Source: Petrosia ficiformis (lineage: Eukaryota > Porifera > Demospongiae > Haplosclerida > Petrosiidae). Taken from it: DNA of 64,000 nucleotides. The notes beneath the pieces were generated by a model. That model saw nothing but the letters and a program-made list of their open reading frames with translations, did no database searches and was not told the DNA's origin. Below are positions 1 through 64,000 of the stretch, piece after piece. The first letter of the stretch is position 1; every line of letters starts with the position of its first letter. The stretch lies in NCBI GenBank assembly GCA_947044365.1, contig OX345637.1, positions 7,093,201 through 7,157,200 on the forward strand, read 5' to 3'. The position numbers and the translations under genes are program-made.

Positions 1-3000
1 AGAACTTTGAGTACTTGATGAAAATTCCGAGTCCTTTTTTTCTATAATTGAAGATGGCAGAACACTTCTAAAGTAACTGTTTAGGACAGTTGGTGAAGTG
101 GGTGTGGTTTTAGTGTGCCTTTCACTTTCATTATTATGTGTCATTAGAGAACCTTGTCTAACAGGTACAATAAAACCAGTTCGACTATTGTTTTGAAACA
201 CAGATTCAGTTTTATCACAAGATTCAATATTTGTAACAGGAACAGAACTTATATTACCTGTTTTATTACCAGTTTCTTTGGGTGACATTTCACCATTTAC
301 ATCATTGACAGTCTTTGACACAGAAAAACTGATTTGACCACTTTCATCACAGTTACCGACACCATCCCTTTGTTGGTCTTCCTGCATTAGTTTCTTGAGA
401 TCATCTGTCCATCCGGCAAGTCTTACCACCTCACTAACTTGTTCTACTAAATCACCTATCAGTGCAATATCTGTGACTCTTTTACGCTGGTATTTAAAAG
501 GTCCGACCAGCTCACGATTAAGAAGAATACGAAGTATATTATATCTAGTTAGAGTGGAGAGGCTAGCAAATGGCTCTACCTACATCAAAAAAATAATGTG
601 GTATTAAAAATATTACACCTCATAGTTCTGACTATTTGGACATAACTATCATAGTATATTGATCCAACTACATGCATATACTCCAATGGTATCAACTATT
701 ATTATTAATGAGGTTAAAACTAATAGCTATTTTTCATGGTTCTAACTTTTAGCAAAGACCCTAGCATGATTATTTTGGAGTCATGAACGAAACCACTTCA
801 TAACATTGAGATAAACAAGGTTAATTGAAGACAAATCTTTCAATTTCACAAATTAAAGTAGGCAGAAGGGGAAAAGCTAGAGGGGTCCCTAGCTTCAGCC
901 TGACCCTCCTCTCCCAAAGCAGTTCAATTCTACTGATTGAAATTACTATGCAAAGTGGTTGCTTTATATATGCATTTTTGCATAGTATATATACCAAATT
1001 ATTAGCTGCAATACTGATTTGAATAGTGAGTAGGTGTGGTTATTGTTTGTCCAATTCTTTACTCTGCATATTTTTGTAAGTAACACTACTTCAATATTAA
1101 TGGATTTTGAGTAGTACCATACTAGGAATAATTGTCTAACAATGTGAGCTATCTGTTGATTTTATACATAAAGTCTCATCAGGTTCCAACAACAGAAACT
1201 GTAAGACATCAAAACTGTCATAACTTTTGAATCAAAAGTGTTTGGAAAATTCCTCACATTTGGTTTTCTTATTTTTATGGCCATCCCTATGATTGCTTTC
1301 AATGGAGTTTAATGTATATACCTTAAGCCTAATATTAATTGCATCCTTAAATTCAGTGATTTTTAAGCACTTGGGTTTTAGCATGCATTAATTTATGAGC
1401 ATTGCCTAATAAATTGATGACAAATAATATTTTTTAGCGTGTACTGATTTTAGTGAATATTACGTTTGTTGCTAAAATCATGAAAATGAGTACACACAAT
1501 TAAAAGTAGATTAAGGTATATTTGCTTGTGTCACATATCGTGACTATACAATGTATGTGTTGTAAATGTATTTAAAGAAGTTGTGTCACTCTGGGGTCTC
1601 GGTCAATTAATGGCCATGGCGTGTAATATAATAGTTTGGTGTGGTATGCCTTTTGGGCCTTGGCAACTTGGCCCTAAATAAAATCCTGCACACATAGTAT
1701 ACACATACATGACTTGTACACACATACACATGTACATGTACAAATACATACATGTACACACTAATGCCCCACACACACATACACAATACACACAAACACA
1801 CACTTCAAGTGAAGTTCCCATTATAAGAAGTAAATCACATTGTGCTAGATCCGTGTGACGGAGTGAGTAAAACCTATGAGGTAAGTCCTCTCCAAAGAAC
1901 ACAACATCAGGTTTCACCATACCCTATACAAAGGGGACACATAACACAAGTTAACTATGAAGAAGGTACATAAGGCTTGAAGGCACTTACTGTACAGAAC
2001 TTGTGTCTACATTGTGGAATTTTGTTTTTGAATATCAGTGCCTAAAAGAATACATGTAGAAGTAAAATGTAATTATACATACAACTATGAATGTGAGATG
2101 TACATACATATGCACAATTCTACTGTTCTATATACTACATACATGTACAAAGTACTCATGTACATGTACTTGTATAATATTACACGACAACGTATAGTTT
2201 AAATGTAGTTATACTACATGTACCTCTTTATGCCATTTCTAGTACAAACAAGAGCGACAAGCATTTTGCAACACTAAATGTCTGCCATTTTATGATACAC
2301 ATGTAAAGGATACTCTGAATACATCCAACTTGATCCAAGTACATCCACATGTATATAAAGTAATTTTGCTAGTACATGTACATATTGTGTGGTGTAATGA
2401 TAATATTGAAGCTATTGTGTCAATATTAATGCATAATTGTAGCAATGACCTTTACTTCTTCAGAGTCATGTTTACTGTGACATACTGTACATGATGCTGT
2501 GGCAAATGATCCATGTGATTCTACTAGTCTGCCAGGTTTTATACCAGCCACTGAAAGTGAAGATAGATAGATGAATGATTGGATAGATAGATGATTCCAT
2601 GGATAATATACTGTATCCAGGCTCTTAAGATGGCAGAGAGAAAAAGAGCCTGGATTCAACTTTTTGCAAGCGTTAAATCATACAAAGATTTGTGGCAATT
2701 CCATCAACTATTGCAATCTTTCCATGTCAGTTTCTCTGAAAATACTTTAAAATAGGTACATGTAGGTAGATATTGTACATGCAGTGTTCTGCCCACACTG
2801 GTTGGGAATAACCACCACTCAGCATGAATTAACCACCACTCAGATGAATTATCCACCTCTCAGATAATACATATATAGGCTACTGAGACAGTATTAAGTA
2901 TATACTGGGTAAACAGCACTAAATGCAAGTTGGAATCTGACCACCACTCTAAATATCCTGAACACTGAATCAATATGGCTTATTTTGATCAATGTATTGT

Positions 3001-6000
3001 TTAGTGACTGCGTGATGTAAATTAGCGCATGTGCAAATCCAGGCTCTTATTTCTCTGCTATCTTAAGAGTCTTGGTATGAGGGTAAATACACATAAACAG
3101 ATGGATGAATACACAACATAGATACATTGTAGATTTGAGACATAAATTATGTTCATTACAAAAGACTGAAAAGATATGATGTCTTAACAAATGACTACAA
3201 TAGAAGGATTGGTTTACACTATAAAGATGATTATTGCCGAGCACCTTAGTGCGAGGCAACTAATCCGGGAGTGTAGTGAAATCTCGATCTTAGTTTGTAT
3301 ATATATATATATATATGTGGTTCTGTCACGCTTAGGAATGCAATAATTAAATGTACGACCACAGGCACGTTAATTCGTAGACCGCGTGTACTGTTGATGG
3401 TGTACTGCTCTAATGTAGAGACGAGAAACCTACAAGTGAGGGAGCTACAGCACGCCTTCGATGCCTAGCTACACTGAGAAAAAGAAGCAAAGTGCGGAAG
3501 CTACAGAAGAGGCCAAGACAGAGGAGAAATTAAGAGGTAGAGAACAGAAACAGTGAGATCTAGATGAGAGTGAACAACAGGCAAGACAATCCCGTGTATG
3601 TTAGCATCATCACAAGGATCACAAGATGACAAATCACTAAATTCTGTCTTCTTTCCTGCCATTATAAGTGTCAAAGTCAAATAATTATACCATTGTGTGA
3701 CTAAAACCACACCTTTCTGGATATTAATCGACTATAGTGTAGTCCGAGCGAGGCAGTCTGCGCATACGTATTCCTAGTTATAGTTTATTAACCCTGCCCG
3801 CATAGGCAGAGTGGAGGGTTGCTGTAATTGTTTTGCTTGTCTGTCTGTCAGCAAAATTCCAGCAAACCTATGAACATTAGCACTTCGAAAATACTACCAG
3901 TAGACTTCAGCGACTACTTGTGTAGGTATTGTGGTGGTTCCTTCCTTGGATGATTCTGAACACAAGTGGACCAATAGCATCAAGGCCTAACGTCTGGATC
4001 TTTGACAACTCGGTGTCCTGAGCTTTATTGTTTCTTGACATCCGTCTCTTAACTAAAGGGTCCAACTTTGGGCATCTGGATTCCTCATTCTTTGGGAGTC
4101 CATATACTTTTTTAGTTTGTAGTCTAGCTACATTTGGGAGAGTTTTGGTGAATGTTTCCTTTAGAAACTGATCCGTGCTCTCCGACACCTTGTGGATTGT
4201 ACAGGTCTTCCCTTACAACTTGTCGTCTATGGGTTCCCAACCCATTATTGGATATTCCTCGAATGTCTCCGACATAGAGCGATCTACCCACAGACTGGGT
4301 CTGTCTGATTCACCCTCGTCACCTCTCTGAGGTGTGGTGGGGTGTGATGATGTCAGTGGTAGGCTCTCCCAGCCTTCCAGTTGTGTTATCCTAGTGGACA
4401 TTGCCTCTATAGCCGTAGAGAAATGGTTACCCATCTGGCTAATTGCACTCATAACATCTACCATAGTTGGGGACGGCATAGTTGGTAATGTGACTGTCTC
4501 TGACACTAATTAATTTTCTAACTAATTTTCTGATGACATGGCTGCGATGAACTAGTAGAGCTTGAATAACAAAAGATAGACTTCTCTGTGAGCTAGAAAA
4601 AAGGCTGACTAATGTGGAGAAGCCATGCAGTTATTTAGGCGGAGACCTTTGTGTTTCACATGATAGTGTCACATGGCATTGACCAATGAGATTAAAGGTC
4701 AATACAGCACGAGTAGGAGTCACAAGTGATCTGCTAGGTCAAAATACCGTAAATAAAAGAAAATTACTACCAATTAGCTGTCAGAGTTAGAAATATTTGG
4801 CCTAACACAGTTGATATCTCAACTTCACATTCTTCAGAATAGCTTGCAACCACTACGTGTGGTCTGAGCCATTCTTATATTAACTAGTACATTGTAAGTG
4901 AGTCAAAAATTATTGTATGTTGAAGTAAGTAAGTAATAATACTACACCCACACTACATTATTAAGTCATGTACAATCATGTATAAGTAACTGTATCAGCT
5001 AAAGAAGACCAAATAAAGAAACGCCTCAGTCTGGTGTGATGTTTTGAAATTTAGCCCCCATTCACACATTAGATTATATGAACAATAGAGGAGTAATCTA
5101 ATGGAGACATACTGTATAATAGTAATACAGTATGAACTGAGCTGGTAAATAAAACAGCATATATGGCAATAAACCTGACAGAAAGTAATTAGATACACAT
5201 TATTTATAGTCATAGTACATAACTACATATATACGAGTATAAACTGGATAAAGAGGTTAATTAGATATACATAATATACAAGTATAAACTGGAACAAGTG
5301 TATATAGAGAAAAAAAACATCCCTATGATTGCTTTACAAATTTAAGTGAAGATAAAAGTATCCTTATGACTGCTTTGTGGTGTCCAGAATTCAGTAATCA
5401 TGGCTTACTTTATCAAGCATGAAAGACAACAGCTTATTATAGTTATTATTTTGATTATCTACTCGCCTGACCTTTCAAAGGACCTTGTAGAACTTTAGGA
5501 ATATATTTCAGGCAGAATAGCTAGCTATTAGTTCCAGTTTCTACGTAAGCTCAACAGCTTTCTTTCTGCTGGTGTGTAGAGCTTCCTTAACTACGTATAC
5601 AACCCATACTCGCGTAGGTGACACAAACATATATATATATATATATATAAACATACATCGAACCCGTGGGAAAGCAATCATAGGGATGGCCCTACGGGCC
5701 ATAATAACAAATAAAGCGGTTAATTAGATATACATAGTATACAAGTATAAACTGGACTAAAAAATAAAGAGATATACAGTATATAGTATACAAGTATAAA
5801 CTGGACTAACAAATAAAGAGGGTAATTAGATATACATAGTATACAAGATATATAGAGAAAAGAATATCCCTATGACTGCTTTGTGGTGTCCAGCATTCAG
5901 GATTCAGTAATCATGGCTAACTTTATGATGCCTGAAACACATCAGCCTATTATAGTTATTATTTTGATTATCTACTCTGTTTACCTTTTAAAGAACTTTG

Positions 6001-9000
6001 CAGAAATTTAGGAATATATTTCAGGTAGAATAGCTAGCTATTAGTTCCAGTTTCTACATAAGCTACACAGCTTTCTTTCTGGTGGTCTGTAGGGCTTGAG
6101 TCCACGTTTTTTTTACGTGCCACGCCGATTAATTGACCGAGCCCCTGGGAAGACATAACTTCCTTAACTACGTATACAACACATACTCACGTAAGTGACA
6201 CAAACATATAAATATATATAGTTTGAACCCGTGGAAAAGCAATCATAGGGATGGCCCTACGGGCCATAACAAGTATAAACTGGATTAACAAATAAAGAGG
6301 GTAATTAGATATACATAGTATACCAGTATAAATTGGACTTACAAATAAAGAGGTTAATTAGATATACATAGTATTACATGTATAATGAATAGGAATGATT
6401 AATACTGTATAGTGGCATGGAAACAGTCAGTCATATAGGATATTGTCCCAGTGAATGTCCAGTAATTTAGAACTGCCATATATATATATATATATTATAC
6501 ATGTATATATATATATACTGATGTACAGTGTGGTTCAAAATGTCTGGCAGTCAGCTCATTATTTTCATACTCCTGGTAATACATCAGCTTCGTAAATCAT
6601 CAGCTTCGTAAATCTCATTGTCTATAGTGTCAAACCATCTCTGATATATGAAACTTTCTTGTGATCAAATGGCTGAGATTTCTATATGTACATGTAGATC
6701 ACTGGAACTTTCAAAAAAATCATAACATGGAACACAGTATTCATTATGGACTTTATTGCAAGACAAATGCCTTCTTCGTCTTTAGGCTGAAATGTTCATT
6801 TCAAGTTATTGCGTCACAAGAACAAAGAATACATACATGTATATATGCATATAGAAGTACATATACATGTACATATGCATATACATGTAGATGTACATAT
6901 ACATGTACTTATACAAGTACATTGTACATATACATGTACATGCATAATTATGTACATATACATGTACATGTACAGTGTAACGAGTCACAAATTACCAGGT
7001 ATGAGCTCTTCTAAAGTGAATTAAATCATTTCCTATGAGCAAGAGCAAACAGACATTTTTAACATATTGATCACATGATATACACATGTATGTACATGTA
7101 CATGTACATGTGTATAATTGAATACTGAGGTGTATAGCTGACATTGACTAATTAGATTATGTAATTTTATTTGCTAAATTAGATTTTTATGTGTATATAC
7201 ATTTGTACATGTACATGTATGGCAACATGTTCAAAACTTCAAATCATAAGCAATTTGATTGGTCAAACTGCACACAATGCGTATTTATTTACTCATCTTT
7301 TCCAATTTTAATTCTTACATGTATGCTATACAATACTAAACTATCATAACGAAGTGATAATACTATACATGTACATGTACATCCCACCTATCCTGTGCAT
7401 TGATACATCAATATACATGCTCATTACATTCCTATATATACACAGTTACACAGATGGACAATAAAATTTGTTTGAAGTTCACATTAAATGCAATAATCCT
7501 ACATAGTTGAAATATTTCTCACAAGTCATCATAATTACTATGTGCTGCATGTATTACTCATATAGTTCCAGTTGTTATAATTTCTGAAAAGGAAACACTT
7601 GTCTTGTAACATTTTAAACCCTCGCCCACATAGGTGGAGCAGAGGGTTACTGTAATCATAGTGTCTGTCTGTTGGCAAAATTACAGTGAAGTAGTGGCTG
7701 CTACGACTTCGAACTAGCTCTAAGCTTTCTGCCATGACTGTCAATTTCTAGCTCCACCCATTTCATTTCGTCCACATGATTGAAGCCACAAAACTGTTTT
7801 CTTATTTTAACACTGTGCTTCTTATACAGATGACAGATGGCAGATGGCTAAGAAATAGGGGGGGGGGGGGGGAGAGGGAGGGAACAGGGGGTTGAGCCCC
7901 CCTAATTTTGTGGTTAACACTGTAATTCAATTATTAATACATTTTTGTATTACTATATGTATAATGTAAACATTTAGCCCTCTCATATTTTTGGTAGTGT
8001 CTCAGCCCGTTATACTTGGAATTATGTAATCTTAGTAGGACTTGGAATGTAAGTTGTAACGCACACACAAATATAATATAATCTCAGTATAATAATTGTA
8101 ATAATTTATTTTTACGGTCAAATGTTATTTCTTGTCAGTGGCAGAATCATTCTTGTTTCCCAAATCACATTTGTGGCGAGGGTTCTGCACTGTGAGTGCA
8201 TTCATTATCCCATAGATTGGTACATGTGCATCCACCTACATACATGTACATGTACATGTACTATACACACTGCAATGAATGTATATTTACATATCTTTCC
8301 ATAAAAGAAGTTATGATATTACACATGTACATCCCACTTATCCCTGCATACATTGATCCCTATAGATGTACATGTACATGTACATGTACATGTACATGTA
8401 CATAGAACCTATCTTATACATTGATCCCTATAGATGTACATGTACATCCCACCTATCCTATACATTGATCCCTATACATGTACATGTACATTCCCCACTT
8501 ATCGCATACATTGATCGCTATAGATGTACATTACCACCTATCCTATACATTGATCCCTATACATGTACGTACATGTACATTTAGTCATTCATGTACATCT
8601 CCCACCTACATGTATCCCATACATTGATCCCTATAGATGTACATCAGAGTTTTTGATACGTTTTGAAGAATGGGCCAAATTGGCTCAACAATAGTTAGTG
8701 TGTGAGCCATTGGGAATACATCTTGAACCAATTAACAAACAGTTAATGCTATTAGTGACAATATAATCATAATTAACTGCGCCACTGGCCCAAAGAGAGA
8801 ACTGTGCAGTGTCAAGTAAGAAGCTCATTGGCCCAATGGTGCACCATATGAGCTTATCAAAAACACTGATGTACATGTACATACATATACCACTTATCCC
8901 ATACATTGTACAATGTCAACTTTATAATTCAGGCGTGGTCAAATACATTCATTAGTACATGTATTTAAATACAATACTCAGTAAATATCAATTACAAATA

Positions 9001-12000
9001 CTTCTTTATCTTGTCTCAAAAACTGACTCATGTGCAGTCACTTGCCACGACTAAATTTAAAAGCAATCTTTATTAGAATTAGCTTCAATTTTATAACAAA
9101 GAATATATAATAAAAAAAAGTTTCAATAAAAATGAAAGAAGACATAGGGATGTCAAAACCAAAAAGCATGCGAACCACTTCTACATAACCCGAAATAAGT
9201 ACTTACATTGCTATAAAGCAAAATACAAAGGGCTGTACTTATATAGGTTTATATGGAATTGGTTGGTTTAATTTTGGGTCCTACATGTATGTTAGCCTCC
9301 CAACCTTGTTTGCATGCTTTTTGGGTTTTGACATCCCTACATCTTCTTTCATTTTTATTGAAAATGTTTTTTATTAATATTCTTGTTTCCATTGTTTTTT
9401 TTTTCTAAATGGTGTGAATATTTTTTGTAGATTGCAGAAATACTGGTATAAGCTATATATCATGAAATCATACAATCATATATTCATTAAAATTTGTTCA
9501 TCAATGAATGTCAGTTTTTTGTATATATCAATTATTTATGAATTATTTTTCACTTACAGATGATGTCTATTCTCTATTTCACTTACAGCACTGTCTGCAG
9601 TCCTAGCGTAATTGTAATTACATGTACATGTACAATGTACATGTAATTGATAAGAATACAATCACTTGTTAATGAACTCACAGAATTACATGCACATTGT
9701 GTACATTGTAATTATCATAATAAAACCTAGTATTTCAAGAGTATTTGGTATCAAAGTATTTGAAATATAAATACTTTTAATTTCAAATCCACAAATAAAA
9801 ATGAATATTTATTTGTATGTTCATAATACACAAGTATTGTACATTCATCCATGTACATGTACATGTACAATGTACATGTACATGTATTTACATGTATCTA
9901 CTCCCTACATTACACTACTGTAGACAAGTGAAATTACTATACATACAGTGTAGTTTATAAACAGACTATAAACTCGTGTTTGAAGTTCATATTATTTTAC
10001 ATAGTCGAAATAATTATCATAACTGAACTTTACTTTTACTACACATATACTCACATCGTTCCAGCCCATCAATATTCTGTGTATAATTTCTCAAAAGGAG
10101 TCCCTTCTCTTGTAATAGTCTCACAAAGTAGTGAACTATATTTGGTGAGTATTTACCAGGATATAATTCTTTAGCTAACATGAAAAAAGGTTTTGGATTC
10201 CGAACAAAGAATGTAATATCAAAAATTGCTGAAGGTTCTGGTATGTGATATTGTTGTAGGTTGTCGTAGAGACCAGTACCAGGTGTTCTGTGAGAGGGAG
10301 AAGAAGGAACTATATACGAAGGTTGCAATACACTCTTTGTTACATGGTAAATCATGTGCTCATTGAGCTAGCACAGAGGAAAGAACACACAGCACAGCAC
10401 AACAAATGTACAGCCCACACAAAATAACAAAAAATTAAAAAAATCATAATAACTTAGAAAAAATATCTTAGAAAATTTATTAGCCACAATAGCTTAAAAA
10501 CAGCCGCAGTGGCTTAGAAAATTTAACATCCCACACAGTGTTTTTGATAAGCTCATATGGCGTACCATTGGCCCAAAGAGCTTCTTATTTGGCACAGCAT
10601 AGTTCTCTCTTTGGGCCAGATGGCACAGTTAATTATGATTATATTGTCACTAACAGCATTAACTCTTTGTTAATTGGCTCAAAATGTATTCCTAATGGCG
10701 CATGTACTTACCATTGTTGAGCCAATTTGGCTCATGCTTCAAAACTTATCAAAAACTCTGGTCCTACAACAGCTTAGAAGATTTAACAGCCACAATAACT
10801 GTAACTGTTTATACACTAGACTAGGGCTCACTGACAATGGAATTTCTAGTCGACTAATTGGCTATGACTAATCAACTAATTGAACAGAATGATGCCAGCA
10901 GCAATAGTTCATGATAACTGTAAAATATCATTGTAAAATTTAAAATTCTATATGTCAACAAAATGAATAGTTATAGTTTACATGAACATCTAAACTCACT
11001 AATAAATAATTTAGTTTTGAGTATTCAGTCAAAATGCAATAACTGTACAGCATTATTACTAAAAAAAAAAGCGATGGCCAAATAAGAAAGCTCTTAAATT
11101 ATTCATAAGTGGGTGTGGTCAAATTTCCACATGTGATCTTGTTTGGTGACATCGACAAATACCTCCTAAAAGGCCAACGAAACTAGCGAAAGGCCACTGA
11201 ACTTTGTCATTTGGTGACTCTTTGTATTGCTCAATAAGACTTAATATCAAATAGATGAGTATAAAAAAAGGAGAAAAGGGGAGGGGCATTCTGAAGAAAT
11301 AGGGCATAGGGGGCCAAAATACCCCTCTATAGACGCTTAGAGAGAACCCTATCAACAGCATTTGTGGTTGTTCCGTTGACTAATTGATGTGATTGTGTAA
11401 GCCTTACATTGTGTACATATACATTGTGTACATATATATTGTGTATATACATGTATATATTGTGTATTGTGCATATGCTAAACATCAAAAGAGCACGTAG
11501 GAATGTCACTTGAAAAGTTTATAAACAAGGTCAGGATGGTACCAGTATTGTTTTTTTGAAGTACATGTACATGAAAGTTTGTTTAATTTGTTGTTGAAAT
11601 AACATCCTGAGCTTTGTTTGTATATTTACACTAAAGTACAATGTATATCCTCCTGACTTTGTTCTTGTACTTTTGTGTTACATTCCTACAAGTACATTCC
11701 CTCAGGGTCTTGGTGAAATGGTAAACAAAGAATAGATATTTCAGATAAAGGCTACTGCAAAAGTAAGCCACAAGAAACATAACAACTAAGTGTTTGATTT
11801 CACTATTACTACATGTATATGTAATACAGTACTAGTCTATTATTATTACTACTATTCCATGTTTGCTATTAGATCTACATGTACATGTAGTTATTGTAAT
11901 ACAGTACTAGTCTATTATTATTACTACTATTCCATGTTTGCTATTAGATCTACATGTACATGTAGTTATTGTAATACAGTACTAGTCTATTATTATTACT

Positions 12001-15000
12001 ACTATTCCATGTTTGCTATTAGATCTACATGTACATGTAGTTATTGTAATACAGTACTAGTCTATTATTATTACTACTATTCCATGTTTGCTATTAGATC
12101 TACATGTACATGTAGTTATTGTAATACAGTACTAGTCTATTATTATTACTACTATTCCATGTTTGCTATTAGATCTACATGTAGTGTCAAGTTAGCCTGT
12201 TCATATAGGCGTATGAGATGTTTCAGTTTGATTCGGACACTGCCAGCTGAGCTGCCTTGGTACATGTAGCTCAGTTGGTAAAGCATCTGTCCGGAGTACA
12301 GAGTGTTGTGGGTTCGAATCCCACCTGAGGCAACTCTCATTTTTCATTTTTCCATTGCCTCAGGTGTCTTTCTTTCTTTCTTTCTACATCTCCGATGTAC
12401 AATTATTTTATGAATGTGCAAATACAGGGACATCAGAAGAAACGACAGGTTGATGATTCACGATATACATGTAATAAGTTAATAACGTGTATTATCTATT
12501 TACATTATTATAATGTTGGCTATTATTCATTATGACCTTTTCATGGGTGCCATGATTATGATCAATTAAGTTACGCTCTCAATCTTATGATTGCTAATGA
12601 TGTTCTAGTTCAATCATCAGCGTTCTTACCAAATTCATTACCACATAGCCACTCATTTGTGGTATGATATTTTCTCTTAATGGTATAAATATAATCATAT
12701 TGCTGCTCAAAAAATTCTTTGTTCTTCTGTTATTAATAAGAGAAGTAATGAATGCACTCACAATGTGCACAACACTCGCCACAAGTATGATTGGGAAAAA
12801 AGAATGAACTACTGACAAGAAAATAATTGCAGACTATACATGACTGTAATAATGATTACTATACTAAGATTATAATCATTATACATATATATAATTATTA
12901 TTATACTAAGATTATAATCATTATACATGTACATATATCCCGATACGGTGAAACATCAAAGTAAACCACAGGTTTATAAATCAGATATAGCACCCTGCCA
13001 TCGAAAGAGACTACAAGAAAACAACGCTTACCTTGTCCAAAGTGCCGACAAAAAGGTAGGAGAAGCATCAGACATCAACAAAGGTTTTGTCTTTCGTGAA
13101 ATATATTATTTATAACACGCCCACTCGTGCTATATTGGATTTATATGCACCTTGCCCTCGGGCTCGGTGCATATAAATCCAACCTAGCACGTAGGGTGTT
13201 ATAAATATTACATATATTATTATACTAAGATTATAATCATTATACTTATATTATTATACTAAGATTATAATCATTATACGTGTGTGTGTGTGTGTTACAA
13301 CTTGCACTGCAGTCCTACATGTAGCAAGAATACAAAATTCCTAGTACATGTTTAAGAAGCATAGTGCTTAAAAGCCTTTATAAAACAGTTTTGTGGCTTC
13401 AACTACATGCATAAAATGAATAGGTGAAGCTAGAAATTGACATGGACGAAAGTTTAGAGCCAGCTTGATGTTGTAGCAGCCACTACTTCAACTGTACTTA
13501 ATTTCAAGCTGTGATTCAACAGTGATAGCCTTCAAACATGATGAGTTGTGTTTCAGTGAACTCTTTTGATAACAGAAGTCTTCATAAAGTAGTGAAATGG
13601 CAATTGTGAGTTGTAAAATTTGTCATAACTTTATAAACGAAAGATTTTAGAAAAAGCCTGTCTTTAGTTTGATCCTTGTATAACTTCACCAGAAACTTTG
13701 TTGATACATAAACACACACACACACACACACAAACAGAACACCAGATTACAGTAACCCTCTGCTCCGCCTACATGGGCGAGGGCTAATTATCAGTAAGCT
13801 AAGAATGGTGCTAGTACACTGCTAAAGAAGCCGACTAGAGATTATTTAATTTGAAATCATTGGCTGTTAAGATTTGCAGATATACAGTGGTCATGCCTCA
13901 TTAATAGCAACAGCTGAAAATTTTGGGTAGGGCATTCTGCCCTGCCAGTTCTGCCACCCTCTCCATGTGTTTTATACATATTACATGTCTATAATTAAGT
14001 TATTGGTGTAAATTCCTTTAGTTTACATGTAATACTCAATTATTCACGATTTAAAGTCTACAATGTAGTATGTACATGTATGTATATCATGTGACATTGA
14101 GTCAATCATGTTTTCATATACTAGTCACCTGATCACGTTTTAAACTGCACACTCAAGAGCAGGGGTGTGGAAACATTGAGCCAACTGCCGGACATTTTGG
14201 CCTATTTTTGCCACTCTTGTCCTGCTCCCCATATACTTTGTATACAGTTCAGTTTCGTTTTACCGGACATTCACTAGATTTATCGGACAATGTCCTGCAT
14301 GACTGGCTGTTTCCACATCCCTGCTCAAGAGTGCATTAACTACTCAATAGTGCCTTAACTACTCAATGCACAGTTACAGTACATGTACATGTACTTGTAC
14401 ACGTTTTACTTCTGAAATGTGACCAAACACACTAGAAATGTGAAGTGATAGACATTAAATCTTGTACAACATTCTTACAGAGTATTAAGTGTTACAATGT
14501 GGCATTCAATGAAGGTTTCAATTAGATAATATACTCACTTTGCATACATCATTCACACTAGCATCTGGAATTGTTCCATCATGGTTGCTAAGCACAGTTA
14601 AATTAATTTATTTATTTTGACAAGAAGTCCCATCAGCTTCTAGCTGGGAATCCCTCAAACATCACTAAGACGTATACAAGTTCATTTTTGGGGATAAAGC
14701 TGGACCTAGTCATGGAACACCGAACAGTTATCATGTTCGTTGCATGACTTCAGTAGTAGACTGAGTGCCAAACCCACTAAGCCACTACTGAACCCAATAT
14801 CGATTCAGTATAGTTCAATGATGAGTAAGAACGGAAGGAAACTGTGTTAGAAATGAACTTAACAACTTGTAACTTTAAATGTTCGCTATTCTGCCATTTG
14901 TATAAGAAGCCAATAAATTTGCTATTTGAATGTTAACTTTTTATTGACTTATACTGTACATGTACATGTACATGTACATCAGAGTAGGGGTGGGCGGTAT

Positions 15001-16236
15001 ATCTGTATTTAGTAAAAATTCAATATTCATTCCTATACTGCGGTACGGTATTAAAAAAATTGTTTGTTTGGAGTTCTAGCCAATTTTAGGTAGCGAACGA
15101 GGTGTGATAGATATCTATTTCTTCAACAGAAATTTCTTCAAAAAGGTTTGGATCAGTTTGGGTTTAGAATGGTTCCAGATGCTAGTGTGAAATGGTATAA
15201 CTCAATTAAAACACTATACATATACGTACATGTATATACATGTACATGTAATTACATGTATATAATATACTGTACACATGATCAATAGCACTTTATTATG
15301 ACTTACGTACCGACTTACGTACCTAAAGTCTGGTATTCCACTTGTTGTACTGATACCAGCTCCAGACATTACAACAATTTTCTTGTATTGTAATCTTTTC
15401 AGACCACATGCTAAATCTTGGACTGTGAATTGATCCCCATTTTGTCTACTGGTAAAACCTCGACGGAAACCAAGAGGGTTTCTTGTAATACCATTATGTA
15501 CTGAAACAGCTGAGTGGGTTCGTGACAGTCGTAAACTTATCGTAGATGGAGTACTGATAGGTGATTGACTACTAATTGAAGAAGATGGCGGATTTAATTT
15601 CAAGAAGAAATTATCTGTCTCATTAAAGGATTTTGCTAAAGATGTGGTCACTAAGAAGTGTTTGGGGGTTACTAGGGAGTGTTTGGAAGGGAGTTTTAGT
15701 CCATGAAGCGATGACTGATTTTTAGAACGTGCACGTATAGATTTTGGAGAATCACTGTCTATTTTAGGTAATGTTGATTGATGGGATAATGGATATGAAT
15801 GGGTGGAGATTACAGAAGGAAGGGTGGAGATTGATGATGAATGGGTGGAGGAGACTAATGAGCTACGTATAGAACTGACAGATGAGTTGCGACTGTTTGA
15901 TACACTGACTGATTTTCCACTTACAGACTTCTTTCTTCTCTTTAGTTTCTTTTCACAATTTTTCTTGATTTTTACAACTGAGCTTCGTCCTTTCGGTTTC
16001 TTGAGGGGATTATTTCCTAATGGTTGGTCTGAACCATACATAGCTTTGTGTGAAAATGGACTCTCGTGTATCTTGTGAAAACTAGAACTGGTTGAGAGTG
16101 ACATTGTTCTGTTTATAGGTAAGGCACTTTGTAGCAGTACGGTTTGAAGTGATCTGAGGTTGACTGTTGATGAATTGGGTATCGCTAAGACTTTAAATAA
16201 TTTCTTAATCGCTGAATGCATCAGGCGAACCGCCAC
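1..16236 (-). CDS. SIRT3: SIRT3/SIRT2-type NAD-dependent protein deacylase, six exons, 3' end outside window
   Basis: Class I sirtuin that would remove acyl groups from lysines using NAD+. Exons (high to low): 15323-16236, 10055-10287, 2450-2550, 1991-2041, 1804-1923, 1-579; phases agree across every junction and give 666 codons with no stop before the edge. Seen: GAGIS at residues 292-296, TQNID at 374-378, the catalytic His in VESHGSF (about 395), a four-Cys zinc site (CTVC at 403-406, then Cys 427 and 432), and [10 protein letters not shown] followed by MGTSLE. The core reads closest to animal SIRT3/SIRT2. Residues 1-57 have no acidic residue and many basic and hydroxyl ones, like a mitochondrial presequence; 79-109 is strongly Lys/Arg-rich. 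A Ser-rich linker of about 180 residues precedes the core, and a long polar tail follows it. The exon 3 donor (GTCATT) is weak. Orthology to SIRT3 rather than SIRT2 is an inference. Confidence 0.9.
1270..1625 (+). mobile_element. CCATCCCTATGATTGCTTT family (family B), old copy
   Basis: Starts TGGCCATCCCTATGATTG and later carries the TCGGTCAATTAATGG and GTTGTGTCACTC segments shared with the other copies. Diverged and probably truncated. Lies in sirtuin intron 5, which otherwise holds a CA-rich stretch (1690-1803) and no genes. Confidence 0.6.
3300..3775. mobile_element. 480-bp repeat Q, copy 1
   Basis: Nearly identical to 39482-39969, from GTGGTTCTGTCACGCTTAGG to GCGCATACGTATTCCTAG, preceded by a short TA tract. 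On the minus strand both copies have a short frame starting MAGKK and reading EFSDLS and [13 protein letters not shown]. The function is unknown. It could be a solo LTR or another non-autonomous element. Confidence 0.65.
3907..4506 (-). pseudogene. Retroelement gag-like relic (possibly DIRS/Ngaro type), one in-frame stop
   Basis: A single frame runs from ATG at 4506 to a stop just below 3907, broken only by TAA at 4213-4215. The first part is a Ser/Thr/Pro-rich leader with an amphipathic stretch ([18 protein letters not shown]). The second has [12 protein letters not shown], a spaced [12 protein letters not shown] and [16 protein letters not shown]. That last pattern (L..IQ...LDA..PL) resembles gag-like first ORFs of tyrosine-recombinase retroelements. 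No pol region is seen next to it. The family assignment is from memory of the pattern and is weak. Confidence 0.4.
5303..5704 (-). mobile_element. Family B element
   Basis: Begins near TATAGAGAAAAAAAACATCC and ends AAGCAATCATAGGGATGGCC. It contains a TA microsatellite (about 5630-5650) and GAACCCGTGGGAAAGC. Lies in sirtuin intron 2, tandem with the next copy and separated by a repeated spacer (CAAGTATAAACTGGAC). Confidence 0.75.
5845..6270 (-). mobile_element. Family B element
   Basis: Second of two adjacent copies with the same terminal sequences, including GCCACGCCGATTAATTGACC and CTACGGGCCATAA. Together with the spacer it suggests a local tandem duplication. Confidence 0.75.
7615..7805. 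repeat. Repeat family P, copy 1
   Basis: CCCTCGCCCACATAGGTGGA and AGAGGGTTACTGTAATC start it; CACAAAACTGTTTTCTTATT ends it. It matches 13385-13790 inverted, and a shorter relic lies near 3790-3860. Lies in sirtuin intron 2; a 15-bp G run follows at 7858-7872. Confidence 0.65.
8320..8910. repeat. About 42-bp minisatellite, interrupted by a MITE
   Basis: Units of CCACCTATCCTATACATTGA plus TCCCTATAGATGTACAT. A hAT-type MITE at 8645-8868 splits it; the array resumes after it with ACCACTTATCCCATACATTG. Confidence 0.85.
8645..8868 (-). mobile_element. hAT-type MITE, family 1
   Basis: Begins CAGAGTTTTTGATA and ends with the inverse of CAGTGTTTTTGATA. Flanked by identical 8-bp duplications ATGTACAT (8637-8644 and 8869-8876). 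It sits inside a minisatellite. CAGNG ends with 8-bp duplications are the hAT signature. No coding capacity. Confidence 0.85.
9121..9364. mobile_element. MITE with long inverted ends in sirtuin intron 2
   Basis: Left arm (9121-9173) contains AATGAAAGAAGACATAGGGA and TGTCAAAACCAAAAAGCATG; the right arm (about 9311-9364) is its inverse with few changes. About 130 bp lie between them. No obvious coding content. Confidence 0.65.
10536..10760 (+). mobile_element. hAT-type MITE, family 1
   Basis: Same family as 8645-8868, opposite orientation, with CAGTG and CTCTG ends. The flanks ATCCCACA and GTCCTACA agree at 6 of 8 positions, a decayed duplication. Lies in sirtuin intron 1. Confidence 0.8.
11820..12184. 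repeat. 75-bp tandem repeat, about 4.9 copies
   Basis: Unit starts GTAATACAGTACTAGTCTAT; units begin at 11821, 11896, 11971, 12046 and 12121 and are nearly identical. Because 75 is divisible by 3 it yields a repetitive open frame that is not a gene. It ends 70 bp before SINE copy 1. Confidence 0.95.
12254..12396 (+). mobile_element. tRNA-derived SINE, copy 1, with ACATGT inside the tRNA head
   Basis: Head like a tRNA (GCCTTGG ... AGCTCAGTTGGTAAAGC ... GGGTTCGAATCCCACC ... TGAGGCA) followed by a shared tail (ACTCTCATTTTT, CCATTGCCTCAGGTGTC, CTTT repeats, TACATCTCCGAT). Compared with the 19 kb copy, an extra ACATGT (12262-12267) separates the acceptor strand from the D arm. Confidence 0.75.
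13107..13207. repeat. Foldback hairpin 1
   Basis: Arms of about 42 bp (TTATAACACGCCCACTCGTG and its inverse) surround a GC-rich loop TTGCCCTCGGGCTC. Lies in sirtuin intron 1. Confidence 0.75.
13385..13790. repeat. Repeat family P, copy 2, inverted
   Basis: Starts ACAGTTTTGTGGCTTCAAC, ends AGTAACCCTCTGCTCCGCC and ATGGGCGAGGGCT. A CA microsatellite lies near 13710-13732. Lies in sirtuin intron 1. Confidence 0.65.
14160..14323 (+). mobile_element. hAT-type MITE, family 2
   Basis: 164-bp element with inverted ends CAGGGGTGTGGAAACA and CAGGGATGTGGAAACA, and perfect 8-bp duplications CTCAAGAG at 14152-14159 and 14324-14331. Lies in sirtuin intron 1. Non-coding. Confidence 0.85.
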
Positions 16237-16515
16237 ATTGTCTCAATTTGTCTGAAAGCAACTGTAGGAAAACTTGCCAATTGCTATAGCAACTAGAATG
16301 ATCACGTGAAGTAAATTTATAGAAGAATGTGGTCGCATGGTCAGTTCAATATGCAATGATCTATATAAGGTAGGCCAGCCATTTGGTCTGATTATTATAA
16401 ATTTATAATTATAGTCATATATATATATATAGATAACTGTTGTATGTTAGCGAATGTGTTTCAAGAATAGGTTTTAGTTTAGAGATCTAGGTAGACTATA
16501 TTATATAATATTATA

Positions 16516-16563
<48 letters not shown>

Positions 16564-16609
16564 ACTGACTATGAGTATAAGTGTTTTGTCTTCTTGCGCA
16601 TTCAGAAAA
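16237..16609. promoter_or_regulatory. Shared spacer between the divergent sirtuin and receptor genes
   Basis: 373 bp separate the two start codons, so both promoters must lie here or in untranslated exons. It contains ATCACGTGA near 16302-16310 and an AT microsatellite (about 16518-16558) next to the receptor start. No clear TATA box can be assigned because of the AT tract. Confidence 0.5.
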
Positions 16610-19600
16610 ATGATGCTGTTAGTTATTGTTCTAATGGTCTGTCAGGCTGCTTTACCCACAGTAGACAGCAATGGAAATTTTGACAGTGAGTTGAATGTTA
16701 ATCTTTAGTTGTATTGTAGGAACATCTGAGGGCAGAGTGTCTCTGCATTGCTGTTTTTTGAGATATGATTTACTATAGATGTCAAAATTGGTTAACTATT
16801 TTAATGTCAAATATTGTTTTATTCAATGTGATAGAATGTGTTATCAATTTAAAGCATTCCACACTTTGTGCTCAGCTGGTATCTAACTGACTCTCCCGCT
16901 CAATTTATGCATTTTATTATCATTTCACATCCCAAACAGAATTGTTCACATAACCTGTGGTTTGTAATTGTGTAAGCTTGAGTTTAAAAGTTTCTTCACT
17001 GAGTTCACTCATTGGTTACACAAGACCGAACCTCTTTCAATAAACCACTGGTTTTTAGTTGCATGCTGTATTAATGTGCAATGTGTACTGGTAATTTCTT
17101 GATAGACACTCACTTTCATGTACAAACCTAATTCTTGAATTTCCGTCAAGAATCATCTATTTATAATGGTACTAGGGAGTTGTATACAGTTACATAACAA
17201 ACAGTCATCATCAATAATTGTTGGTTATGTAATTAGTGTTCTGTCAGTACCGATAATGACAGTATTATGTAACTATAAATGATTCTTGTATTTCAACATG
17301 ACAATTAGGTGCATGCATACTATCACTTAGCGAGCATGCTACTAGTAATACACTTGACTTATATATTCATGTATGTGCAACTAGCATACACTTTATTAAT
17401 TATGGTAGAGATTACTGCAATTTGATTGGTCTATTTTATCTGCTCTGATACAATTATTAAGCTATAGTATATCATTGTTTCCCTCAAGATATATATTAAG
17501 GGTGGAGGAGTGCATCAGTGGTACACGATGTTTTGTAAACAGTATACAAAACTGTTTTTCTAGTATTAACTTTGCAATCGAAAGGTGGGGGGAGCAAGAC
17601 TAAAGATTGGGGGAGTGCCATGGTACCACCATTTGGAGAAAACACTGTATGTGGCTGTCCACAAACGAGTAATTTGGTACTAAGAAGCCTGTTAATGATT
17701 TTTCCTGGATAATTAATTTCCTGTACAATATTGCTGAATAGCAAACAGCCAAATAGTATCATATGCTGTGTTTTATGTGTACCGATATTATATCTAACCA
17801 GTGTTTTTGATAAGCTCATATGGCACACCATTGGCCTAAAGAGCTTCTTATTTGGCACTGCACAGTTCTCTCTTTGGGCCAGTGGCGCAGTTAATTATGA
17901 TTATATTGACACTAACAACATTAAATTTTCATTAATTGGCTCAAGATGTATTCCCAATGGCGCACACACTAACCATTTTTGAGCCAATTTGGCCCATGCT
18001 TCAAAACCTATCAAAAACTCTGTATCTAACTTCAAAAGGGGCATTTTATTCCCGCAAAATAATTTCAATCAACGGGTTACCTTCAATTGGTTGCTATTGT
18101 GTACAGGAAGTCAACAACATTTTATATCCAGAAAGAAATATCATTAATTCTTCTTAGATACCAAATTGCTTTGTGTTCCTACATGTATATCAAATGACCA
18201 AGGTAAACATTTATTTTGTGAGAAAATGTCCCTTTAGAAATATTACTTGTACAATGTAGGTCATGCACATAATTATGGTTGGTCATTTGTTATGTCTATG
18301 GCATTACTATAATTATCCAGGTTATTTACTAACGGAGCTTGAATATACTTACATGTATTAAATCTGTTGAACTACACTGTTGCTAGTAAGGCTACATTTG
18401 GTTTGCTGATAGACATCATCTATCCCCATTAGTAACTTGTATATATATATATGTAATTTTAGACCAATTAAGTTTTGTTAGCAGTAAGGCTGCATTTGGT
18501 TTGCTGATAAACATCATCTATCCCATTGTAACATCTGTTTGTCTGTTATCTCTCCATATACATGTACAGTTGTACATGTATATTATACATGTATAATTAT
18601 ATTACATGTATACAATATACATGTAATATAATTATAATATTATGTACATGTACATGTATAAATATCTATTTCTCCCTTCAGTATCAGATATTATCTTTGC
18701 TAGTGATATACAGACAATGGATAATGGATGTACTACAGGTCAGTTATATACAGTGTAGTACATGTATGTCACTGTATAGACAGTTATACAGTAACAAATT
18801 GTTTAGTTAACCTCGTACTGTTTTGTCTCAGTGCTGTCATTTAGGAATAGTTATTGTAAATTACGTCTTCACTTGTTTATAATTATACTATTTATTGTTT
18901 GCTGATTCTAGCAGAAAGTGTGCTATGTTTTACTCATATTATATATGTAATGAATATGATGTGTGATTCTGTATGTTTTAATTGTGTGTATGACGTAAAT
19001 AAAGGTGTGGTATTGTGTATGTAATTTAGTATATTATGTACATGTATGTACGCAAAGATTATTAGTAGTTAATTATATACATTTTACGTGTATTAGTACA
19101 AAGCCATAGTTGGGCAAGTATTAATAAACAGAATTTATTAGTACTCTTTGTACATTACACCTTTTACAAACACACACATACACACACATAAAAGAGAAAG
19201 TGTTATGTATATAATTAATTATGTGATATCAGGAGTTCAAAGTGAATTTGTACTGGTGATAATCATCAGAGATTGTATACACTCCCTGGTGTACTGCCTT
19301 GGTAGCTCAGTTGGTAGAGCATCTGTCCAGAGTACAGAGTGTTGTGGGTTCGAATTCCACCTGAGGCAACTCTCATTTTCATTTTTCCATTGCCTCAGGT
19401 GTCTTTCTTTCTTTCTTTCTTTCTTTCTACATCTCCGATAACATCATGTACATGTACATGTACATGTATGTTGAATCATCATGTACATGTCACTTAAGAA
19501 TACATGTATCTTACTGCTTTATTGATAGAAATACATGTACATGTATGTAAAAAAGCATTTGTATAAAGTTGATTATCACAGTAGGGGTATAAATGCTATA

Positions 19601-22600
19601 AATTTGACCAGATAAAAGCATATTTTAACCTATTTTGACCTAAACATGGGTCAGATATTGTCAGGTGTCTGATAATTAACATAATTAATTTTTCATTAAT
19701 CATTATATAATTTTATCACAATTTGTTAACAAAAGATATCTTTCCTCTTTCTGGTATCTACTACCCAAAAAATGTTATAATAGAGGTGTAATGAATCTCC
19801 ATGGTTACTGGGTGTATTTTAATGATAGTACATGTGATACTGTATGAAATACAATCCTGTAGAGGATAATTGTATTTCAGACACATGAAAAGAATCTAAA
19901 TGAGTGATGCAATCACAGGAGTACACAAATCATTGTTTTTTTTTCCTCTTTGAATAGTGCATTTTCCAACCTTTGTGTACATTTACACTGTACATGTAGT
20001 TTGACAATACTAAAATTAGTAACACTGTTCATTACAATATATGTAGAATATTCATTAATGATTGTTCTTTATCGCCATGTACATGTACATGGAATCCATT
20101 TCAAGTACATTTTTCATGTACAATGTACATATACATGTTGTATTATATAAGTGTTTGTACAGGTATGTACATGTACATGTTGTAACAGTCAGGTATGTAC
20201 ATGCTATCAGTCTATTTACATGTATATGTACATGTAGTTTTATATGTACATTTTTTGTAAATGGTTTTGCCAGCAATTGAAATCAGATAGCAGTAATTAT
20301 TTAATTGCTTGTTACTTTTACAAAATTAAACAAACCAGTTCCCTCCCTATACATGTACATGTACAAACATTCATACACATCTACATGTATGAAAGAATGC
20401 ATTGTGTAAGTTCATTTGAGAGCTGTAATGTGTACTACACAGAATGAGAGCAACACTAACATGTACATGTTAGTGTTGCTTTAGTTAGCTATAACTATAA
20501 CTAAAACCCCTTTTTAGTAAAGCATTGTGACTTTTAGTTAATTAAACTGTAACTAAATTACAAGTCTTCTGCAATAACTATAACTAACTAAAATGAAATT
20601 TGGCTTATAATGAACACTTGTAGATAGTTAACTAAAACTAAAACCATTTTAGTAAGCCTAATATTACTGTAATTAATTAAACTATAACTAAAGTATTAAA
20701 CTAAATGTAAATGTTTGAGAAACCAGGCATATTGTAACTATAGTGGTCGCTATAGTCATACTAAAACAACAATACTAGTACATGTACGTACATGACATGT
20801 GCATATAAATATGTCTTATATTGTGAAGTAGGCATGCCAGATGTTATGTAGGTATCATAGTCACTTGACCTATCTTCCCCAATTTCCTTAATTTGGCAGT
20901 ATAGAGGATGTTTAGTGCCAAATCATGTAATTTGGTTGATGATCTGTTGTCAATAACATATGTGCTATTTTTTTGAGTTTGTATTATACATGTAACATAT
21001 GTGTAATAGTAGTCTAATTTATTATAATTAAGGATAATTTTTGCACCTGACACTTCATAGTTAGTACTAATGTATGTTTTGTACAGAAGATGTGTAAATG
21101 TGATAGATATTAATACACTGTACTGTATTAGAAGATCTACTTAATCTGATTAATGATAGTATAACTGTATGCCTACTACTGGTATATAGAAGGTCTGTAC
21201 ATGTAATGATATGATATGATATGATAGTAATACTGAATATTTGTATTAGAATATCTATATATGTACTTAATCTGATTAATGATAGTATAACTGTATGCAT
21301 ACTACTAGTATATAGAAGGTCTGTACATGTACGTACATGTACATGTACATGTACATGTAATGATATGATAGTTAGTAATACTGAATGTCTGTATTAGAAT
21401 ATCTATACATGTACTTAATCTGATTAGTGATAGTATAACTGTATGCCTACTACTGGTATATAAAAGGTCTGTACATGTACGTACATGTACATGTACATGT
21501 AATGATATAATAGTTAGTAATACTGAATGTCTGTATTAGAATATCTATAAATGTACTTAATCTGATTAGATTGTAAGTTGTATATTTATTTTCCTGTAAA
21601 GTTCATCTGCAGAGCCATACATGAGTTTGTCCTAAATCCTTATAAGAGTGTAGTTACTCATGATTGTAAATTATCTATCCATGCACTTCAAAGATAAATA
21701 CTCACAAACCTACTGTTTAGACAGCTGTCTTGACACATAGGACCATTCCATGTCCCCTCCTACGGGAGCCTACAAGATCTGGTGAGCATTACTGTACAGC
21801 TACATGTACATGGTGATGTTAAAATTTGTATTCCCAAGTAGTGCTTAAGAGAGCACTGTAGCTCCATTTCCCACCTCCTTCAAATCTATTTAGGCATTTT
21901 GTCCTCCCACCACTACATTAGCTCATTCTAGTGGATTTACATGTACATGTATGATATACATGTATAACATGTACATGTACATGTAAATATAAGGTTTTCT
22001 CTCACTCGTGGTCCCTTGTCCCTCTTTGACATTCTTTGTTGACTCCCTCTTCCTTACAGCAAGATAGTGTAGACATTAAGCATTTGTAAACATGTTATTA
22101 AACTCTAATCCAACATCACATTATGAAATTATAATTAACCGAATTTGGAAAAGCAGTGCTGGCCATTTTATACAGGAATATAATGAAATTTGTTATCCAG
22201 TAGCTATCATTAATATTTTAGATTCCAAATTTTGTTTCTTCCTGTACTAAATAGGGAAATAGTGAGTAAATAAAGGTAAATGTAAGCTATTAAAGTTAGC
22301 ATTTAATCAAATTATTGTGTGAGTAAAGGATATATGGTCACATTTATACATGTTGTTTGTGTGATTGATAAACAACTACATGTAGGTACATGTATCTGTA
22401 CATGTAGTTGCGACAAGTACTAAAAGTGTTTATAATATACATGTACATGTATATGTACTACTTGTACATTTACACATGTATGTGTAAACTTCTGCTTGTA
22501 GACAACAGGTGCTACATCAAAGCTGAGTGTAAAATTCATTACTAAATGTACAATGTACTTAAATATACACTATTGTCAAAACAGTGATCATACACTGTAC

Positions 22601-25600
22601 TTGTACTTCAGTACTTCTAAAAGTACATGTACATGTACTCACATTGTACATGTAAGTCCTTTTCTGTACTTGTACATGTACATTGCAAAACTTGCTAGTA
22701 CTTGTACTAAGTACATTGAAAAGTACTTGGCCCCATGTCTGCTAGTGACATGAAGTACATATACATCATAGTACATGTGTGTAGTAATCTAGTGTGTCCT
22801 AATCAACTAGTGTGAAATAATCACAGGATGGTTATGTAAACTCATAAGTGCTATATAGGAAATCTAATTCACGAATAGTTGCATGTATCCAGTTCAAGAT
22901 CAACACATCTGAGGTACATGTACATGTACATTGTATGTAATACATGTAATATGCCCTTGTGGATTATGTCACTTCCTGAGTTACAAACCCATCATAACTT
23001 GTTAACATAAACATGTACATGTACATGTATATGTAGACATTACATGTACATGTTGTCTTCTTGAAAAGTACATGTTGATGTAGACATGACATGTACATGT
23101 TGTCTTCTTGGGAATATTACATGTACATGTTGTCCTCTTGAAAAGTACATGTTGTCTTGAAAAGTACATGTTGATGTAGACATGACATGTACATGTACAT
23201 GTTGTCTTCTTGGGAATATTACATGTACATGTTGTCTTCATGTGAACATTACATGTACAAGTAGACAGAAATGTACAGTTGTACACATTGTCTACTTGAA
23301 CATAATGTAGACTATTAACTAAACTAGATATACATGTACATTATACTATAAAAGGTGGTCTTACTGGTACAACCTTATTGTAGTCTCATTAGTCTTACTA
23401 AATATTATCTGTTTTCAAAGAGAATTGAATTAATGTCCGACTTTTATTATATTTATGACAGATTACATGTACTTGTCTCACTTTAAAAGGTGTAAGTGTT
23501 TCATTACTAACAAAGCTTAAGTTCTTGGAATGTGTATCTACTCTTAAAAGGGAGTGAAATGTTACAAATCCACTTTAGACATACATGTAATATGCTTTGA
23601 TATTGTCGTTATTGCATGGCATTTGTAAAAATGTACATGTACGTACATGTACATGTACGTACATGTACATGTACGTACATGTACATGTACATTCATTTAA
23701 TGTTATTACCATGCATGGAAACAGGGAATCCTAAATATTTCAATTAGACATTCAAATTTCCAAGTCATGCAATAAATTATGGTGATATTTTATATATAGT
23801 ATGGCTGAGACAAATTAAATTTGAAGCTTTGTTAAGAAAGTTTCAAAAGCTTCAAAGGTTCACACGTACATGTGAGGCAACTCTCATTTTCATTTTTCCA
23901 TTGCCTTTCTTTCTTTCTTTCTTTCTTTCTTTCTACATCTCCGATAACATCATGTATTTTATCAAAGTTGCTCTCACCTTGCTTGGCTATAGAAAACCTT
24001 CAAAACTGGATTGTTGCTTCTTATTGAGTACTAGTCTTGCTCCTGTCACTATTTCTACTCGGATTTAGCATTGCTGGACTGAGAAATGGGACAGAGCAAC
24101 TTTACTGGAACACGCCCATATTAGTAACCACATGTTTAGAGTGTACAAGTGCACATGTGCAAACATTAAAATGAATGTGGCGGCAGCAAAGCTTCGAAGA
24201 GAGAATTCAGTTTCGAATGTGCACAAATGAACAAAGATTTGAACCTTTGATCTATTCTTATTTTATAGTAGAGTATTTTACTGGAAGTCATGTGATATTG
24301 TATTTGTTACTGCACCATAAGTCATGTGACCAAATGTTTTTAGGTACTGCAGGTCACATGTTACTAAGTAATAATGTTAGGTTTTGAAAAAAAGCAAATT
24401 ATCTCACAGATACATGTACTAGGGAGATATCACTTCATCCTGCTACCTATATGATAATATATATAGTTATATACATGTACATGTACACATATAATTGTAC
24501 ATGTACATGTACATGTACATGTACATGTAGTAATGGAATAATGATTTTCCTTTATATTGTCGTACATGTATATGACATTTAGTTTATGTATATAGTATAT
24601 ATAATTTATTATACAACATTATTATTTGTATAATACATCTCCCCCAAGAGTTAATCAAAATTATCATATCAATAACAATCATTAGGTAGACTAAATTTAT
24701 AATTTTTAGCTGATAGTCTATTATGTTTCATTACACCAATATTATGTTACTTCTACATGTACATATGTATATGTACATGTATGTTACATGTATGTTACAT
24801 GTATCTTAATTCTCGTCTTGTTTTAATATATAGAGTTTCTTTTATCATGGTATCTAACTTCAAATTTAAAATACATGTACATGTACATGTGCATGTACAC
24901 GTATGTACATATATACATGTACATGTGCGTACATGTGCGTACATGTACATGTGTATTATTATCAACAATAGTACCCAGTGGACACCGTTTTTTGTATAAC
25001 CATTATAGCACAGAGTAACTGTATTAGCATGTACATGTACATGTCCAAAGCATAGATTTTAGAGTCAATACATGTACATGTATGTTTACTATGTTAAACT
25101 TGTTTAACTGAAACAAAGATATTAGGTCTGTGTGATAATGAAATAACCTTAATATGTGATAAGTATAATGCTAAATTAGTACAGTAGATGGCAAAAGAAA
25201 TTTAATCCAGTCGAGTTTTTCGGCCAATAATATTTTCTGGAAGTGAATACACCACTTTTGGCTTTCTCTATAGGAAGAAGCCTGCACTATTCTCACACAC
25301 TCAAACTATGCGATGGGTGTGGCTACATATAATTAATAATTCATGAATAATCTATAATGAATATTAATTTAATTATTTTGCACCCTTCTATTCGAAAATT
25401 CTGGCAAGAACCCTGCATGGACCTAAAAGACATACATGTATTGTACATGTATACTACTACTATTGAGTATGATAAAGTAGTTTGTTGTAGCTACACATGT
25501 ACATGTACATGTATATACTGTCTAAAAGTTTCTGTATCATTTCTGAACTATCTTTGTGTACATGTTTGTGTCCATGTTTGTGTCCATGTTTGTGTACATG

Positions 25601-26722
25601 TTTGTGTCCATGTTTGTGTCCATGTTTGTGTACATGTTTGTGTCCCATGTTTGTGTCTATGTTTGTGTACATGTTTGTGTACATGTTTGTTTACATGTTT
25701 GTGTCCATGTTTGTTTACATGTTTGTGTACATGTACATGTAGTATATAATAGTGTATAATTATAGTCAAAGTAGCTTTGTACTTAAGTTCATTAGACTAC
25801 AGCAAGTGGGCACAGAAAATAATTCAACACATTTTACAGTCAAAGGATTATGTTGTGATAATTTTAAGCTAAGGAATTATATACAGCTTATAAATGTTAT
25901 TGTGTACATCAAACAAACAAAAGGACAACAACACCTTTAAACACAGTAGTGTAAGTTTACATTTTGTAGCTTAAAGCTGACTTTTATAATTGTACATGTA
26001 TATTAAGAAATAGAATACAACAGCTGTATATAATAGACTAACAGCTATCATAACAAGTGTATATAGAGAAAAAAAGTATCCCTATGATTTAGGGCTGGGA
26101 ATCGGCTGAGATTCTCAAATCGATTATCACTAACTCCAAGTCGATTGATAATCGATTAAAATCAGTGGAAGTAATTAGGCCAATGAAGTCAATTAATACA
26201 GGAAACTCCTCCCATTTGATGATCAAAAGGCTTCCTATCACTTTCATATTGTACATTATTTGCTGTCACTTGCTTGAAAAGTATGTCGTTTGGAATAATT
26301 ACTATAATCGATATCACAGACTTATAATCGATAATCAGAAGAATTTTCAATATCAATTGATTAATCGATTAATTGATTAATCGTCCCAGCCCTACTATGA
26401 TTGCTTTATGGTGTCCAGCATTCAGTAATCATGGCTGACTTTATCATGCCTGAAACACAACAGCCTATTATAGTTATTATTTGGATTATCTACTCTCTTT
26501 ACCTTTTAAAGAATCTTGTAGAACTTTAGGAATATATTTCAGGTAGTACAGTTAGCTAGTAGTTCCACTTTTTAATTCTATGTAAGCTATAAGCAGCTTT
26601 CTTTCTGCTGAGTTCAAGCGCGCGTTCTATTACGCACCATGCCCATTAATTGACCGAGCCCCCCGGGAATGACATAACTTCCTTAACTACGTATACAACG
26701 CATACTTGCGCAAGTGGACACA

Positions 26723-26769
<47 letters not shown>

Positions 26770-28218
26770 CGAACCCGTGGGAAAGCAATCATAGGGATGG
26801 CCCTACAGGCCATAAAAACAAATATCATTTTTGGGAATCTGATCTGGAAAATAAGATACATTGATTAAAAAGTGTTGCCTAAGCATGGTGTGGTGACTGG
26901 CATTCAGTAATCATGGCTGAGTTTCTCATGCCTGAAACGCAACAGTTTGTTATAGTTATTATCTACTCTTCTTACTTTTAAATGTTGTTATAGAACTTTA
27001 GGAATACATTTCAGCAGCTAGAGCAGCCAGTTTCTACATAATTAAGCTACATGCAGTCAACTGAGTCAAGCATCTTGCTGCTTGAGTGCATATTCCACAC
27101 TCATTAATTGACCAAGCCCCCCAGAATGACACGACTTCCATGACAACATATACGATGCATACGTGACACAAACATATATTCGTGAAAATTAATCATAGGG
27201 ATAGCCCTGTGGGCCATAAAAGTACATGTACATGTACTACAGATGTCAAATACAGCATGTGGCTACTCCTTGTGTGAGCCTTGTGCAGGGTTCTCACATA
27301 GCAAGGTGCTGCACCCTTCTGTACATGTATGTTACTAGCACCCTTTTTTATATAATGATCTTTAATGTTGTACCCATCATAGAACAACAAAACAATTACT
27401 TGGACAAATAATAATGATGATAACAACATTATTATGTATTTATTTGAGTAGCTTTGTGATAATCAGCCATCTACATGTATTTAAAAGTCCTGAGAGAACA
27501 CTGGTCTTGTCCCACTCTATGTAATGCCCCAAGATGTTTTTGCAAAACCACAATAGAGTATCTAACTATATACACCAAACTGTTATCAATATAGGGAGTT
27601 TAAATCCAGATGATGTGTTACACAATGTAGATGCATACATGTACATGTACATGCATACATGCATACGTGTACATTTGTAAATACCAGAACAATTTGAATG
27701 GACACTCCTTAGATCATGTTACTTACGTACTCTACATGAACAACTCAATTAAGATACATGTACATAATTGGATGTTCTTTGCCTCTCATAAACTATTGAT
27801 ATTATATCACTTCTGACTACATCATGATGTAGCTATACAAGTCTGAAGTTATCGATGATCTTTCCTCTATGTCATTTTGATGTAATAGTGAAATGAAATC
27901 ATTATATGGAGAAAAAAGGTTATATCCCTCTGATTGCTTTGTAGTGTCATTATTAAAATGATTTGCTGACTTTCTCATTCCTGATGCCTAACTACATATA
28001 CAGCTCAAGCACGTATGCCATGTCCATTAATTGACCAAGCCCTAAGAATGATGCAAATTCCTTAACTACATATGCAACACATATGTGACACAAGCATATA
28101 CATTGTAAAATACATGTGTCTGTTTGGAGAGCAATCATAAGGATGCAGGGCCATAAAATCGTAGTACATGTACATGTACATGCACAGTACAATTGATGCA
28201 GTACAGTATATATATACA

Positions 28219-28256
<38 letters not shown>

Positions 28257-31139
28257 ATACATGTACTTTGTTCAATGATGTAACATTACATAACTAAGTA
28301 CATAACTACATACATTACTCTTGTACAATTGTTATGACATGACTACAAGAGTACCTTGTGGGCATACATGTATAACAAAGTATTAGTAGGCAATTAACTA
28401 CAAATTAGTGCTGAAATGAATACTGCTTCTTGTTATTCGAATACATGTATGTGCTTGCTTACTCATAAATTGTTTGAATTGTTTCTTGTGAAATATTAAG
28501 TATTAGCTCACCATTTTGCTGTAAGTAGATGTTTATAACAGCAACCACTGTGTTTTTATTGTTCATTCTCTGATCTACATAAAATACATGTAAATGCCAA
28601 AATAATGAACGAATATCCGAATATTTCAATATTCATTTGAACACTACAACAAATAGCACCTGGTTAGAAGAACCTGGCTTTAAATCTCAGTCAGTATAGT
28701 GGATTTTCTCTCCAGTACATGTACATGTAGTTACATGTATATAACAGTAACCTTCACTAGCTGTACAGTCTTTGAGATCATATGTACATGTACATGTAAG
28801 TATCAAACATATCATGGAGTTAGCTTTTGAGTATATGTTGTTGTAGAAATATATAGACAATAACTTTACTGTTTACACAATGTGCATGTATATGATGTGT
28901 TAATGTATATTTTTACACAATGTACATGTACATGTACATGTACGTGACTATACTTGTAAAAGCAATTTTTATTCATTTGTGTTATAAACATACCAGACAT
29001 TGTGTACATACACAATGTACGTATGTACACAATGGATATACATATACATGTACATGATGTGCGTGTATACACCATAGCTATACATGTACATGTACATGTA
29101 CACAATGTAACACATGTACATGTACATTATTTCTAATTATGTTTTGTTTTGTCTGAATGGTATTATTTGGTTAATTTAGAAACTAAATATTACTTTATGA
29201 TAACTTTCATCTTGCTAATTTACTCCATATTGAAATGTGTTGATTATCATGTATATGTACAATATATGTATATTATAGATATGTACTCTCCATGTACATG
29301 TACATGTACAACTACATGATTATACATTAACTGGTTTTTCTATATTCAAACTTTATTTCATAATACCCTAAATTATACATACATATACATACATGTATAT
29401 ATTATATACATATGTACATGTACAGTTTATTTACATACATGTATAGTTTTGTTTTGTCTAAAAGTATTCCTTTATCTCAGAAAGTAAATACATGTATTAA
29501 CATTATGCATGTACATGTAATTATGGACTTTTGTATAGGGTTTATCTTTGATATTAATACATGTACATGTACATGTATTGTTAGCAATGTAAATTATACA
29601 CATGTTTATGTGTACTTTCTCATGTATAATCGTAATACATGTAACAGAGAGAAGTGGGTTGTTACACAATGTACATGTGTACTTCATATAAGCAAATAAT
29701 GTTACATGTATGTTTATAATTATAGTCTCAAGATATGTTAGGTACGAATTTGTTGATGTATTTGTTCTCACTCAAGCATGTCTTACATGTACAATACTAT
29801 CCTTATATGAGGAGACTTGAGAAAACATGACACAATTGATTAACTCAACAGTATGTTACATGCCTGTACATCAGTGTTTTTGATAAGCTCATATGGCACA
29901 CCATTGACCCACAGAGCTTCTTATTTGGCACTGCACAGTTCTCTCTTTGGGCCAGTGGCGCAGTTAATTATGATTATATTGTCAGTAACAGCATTAACTC
30001 TTACTTAATTGGCTCAAGATGTATTCTCAATGGCGCACACACTAATCATTTTTGAGCCAGTTTGGCCCAAGCTTAAAAAGTTATCAAAAACTCTGCTGTA
30101 CATGTATTAACTACATACATGTACATGTACATAACTACATTTATTGCATGTACAATGACTACCATATACATTGTACAGTATAGTAACAGTTTACATGTAT
30201 GGTTGAAAAGTTGTTTTGTTTTCTGTTACATGGCCTTCATGTCTTTAAATAATAATAACTTAATTAATTGTAACGATCATCATTAACCACACAGTCAATA
30301 TAGCGACATGTACATGTATATTAATATTATATCATGTGATCTTTGCAATAGCCTACATGTACATGTACATGTACATTTATGTGTGGCAATATTCATTTAC
30401 ACGATACTACACAGTAGAAAATGGTCACATTTACATGTACCATTGCCATACAGTACTATATGATACTACATGTATACTGTATTATACTGTAATGTAGTAT
30501 ATGTAGATATGTACTGTACTCTAATTGACTGTGTATACACACTTCATGTATCTACCTTATCTTCAGTGCAACAAAACAATTAATGTATGAAAGGCAGTAT
30601 AGTATAGTCAATCTTACACAACATTGTAGTGAATGTCCAGTAAATGGGAAATTGAATTGTACACCAAATACATTGTATATAGGGAGTAAAACAAAACTGG
30701 ATCACAATGTCCAGCAATTGGCACATTATTTCACACTCCTGAGTACACTTATATAGGGAGCACCAATATGTCCAGCATGGCTTACTATTTTGACTCATTA
30801 TGTCCATCCCAAAATGTCCATTTCAAAAATGTCAACTCCCACAACATCAATATCTATTATCTAATTTTGTCATCACAGCAATGGCATTCATTTTTTATCA
30901 TGTACTGTAAACATACGTTTTTGAAGATGGTAATCTGATACCAGCAACAACAACTGGTTCCTGCTCGCCAACACCTGACATTGTGACCACAAGAATTGAA
31001 TTATAAAATTGTCAGCTATACTGGAATATAGTGTATATAAGGCACATCCTACATACACATGTACATGTACAATGGAACTAGTAAACAGTTTATTAGTTAG
31101 ATGATGTAATAACATAAGAGTCGATGTGTGTTCTCTCCC

Positions 31140-31184
<45 letters not shown>

Positions 31185-34100
31185 GCATGATTGTTTGTAT
31201 CTCTTAGTGTTTATTGCATCCTTCATGTGTACAGTAGATTATACATGTAGTTCAACTACCTGTACATGTACATGTATGTCCTGGCAAATCAAGTTGTACA
31301 TTATACCTGAGTTTAATTATGATAACGTGTACATGTACATATACAGTGTATACATAATTACAAATGTATATTGCACTTACATGTACATTCATATCAATTT
31401 TTCTTCTGGGATATTACATACATGTACTCTGCATTTACATGTGCATGTACCTGTAAATGTATATGTACATATATACATAATTATATTGCACTTACATGTA
31501 CATTCATATCATTGTTCTTGTGGGATATTACCTACATGTACATGTACTCTACATATACATGTACATGTACATGTACCTCAGATCCATTATCACCAGCTGC
31601 TGCCAATATAATTACATTTAATTACATGTACATGTACATTATACATACATGTACATGTACAATTGTACATGTATGTTTATAAATGAGGAAATTAATTGAT
31701 ACATGATGATAATTAAAATAATATGGCTTACATGTACATGTACATGTGTATATTTAATAATGTACATGTACATTACATTACATTACATGTACATGTATAC
31801 ATCATGTTTAGCTCATATATACAATTATACATGTACATATGTACATGTAATCGTCTGTTCATCTGTCTGTTTGTCCTAGATTTCCTAAGAAATGTCACAT
31901 CTTCTGAGATAACATCAAATTCAGCAAATATTCGATGGAATGTAAGTTAAGAGTATAAGTTTACATACAGCTCCATGTACATGTACATGTACTGTATGTA
32001 CTATCGTGATATAATGATACCAGAGTTTTTGATATGTTTTGAAACATGGGCCAAATTGGCTCAACAATGGTTAGTGTGTGTGCCACTGCATGGGAATACA
32101 TCTTGAGCTAATTAACAAACAGTTAATGCTGTCAGTGACATTATAAGCATACATGTAATTAACCGCTCCATATGGCCCAATGAGAGAACTGTGCAGTGCC
32201 AAATAAGAAGCTCTTTGGGCCAGTGGTGCACCATATGAGCTTATCAAAAACACTGGATGATACCAATATCACTCAGCTCTACTATGAATTCTTTATTAGG
32301 AATTTATGACTGTTTATAATTGCATATATTTTTATGGCCCGTAGGGCCATCCCTATAATTGCTTTCCACGGGGTTGAATCTATATATATATGTTTCTGTC
32401 ACTTGCACGACTATGCATTGTATACGTAGTTAAGGAAGTTGCGTCATTCCCGGGGGCTCGGTCAATTAATGGGCGTGGCGCGTAAAAGAACGCGCGTTGG
32501 AGCTACAGACCAGCCAGGAAGTTCCAGAAAGGATGTAAAACTGCTAATAACTGTTTTATATAGCAGAGAAACAGTATAAATATTATGCAAGAATCTTTAA
32601 CAAGTAAGTATGATAAGTTGTTGAGTTTCAGACATGAGGAAGTCATCATTTAGAACCTTGAATGAGCACTTCAGTCAGTTCATCAGAGATCTGTGTATTT
32701 AGACTGCAATCAGGCTTACACTTACTTCTTCAGGCCCCAGCTTTCGAGTACACAGAAAGGTAGAGACACTAGTGCCATCAGCAATGCTTAATACGTAGTT
32801 ATCACAAAGCAAATATAGGGATGTTTTTTTCTCTATATACACTTGTTTTCATGTTGGAGCCCAACAACCTAGTATAGTTACATGTACATGTTTTGGTTTT
32901 TATACTCTTTTTTACTTTTTGAAGATTCTTGTATATTTTTGGCAATGTTTTCAGCTACAATAACTATTCTACAAGCTGCCTGATTCCTGCTAATCTGTAG
33001 ATCGAGTATGTGAGATTTTAGTTTTGACACTGATCAGATATTCAGTTCATTGATAATTATATGGATAACCAGATATTCATTCTAACCCTTTTTAAGAGTA
33101 TTTGCTGTTTAGAAATACTTTGACAATCATATACAAGATGCAAATACTTAGAACTAAAAACCTTCAAATACAAATACTTTAAAATATTTAAATACACGTA
33201 TTTGACCCAAGCAGGACTTGAAATTAACTTTAGAAGTCGATGGTCCCATGGACAACCATGTAATGAAATTTAGTTTTCCAGGACATCTTAATTTCTTTAT
33301 TAATAACTATTATTATTGCTGATCATGTGACCTGTGGCCAATCAGGTGCAGATAATGCGTCACATGATTGAACATTAAATCACTTGTTGCACACTTTTGC
33401 GTACAATAAGTTAGTTATTGCACACTTTGCTCACCTCTTCTAACGAAGCTGCTCCAACAACTACATGTATAATACCCCTTTTAGTAAGGCATTTTGACTT
33501 TTAGCTAACTAAACTATAACTAAATTAGTAATACATGTACATTTACATTGTAAGTAACTAAAATTGGCCAATAATGGGCACTTCTAGTTAGTTAACTAAA
33601 ACTAAAAGCCTTTTTGTAAGCTTAATTTTAGTTAATTAAACTATAACTAAACTAAACTAAACTAAAAGTTTGAGAAACCAAGCCTACTATAACTATAACT
33701 AAAAGTAGTTATTAATGTCAAGCTATAACTACATGTGTATATACATGTACATGTATATAAATAGATATACTTATCCGATTATAAAGGCTAGTATTGATTA
33801 TTAAATACATAATTTTTTTCACATTACATTAGAGAATACAGAATGAAACCAGTCTTATTGGTTACCAAATCTTGTTTTGGGAGATTACAACTACATCATA
33901 CTACAATATAACAGTTGGATTAGTCTCTAATGCTGTCCTTGTTAATTTGACAGCCTTCACTTCTTATTATGTTAGTGTTAGGGGAGTGTGTGAGGAGGAG
34001 AGATATGGAGTAGCATCAGATAGGATTGATATCTCAACAAGATCAGGAGGTATTAGAGAAGATAAATAAATCGGTAGAAGGCACAAGTATCCTAATGAAA

Positions 34101-37100
34101 CCCTAACAATGCCAGTACACCTAACATACTTCTTAAACAGTAAATACAAGATGTTGTAAGATATAACACTAACAATGCCAGTACACCTAACATACTTCTT
34201 AAACAGTAAATACAAGATGTTGTAAGATATAACACTAACAATGCCAGTACACCTAACATAAAATCTTGTATAGGTGTACTGGTATTGTTAGGGTTTTATT
34301 AGGATATTCTTTACATGTGCCTTCTACTGTAGGAATAAATCACCTACAAGTGGTTGTGTGGTGTGCTACTCAGCCACTACTCAGGTTATGCAATACCGAG
34401 CAGGAACATGAATATGATGGTACATGTTCAGTGTTGCATGAATGGGAGTACTCTATTCCCAAGAAATGGCTTCTATTCTATATACATGTTTACATCTCAG
34501 TGTTGTTTGAAGATTTGTACATGTACAGTACATGTAGGTATGCCAGCTAGAAGCTGATGGGACTTCCTGTCCAAAATTTTAAAATAGGCTTAATTTTAGC
34601 TCCTACACAAAATGGCATAGTTTACACAACATTATTTTATAAGATTATTTACACAATGTCTCTGATCTGTTAATCAAATTCTATATCATTTATTTATGAT
34701 AACTTCCTTTAGCTCCTTCACAAGCTCCAGTAATTACTAAAAACGTAACTCACTACTTGAATCAAGTGTCACGTGCTCTGCTGGAATGGTTACCTATACC
34801 AGATGATGTGTGGAATGGTGTTAGATTAAACTATATTGTAATAGTTGCAGACGTCACACCAGACTTTAGCCGTCAGGTTGAATATGAGGTTGATTATAAT
34901 GTCACTAGTTTAGAAGTTACTAGGTTGGAAGTAAGTAATGTCTCTACTTTCAATATACAACTGTATCTGTGGAATTATTCATCAACCCATCCATAGGTCC
35001 ACCTACACATGTACATGTATCTATTCAGCATTTCATTGGTCTATCCATTGGTCTATCCATTAGTCTATCCATTGGTCTATCCATTGGTCTATCCATTGGT
35101 CCAGCCATCAGCACTTCATAATCTTCTATACTAACAGCATTTGTCATTTTCCTCTTTTAGCCTTATTAGTTAGAATTTAGTGTTCATTTTCTTGTGAGGC
35201 GAGATTAGTAAAGTATTGTTTGTAAATCTATCATTATGTACATGTGTATAATAACAAGCCAACAGAATGTATTATCTGTGAAGCTTAATGACACCTCATC
35301 CTGGTCTTCCTGTACATATAGTGATGATATAGTGACAAATTGAATGTAAGCATTTGATCCAAATTATTGTTTTGCTGGAAAAGGTCCTTAAATTTGGTTA
35401 CATGTTATTATCATGTAACTGAATGGATGGATTGAGCAATGGATTGATAAATAGATGAATAGATGTATCCATCCATTCAACTAAGTATTCATCTATCCTA
35501 TATCAATATACAGTATGCATGTACATGTACATGTACATGTATGTCAATAATTGTCACCATACAGTAACATCTAGTTGCAGTAATTACTTTTGTTCTACTG
35601 TCCAGTGTTTAATTGACAAGTACATGTACACCAATTAACTATAACAACCAGTAGCTCGTTTGAGCTGTCAATGTTTGTAGTTTTCCCAATTTTTGCGAAC
35701 AGACAGACAGACAGACACACACAGACACACAATATGATTACCATACCCTTTCGTATATATACGCTTCACAGCGAGAGTAACCACTATTAATTACTGTAGT
35801 GTGGAAATGAAACTACTGAATAATTACTGTACTGTGTGTTGATTTTTTATTGAGATATACTGTATCTATATTCATTTCCTTTGTCCATCAATACATGTAC
35901 ATGTACATTCAGTAGTACATCCATCAATCCATTCATCATTCATGTATTCATTACTTACAGTTGGACCACACATATCTGGCTGCAGTATATGCTCAATCCA
36001 GTGGAGGTTTAGGACCCAGTAGTAATCTAGTGATATTCACTGTGGGTAAGTTAATGGGAAAATTAGTTATGTACTGTACATTACAACAATTATACATTAT
36101 ACATATTTATTGCTGATCATGTGACGTTTGGCTAATCAGAGAGCAGATAATGCGTCACATGATTGAACATTAAATCACTTATTATTGCACACTTTTGCGT
36201 GCAATAAGTTAGTTTTTGCTCACCTCTACTAACGAAGCAACAGTGGTAGTTTACAGATCGTCAATAAATCACTTAGTACACACTTGAAAGTGCATTGTAT
36301 GTTTCAATGTAGCACTTGGGCAGTCAATAAAGGTCTTGTTTACATAACACACTCGCCTTCGGCTCGTGCATTATGTAAACTCAACCTTTATTGACCCGCC
36401 CTTGTGCTACATTGAAACACGTTATCACTGTAAAGTGTGTTCAACTATTACTTAAATGTACTGTATAAATAGTCCAATGCTTACCTACATGTACATTTAT
36501 AATCACTTATTGTTTGGCCATTTTGTACACACATCTAAGGAACTAATGTTCTCTTTTATTGGAAACCTAGTTTCATTGGCTTTCTGTACTAAAAGCGTAA
36601 TCCAAAGGGATTGTTCTAAATTTAGTGCCCATTAATTAATGTGGTCAAGAGAAATGGGTTGTGTTTTATAAATGGTAATTACAGGTTTCCAATCCCTTTA
36701 TAAACATATATAGACTGTTCACTTACTTACTCTTGTTTTGTTCCATAGAGGAACCACTGGAACCAAATACTTCATCTGAGAATCCTAGTTATGTGAGTTA
36801 CTTTTACTTTCTTATCATTCCATGTGCACTGGTGGTGGCACTGTGTATCACTGCAATCGTTATATGTGTAAAGAGACAGTCAGAGAAAAAGAAACGTTCT
36901 GTTAGTTTTGTAACAGGTGAGAACATACATGTACATCTAATATACATGTATTTAATATATACATGTACAGTGAAACCCCTCTATTGAGGATACCCTGAAA
37001 TGAGGATACCCCTGTATTAAGGACACTAAATGTTCCAAATTGTTCTTTATAATGTAAATTCACCCCTGTAATCAACACTTATATTTGTTCCAAGAGTGTT

Positions 37101-40100
37101 CGAAATAAAGGGGTTCCACTGTATACATGTACATGTAGAGTTACATGGAGAATGTACTTCCAAGGTTCTCACTGGGATTCCATAGCATCTCAATCAATTC
37201 CTTCTTAGCTCATTCATAATTAATGTTTGGGCCAGTGGTGCAGTTAAATATGATTATGTTGTCACTAACAGCATTAACTCTTAGTTAATTGGCTCAAGAT
37301 GTATTCCCAATAGAGCACACACTAACCATTGTTGAGCAAATTTGGCCCATGTTTCAAAACTTATCAAAAACTCTGATGCATGTACATGTACTTGTGTATA
37401 CAGTATTACTGGACATTCACTAGATTTATTTGGACTGTTTCCATAGTAGCATATTCCATAATGATAATAAAATGGTAATATGCTGGAGTTTTTGATATAT
37501 TTTGAAGCATGGGCCAAATTGGCTCAACAATGGTTAGTTTGTGCATCATTGGGAATACATCTTGAGCCAAGAGTTAACACTGTTAGTGACAATAATAGTC
37601 ATAATTAACTTCACCATCTGGCCCAAATAGAGAACTACATGTATGCTGTACCAAATAAGAATTAAGCTCTTTGGACCAATGGTGCAACATATGAGTTTAT
37701 CAAAAACTCTGCAATAAGCTATACATGTAATTGAATGAAGTACATTGTATATGTATACCACAGATTGGTGTGTCTATGTGTCTTTCTATTTTAATTCTTG
37801 GTGAAAACACTCGATACCTTCATTCAGGAAATATTTCTTTTCTTGATCATTTGTGCTCTCTCTGATCTCAAAAATTATTCTTCCTGTTTTGTTTTGCATA
37901 GAATGGACTAAAGTCCGTTCGCGTTGAGTTGGGACTTTTCTCATTAAATATTCATCTAATTTCAATAATTACACAATTAAAACTTACCATAGTAACGCAC
38001 ATCCCACCATAGTAACCACGCTTTTTCACGTGTAGTCCATAACTGTGAGTTATATTATAATTCTTTTTATTGTCATTCATCACTTATTTCATTTCCTTGA
38101 ATTTTTTTTTGTTTACTGTCATTCATTACTTATTTCATTTTTATGAAAATAGTGAGTTATATATATAATATTGTAATATAAATACGCTATCGTATTATTT
38201 ATGTATCGTCAACTAGAAATTTTTTATTCACTCACGAAGCACATTATTATCTATGATATTATACACCCATTTTACTTACCTCGAGGTAACTTTGTCGTTC
38301 CAAGTTAAACACACAGAGTAAGACAGGGATGTGTTTTCGTTTACTACCACCGCGTGCTTTTAATTACATTCATGAGTAAAAGGAGTAATTTTTACCTATG
38401 AATATTTAATGAGAAAAGTCCCAACTCAACGCGAACGGACTCTAGTGATGCACTGATATGAATTTTACTGATATTCACATAAACCAATAATTACTTTAGA
38501 TATGTACTGATAACTGATAACAATCTGATATTACATGTATATCTACCCTCTAGTATCATGCTTTTAATGAAATTAAGCATTTATGTCAAAAATTACATGT
38601 ACATGTATGAGTATTATAAAAGATGTTATAATCACAAGAAATGACAATATTAGTACATGTACACTTATTTATTACACTATCAGATACATCTTTCCAATAC
38701 CAATACTAATTACCAATCCAATTATCAGTGCATCACTTAATGTATAATATACATGTACATGTATGTCACATTTCACATTTCAATGTCATTACTTATGAAT
38801 TACTCTACATATATTCATAGTAGTGATGTTTAGTAATGAATTATACAATGTACATGTACATGTCGAGGTTGCTTTCTTTAATAATTAATGTCATGAATGT
38901 TAATGATGTTATTCCTGTTTTATTGCGCAATACATTCATCCTGTATACACATTTACATGTATATATACATGTTGTATAATTATAATATAATTATGTTGAC
39001 ATTTATAGTAGGAACTCATACATCTGTTCATACATGTACATCAATGTAATCTATCTATCTTTTTAAATAGATATTAGCACTAATATTGAACAAGGAAGGA
39101 TAAGAACTAGGTAAATACAATTTCATGTTTATTGTATGTACATGTATGTCAAACTTAGTCATGTCACTAATTATAATTGTAACGAAATTGTCATACTCAA
39201 AATGGTTACAAGTGTGATATACATATATGTAACATATATGTAATATATATAGTATGCTAATAGGTCCTATATACAAAATATAGGACCTGAGTTTGTGTCC
39301 GAGGATGTGATATAAGCCGAGACTGCGAGGGCTATATCACATCCAAGGACACAAAACAAGGGTCCTATATTCAGTATATAGGACCTATTAGCAGACTTTA
39401 TGCAATATATTGTATGATGTTGACATCTCCTGCATAGTGTGCACATGGAAGGTCTACATACAATATATAGAACTCACCACACATATATATATATATGTGG
39501 TTCTGTCACGCTTAGGAATGCAATAATTAAACGTACGACCACAGGCACGTTAATTCGTAGACCGCGCGTACTGTTGATGGCGTACTGCTCTAATGTAGAG
39601 ACGAGTAAGGAACCTACAAGTGAGGGAGCTACAGCACGCCTTCGACACCTAGCTACACTGAGAAAAAGAAGCAAAGTGCGGGAGCTACAGAAGAGGCCAA
39701 GACAGAAGAGAAATTAAGAGGTAGAGAACAGAAAACAGCGAGATCTACATGTAGATGAGAGTGAACGACAGGCAAGACAATCCCGTGTATGTTAGCATCA
39801 TCGCAAGGATCACAATATGACAAATCACTAAATTCTCTCTTCTTTCCTGCCATTATAAGTGTCAAAGTCAAATAATAATACCATTGTGTGACTAAAACCA
39901 CACCTTTCTGGATATTAATCGACTATAGTGTAGTGCGAGTGAGACAGTCTGCGCATACGTATTCCTAGTTTAATTTCTTAATTATCAGTTTAAGTGATAA
40001 TAGCTAGTTGGTTAGTTGTCTGAGTGTTAAACCACTGCATATCCCGAAGAAAAGTGCTTGAATATTGGGCAAAGTATGCAACTCAATCCGAGCCTCAATC

Positions 40101-43100
40101 TGAGTCCTTGAAGCAAGTATTTCAAACTATTGTTTGTAGTCTAAAGGATGAAGACATGTCTCTAAAAGCTGTTCAGAAGCTCCTCATTAATAGTGTTGGT
40201 GAAAGAGACTATTCTGCCCAAGAAACATGCCATCTGCTCCTCCAGCTACCTATGATTGATACCTCAGGTACCTTTGTCACACTTAGTCTTGATGGATCTC
40301 GAGTTGTAGAAGATCGATTAGATGAAGGCCAGCCAGCAACAGCTGCATCTCTACTAGATCATTACATTGCTCGTCCTGCAGCTGAAAACATCCATCGATC
40401 AAACATGTGGCTTTCAAACTGTATTTATCCATCAAACACGTGGCTTTCAAAATGTATTTACTAATAAATAGATTTTTAAGGAATATGTAACTACATTCAA
40501 ATAAAAAGATTTTTACGGAATACGTACACAAACAGACATATAATGCAAACTTTCCAGCTAACTGATAAGTGTGGGGCTCGCTCAGGCTCGCCCCAACAAT
40601 AGGGAATATTTGAATGTAGGCTATTTTTTCAAAATTATTTTGTGCCAGAATTGTAGATCAGAGGGTATTGCATCTAGACACTTTAATTGGAGTATACAAT
40701 GTATAATATGATACTATTCTATACAGTACTATTTAGTACCATATACATGTACATATATGCTATAATTATTTCATGCTAGGCAAAGGGCCCTTACCATGAA
40801 ATTTTAAAAATACACGTTCCATCTCAAGTTAGTTGTGGGATTTCCATGTTAGTACATTGTATAGTACCATATATGCTCTAATTACTAGGTTACATGGAGC
40901 ATGAGCCCATAGCATGAAATTTACATGTACATATTTCATCAATTAAGTTACATGTTGAATTATAATCTTAACGTGTGCCTAATAATATTTTTATTAACTG
41001 ATTAATAATATTTTTATTATTAATTTTATTGTTTATATTTTGCCTTCTATCTCTCTCATTACATGTTTATAGTCATTTTAATAACACCTCTCGACTGGAA
41101 GCTGTTCGAACTTCTCAAAGAAATCGACCTCTCCCTGCCCATCCTGTGGAACATACACCTAGTGTTTCTAGTATGCATGCTCATTTAATTGACCAATCAT
41201 CGCCACAGCATCAGAACTTTGAAATGGAACATTTTCATCATCATCGTCAGATGCATTATCCTGAAAATCTACCAATGTTGGATACAGAGCCACATAATTT
41301 TCATTCCACATCAATCACTAGTCCTCCTTTTCCTCAGTTATCACAACCTTTGTCTGATTTAAGCAGTGCCACACCTAGTTCAGTTTTTGTAGAGAGTGTA
41401 ATCCCCCATCAAGACAACAGAAACCTCCTTTCTCCAAGTAATCCTAACCCATACGAGGTTCCTAATGAGTCAGAAACTGGTCATGTCTCAGTCTCTCCGA
41501 CGGGTAACATACATAATTTCCCTCACTTCCAGCGCTCACATACATCAACAGTAGTGAGCCAGCCTTTTACCCACTCTGCACCAATGCATCCTCCTGCTCC
41601 CATTACACAAAGTTCATCTGAACTGTTTCATGGCAGCATTCCCCCAAATGTACCACCTCATCGAACCAGTAACACTCTTGGTCGTATTCACTCCCCGATT
41701 TCTCCTGTGGAAGTTGCCCGAAAAGGTCATTCTGTCTCTCCTAAATTAGTTCGCCCAGAATCTGGGCTGTATTCAGAGATTCCAGGAGAAACCTCTCCAG
41801 AGAGGAAGGAGCCGAAGTTTATATCTGCTGTTAATCCTAGTTTTGGTCCCTCAGTTCCTTACCATTCTGAGGGTAACAATAGCTCTATTGTTAGCTCTGA
41901 TCAGTACAGTGATTATTCCGATATTCCATCAGCCTGTGGCCCTCAAATTGATAACAAAATACATGAACATCGTGGAAGATTACCACCGGATGGATTAAAC
42001 AACCGCACCTCCTCTTTGTCCGATAGTATCTCTTCATTTTCTACTGACAGTCAAAGTGGTAGTCCATATCATGGAAGACATCTGAATGGAGAACATACCA
42101 ACAGTCATGTGGATGATACAAGAAAGTCACTTGAGGTATGTATAAAAATATGAGTATCTCTCAGTTGTTAGCGGTATGGAAACATTGAGCCTACTGCTGA
42201 ACATTTTAACCTATTTTTACTACTCTTGTCCTGCTCCCCATATACTTTGTATACAGTTCAGTTTCAATTTAGCGGACATTCACTATATTTACCGGACAGT
42301 GTCCTGCACGATTGGCTGTTTCCACTACTATAACTAATAAGGCATTGTAATCTTATAACTAAATTACAAGTCTATTGCAATAACTAAAACAAAAAAATGG
42401 CCAATAATGGGCACTTTCAGTTTATCAACTATAACTACATGTATAACTAAAAGTGACAAGTAAACCAAACATGTGGCAAGCTACAAGTGTATGTATTGTT
42501 GGTTGACAGTGTTTAGTCAAATGTTTAGACTATGAAAAAATGTATAAATGACAGTATGCGTAAAATACTTTCATAACTTTAACTGAAACCTTGTTAGTGA
42601 ACTGGTACTCGTTATGAATAATGTACATGTACATGTACTTGTACATGCACTTCTACTTGTACTTTTACTTAAGTTGTCACTAACTTGTGCTGAACTACCA
42701 ATTTGTGTGGTGATATACCTGGTAGTATTCAATAGTTTCCAGCAAACTGGTTTTTCCTTTCAACAGCAACATATTTTCTATTTTTCTTATACATCAAATT
42801 GTGTATACTAAAAATGCTTGTACCAATACCAATCTGTGTACTTTGCCCCATGTCTGGTAAATGTATTGTCATCTTTTTTACATATACCTGTATACACTGT
42901 ATATACTCCACATTAACATACACCCCTCTAGCAGTGTTTAGTTCACATGAGTGTTGAACTACATGTATGTTATGTAATACCACATGTACATGTATATATA
43001 GCAACACATCTCATTTGTAATTAGTTTATGCTACACATGTGTTGAACAGCTACATGTACATGTACATGTACATGTATAGCAACACATCTCATTGGTAATT

Positions 43101-43512
43101 AGTTTATACTTTATACTACTCAAAAGTACTTGTGTGTTAACAGCTTGCACGTACATGTACATGCATGTATAGCACCACATCTCATTGGTAATTAGTTCAT
43201 ACTTTATGCATGTGTTAAACAACTGCATGTACATGTACATGTAAGTATAGCACAGTTTAACTCCCACCTATGTCAGTTACATGAGTAATACATATTTGAG
43301 CAGCACTTCCTGTGTCAAAATCTGAGATCAGCAATTATCCATATACATGTATATATATATATATTATATCTAATCAATCTATCTATCTATTTATCTTCCC
43401 ATAGCACCATTCTCCTGAGCTTTCTATGCCAACTCCCTACCTATCTCCAACAAGCATCATCTCCTCAAATGGTCACGCGCCATCTTTAGACTCAAAACAT
43501 GATTCATCATAA
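16610..43512 (+). CDS. Single-pass membrane receptor with fibronectin type III domains and a Tyr-motif cytoplasmic tail
   Basis: Ten exons: 16610-16685, 18682-18738, 31880-31941, 33833-34049, 34713-34930, 35961-36045, 36749-36916, 39071-39110, 41073-42135, 43405-43512; 2094 nt, 697 residues plus TAA, all phases fit. Residues 1-16 form a signal peptide; an in-frame ATG at 16571 would add 13 residues. Exons 3-4 make one FN3 domain (ANIRW strand, SYYVSVRGVC strand) and exons 5-6 a second (ALLEWLPIP, HTYLAAVYAQ). Several N-x-S/T sites lie outside. A membrane helix spans about 257-279, followed by KRQSEKKKR as stop-transfer. The tail (about 415 residues) is rich in Ser, Pro and His, with YEVP (435), YSEI (541) and YSDYSDI (586, 589). 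No kinase, phosphatase or WSXWS motif is seen. Intron 2 is 13.1 kb. It probably works as a surface adhesion or signalling receptor; the ligand is unknown and I recognise no named orthologue. Confidence 0.85.
17799..18022 (+). mobile_element. hAT-type MITE, family 1
   Basis: Complete copy with perfect 8-bp duplications TATCTAAC at 17791-17798 and 18023-18030. Lies in receptor intron 1. Confidence 0.88.
19296..19440 (+). mobile_element. tRNA-derived SINE, copy 2, best preserved
   Basis: The head (19296-19368) folds as a tRNA: GCCTTGG pairs with CTGAGGC allowing wobbles, D arm GCTC/GAGC, anticodon stem TCTGT/ACAGA with loop CCAGAGT, T arm GTGGG/TCCAC with TTCGAAT. Residue 33 is C, not T, and there is no long variable arm despite a Ser-type anticodon, so this is a SINE head rather than a working tRNA. 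The shared tail and CTTT repeats follow. Confidence 0.75.
20449..20480. repeat. Perfect 32-bp palindrome
   Basis: AGCAACACTAACATGT followed by its exact inverse, centred on an ACATGTACATGT double unit. Marks the left edge of a family C repeat. Confidence 0.9.
20480..20770. repeat. TAACTATAACTAAAA family (family C)
   Basis: Blocks of CTATAACTATAACTAAAAC and TAGTAAAGCATTGTGACTTT recur in the same order at 33470-33735, 42330-42455 and 59850-60115. Origin unknown. Confidence 0.65.
21100..21560. repeat. About 130-bp tandem repeat, four copies
   Basis: Units share CTTAATCTGATTAATGATAG, TATATAGAAGGTCTGTACAT and AATACTGAAT. Copies differ in the number of ACATGT and ACGT units after TCTGT. Confidence 0.85.
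23030..23260. repeat. Minisatellite of ACATGTTGTCTTCTTG units
   Basis: Alternating TGTTGTCTTCTTGGGAATAT and CTTGAAAAGTACATGTTGAT units. Two otherwise equal units (near 23090 and 23187) differ by one extra ACATGT. Confidence 0.85.
23873..23945 (+). mobile_element. SINE copy 3, tail only
   Basis: Starts at GAGGCAACTCTC, the last bases of the head, and continues through CATTTTTCCATTGCC, CTTT repeats and TACATCTCCGATAACATC as in copy 2. The tRNA head is missing. Confidence 0.7.
23965..24250. repeat. Repeat pair R, copy 1
   Basis: About 75% like 60475-60790 (TTGGCTATAGAAA, AAACTGGATTGTTGCTT, GTGCAAACATTAAA, AAAGCTTCGAAGAGAG). Neither copy keeps a convincing protein. Confidence 0.65.
25556..25735. 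repeat. 12-bp tandem repeat
   Basis: Units of GTGTACATGTTT and GTGTCCATGTTT alternate for about 180 bp. Open in several frames on both strands because of its period; not coding. Confidence 0.95.
26055..26815 (-). mobile_element. Family B element, split by a hAT-like insertion
   Basis: Left end at GTATATAGAGAAAAAAAG, right end at GGGATGGCCCTACAGGCC. The 305-bp element at 26090-26394 divides it. It contains an exceptionally long TA microsatellite (about 26727-26766). Lies in receptor intron 2. Confidence 0.75.
26090..26394. mobile_element. hAT-like element with TAGGGCTGGGA ends, nested in another repeat
   Basis: Starts TAGGGCTGGGAATCG and ends CGTCCCAGCCCTA, flanked by perfect 8-bp duplications CTATGATT (26082-26089 and 26395-26402). 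Removing it restores the CCTATGATTGCTTTATGG end of the host family exactly. The interior is rich in ATCGATTA palindromes. No protein domain recognised. Confidence 0.83.
26862..27220 (-). mobile_element. Family B element
   Basis: Diverged copy following the previous one directly (CATTCAGTAATCATGGCTGA, CATTAATTGACCAAGCCCC, AATCATAGGGATAGCC). Confidence 0.65.
27903..28157 (-). mobile_element. Family B element, shortened
   Basis: Retains both ends (GGAGAAAAAAGGTTATATCC and GCAATCATAAGGATG) and the TCCATTAATTGACCAAGCCC core, with an internal deletion. Confidence 0.6.
29872..30095 (+). mobile_element. hAT-type MITE, family 1
   Basis: Complete copy with perfect 8-bp duplications CTGTACAT at 29864-29871 and 30096-30103. 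Lies in receptor intron 2. Confidence 0.88.
31141..31184. repeat. CTGT microsatellite
   Basis: About eleven CTGT units in receptor intron 2. Confidence 0.95.
32021..32255 (-). mobile_element. hAT-type MITE, family 1, with an internal ACATGT insertion
   Basis: Copy with CAGAG and CACTG ends. Flanks AATGATAC and GATGATAC agree at 7 of 8. Compared with the other copies it carries an extra ACATGT at 32151-32156. Lies in receptor intron 3. Confidence 0.85.
32331..32850 (+). mobile_element. Family B element, opposite orientation
   Basis: Longest copy: starts GGCCCGTAGGGCCATCCC, holds CTCGGTCAATTAATGGGCG and ends AAATATAGGGATG followed by TCTCTATATACACTTG. Lies in receptor intron 3. Confidence 0.72.
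33310..33460. repeat. Repeat family O, copy 1
   Basis: Shares ATTGCTGATCATGTGAC, GCGTCACATGATTGAACATT and CACACTTTTGCGTACAATAA with 36105-36240. Lies in receptor intron 3. Confidence 0.7.
33470..33735. repeat. Family C repeat in receptor intron 3
   Basis: Same block order as 20480-20770, ending with ACTATAACTATAACTAAAAG, which keeps the empty T|A (33694/33695) filled in the 42 kb copy. Confidence 0.65.
34074..34331. mobile_element. Inverted-repeat element 24 bp after receptor exon 4
   Basis: Left GTAGAAGGCACA through AAACCCTAACAATGCCAGTA is mirrored on the right by TACTGGTATTGTTAGGGTTT through GCCTTCTACTGTA. Inside is a tandem 67-bp unit (ACACTAACAATGCCAGTACA start), about 2.5 copies. Confidence 0.7.
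35026..35105. repeat. 12-bp tandem repeat TCTATCCATTGG
   Basis: About six units directly after receptor exon 5, in intron 5. Confidence 0.9.
35511..35862. mobile_element. Tc1/mariner-type MITE, copy 3, interrupted
   Basis: Left CAGTAT, then a 24-bp block of four hexamers (first unit GCATGT), then the family body (TGTCACCATACAGTAAC, CAGTAATTAC). The right end is ATACTG|TA. A foreign segment of about 160 bp with an ACAG/CACA microsatellite (about 35640-35800) interrupts the body. Lies in receptor intron 5. Confidence 0.65.
36105..36240. repeat. Repeat family O, copy 2
   Basis: About 90% like 33310-33460. Ends near the same TCTACTAACGAAGC segment. Lies in receptor intron 6, just before foldback hairpin 2. 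Confidence 0.7.
36299..36422. repeat. Foldback hairpin 2
   Basis: Arms of about 55 bp (GTTTCAATGTAGCACTTGGG and its inverse) with loop region CTCGCCTTCGGCTCG. Lies in receptor intron 6. Confidence 0.75.
37225..37375 (+). mobile_element. hAT-type MITE, family 1, truncated
   Basis: Only the right two thirds are present, from the GGGCCAGTGG segment to the CTCTG end. Lies in receptor intron 7, about 110 bp before another copy. Confidence 0.75.
37396..37449 (+). mobile_element. hAT-type MITE, family 2, fragment
   Basis: Contains GGACATTCACTAGATTTAT and CTGTTTCCA, the right end of family 2. Sits between two family 1 copies. Confidence 0.55.
37484..37711 (-). mobile_element. hAT-type MITE, family 1, with an internal ACATGT insertion
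   Basis: Nearly complete; the left terminal bases are altered (CTGGAG in place of CAGAG). It holds an extra ACATGT at 37637-37642. No clear duplication. Confidence 0.8.
37912..38441. mobile_element. MITE with 44-bp perfect inverted ends
   Basis: Left arm 37912-37955 starts AGTCCGTTCGCGTTGAGTTG. Right arm 38398-38441 is its exact inverse, 44 of 44. The interior has two related AT-rich segments (CATTCATCACTTATTTCATT and a near copy). The target duplication is unclear. Lies in receptor intron 7. Confidence 0.8.
38443..38739. mobile_element. MITE with TAGTGATGCACTGATA ends
   Basis: Left TAGTGATGCACTGATA and right TATCAGTGCATCACTTA are inverted copies. It abuts the previous MITE. The interior is rich in variants of ACTGATA and CCAAT. 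No duplication found. Confidence 0.6.
39255..39393. repeat. Foldback hairpin 3
   Basis: Arms of about 64 bp (TGCTAATAGGTCCTATATAC and its inverse) around GAGACTGCGAGG. Each arm holds a smaller palindrome of TAGGTCCTATAT. Lies in receptor intron 8. Confidence 0.75.
39482..39969. mobile_element. 480-bp repeat Q, copy 2
   Basis: Second copy, in receptor intron 8, about 95% like copy 1 by eye. It differs by an exact ACATGT insertion at 39747-39752 and a few substitutions. The Helitron-like fragment follows directly. Confidence 0.65.
40024..40464 (+). pseudogene. Helitron/PIF1-like helicase fragment in receptor intron 8
   Basis: A 146-codon open stretch without its own ATG (first codon GTG) contains KAVQKLLINSVGERDYSAQETCH followed by LLLQLPM and FVTLSLDGSR, split here for length. 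This block is typical of the region ahead of the PIF1-like helicase in animal Helitron Rep-helicase proteins. The Rep HUH motif and Walker motifs are absent, so it is only a fragment. Its end repeats a short segment (residues reading MWLSN and TWLSK) before TAA. It lies between receptor exons 8 and 9 on the same strand, directly after the second copy of a 480-bp repeat. Confidence 0.55.
42170..42328 (+). mobile_element. hAT-type MITE, family 2, older copy
   Basis: About 85% like 14160-14323 across its length (TGGAAACATTGAGCC at the left, TTGGCTGTTTCCAC at the right), with eroded termini and no clear duplication. It starts about 35 bp after receptor exon 9. Confidence 0.75.
42330..42455. repeat. 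Family C repeat, partial, with ACATGT insertion
   Basis: Short copy in receptor intron 9. It reads ACTATAACT, ACATGT (42437-42442), ATAACTAAAAG, interrupting the family sequence. Confidence 0.6.
43020..43255. repeat. About 80-bp tandem repeat in receptor intron 9
   Basis: Three units share GCAACACATCTCATTGGTAA and TTAGTTTATAC, each with a hexamer tract of different length. Confidence 0.8.
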
Positions 43513-43899
43513 ATACTATAATAATAATACATAATTATAGTCATAGCCAAAATTCATTACTGATTCGAATGTTGTTCCTCTTCATTCAGTATCTATGTCC
43601 AGTTACAAACACATTCTTTCTTTTAATCTTCTACTTATAGATCTGCTGTTCATATTTGTCATTAATTATTGTTCTCTTGCTTATAGTAAAACATTTACAA
43701 TGCTATCCTTTTTGTTATAAATTAAGTACCAGTATGTACAAAACTTACTTGCATATGCTATTTGTATGTGTATTCATACTTGTTTTTTTTTTTATTGATT
43801 TTTCTTTGTGTATCTTCATTTGGAAAATAATTGTCATTAATTTTCCATTTCTCTTGTGAGGCCTTGAGGGGTGGGGCTCATAATTAGTGGGCTCCCAGC

Positions 43900-44237
43900 C
43901 TAGTATATACCACGTGAATCGGACGTGATGAAGGTGTGTTAGGGTTGTGACGGATTTGCACGTACACGTCACGTCCAATGGTCTGATTTTTTGGAGCGCT
44001 TTTTTTATAAATGAAGTTCCTCTTATTATAATAGACAAAAGCCGTCAAAACTCAAAAGGCCAAAAGCCGGTCTGATAAAGAATTGCTGTCACTGACAACT
44101 AAGTAACGAACTATTTGAGTGCGATAGTCTTTAAGAAAGCAACTTTCATGATGTATCACTAGATGCTTTGGAAATCTCCAGATCCATCCACTGTTTGTTT
44201 TTGTTTAAACGACATAGTTGTTGATTTCTGATTTCTC
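43900..44237 (+). promoter_or_regulatory. Probable promoter region of the EXS gene
   Basis: The gap from the receptor stop (43512) to the EXS start is 725 bp. Its last third contains CGGACGTGATG, ACACGTCACGTCC and a CCAATGG near 43975, like CRE half-sites and a CCAAT box. The first part is AT-rich receptor 3' UTR or spacer with nothing else recognised. Confidence 0.4.
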
Positions 44238-46268
44238 ATGGGTGATATCGATTTTGTTGAGGAAGAAGAGTATTTGATTGTGAATTTAGTTGCTAACAAA
44301 GAGGAAGAAAACCCGTTGCTGTCAATACAGACAAAATACTCCCATCATCATCGTAGCGTCTCCTACGGCAGCTTCTTGCCGCATTTTGTGCTTGATATAC
44401 AGAACTTGAGGCGACTCTTAGAGAACCTCAAGACACCGGAGCATGAAGAAATTGAAAAAGGGGGAGAGTGTACGTGTTCATCAACTGAGGTGACCTCACC
44501 ATCTGAGAATTCACCACAGGAAGAAACAACAAGAAAGCATCAACACACTGACTCGGCTATAACGTGTCCACCTCAACTCAGTGCCTCTAAAAATTTTCTT
44601 AGCGAGTGTGAACAACAAATCGAACTACTATTTGAATTCATGTCAATTCATCTTGATCGTATAAAAGACGAAATGGAACAATTTGAGAGTAAAATTGAAA
44701 TTTTACCCATCAGTGAAGAAACTCACTCAAAATCTGAAGATCTGACTCGACAAGATTTCAGTGATAGTGAAGAAAAATCCATAACTGGAGATTCTGGAAT
44801 TGAAGATGACCATTTAGCCTCTCCCAAAGGATTTTTAACACGAATAAAAGACGTTGTCCAAAACTTAAAAAGCAGTTTAGACACAGCGTTGCAACAACTA
44901 GATGAAATGGTTGGAATATATCACCATCAAACCAAAGATGATGCTGGTCACTCTCTGTTGATGAACTTCAAGCCAAGAGAACAAGAATTACAAAACCAAC
45001 TTGAAGATCACTTGTCACTAATTGATAAGAAACTCAAAGAACTTGATAACAATGAAGGAAATGTTTCAAAACTTAAAGAAACACAACTATTACAACGAGC
45101 GAAAACACAAAAATTAACTATCCCTCATTTTTTTTCCTTCCTCCTTCTTCTTCTTTCGTTTTGTTCCGTGGTTTATTTCGCAGGTACTCACCCAGGATCT
45201 TATTGGATAATATTGTTACGTCTTGTTCGAAGTCCTCTAATTGTTATATTGTATCTTTACCTTTATGGTATGAACATATTGGTATGGGCTCGTGCTGGGA
45301 TCAACTATATTGGAATATTTAAATACCCATCAAAGGGCGTACCAACACCTAGATACATTTTCCAAATTGCCAGTGTATTTAGTGTTTTGTTTTCGATTCT
45401 GATCATTGCTTGCTTGGCAGTTGGAGATATTGCCCTGTTCTACTTGGACAAAATCTCAGCTCTTGTTATGTGGGCAATCCTCCTTATCTTCGTATTGAAC
45501 CCTTTGAAGATATTTCGAAGGGCAGCTCGTTTTGCGTTCTTGCTTGTCTTTGTACGTGTTCTAATTGCTCCATTCCCTGTTGTTACATTTGGAGATTTTT
45601 GGTTTGCAGATCAGTTGAACAGTTTAGTTGCTGTGTTTTTAGATGTCCAATATCTTTTCTGTTACTTCATTCGTGAAGAATCATGGACAAATGTTGTCAA
45701 ATTAAAAACTTGTACAGGCATTAACAATGGAATTCGTCCTATCATTTCATGTCTTCCTGCACTCTGGAGGTTCTTACAATGTTTAAGGTGCTATCAAAAA
45801 ACGAGAAAAGTATCACACCTAGTGAATGCTGTAAAATACTTCACTACATTTCCTGTTGTTATATTTGCGACCATCTTTGCTCTGAAAGTCAAACCTTCAG
45901 TGAATTTGTACCATTTAAATCTGGAAACAACTGGCTGGGTGATTATAATGTGGGCTCTATCATCAATTATTCATGCTCTCTATACATTCTACTGGGATGT
46001 TGCCATGGACTGGGGGCTTCTTTGCCTTAGAGATGGAACTCTCCTTCGACCTAAACTCCTATATAGAAAGTGGATTTATCCTCCTGTTATTCTTTTCGAT
46101 TTCATAGTTAGGTTTGCTTGTGCCGTGAAGTTGACGCTTGCTATTGTCTACCATATAGATTCCGATGTTATCTATACAATTCTTATTGTATGTGAAATGT
46201 CTCGTAGAGTCGTTTGGAATTTCTTCCGAGTTGAATACGAGCATGTACTACAAACTACCAAGATTTAA
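44238..46268 (+). CDS. XPR1: XPR1-family EXS-domain membrane protein (phosphate-exporter-like), single exon
   Basis: 676 residues in one uninterrupted frame, close to the family's usual length (human XPR1 is 696). The C-terminal half, from about residue 294, has many hydrophobic segments and the EXS signatures: DVAMDWGLL near 587-595, the FIVRFACA segment, and MSRRVVWNFFRVEYEH close to the end. XPR1 proteins export inorganic phosphate and are gated by inositol pyrophosphates through an N-terminal SPX domain. Here the first 290 residues are acidic and coiled-coil-like. A stretch near 119-155 (FLSECEQQIELLFEF) faintly resembles the SPX helix FF..CEKEL.KIN, but the usual MKF start and the KILKKHDK-type lysine cluster are absent. 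The protein stops soon after the EXS domain, without the longer tail of vertebrate XPR1. No introns, unlike its neighbours; retrogene origin is possible but unproven. Confidence 0.88.
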   Translation: MGDIDFVEEEEYLIVNLVANKEEENPLLSIQTKYSHHHRSVSYGSFLPHFVLDIQNLRRLLENLKTPEHEEIEKGGECTCSSTEVTSPSENSPQEETTRKHQHTDSAITCPPQLSASKNFLSECEQQIELLFEFMSIHLDRIKDEMEQFESKIEILPISEETHSKSEDLTRQDFSDSEEKSITGDSGIEDDHLASPKGFLTRIKDVVQNLKSSLDTALQQLDEMVGIYHHQTKDDAGHSLLMNFKPREQELQNQLEDHLSLIDKKLKELDNNEGNVSKLKETQLLQRAKTQKLTIPHFFSFLLLLLSFCSVVYFAGTHPGSYWIILLRLVRSPLIVILYLYLYGMNILVWARAGINYIGIFKYPSKGVPTPRYIFQIASVFSVLFSILIIACLAVGDIALFYLDKISALVMWAILLIFVLNPLKIFRRAARFAFLLVFVRVLIAPFPVVTFGDFWFADQLNSLVAVFLDVQYLFCYFIREESWTNVVKLKTCTGINNGIRPIISCLPALWRFLQCLRCYQKTRKVSHLVNAVKYFTTFPVVIFATIFALKVKPSVNLYHLNLETTGWVIIMWALSSIIHALYTFYWDVAMDWGLLCLRDGTLLRPKLLYRKWIYPPVILFDFIVRFACAVKLTLAIVYHIDSDVIYTILIVCEMSRRVVWNFFRVEYEHVLQTTKI

Positions 46269-46436
46269 CAATATGTAATCAGCCTTGATCTTATGTTGGG
46301 ACTACAGGTCCACTTTTTTGTAATAGACCATGTGAAATTATGAAGATTGTATTTATTACTTAGTATTTATTTTGCTCTTTTATTTATTTGATAGGTTCAA
46401 TAGGTTGAAAGTTCATAATTACCGCCAAAATGTTAT

Positions 46437-46458
46437 GTGCGCATGCTCAGTTAATAAA
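46437..46458 (+). promoter_or_regulatory. NRF1-like site and AATAAA in the 214-bp EXS-XRCC1 gap
   Basis: TGCGCATGCTCA (about 46438-46449) differs by one base from the NRF1 consensus YGCGCAYGCGCR. AATAAA at 46453-46458 is the only canonical poly(A) signal I see between the EXS stop and the XRCC1 start. It lies 24 bp before the XRCC1 ATG, so the EXS transcript may end inside the XRCC1 leader. Confidence 0.4.
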
Positions 46459-46482
46459 TGTGCCAAATTAGCCAAAATAATA

Positions 46483-49400
46483 ATGCCTGTTATTAAATTC
46501 AAACATGTTACCTCTGTCAGCTCAGAAGATACAGTAAGTCAGTATTATAATATTATAATTTGCTCTATGGAGTTAATATATTAAAAGTTTCAACTTGCAT
46601 CCATGTACTGTTGTTGCATATAAAAACCATGCAATCTTGTCTCCTCTCCAGAACCACCCAGCTGAGAACCTTCTTTCTCTAGATACATATCGTAAATGGC
46701 AGTGTTCAACAGAAGGGGAGAAACAAGCAGTAGTTGTACTAGAGGTGAATGTAATGGAGCAAAGCCTAGTTGACAAGGATTTTAGTAATACATAGTAATG
46801 GATGATACCAGTATTTTGATTAGTCAGGCTATATTTTGATATGATACTGAGCTAGTTTTGGAATCAGTATGGATGGTACTAAATGAGTACTGGACAATGC
46901 AAGTGAATGCTATACCTTTATTACCTTTTTTAATTCATCATCGATGAAAAATGGTATGGTATATATGCCCACAAAAGGGGGTGTGGTAGCACCAGTATTG
47001 ATAATAGTGGTAGTATTGGTATTGATTATAGAGCAGTAGTCAGCACCAAGAATCAAAGTACTGGTATCAAAGGAATTGAGTATTTTGACATTTGTATCAC
47101 CTAATTATGCAAGAAATCAATAATCATAATGTTAATTAATTTTAATCATGTGACCTTTATGGACACATTAATATTTTCAGCACTTACTACCTTTTAAGTT
47201 GTAATTATACACCTCCCTGCCTACATGCAGTAGATTGACTGAACTGAATTTGTAGTTATTGATGTACACCAGGCTTGTTGTAATTGTAAATCTAATTAAT
47301 TATAATCATTAGCTACATGTACATGTACTATATTGTAATCGTAATGGTCGTTCTGAAGTTATCATTAATTTTAATTAGAAAATTTGTAACTGTGTATGAC
47401 CTTGGAGTTCCAGCTACATGTACAATGGCTGTGCTAGAAAGAGACTATTGAATTGGTAGAATACCTAATTATGGTTCTATTCATTACATCACAAGTTGAT
47501 AACTATTTGTAATTCTGACCACTGATCAGAGAACTATATGTACATGTATGTATGTGCATGTACATGTACACCATGTTTGTTGTCATTTTCATATACATGT
47601 ATATTTTGATATGGTACCAAGTTAGTGTATTGATGGTACTAAATGAGTACTGGACAATGCAAGTACATGCTATACCATTATTACGTGTTTGCCTTTTTTA
47701 ATTCATCATCAATGAAAAAGGTGTGGTAGTATGCCCACAAAAGGGGGTGTGGTAGCACCAGTATTGATAATAGTGTTTCTAGCACAGCCATTGTACATGT
47801 AGCTGGAACTCCAAGGCCATACACAGTTGCAAATTTTCTAATCGATAACTTCAGAATGACCATTACGATTACACTTAGAAATTATGTAATCCTGACCACT
47901 GATCAGAGAACTATATGTACATGTATGTATGTACATGTACACCATGCTTGTTGTCATTTTCATATATATTGTAGTTCTTGTTGCTATCTCTCACTCCTTT
48001 ACACCACACACATTTCTATTTCTCATTCTCGATCTCTCTCCATTCAGTTTGAAAAATCATCTCAAATACAGTCTGTGGATCTAGGTAAGGATCTTTTAAT
48101 AATATCTGTAGTTACTGCATGTATTACACTGTACAGTGCTTATATAAGTGAACCATTGATTTTCAAAATGGTGTACTTGTACATCAGTGTTTTTGATAAG
48201 CTCATATGGCACACCATTGGCCCAAAGAGCTTCTTATTTGGCACTGCACAGTTCTCTCTTTGGGCCAGTGGCACGGTTAATTATGATTATATTGTCACTA
48301 ACAGCATTAACTCTTTGTTAATTGGCTCAAGATGTATATTCCAAATGGCACACACACTAACCATTTTTGAGCCAATTTGGCCCATGCTTCAAAACTTATC
48401 AAAACTCTGTTGTACATGTACATGTATCTTCCATCTCTCCCTCTCTGCTTTTCTCCTTGTACTCTTCTCTCTATTCTTTCTCTAGGTAATAATGGTAGTG
48501 CTTTCATAGAAGTCCTTGTTGGTAAAAGTAGTGGAGGAGAAGATTACCAAGTTCTTCTTGTTGCTAGTAGCTTCATGAGCCCTGCTGAAAGTAAGAGTTG
48601 GAGTAACACTAACAGGGTACGAATGTTTGGTGAGTGGTATAAAAATGTAGCTGAGTGTTTGAAAAACAAAATAAATTGTGACTGGCTCTGTGAAAACCGT
48701 TCTATGGATTATTACAGTAATTCTGAACAGCTCTTACCTTTAATTGTTCGCTATTTAGCCAGTATGGGTACCAAGCCAATGAAACTTGCTATCTATAAGA
48801 AGAAATGATACTCTTCCTGGATACCAAATTCAGTTATCTTTGTATACAAAATTGAAGAATTAAAGGTTTGTGTTAATTGACTAATCTGTATGAACAGTTT
48901 CATAGAGCCATAGTGTATTGCATAATACATGTATTATTTATTGTCATATACTGTAAATCTTTCATTCTTGTATATCAAGGTAAGGAGAAACTATCTAAAA
49001 TTGTAGTGGATCAGAAGTGGGATCGTGTCAAGATAGTATGCACTCAGCCATTTAATAAGGTACATTTTACTAGTGATGTGCGATACGTATCGATACATCG
49101 TAATTTTCATTCAATATCGTGATACAATATTGGCTTTTAGGTGTATCGATACACTGGAGTAGGCAGTTTAGTAAACATGGTTTATCCCATTTGTCTAATT
49201 TTGTACCTGAAAGCAATCATAACAAGCTAGTGTGCATAACTTTGATTGATTTCTTTTACCATTTCTTGACAAATACATCCAAACAGGACATTTATTTACA
49301 TTTTATAAGCATTTCAATTATTATTTCAAATATCGCGATACTATTATTTAGTTGTATCCCACATCCCTACATTTTACATTTGAAAACATAGAATGTTAAT

Positions 49401-52400
49401 CAATACATGTACCTTTGTGGAGGTGGTGGGTAATGTACAATTACATGTGTTGATAGCACATCAGGTGTCTGGGGCATAAGCATACATCTTCAGAAAAATT
49501 GGACACTTTGACATCCCTTGTGTAAATGTATTATGTACTGTATAGTATTAATGAATGATGTTACTAATTGTTACTAGTCATGGCAACACATGTTGCGTAA
49601 TGACTTTTGACTGCTTTGAATTTTACATTCCAATTTATATTTCCACTCAGACAGAAAAATATGGTCTTTCATTTGTAACTCTGCACTCTCCTCCTGAAAT
49701 TAAGGATGGGGATATTCCCCAGGACATAGCTGGAACAGCTTCCTCAAATGCTGGCAAGAAAATTGGAATATTTTCAGTGAAAGAAGAAGTCACAAGTCTT
49801 CCATCTGGTAGTTTGTTTTTTAAAAAGGGAGAGAAGAAAGATACAAATAATGGAGGATCATTAGCTGTAAAGGTACTTGTACTTGCAGAACATATATTGT
49901 ATATGTATGTGCAGTATTGTACGTACACATAATTACATGTATGTGTCTGCAGTACATGTACACATGTAATTATGTACATGTACAGTACGAGTGTGAATGT
50001 ACAATACACAGTACTTGTGTACATACTATTTGTGTACATGTACATGTACATGTGTACAAGTACAATGCACACATGTATTCTCAAGCATTGTACACGTGTA
50101 TACAGTGTATGCAATCCAAGTACGAATGTACCGGTACACACATTTAATTCCATATAGGCTCCTTATTGTATCTATCATCTTTGAGCGTATAATAACAATA
50201 AAATATTCTTTCGGCCTGGAATCCTTCAGCTAGAATTCTACCTGAAGAAGGCTGTGTTTTTTTTTACATAATTATGTATAGTTGCTTACATATGTACATG
50301 TGTATGTACATGTGTATGTACTTGCACATTTGTATAATGTACACAGCCATGTACATGTACATGTACATGTACATGTATGTACACATGATGTCATGTGTAC
50401 ATGTACATGCACATGGTACGTTCGTGTACATGCATACATAATTTCATAGGCTAGACAGGCATCTACTAAAGCTCTCAAAGAAGCTGAATCAACATTAGCT
50501 GTTAAACAAGACAAACCTGTTTTTACAAAATCTCCTAAAACTGACTCCAGTACAAAGGAGACAGAGCCAATAAGAAGAGTAAGTTTATAAACTTTATATA
50601 CATGTACACATGTACATCAGTGTTTTTGATAAACTCGTATGGCGCACCATTGGGTCAGAGAGGTTCTTATTTAGCAGCACTGCACAGTTCTCTCTTTGGA
50701 CCAGATGGATATTATCACTAACAGCATTAACTGTTTGTTAATTGGCTCAAGATGACATGTATTTCCAATAGTGCAAACACTAACCATTGTTGAGTCAATT
50801 TGGCTCATGCTTCAAAACGTATCAAAAACTCTGATATACATGTACGTGTACATTGTACATGTACATGTACATTGTACACACATGTATACATTGTACATGT
50901 ACATGTACATTGTACATTGTACATGTATAGTTATTGTCTTTTTTTAATAATTTTAATCACCAAGTACCGAACCACTTCAAGATACATACAGTAGTCATGA
51001 AAAAAAAAAATGTACATGTAGTTGACACATGTACATACTATATGTACATGTGTACAAGTTTCTGAAGTTGTTCTGAAGTTGTTCATTATTCTCCATGATT
51101 ATAGAAACATCCCACATCAGTCATATCAAAAGAAGCTCCACCCACAAAGAAACCCAAAGGTACATACATTTAGGTTATATTTAATTAATTGTGTTCCTCC
51201 CATAAATTAACATTCACCATGACATAGAAATGTTCATAAGAGTGACCAATAACCATACCATTTTCATATTATCCTTCCCATTCTTTTTTGTGTATGTCGA
51301 ATTTCAATCTATTGCTTCATTATTGAGTTACAGTATAATAAATACATGTACATGTATATAATAGTAACTGAGTGAGATGGTGCTTTTATAAACACTGATA
51401 GCTCTTTTCACCCACTAACTAAAAATTCTTTGTGAAACTCTCCATGTACATTGTACTCCATGTACATGTACATTGTACTTGTATGTATTTCTTATTTCCT
51501 CACAGTTGAAGAGAGACCAGAGGACACTTCTACTGGTTCAATTATAGTTAGCGAAATAATGGTGAGTTTAAAATGTTAAGTACATGTATTACTAATGACA
51601 ACATGTACAGGTACATTGTATATACATGTACATGTACATGTATATACAATGTATATGGTCTTTAGCTTTTTACTTTTTGATATTCTACAATCGATTATTA
51701 AAATCACATGACTCAATAAAACATTGTTGTATAAATGAAGGTAAACATCACATGACTAATTAAAACATTGTTGTATAAATGAAGGTAAACATCACATGAC
51801 TCAATAAAACATTGTTGTATAAATGAAGGTAAACATCACATGACTAATTAAAACATTGTTGTATAAATGAAGGTAAACATCACATGACTCAATAAAACAT
51901 TGTTGTATAAATGAAGGTAAACATCACATGATTGTTGTATAAATGAAGGTAAACATCACATGACTAATTAAAACATTGTATAAATGAAGGTAAACATCAC
52001 ATGATTGTTGTATAAATGAAGGTAAACATCACATGACTAATTAAAACATTGTTGTATAAATGAAGGTAAACATCACATGACTCAATAAAACATTGTTGTA
52101 TAAATGAAGGTAAACATCACATGACTAATTAAAACATTGTTGTATAAATGAAGGTAAACATCACATGACTCAATAAAACATTGTTGTATAAATGAAGGTA
52201 AACATCACATGACTCAATAAAACATTGTTGTATAAATGAAGGTAAACATCACATGATTGTTGTATAAATGAAGGTAAACATCACATGACTAATTAAAACA
52301 TTGTATAAATGAAGGTAAACATCACATGATTGTTGTATAAATGAAGGTAAACATCACATGACTAATTAAAACATTGTTGTATAAATGAAGGTAAACATCA

Positions 52401-55400
52401 CATGATTCAATAAACCATTGTTGTATAAATGAAGGTAAAGATCACATGATTCAATCCATTGTTGTACATGACCATTGTTGCTATATATCTCGAATGTGTG
52501 ATTTCATTAATTAGTGGAGATGTCATCATCATGATCTTATTTACTTCAAATGGGTTATGTACATGTATGGACATTATTTCTCTATTGTTGACATGGAAGT
52601 TATATAACTGATCCAAATATCCTGTTACACATGATAGCCTCATTGATTCATCTGGTTTTTACACACATGCACATGTACATGTACATGTATCCTTGTTTCA
52701 TGTACATGTACTGTTTTTTATTACACATACACTGTACACACATGTACATGTAGAAAGGAGTAGTGTTTACATTGAGTGGATTCAAGAATCCTTATCGTGG
52801 GGACTTGAGAAGTAAAGCCATAGAAATGGGTGCAGAATATGAGTCTGATTGGGGACCTTCTTGTACCCATTTAGTGTGAGCAGATTATCTTTTTAAAAAC
52901 TATTCTTTTTATCCTCTTGTTGTGTTCTCTTTTAGATGTGCATTTGCTAACACACCTAAATTCAATCAGGTTAAAGGTAATGACTAATGTACATGTGTAT
53001 AATATACATGTACATATATACATGTACATGTACAAATTAATGCATACATATACATGTGACTGTGGACAAGAAAAGTCTTAACTTATTAGAGACTTTGGCA
53101 CTTTGACTGCTCTTCTTCCTAAAAACGCTGTATGGTATCAGAGGTCCACGCAAGTACATGTACATAGCGCCAGGTATTATCCATTGATAGAAATTAAATT
53201 ACAGCTCCATTGTAAACTTATCTATTTGTGGCTATAGAATGTGTTAAGACTCATTTTCTTATCCACAGTCGTTTCTGTGTGCATTTGTACATGTACATAT
53301 ACATGTATATAATACTATATTACATTTTTTGTATATAAAATTGTATACATGTAGATGTATATACATGTAATTGGTGACATGTTGAGTAGTATACATGTAT
53401 AGTATACAAGTATGCAATGTGTATTTGTATGCATGTACACAATGTACATGTATATAATTGTATACATGTACATGTACATGTGTATTGATTGTGTAGAACG
53501 TGTATATTCTATAGCGTATGTACATTGTACATATACAGTATAAGTCAATAAAATGTCACCATACAGTAACAGTAATTACCTTACATGTACATGTACATGT
53601 AGTTCTACTGTCAGTACAGTACAGTAATCACTACCCCACTACTGTGGTGTTGAATTGATAACTATACACGTATACCAATTACTGAGTAATTACTGTACTG
53701 TATGATGACTATATTTTACTTATACTGTACATGTACATTATTATTAACTCTACTACAGTATAAGTCAATAAAATGTCACCATACAGTAACAGTAATTACT
53801 TTAGTTCTACTATTGAACTACTGTAGTGTGATAATGTAACTACTGAGTAATTATTATACTGTATTACAATGTATGACTTTATTGACATATACTGTACATA
53901 TATCATGTAATGTACAGTGTGTTAATTTTGCAGCTAAAAAAGGTTTAGTTGTCAAAAAAGAATGGATTTTAGACTCACGCAAATACCAAAAAAAACTTTC
54001 AGCATCAAAGTATGTATAATCATGTAAATGTACATGTACATGTACATGTACTGTATTAGTATCTGTCCATCTAACCATTTATTTACAATGTATCTATCCA
54101 TTCATACATGTATGTTGTTTCATGTACATGGTACATGTATCTACATGTATTTACATGTATCTAACCATTCATCTATTCATTCATGTCCATTCATCTATCC
54201 ATTTATCTATTCATTCATCTAATGTACACATGTACATGTACATGTACAATGTATCGATCCATTCAATTATCATATATTTATTGTATTCATCTTTTCAAGC
54301 ATTCTTCCCGATATCATTTCTCAGATATCGTTTCTCATCAGGGAAAGATTCTGACAGTGAAATAGAATTTTATAACAAGAAAGAGAAAGAAATATTCAGA
54401 AATATTAAATATACCAAGAAAGAAGAGGAGGAGAAGAAAGGTTTAGCTATACATGTACATGTACATGTACGTGTCATGTACGTGTCATGTCATGTACATG
54501 TATATCTTGTGTTACTGTAAACCTGGTTTCCATATACGTGTAGATGTACACTGTACATGTAGATGTGTAGATGTACACTGTACATGTAGATGTGGTTTGT
54601 GTGCTGCTTTCCAAAACCTCTTGCAACTCGATTCATGTGCAATCCTTAAACTTAATAAGGACATCATTACATGACTGTAGGACAAGCTGCTACACAATTC
54701 AAAAAATTATTGTAGGTAGGTAGGTAGGTAGGTAGGCAAAATTTTATTTAGCCAGGGAGGTCTCATCAGCAAAAGAGCTGGTCTTCCTGAGAGCCCTGGT
54801 AAACAAACAAATACATAAATAAATGATATAAGAAAAAAGGAGAGAAAAAAGAAAAAATAAAATAAAATAAAATAAGAGGAAGAGATAAGTAGGCATGAAG
54901 TACAAAAGTAAATAAATAAATAAATAAGTAAACAATGAATACAAGATTACATATTAAAAAAACAATAATTAAAATGTTTGATTGAGGTGGCGTGTCTTAT
55001 CTCCTTAGTTAATGAGTTCTATAATTTAGTGGATCTATACGTAAATGAATTTTTATACCAGTTTGTAAGAGGTCTGATAACATATAGTTTATCATGGTTT
55101 CGGCCTCTAGTGTGGATGTTGTAGGTAAAAAGGTTATGAAGGTATGGTGGTGAATGTTTATTGATTGATTTGAAGGTGGATAATGCTCTTCGATACAGTT
55201 TCCTGTCATGAAGTGCCATTGCAACTCAAGTCTGAGAGGATGAGAACTCATTCCCAGTGGCTTGTTTAAAATAATCCTCATTGCCTTATTTTGCACTTTT
55301 TCAATTCTATCAGAGAGTGCGGATGTACTGGGGTCCCAGACAGAGGGGCAATATTCCAAAATTGGGAGTACTAAGGCTTTATAAAGACGTTTACGTATTG

Positions 55401-58383
55401 AGAGTGGGAGAGAAGCTTGAGTGCGGGTCAAGGTTTTTAATGCACCATATGCCTTAGAAATGATAGAAGAAATGTGACTCTTAAAAGATAGTTTTGAATC
55501 AATAATCACTCCTAGATAGTGTATTTCTGTAACAGTCTGAAGTGGTAAGCCATTTAGGTAGATCATGGCATTATTACACTGTGAAGTAAGGCTACGTAAG
55601 TTACGAGACAAAAACATTGCATAGGTTTTCTTAAAGTTGATAGTGATGGAATTGTCCAGACACCACTTATGAATAGCAGTGAGATCTTTACTTACAGAAT
55701 CAGCTGCTTTGATAGCATTAGTATTGGCTGTGTATAAAGCAGTGTCATCTGCATACATGTTGATGGAGCAATTCTTCACAGTCAAAGGCATGTCGTTGGT
55801 ATAGATTGAGAATAGAAGGGGACCAAGTAAAGCACCCTGTGGTACTCCTTTTTGGATTGTAAGCCAACTGGATGCATGACCATCAATTACTACTCTCTGC
55901 TGTCTATTTGTTAGGAAGTCGTGGAACCATGTTAGGGCAATATCAGCAACTCCTATTGACTGAAGCTTTTTGACCAAGAGTGGATGAGAGATGGAATCAA
56001 AGGCCTTAGAGAAGTCTATAAAAACAGCAGCAACGGCATTCAGTAGAATGGTTAGGACGAAAGCCTGATTGAAAGGGAGTGAGGATGTTGTGTTCATCTA
56101 GATAGTACATAAGGCGAGAATACACCACCTTCTCCAAAATCTTTCCAAGGGTGGGGATAACGGATATGGGCCTATAATTATCGGGATTCTGTTTATCACC
56201 TTTTTTATGTACAGGTGTGATGTTAGCAACTTTCCAGAGAAAAGGTATTGAGCCTGTTTTTAGGCTGAGATTGATTAAACGAGTAAGGGAGGTAGAGATG
56301 TAAGGTAAAAGGATTTGAAGGTACTTGGTATTAATTTCACTAGGACCAGAAGACTTGTTTGGGTGTAAAGATGATATTATATTAATCACTTCCTCTTCAT
56401 AGACTGGAGTAAAGGTAAAAGAGGAATTAGGGTTGACTAGCAGGCTTTGGTTGCTCTGATAAGTAAGAGGAGACTGTAAATATCCGTAGCAGAAATGAAA
56501 TGATAATTCATAACTTCTGCTATTTCCATCTTATTGGTTAGTTCAGAGCCGTTAACTAGTAGTGATTTCACTGATTCCCTATTTGTCCTAGAAAGGAGAT
56601 GGTTAAGGTGTTTCCATAGGCGAGACTGATTGATTTTAGAAGTGGAAAGGTTGTTGAAGTAGGTGGCTTTAGATTTTTTAATCTCACTGGTAACCTTGTT
56701 ACGAGCTGCCTTGTACATATCCCATGTGATTGAAGAACAATCCCTGATTGCTTTCTTGTACCAATCCCTATGCTTCATAAGATCACGTATGTCTTCATTA
56801 ATCCAAGGTAGCTTCTTTGGGCGAACTCGAAATCTTCTCTTGGGAACATGGGGATCAAGAGTAAAGAGTAAAGATCCTCCCAAAAGCCAACTTGATCATT
56901 AATATCATCGAAAATTTCAGCTACATGCCAGGGACATGACTGCATATCTTGGCAGAGTGAATCAATGTCATAATCATTAAGTGATCTAGAATAAACAAAA
57001 GATGGTATTGGACGAGATGCTTTAATATTTACTTGGCAAGACACTATATGATGATCACTAAGGTCACAGGGTGTACTTGCAACTGAAGTGGCAAGGTTCC
57101 GTTCAGAACTAAATATGAGATCAATGATAGTACTAGAATTAGCTGTGATCCTGGTAGGAGAGGAGACAAGCTGAGTTAATTGAAGCTCCTCCATAATGAC
57201 ATTGAGCTGCTTGGTTAATGGGGAACTCGGTGCTGACACATCACAATTAAAGTCTCCCAACAAGAGAATTGATTTGTTACTCTCAGAAGCAGCTCTGGAA
57301 GTAATATATTCAAAAGAAGTCAGGAAATTAGTATTGCTTGGAGAGCGGTACACAACTCCCAGAAGAACCCTTCTAAGTCGAAAACGCAACTCCAACCAGA
57401 GTACTTCAACTTCACTGACTTCAAGATCAATCCTTCTACGGATCTTGAGGTGAGAGGGTACATAGGCAGCAACCCCACCTCCATGTGAGGTTCTATCCTT
57501 CCTATGAATGGAATACCCTTCTATCGCAACAGAGGCATCTGATATCTCCTCACTTAACCAAGTTTCACTAAGTGTGAGGATGGTGGATGCTTGTTGAGAT
57601 GAAAACCTAGCACATGAATCACTTAGAATATCAATTTTAGGTAGGAGACTCCTTATGTTTAGATGGGCAACTGTGATGGTGTTAGTATGAGGGTTGCTGC
57701 TAAGATTCAATAAACCATCTATACCATCTTCATCTAAAATGTGAGGATGGAAGAGCTTGTTAGAATTTAACTTGTCAAAGTCAGAAAAGATACTATCAGA
57801 CATAGTAGCAAAGGAGGGGAGCTCAGAGAGAAGACAAGTTGGACAAAACCAACTCTCAGAATCTCCAACAGCTGTCAACTCATCATATTCAAGGTTGGAT
57901 ATACTACAACACTTAGTGTGAGTCCAATTGTCACAACAGTCACAAAGTACTCCTCTCTGTGAAGACATTACAGGCCTTTTACAGATAGTGCAAGGGAACC
58001 TGTAACTTGGTCCAGGATTGATCTCTATATCACCAGCTAATAACAGCAACCAGAGACAGAATAGTGTGTTATAGGGCTGGTTAGTCTTGACCACCATTTT
58101 AAACGATATTCTAAACAGTTTGGAAGGTTAGCAACTGTTCTGGAGTACCTTACAGTGCTGTTACACAATGGTTGAAAAGTAATGATACATGTAGGTTGAA
58201 AATACATGTACATGTACATGTAGGTTGAAAATACATGTACATGTACATGTAGGTTGCACAACACAAAGTAATACCGTATAGCGGTATTTTTGACAAGAAT
58301 AAATTTTGGTGAAATGTTAAAAATTTTGTATATTGCCAAGATTAAACATGTACATGTATTTATTATCTACTTGTATGTGCCTG

Positions 58384-58423
<40 letters not shown>

Positions 58424-59224
58424 TTCATCTCAAGTCATCATGTATTTATTATCTACATGTACATATGCTTATTGTCTACATGTACATGTATTTATTATCT
58501 ACATGTACATGTATTGTAAGGTCTTTTCCAATAATTATAACTAACTAAATGAAGTTTGACCAATAATGGGTTAAATAAAACGTTTGTATTTTTAGCTGGT
58601 GTGCAAAAAAAAGCATCAACTCCTACATCTACTCCTGTTGCCATGGTACCTGAAGTAGATGACCCATATGGAGGATCAACTGATGAAGCTTCTGATATGG
58701 AAGCTGAAACAGGTATGAGGATTAGTACAGTACTGGAATGAGTCTTCATGTTACAATATGTCTGGGTAGTATAGGAATTAGGAAGGAGAAAGTAGTAAGT
58801 CCTTGGTAGTTAGTATAGGAATGAAGATGTACATGTATATACATACATGTACATACATGTACAGCTAGAATGAGTTTTGGTAGTTAGTATAGGAATGAAG
58901 ATGTACATGTAGTACATGTAGATATTACATGTACGCGTATATAGAATGAGTTTTGGTAGTTACATGTAGTATAGGAATGAAGATGTAGTATATGCAATTA
59001 TGCACGTATATATAAAAGTACATGTACATGAATATTGGATATATTATTTATGTGTATACATGTAATTGTAAACATTGTATACATTATGTACATGTACATA
59101 TATATTGGATATACATGTACATGTACATGTATATATTGTGTACATGTACATGTATTGCATTAGTTGGCAGGATTGGTCGTCATGGAGACAGTGAGGAATA
59201 TGATACAGAAGATGAAATTGAAAG
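46483..59224 (+). CDS. XRCC1: XRCC1 DNA single-strand-break repair scaffold, 15 exons, BRCT2 outside window
   Basis: Scaffold that joins DNA polymerase beta, PARP1, DNA ligase III and PNKP at single-strand breaks in the nucleus. Exons: 46483-46533, 46652-46744, 48048-48084, 48486-48629, 48980-49059, 49651-49872, 50450-50578, 51105-51159, 51506-51561, 52754-52875, 52936-52976, 53934-54009, 54325-54440, 58596-58712, 59164-59224; 466 codons plus 2 nt, phases all fit. Seen: XRCC1 N-terminal domain from MPVIKFKHV through NRVRMFG, WDRVKIVC and LSFVTLHSPP; BRCT1 at about 290-370 (VVFTLSGFKNPYR, THLVCAFANTP, KKEWILDSRKY); basic PPTKKPK near 264-270 as a possible nuclear signal; DPYGGSTDEASD at 430-441, matching the CK2-phosphorylated PNKP/aprataxin-binding cluster; DTEDEIER as the last residues. 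No BRCT2 exon is found up to 64000, so the gene should continue to the right. The exon 13 donor is a weak GTTTAG. Confidence 0.93.
47330..47972. repeat. Duplicated and inverted segments in XRCC1 intron 2
   Basis: 47334-47445 recurs inverted at about 47774-47876 (GAACTCCAAGGCCATACACA side). 47516-47596 recurs directly at 47891-47970, differing by one 6-bp GCATGT unit. 46825-46990 recurs directly at 47590-47775 (TGGTACTAAATGAGTACTGG). The rest of the intron is AT-rich and without features. Confidence 0.8.
48185..48409 (+). mobile_element. hAT-type MITE, family 1
   Basis: Complete copy with perfect 8-bp duplications TTGTACAT at 48177-48184 and 48410-48417. Lies in XRCC1 intron 3, about 76 bp before exon 4. 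Confidence 0.88.
49071..49369. mobile_element. hAT-like element with TAGTGATGTGCGATAC ends in XRCC1 intron 5
   Basis: Inverted ends TAGTGATGTGCGATAC (left) and, inverted, TAGGGATGTGGGATAC (right), with perfect 8-bp duplications CATTTTAC at 49063-49070 and 49370-49377. It begins only 11 bp after the end of exon 5, next to the splice donor. The interior has GTATCGATAC palindromes. Confidence 0.83.
50618..50833 (+). mobile_element. hAT-type MITE, family 1
   Basis: Copy in XRCC1 intron 7. Flanks ATGTACAT and ATATACAT agree at 7 of 8. It has an extra ACATG (5 bp) near 50754-50758 relative to other copies and an internal deletion. Confidence 0.83.
51703..52460. repeat. 44-bp minisatellite with higher-order structure, XRCC1 intron 9
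   Basis: About 18 units built from ATCACATGACTCAATAAAAC (A), ATCACATGACTAATTAAAAC (B), a short form ATCACATGATTGTTGTATAA (C) and B lacking TTG (B'). The order reads A B A B A C B' C B A B A A C B' C B A', so the block A C B' C B A occurs twice. Confidence 0.93.
53536..53727. mobile_element. Tc1/mariner-type MITE (TA|CAGTAT...ATACTG|TA), copy 1
   Basis: Flanked by TA on both sides, with CAGTATAAGTCAATAAA at the left and an eroded inverse at the right. It also has internal inverted CAGTAATTAC segments. Relative to copy 2 it carries an extra 18 bp, (ACATGT)3, at 53583-53600. Lies in XRCC1 intron 11. Confidence 0.72.
53756..53894. mobile_element. Tc1/mariner-type MITE, copy 2
   Basis: Shortest form, 139 bp: left CAGTATAAGTCAATAAA, right TTTATTGACATATACTG, TA on each side. 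It keeps the empty T|A at 53802/53803 that copy 1 has filled. Lies 39 bp before XRCC1 exon 12. Confidence 0.78.
55009..56389 (-). pseudogene. LINE ORF, 3' part: reverse transcriptase, frameshifted
   Basis: Reverse transcriptase of the same LINE in two main frames (56006-56389 and 55009-56097). Seen: NKSSGPSEI, IPFLWKVANITPVHKKGD, NYRPISVIPTLGKILE, then FIDFSKAFDS, GVPQGALLGPLLF and the catalytic YADD (about 55746-55757), then YLGVIID. Frame breaks lie near 56400, 56030-56090 and 55215. After the last one the better C-terminal frame is 55019-55219, which ends at a TAG where related elements usually have the Trp of a WNSL motif. No RNase H domain follows. Confidence 0.9.
56775..58097 (-). pseudogene. 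LINE ORF, 5' part: 2A-like leader, PHD finger and APE endonuclease
   Basis: 440-residue frame from an ATG at 58097. Residues 10-21 are hydrophobic and run into GDIEINPGP at 22-30. A PHD-like Cys/His pattern follows (CTIC, CDCC, WTHTKC, WFCPTC; about 36-90). The endonuclease fold spans roughly 140-370, with AHLNIRSL, LSETWL, LLLGDFNCD and the catalytic SDHH near 346. The frame leaves the true reading near 56860-56880; a parallel frame (56437-56883) carries the linker between endonuclease and RT, with RPKKLPWINEDIRD. Confidence 0.9.
58008..58031 (-). other. 2A-like ribosome-skipping motif DIEINPGP in the LINE ORF
   Basis: The eight codons read D-I-E-I-N-P-G-P (residues 23-30), an exact match to the D-(V/I)-E-x-N-P-G-P consensus that makes ribosomes skip the Gly-Pro bond. 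It sits directly after a hydrophobic leader and before the PHD finger. 2A-like sequences at the N-terminus of APE-type non-LTR elements are known from other invertebrates. Activity in this copy is not shown. Confidence 0.85.
58795..58990. repeat. Tandem repeat with unit-specific ACATGT insertions, XRCC1 intron 14
   Basis: Units share TTTTGGTAGTTAGTATAGGA and ATGAAGATGT. One unit has ACATGT inserted at 58962-58967 (GTAGTT, then AGTATAGG); another at 58905-58910 (GATGT, then AGTA). Confidence 0.85.
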
Positions 59225-59365
59225 GTGTGTGTTTGTTATCACATGTTGATCTTCACTACTACCACAAGTACACTACCATTTTTTATTTATCCTCTGTTGT
59301 GGTTACTATGTCACACACATACACACACACACACATGTACAACTTCATATAGTTAGTAAAATTGT

Positions 59366-59605
59366 AAATAAGTACATTGTATGTGGGATTGTACATATAG
59401 ATACATATGTGTATATACTTCATATACTTATACAATATTATGTAAAAAGTTACATTGTATGTGGGATTGTACATATAGATACATATGTGTATATACTTCA
59501 TATACTTATACAATATTATGTAAAATTGTAAATAAGTACATTGTATGTCGGATTGTACATATAGATACATATGTGTATATACTTCATATACTTATACAGT
59601 ATTAT
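59366..59605. repeat. About 80-bp tandem repeat, three copies
   Basis: Units share TACATTGTATGTGGGATTGT, ACATATAGATACATATGTGT and ATACTTCATATACTTATACA. The spacer length varies. Confidence 0.9.
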
Positions 59606-59849
59606 CGTACATACATGTATAGATATTATACATGTACATACGTGTACATACACAGGAAGGCTTGTTGAAATTGAATATGGATATCACCATATCACAATTA
59701 ATTATGTTACAATTAATTGATCACTACCATATTTAGAATATCGTAATGTTGTAAACTAAATACTTATTACCTTTTAGGCTTTTACATTTACATGTACATG
59801 TATAAAACCAAGAGTATATACTCTTGATAAAACACATAAATTATATAGT

Positions 59850-60115
59850 GTTGTTTCAGTTAACTATAACTATAACTAAAACCCCTTTTAGTAAGGCATT
59901 GTGACTTTTAGTTAGCTCTAACTAAATTACAAGTCTATGTAATAACTATAACTAACTAAATGAAAATTGGCTAATAATGGAAACATTTAGTTAAACCCTT
60001 TTAGTAAGCCTTACATGTGGTTGATTAAACTATAACGAAACTAAAATTACAAGTAACTAGACATACTATAACTATAACTAAAAGTAGTTATTATTGTCAT
60101 ACTAAAATAACAGTA
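59850..60115. repeat. Family C repeat after the last visible XRCC1 exon
   Basis: Contains AACTATAACTATAACTAAAA and TAGTAAGGCATTGTGACTTT in family order, then ACTATAACTATAACTAAAAG. Confidence 0.62.
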
Positions 60116-60474
60116 ATCAATTATCATTTCATATGCACTGATGACCCAGTGGTGTTGTTTACATCTAGTTTAGTTTTAGTGAATATTAAACAGGAGGTCA
60201 AGTTTTGGTTTTTGTTATAGTTTTTTAAACTATTTGAAGGAAAGATACAATACTATATTATGTTCACATTGATGATGTCCTCAAGATTATGATGTGATGA
60301 ATTTATATGTAATATAGTGTATAGTTAATGTCATAAGGTTAATACATGATTATAATGTAACTCAATAATGAAGCAATGGATTGAAATTTGGCATACAAAA
60401 AAAGAACAGGAAGGACTCAGCAAAAACGAATGAATATTCGAAGGTTTGCATGTGTTTTTAATACTTTTTATCAA

Positions 60475-60790
60475 TGTTGCTTTTATCTTGATTGGCTATA
60501 GAAAGACTCCAAAACTGGATTATTGCTTTATAACGAGTACCAGTCTTGTTCCTGTCACTGTTTCTTAAGAATTGGATTTAGTATCGTTGAACTGAGAAAT
60601 GATACGGAAGCAGCCAACACAGCCTCAACTTTTCAGGAACACACCCACATTATTGACAACACACTTGGATCCCACAAGTGCACACGTGCAAACATTAAAG
60701 TGGGTATGGTAGTGAAGCTTCGAAGGGAGAAATTTAGCTTCAAATACGCAGCAAACAAACAAAGGTTTGAACATTCAAACCTTTTTTACA
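60475..60790. repeat. Repeat pair R, copy 2
   Basis: Counterpart of 23965-24250. Its open frame has no recognisable domain. It is followed at 61100-61180 and 61565-61640 by further partial repeats of a ATAATGAAGCAATGGATT segment that also occurs at 60370 and, inverted, near 51300-51330. Confidence 0.6.
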
Positions 60791-62738
60791 TATCAAGACA
60801 TATTTGAAGTCTGGTAAAACCAGACTGTCTCTTGATTCATAAACAAAGTGGTGCATGGTTTCCAAGTTAATAGTACTTACATGTACATGTACAAGTACAT
60901 GTTATTGTGTCATTACATGTATCATTTGTTGATGAGTCGGGATTCTTTATTATGTATCCTAGCAACCATTGAACCTGCAAATGTGTAATAATTATATAGT
61001 ATTACCATGGTAACAGATTGTTATTAAATCTGGTCTCTTAGCAACTTGTACAAATCATGTATTTATCAGGAATATGAATAGAATGTATTTACATAATCAA
61101 TTTGTGTTCACATTCAGGAGGACCTCAAAATTAGGATGTGATGACTATATGTGTAATATAGTTAGAGAGAGGCACATTATGCTGACATTGCTTTCAGCAT
61201 AAAGCAGGAAGCATTATGACAGCATAATAGGATGTGGAATGTAAACTTTGTGGTCAAAATACCAAGGTCATGGGATCACATGGTTGCAATTGAACATGCT
61301 TTTTCCATACTAAACGATGATTTAATTAGCAACAGCTAAATTCACTTGAAGACTACATGTATATACAATCATCAGTTAGCTATGTTACAATTTAATGTAA
61401 TACAATCAGAATTTTTAGGATTTTTTTGGAAGAATTTTGAGCATAATGAGAGCATAATAGTTACCTAAATGGAAGCATAATTATTTGAAATAAAACTGGG
61501 AATCTGAGCTTAGCATAATATATAGACTAATAAAAGCATAATGTGCTTGTCCGTATATATAGTGTATAGTTTAATGTCATAGGGTTAATTATTATGATTA
61601 TACTGTAACTCAATAATGAAGCAATGGATTACAGAGGTGGAAATAACAGTCACACATCAGACAATTTCTGACCATTTAGCCTGTTTGTCTGAGCAAATCT
61701 CACTTTGCTTGGAGATTTTGTCCTAGCAAAAAAGGAGAGTGAAATTTAAAGGAATGCTCTCACAGGAATAGTAAACAATCTGTGGCACTTGTCAATACAT
61801 GTAACTACATTCTTGCCTCACGATTCAATTTTAAAATCTGATTGGTTAATTTTATCATGTGGCTGGAGTAATTAATAATATAGATAGCTTTGCTCTAAAA
61901 GTTGCAGTCAGACCGAAATTTGAAAGTGTCTGATCGAAAATCACTATGTTTAGGCATGTTGTGAATTATAATTGTAGTCAACCTCTGGATTAAAATTCGA
62001 CACACAAAAAAGAATAGGCAGGATAATTATATGAAAATGGTGCAGGTAAAAAGATTGTTGGTCCTTCCAAACTAAAGCTATGAATATTTTCTGAAGTCAA
62101 GGTGAACGTGAATGAACTTTCATTATTTTTCTCTAAAAAGCAACTATCCCTTCTCCTAGAAGGTGTACACTGGTGTACACTGGTGTACAATGTTCTGATT
62201 TTGTAATCTTTCAGAACCTCACTATAAGCACTATAGTTAGCAAACCAAGTCGCACTATGCAGTTTATTAACTCCGGTTCTAAAGCCATTTAAATGTGTTT
62301 TCTGTCCCACGAATTAGATCCTCGTAAATTTTTAGTTATTTCTAACTTTCCATAACAATTATTATGTGTGATGTGATTTTTAAAATTCTATAAGCTCGAC
62401 CTTGAGCTCTGGGGCGGAATCGTTTCATTGTCGGCCCCTGGTCCGCAAAAGCTGATTGTTTGGTCAAACAGTTTTGTATTTCAGTTTTAAGAGTGGGGCA
62501 GCACTGTGATTTAAATACATGTACTTGCTATTTGTATAGAAAGCCACTGAAATTTGATATCAAAGAAACCTAAAAATTAACTTCCTGGACTCAATCTAAT
62601 TATCGGTAATCATTATACACTAGTATCCATCTCTGTGATCTTATAATAATCATATCAACATTGATTCAATTATGCACATACATGTAGCTATAGGTATATC
62701 TCTAGGTGTTCTTCCTGACATGTAGCTAATTGTTAGAA

Positions 62739-62956
62739 CTTTTGATGTTTTGAAGCATGGACCAAATTGGCTTAACAATGATTAGTGTGTGCACCATTGG
62801 GAATACATCTTGAACCAATTAACTAAGAGTTAATGCTGTTAGTGACAATATAATCATAATTAACTGTGGCATCTGGCCCAAAGAGAGAACTGTACAGTGC
62901 CTAATACAAAGCTCTTTTGGTCAATGGTGTGCCATATGAGCTTATCAAAAACACTG
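62739..62956 (-). mobile_element. hAT-type MITE, family 1, left end degraded
   Basis: Recognisable body (TGGCTTAACAATG, ATAATCATAATTAACTG) and intact right end AAAAACACTG. The left terminal bases are lost. Lies to the right of the last visible XRCC1 exon. Confidence 0.75.
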
Positions 62957-63079
62957 CTGTTGATTACGTACTGATGTGAATCTATGAAATAATAGCAACC
63001 ATTTGCTTTCTTATTCACTGGTATGTTTACTCTTTAACTTCCTAGCTTTTGAACTATATTTCCTGTATCTTTACCTGCA

Positions 63080-63950
63080 ATGTACATGTACATGTGTATA
63101 TGTATTATATGTACATGTACATAAAAGTTTATATGTACATGTACATATAAGTTTATATGTACATTGTACATGTACATATATAAGTTTATACATGTATGTA
63201 CATTTACATGTAAGTTTATATGTACATTTACATGTAAGTTTATATGTATATGTACATGTAAGTTTATATGTACATGTACATGTCAGTTTATATATACTTG
63301 TACATATAAGCTTATATGTACATGTACATATAAGTTTATATTTGCCTATAGTTTATATGTACATGTAGATATATGTTTATGTGTACATGTATATGTAAGT
63401 TTATATAAACATGTATATGTAAGTTTATATGTACATGTACATGTCAGTTTATATATACTTGTACATATAAGCTTATATGTACATGTGCAGTATGTAAAGT
63501 TTTTATGTACATGTACATATAAGTTTATATTTGCCTATAGTTTATATGTACATGTATATATATGTTTATGTGTACATGTATATGTAAGTTTATATATACA
63601 TGTACAGTATGTAAATTTATATTTACGTGTATATATAAGTTTATACATATATGTACATGTACATAAACATATAGGTTTATGTGTACATGTACATGTTAGT
63701 TTATATTTACATGTACATGTAAGTTTTATGTAAGTTTACATTCACATGTACATATATACATGTACATGTTTATATTTACATGTACATATATACATGTTAG
63801 TTTATATTTACATGTACATGTAAGTTTTATGTAAGTTTACATTCACATGTACATATATACATGTACATGTTTATATTTACATGTACATGTTTATATTTAC
63901 ATGTACATATATACATGTACATGTTTATATTTACATGTACTTGTAAGTTT
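63080..63950. repeat. Long degenerate minisatellite of AAGTTTATATGTACATGTAC type
   Basis: About 24-bp units of AAGTTTATATGTACATGTACAT with variants fill the right end of the window. The open frames in it are low-complexity artefacts. Confidence 0.92.
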
Positions 63951-64000
63951 ATAATTACATAAGTAACAGTTAGTAATAATAATAAGGTCTCTTATTTTGT

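Follow-up and report, generated by a model that had tools for sequence, protein, structure and literature searches.

Hexamer insertions at TA in unrelated repeats of a sponge genome resemble excision scars of a Tc1-type transposon

Cut-and-paste elements of the IS630/Tc1/mariner type insert at TA and leave characteristic footprints, the closest described being that of Tc1 in Caenorhabditis elegans, for which taCATGta is given as an excision product (PMC3520976, citing Eide & Anderson 1988). Tc1 breaks are described as carrying non-complementary 2-nt 3' overhangs, with variable repair products in the C. elegans germline (PMC4490562), and a +4 scar is reported as the typical somatic footprint, at 78% (PMC13148408); the published target consensus is AYATATRT or, extended, CAYATATRTG (PMC9635669). 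For Sleeping Beauty and Tc1-mariner elements a palindromic AT-rich target, ATATATAT, is reported (PMC3271037), and the Sleeping Beauty footprint is TAG(T/A)CTA, with three bases between the TAs (PMC2874221). The rejoined donor site of ISY100, a bacterial IS630/Tc1/mariner element, reads TATATA (PMC2170065). The octamer TACATGTA is also known as a very abundant regulatory motif, both as an Irx homeodomain site and as Phytophthora motif-1, and the authors of the Phytophthora study state that they do not expect it to be a transposon footprint (PMC3520976).

The insertions described here, from the sponge Petrosia ficiformis, are most like the Tc1 footprint, sharing the TA target, the consensus AYATATRT, and a TA duplication that together with CATG makes TACATGTA. 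They differ in that the C. elegans form is described as typically somatic, whereas here such scars are fixed in large numbers in a reference genome, and neither of the two scarred positions tested shows a donor. Sleeping Beauty and other 3-nt-stagger footprints have similar TA flanks and a palindromic AT-rich target, but the 3-nt type tested (TACAGTA/TACTGTA) is barely enriched here (1.3x and 1.2x for TACAGTA). The ISY100 overhangs are inferred to be self-complementary with one copy kept, whereas both CA and TG are kept here, and although the regulatory motif is the same very abundant octamer, the empty and filled pairs in this genome show insertion. Among the matches listed from open-licence literature, none treats scars of the form TACATGTA or ACATGT as remains of transposons across a genome, and the only listed matches to TACATGTA or ACATGT are to the Phytophthora motif paper.

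Derived +6 gains at TA, each giving TACATGTA, are seen inside unrelated repeats in the window, which is the whole 64,000-nucleotide stretch analysed (Table 1). A first-pass annotation had listed nine filled and empty pairs, and all nine are present in the window where it placed them; seven are clear, and those at 42437 and 35517 are less secure. Its assertion that copies always differ by exactly one unit or an exact multiple is too strong, as TATGTA, TACATTGTA, TACAATGTA, TACACATGTA, and longer mixed inserts are also found, and the 5-bp case near 50754 that it had singled out as fitting less well is indeed a MITE copy with an imperfect scar. It also wrote the insertion as ACATGT between T and A; the gain is real, but this notation hides the more useful parsing as a TA duplication plus CATG, and TA-CATG-TA is the best parsing of the gain.

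Table 1. Hexamer insertions and related features in the window, with their empty partners
Feature	Coordinates	Strand	Remarks
Hexamer scar, ~490-bp repeat	39747..39752		Empty partner 3561/3562; repeat 93.8% identical
Hexamer scar, tRNA-like head of SINE	12262..12267		Empty partner 19303/19304; 721/737 genome copies empty
Hexamer scar, hAT-type MITE copy 32021-32255	32151..32156		ATCATA|ATTAAC here in other copies
Hexamer scar at a different TA, hAT-type MITE copy 37486-37711	37637..37642		Empty partner 10600/10601, other strand
Imperfect scar (+5), MITE copy 50618-50833	50755..50760		TACATGTCATC versus TACATC on MITE strand; scar minus one A
Hexamer, 'family C'	42437..42442		Empty partner 33694/33695; shared flank short, ~9+12 bp
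Three-unit scar	53583..53600		Empty partners 53802/53803, L018:6878, L018:6991
Four units, the first GCATGT	35517..35540		Empty partner 53761/53762; loose homology, ~8 bp shared directly left
Hexamer in unit of 74-bp tandem repeat	58905..58910		Empty partner 58986/58987
Hexamer in unit of 74-bp tandem repeat	58962..58967		Empty partner 58885/58886
Additional hexamer scar, newly found	9283..9288		Empty partner L011:5544
Additional hexamer scar, newly found, adjoining 44-bp tandem array 8387-8568	8608..8613		Empty partners near 8539 and 8456
hAT-type MITE copy	8645..8868	+	Ends CAGAGTTTTTGATA...TATCAAAAACACTG; 8-bp duplication ATGTACAT; without hexamer at the 32151 and 37637 sites

With a probability of roughly 0.7, every ACATGT marks a repaired site from which a TA-targeting IS630/Tc1/mariner-type element with 5'-CA...TG-3' ends was excised. 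Such an element would insert at TA and duplicate it, giving TA-element-TA; on leaving, the transposase would cut two bases inside each 5' end so that each flank keeps a 3' overhang CA, and end joining that preserves both overhangs would yield TA-CA-TG-TA, six bases more than the empty site has. Between its two TAs the scar would hold the last bases of each element end, CA and TG, and its sequence is consistent with ends of this kind. It would offer two TAs and a short direct repeat, from which later visits or slippage probably produce TA(CATGTA)n and then (ACATGT)n arrays. Among the observations that count against this reading, half of the insertions at one tested TA (14/28, in a MITE) are not scar-type, and the scars are very uniform, unlike the variable germline Tc1 repair in C. 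elegans.

The octamer TACATGTA is present 894 times in the window (both strands) compared with 50.8 expected from a second-order Markov model, and 454 times compared with 43.3 in a 200-kb sample of 16 contigs that includes 5 kb of N. Genome-wide there are 278,911 occurrences, a total that includes chance background, arrays, and a satellite (~438-bp, at the start of contig C1), versus 173,257 for ATGTACAT, which is the octamer with its letters reversed. Most exact 8-bp runs of the (ACATGT) cycle are in TA phase, with 78/113 in the window (TA..TA 78, AT..AT 13, GT..GT 11, CA..CA 6, and TG..TG 5) and 82/130 in the sample. Ordinary birth of a hexanucleotide microsatellite by slippage or chance mutation is extremely unlikely to account for this: (ACATGT)n arrays exist and double and triple units occur, but a single unit can appear at a lone TA that has no copy beside it, and no other palindromic octamer tested exceeds 5.6x except ATGTACAT (11.8x and 6.5x), which is part of every array. 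The earlier view that slippage is no explanation holds at the genome-wide sites tested, where the empty partners lack the motif, although slippage may explain the growth of arrays.

Of the 6-bp gains in complex flanks, 16/90 are ACATGT; five of these come from SINE copies that were selected for carrying the insertion, and their removal leaves 11/85, of which two (L018:8340 and L030:2645) are poorly aligned. The next commonest class is AAAATG (n=8), consisting of seven copies of one SINE site and one duplication-like case in another family, and no hexamer other than ACATGT is seen to recur across several unrelated families among these six-bp gains in complex flanks.

At one TA of the SINE, 16 of 737 copies genome-wide have an insertion of 1 to 30 bp, and the remaining 721 are empty, in agreement with the proposal that the hexamer is the derived state. 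These 16 comprise nine with exact ACATGT, two with double units, three close variants, and two others, such that 14/16 are scar-type; the only short insert is TAGGTA, which is equally a GGTA duplication. Gains of one or more units at TA in unrelated repeats are borne out at the genome-wide sites tested; in a further such listing, 99 of the 100 entries listed (from 140 matches) are a one-base subfamily, and the only other listed is CATGTA. Tandem SINE units form two pairs, in L030 and L039, one pair 168/175 identical and the other 177/181, and in each pair one unit is filled and the other empty. These pairs stand against inheritance from a few filled SINE or MITE master copies, with few events multiplied by retrotransposition or duplication, as does the finding that the 12 of 16 filled SINEs that were fetched belong to two subfamilies with mostly different flanks, and that gains fall at different TAs of one MITE and in unrelated families. 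Some sharing by descent is visible, in that L035 and L036 have the same flanks, L038 has their body variants, a distance of 45 bp separates two of the MITE TA insertions, and one longer insert occurs there twice in identical form, but as a general account master copies are very unlikely. A search for a resident element at the SINE TA finds that 0/13 copies with an exact left flank continuing CA contain one, all reading CATGTA or CATGGA; copies whose flanks have mutated, or that have G as the final letter of the pattern, escape this search.

The hAT-type MITE, with 3,410 first-look candidates genome-wide and 40 scored, has insertions at one TA in 28 copies versus 1,426 exact empties. Seven are exact ACATGT, seven are scar-like variants, and 14 are other sequences, with the shorter and longer scars TATGTA, TACAATGTA, and TACATTGTA present once each, a spread that imprecise end joining might give; at a non-TA position in this MITE, where insertions alone were counted, there is a single one, and it is not the hexamer. 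There is no recurring transposon end at this TA, as nine of 16 places continuing with CA are scar-type and the other seven are all mutually different. Neither the SINE TA nor the MITE TA is found in empty, occupied, and scarred states. The MITE itself is rejected as a source of the hexamer; it has 8-bp duplications, often ATGTACAN, and therefore uses the arrays as targets.

Another conceivable source is templated repair of ordinary breaks by polymerase-theta end joining, primed by TA microhomology, with an ACATGT array in the vicinity as template for CATGTA. It would suit the hexamer-rich surroundings of the fetched filled SINEs, which have 34 TA-phase 8-bp runs in 33.3 kb compared with 82 in the 200-kb sample. 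It would likewise suit the very uneven density of TACATGTA, from 0 to 52 per 10 kb, and in C. elegans templated inserts are known where Tc1 has left a break (PMC4490562). Priming from a copied array could use each of the cycle's six dinucleotides, but the TA phase dominates, and every clean ACATGT gain in the indel table can be placed at TA; non-scar-type inserts are 2/16 at the SINE TA, though 14/28 at the MITE TA, where insert lengths are also more varied. Templated repair is quite unlikely.

The sequences around isolated scars share a further feature with Tc1. Among 130 isolated TA(CATGTA)n sites (112 single, 15 double, and three triple, providing 260 flanks), A is avoided at +1, R is found at +2, and T at +3 (0.58 versus 0.36, z ~7.5) on both sides, with T mildly avoided at +4. 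TRT is present on 76/260 flanks, whereas the background averages 29.4 and reaches 46 at most, and this excess persists without flanks close to CATGTA. The overall bias is AYA-TA-TRT, as in the published Tc1 target, but the proven filled sites in the SINE (GG-TA-GCT) and at 39747 (TC-TA-GAT) do not fit AYATATRT. Some control alternating octamers have a weaker flank bias (z <=3.2 at +3 and <=3.8 at +4).

A TA-specific process could instead write CATG plus TA with no resident element, through a minimal or abortive transposase end or through a TA endonuclease of a new kind with fixed-tetranucleotide repair, making the hexamer a product rather than a relic. The lack of any recognisable element at the two scarred positions and the uniform product at the SINE TA (nine exact and two double of 16) would be expected from it, but the scar and its flank bias coincide with published Tc1 behaviour and Tc1/mariner-type elements abound in this genome, and we consider it unlikely. 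We know of no such element-free process. A broader conjecture, which we hold to be doubtful, is that a TA-recognising transposase-like activity writes the hexamer without a stably resident element or, more mildly, that the scars come from a Tc1-type element with very high turnover and, as in somatic tissue, preserve the overhangs yet are inherited, since gametes would come from general stem cells and not from a set-aside germline; the scars would then be a main source of ACATGT repeats and fresh landing sites for other elements. Were the excision-scar reading true, one kind of scar would have been fixed very many times and would be a major origin of one class of hexanucleotide repeats; this would clearly exemplify microsatellites that start from transposon footprints throughout a genome. 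The scars would also allow past cut-and-paste transposition to be counted, even after the elements have gone, and the repair route of transposon breaks in this animal's heritable lineage would be testable from sequence.

The donor element of the scars is unproven, and several candidates have been considered. Family A (L041-L044, with ends CT...AG) is rejected, as the scar expected from it, TACTAGTA, shows no enrichment (0.8x and 1.3x). A de novo search for TA-flanked inverted repeats is swamped by microsatellites and recovers family B and a few others, among them a palindrome of 62 bp (L010) and a CAAGTG element of 255 bp (L047), which have no further full-length copy in the sequence examined. 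Among the listed large TA insertions identified by alignment chaining, most are microsatellite artefacts. Tc1/mariner-type transposases are abundant: of 323 candidates, 150 DDE_3 matches were scored, and many of them lack inner stops. TA-duplicating elements with CA...TG ends also reside in the genome: L045-L048 have common ends CAGGG...CCCTG flanked by TA, L049 has an altered left end, and next to the L047 copy one arm of a repeat displays the empty TA, indicating TA duplication.

All nine filled and empty repeat pairs from which the first-pass annotation had described ACATGT gains at TA are present at its coordinates in the window, G000:C2:7093201-7157200; seven are clear, and those at 42437 and 35517 have short or loose homology. 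The observation is confirmed and its first reading supported. Aligning the window and the fetched loci all against all (L002-L008 and L040 omitted; 8,856 alignments), and counting indels only where flanks are complex and the empty partner has no ACATGT nearby, gave ACATGT as 16 of 90 six-bp gains; the 16 include five SINE copies fetched for being filled (11/85 without them), and two of the remaining 11 (L018:8340 and L030:2645) are poorly aligned. The second-commonest gain, AAAATG (8), comes seven times from copies of a single SINE site and once, resembling a duplication, from a different family, and other repeated six-bp classes are mostly within tandem arrays or a single family. TA events additional to the first-pass list are tabulated.

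The motif is abundant well beyond these pairs. Under a second-order Markov model, TACATGTA is 17.6-fold over expectation in the window and 10.5-fold in the 200-kb sample (including 5 kb of N), and across the 191 Mb searched (29 contigs) it occurs 278,911 times, with a satellite supplying part of this total, versus 173,257 occurrences of ATGTACAT, the same letters in reverse order; TACATGTACATGTA occurs 44,606 times versus 27,235 for its reverse. Exact ACATGT-cycle stretches run from TA to TA in 78/113 (window) and 82/130 (sample) cases at 8 bp, and in 20/32 and 10/15 at 14 bp, so that TA(CATGTA)n, and not an unphased hexamer, is the natural unit. An 8-bp variant scar, TACACATGTA, is 5.0-fold (window) and 7.3-fold (sample) over expectation and is found in two SINE copies; it may come from CA slippage inside a scar or from a longer footprint.

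Single TA positions of two repeat families were tested genome-wide. At the first TA of the SINE tRNA-like head, 737 copies match allowing 0-30 inserted bases, and 16 have 1-30 inserted; at the second TA, among 100 listed of 140 matches, 99 belong to a subfamily with one extra A (TTGGTAAGAGC, e.g., G000:C1:1308939) and one has CATGTA. One TA of the hAT-type MITE has 1,426 exact empties and 28 copies with an insertion, and a non-TA position of the same MITE, for which insertions alone were counted, has a single one genome-wide, a duplication. Some long MITE inserts look as if scars had been revisited or more of an element end kept.

Inserts at TA sites, and locations of events and other features
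Feature	Location	Count or detail
SINE first TA, exact ACATGT		9/16
SINE first TA, ACATGG		1/16
SINE first TA, double units		2/16
SINE first TA, ACACATGT		2/16
SINE first TA, four-base (TAGGTA)		1/16
SINE first TA, eighteen-base duplication		1/16
MITE TA, exact CATGTA		7/28; two are 45 bases apart
MITE TA, TGTA		1/28
MITE TA, CATTGTA		1/28
MITE TA, CAATGTA		1/28
MITE TA, longer, starting CATGT		4/28; two identical
MITE TA, others		14/28; e.g., short tandem duplications
Long MITE TA inserts, CATGT to ATTTGTA	G000:C6:3470330, C6:3580875, C10:624740	
Additional TA event (indel table)	window 8608	
Additional TA event (indel table)	window 9283	
Additional TA event (indel table)	L016:3916	
Additional TA event (indel table)	L030:902	
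Additional TA event (indel table)	L030:2591	two units
Additional TA event (indel table)	L031:2336	
MITE copies with exact 8-bp duplications	window 8645-8868, 17799-18022, 29872-30095, 48185-48409	4/10 window copies listed
Satellite near start of 63-Mb contig	G000:C1:17897-54302	period ~438 bases; units with TACATGTA, among matches listed
Second convergent open frame alongside the DDE_3 transposase, one copy of family A	L042:2114-2761 (-)	215-220 aa; Pfam match none or weak
Second convergent open frame alongside the DDE_3 transposase, one copy of family B	L045:2162-2824 (-)	215-220 aa; Pfam match none or weak
Remnant non-LTR retrotransposon	window 55012-58127 (-)	reverse transcriptase in a different frame from the endonuclease and PHD-finger domains
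Open frame with EXS domain	window 44232-46265 (+)	678 aa
Tandem array	window 51699-52449	unit 44 bp, higher-order unit 325 bp

For INDEPENDENCE, the fetched set covers 12 of the 16 SINEs with a filled or extended site, the window copy among them; these represent at least two subfamilies with mostly different flanks. L035 and L036 are mutual duplicates, and L038 may derive from the same event. Tandem SINE units in L030 (168/175 aligned bases identical, variant GAGATGCC common to both) and L039 (177/181, the filled unit having the ACATGG form) pair one filled with one empty unit. The simplest reading of these sequences is that one unit would have gained the insert after duplication; as the majority of SINEs lack it, loss from the empty unit is less likely.

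Read as TA-CATG-TA, the insertion equals a published excision footprint of Tc1, an IS630/Tc1/mariner-type cut-and-paste element. In published work, taCATGta is a rare Tc1 footprint motif in C. elegans (PMC3520976, citing Eide & Anderson 1988), a +4 scar is the typical somatic footprint (78%; PMC13148408), Tc1 breaks have non-complementary 2-nt 3' overhangs (PMC4490562), and ISY100 shares the Tc1 cut position (PMC2170065). CA and CA overhangs, both retained, would yield TA-CA-TG-TA, and we infer that end joining in Petrosia ficiformis usually keeps both. In the germ cells of C. elegans, Tc1 breaks are repaired variably and in dependence on polymerase theta (PMC4490562), which makes the uniform inserts at the SINE TA notable. 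We consider Tc1-type excision scarring the probable mechanism (roughly 70%), most likely followed by later array growth. Sponges are not known to set aside a germline early, and we speculate that soma-like scars become heritable for this reason.

Target preference was examined at 130 isolated sites (112 with one unit, 15 with two, and 3 with three; flank duplicates and the SINE site removed), pooling both flanks on reverse strands. Beyond the flanking TA, A is avoided at +1 (where C is not assessable, as it would lengthen the run), R is favoured at +2 and T at +3 (0.58 versus 0.36, z ~7.5), T is mildly avoided at +4, and there is no bias at +5; TRT on both sides together occurs at 0.115 of sites versus a background of 0.033 (maximum, 0.085). 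The bias persists when flanks within one or two mismatches of CATGTA are dropped, which argues against decayed arrays. The same bias is absent around pooled other TA..TA palindromes, and other alternating octamers are biased more weakly (at +3, z reaches 3.2; at +4, 3.8). The scar flank pattern, AYA-TA-TRT, equals the published Tc1 target, AYATATRT within CAYATATRTG (PMC9635669).

Transposases of a possible donor type are abundant: 323 candidates came from a search for DDE_3, and all 150 that were scored match, many without inner stops. Families A (L041-L044; ends CT...AG) and B (L045-L048; ends CA...TG, CAGGG...CCCTG) are TA-flanked, L049 being a family B member with an altered left end, and one transposase of each matches DDE_3, with a Tc3-type helix-turn-helix match below the curated cut-off. 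The family B copy in L047 lies inside a repeat whose other arm has an empty TA. Family A would leave TACTAGTA, which is not enriched in the window or sample under the second-order Markov model; family B would leave TACATGTA and is a possible donor, this predicted scar being its sole tie. At the SINE TA no resident element was seen, 13/13 CA-continuing copies being scars, and at the MITE TA 9/16 are scar-type and the other seven mutually dissimilar, in left-side tests that pass over elements with non-CA starts, sites whose flanks have mutated, and one alternative base at the pattern's last place. Had elements once occupied these sites, some should remain in place, and this gap is the main weakness of the excision explanation and sets its probability; either nearly every site entered by the donor is later vacated, or the donor has become rare, or the gains take place without an element.

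The hAT-type MITE, with ten copies by alignment in the window and two in the 200-kb sample, itself inserts into ACATGT arrays, which suit a hAT-like target consensus; three of its four exact 8-bp duplications are ATGTACAT, ATGTACAG, and ATGTACAA. A demosponge source is likeliest, judging by the TRIM-NHL protein of sample locus L021, whose only named relative among 120 listed of 773 matches is from Amphimedon queenslandica (45% identity).
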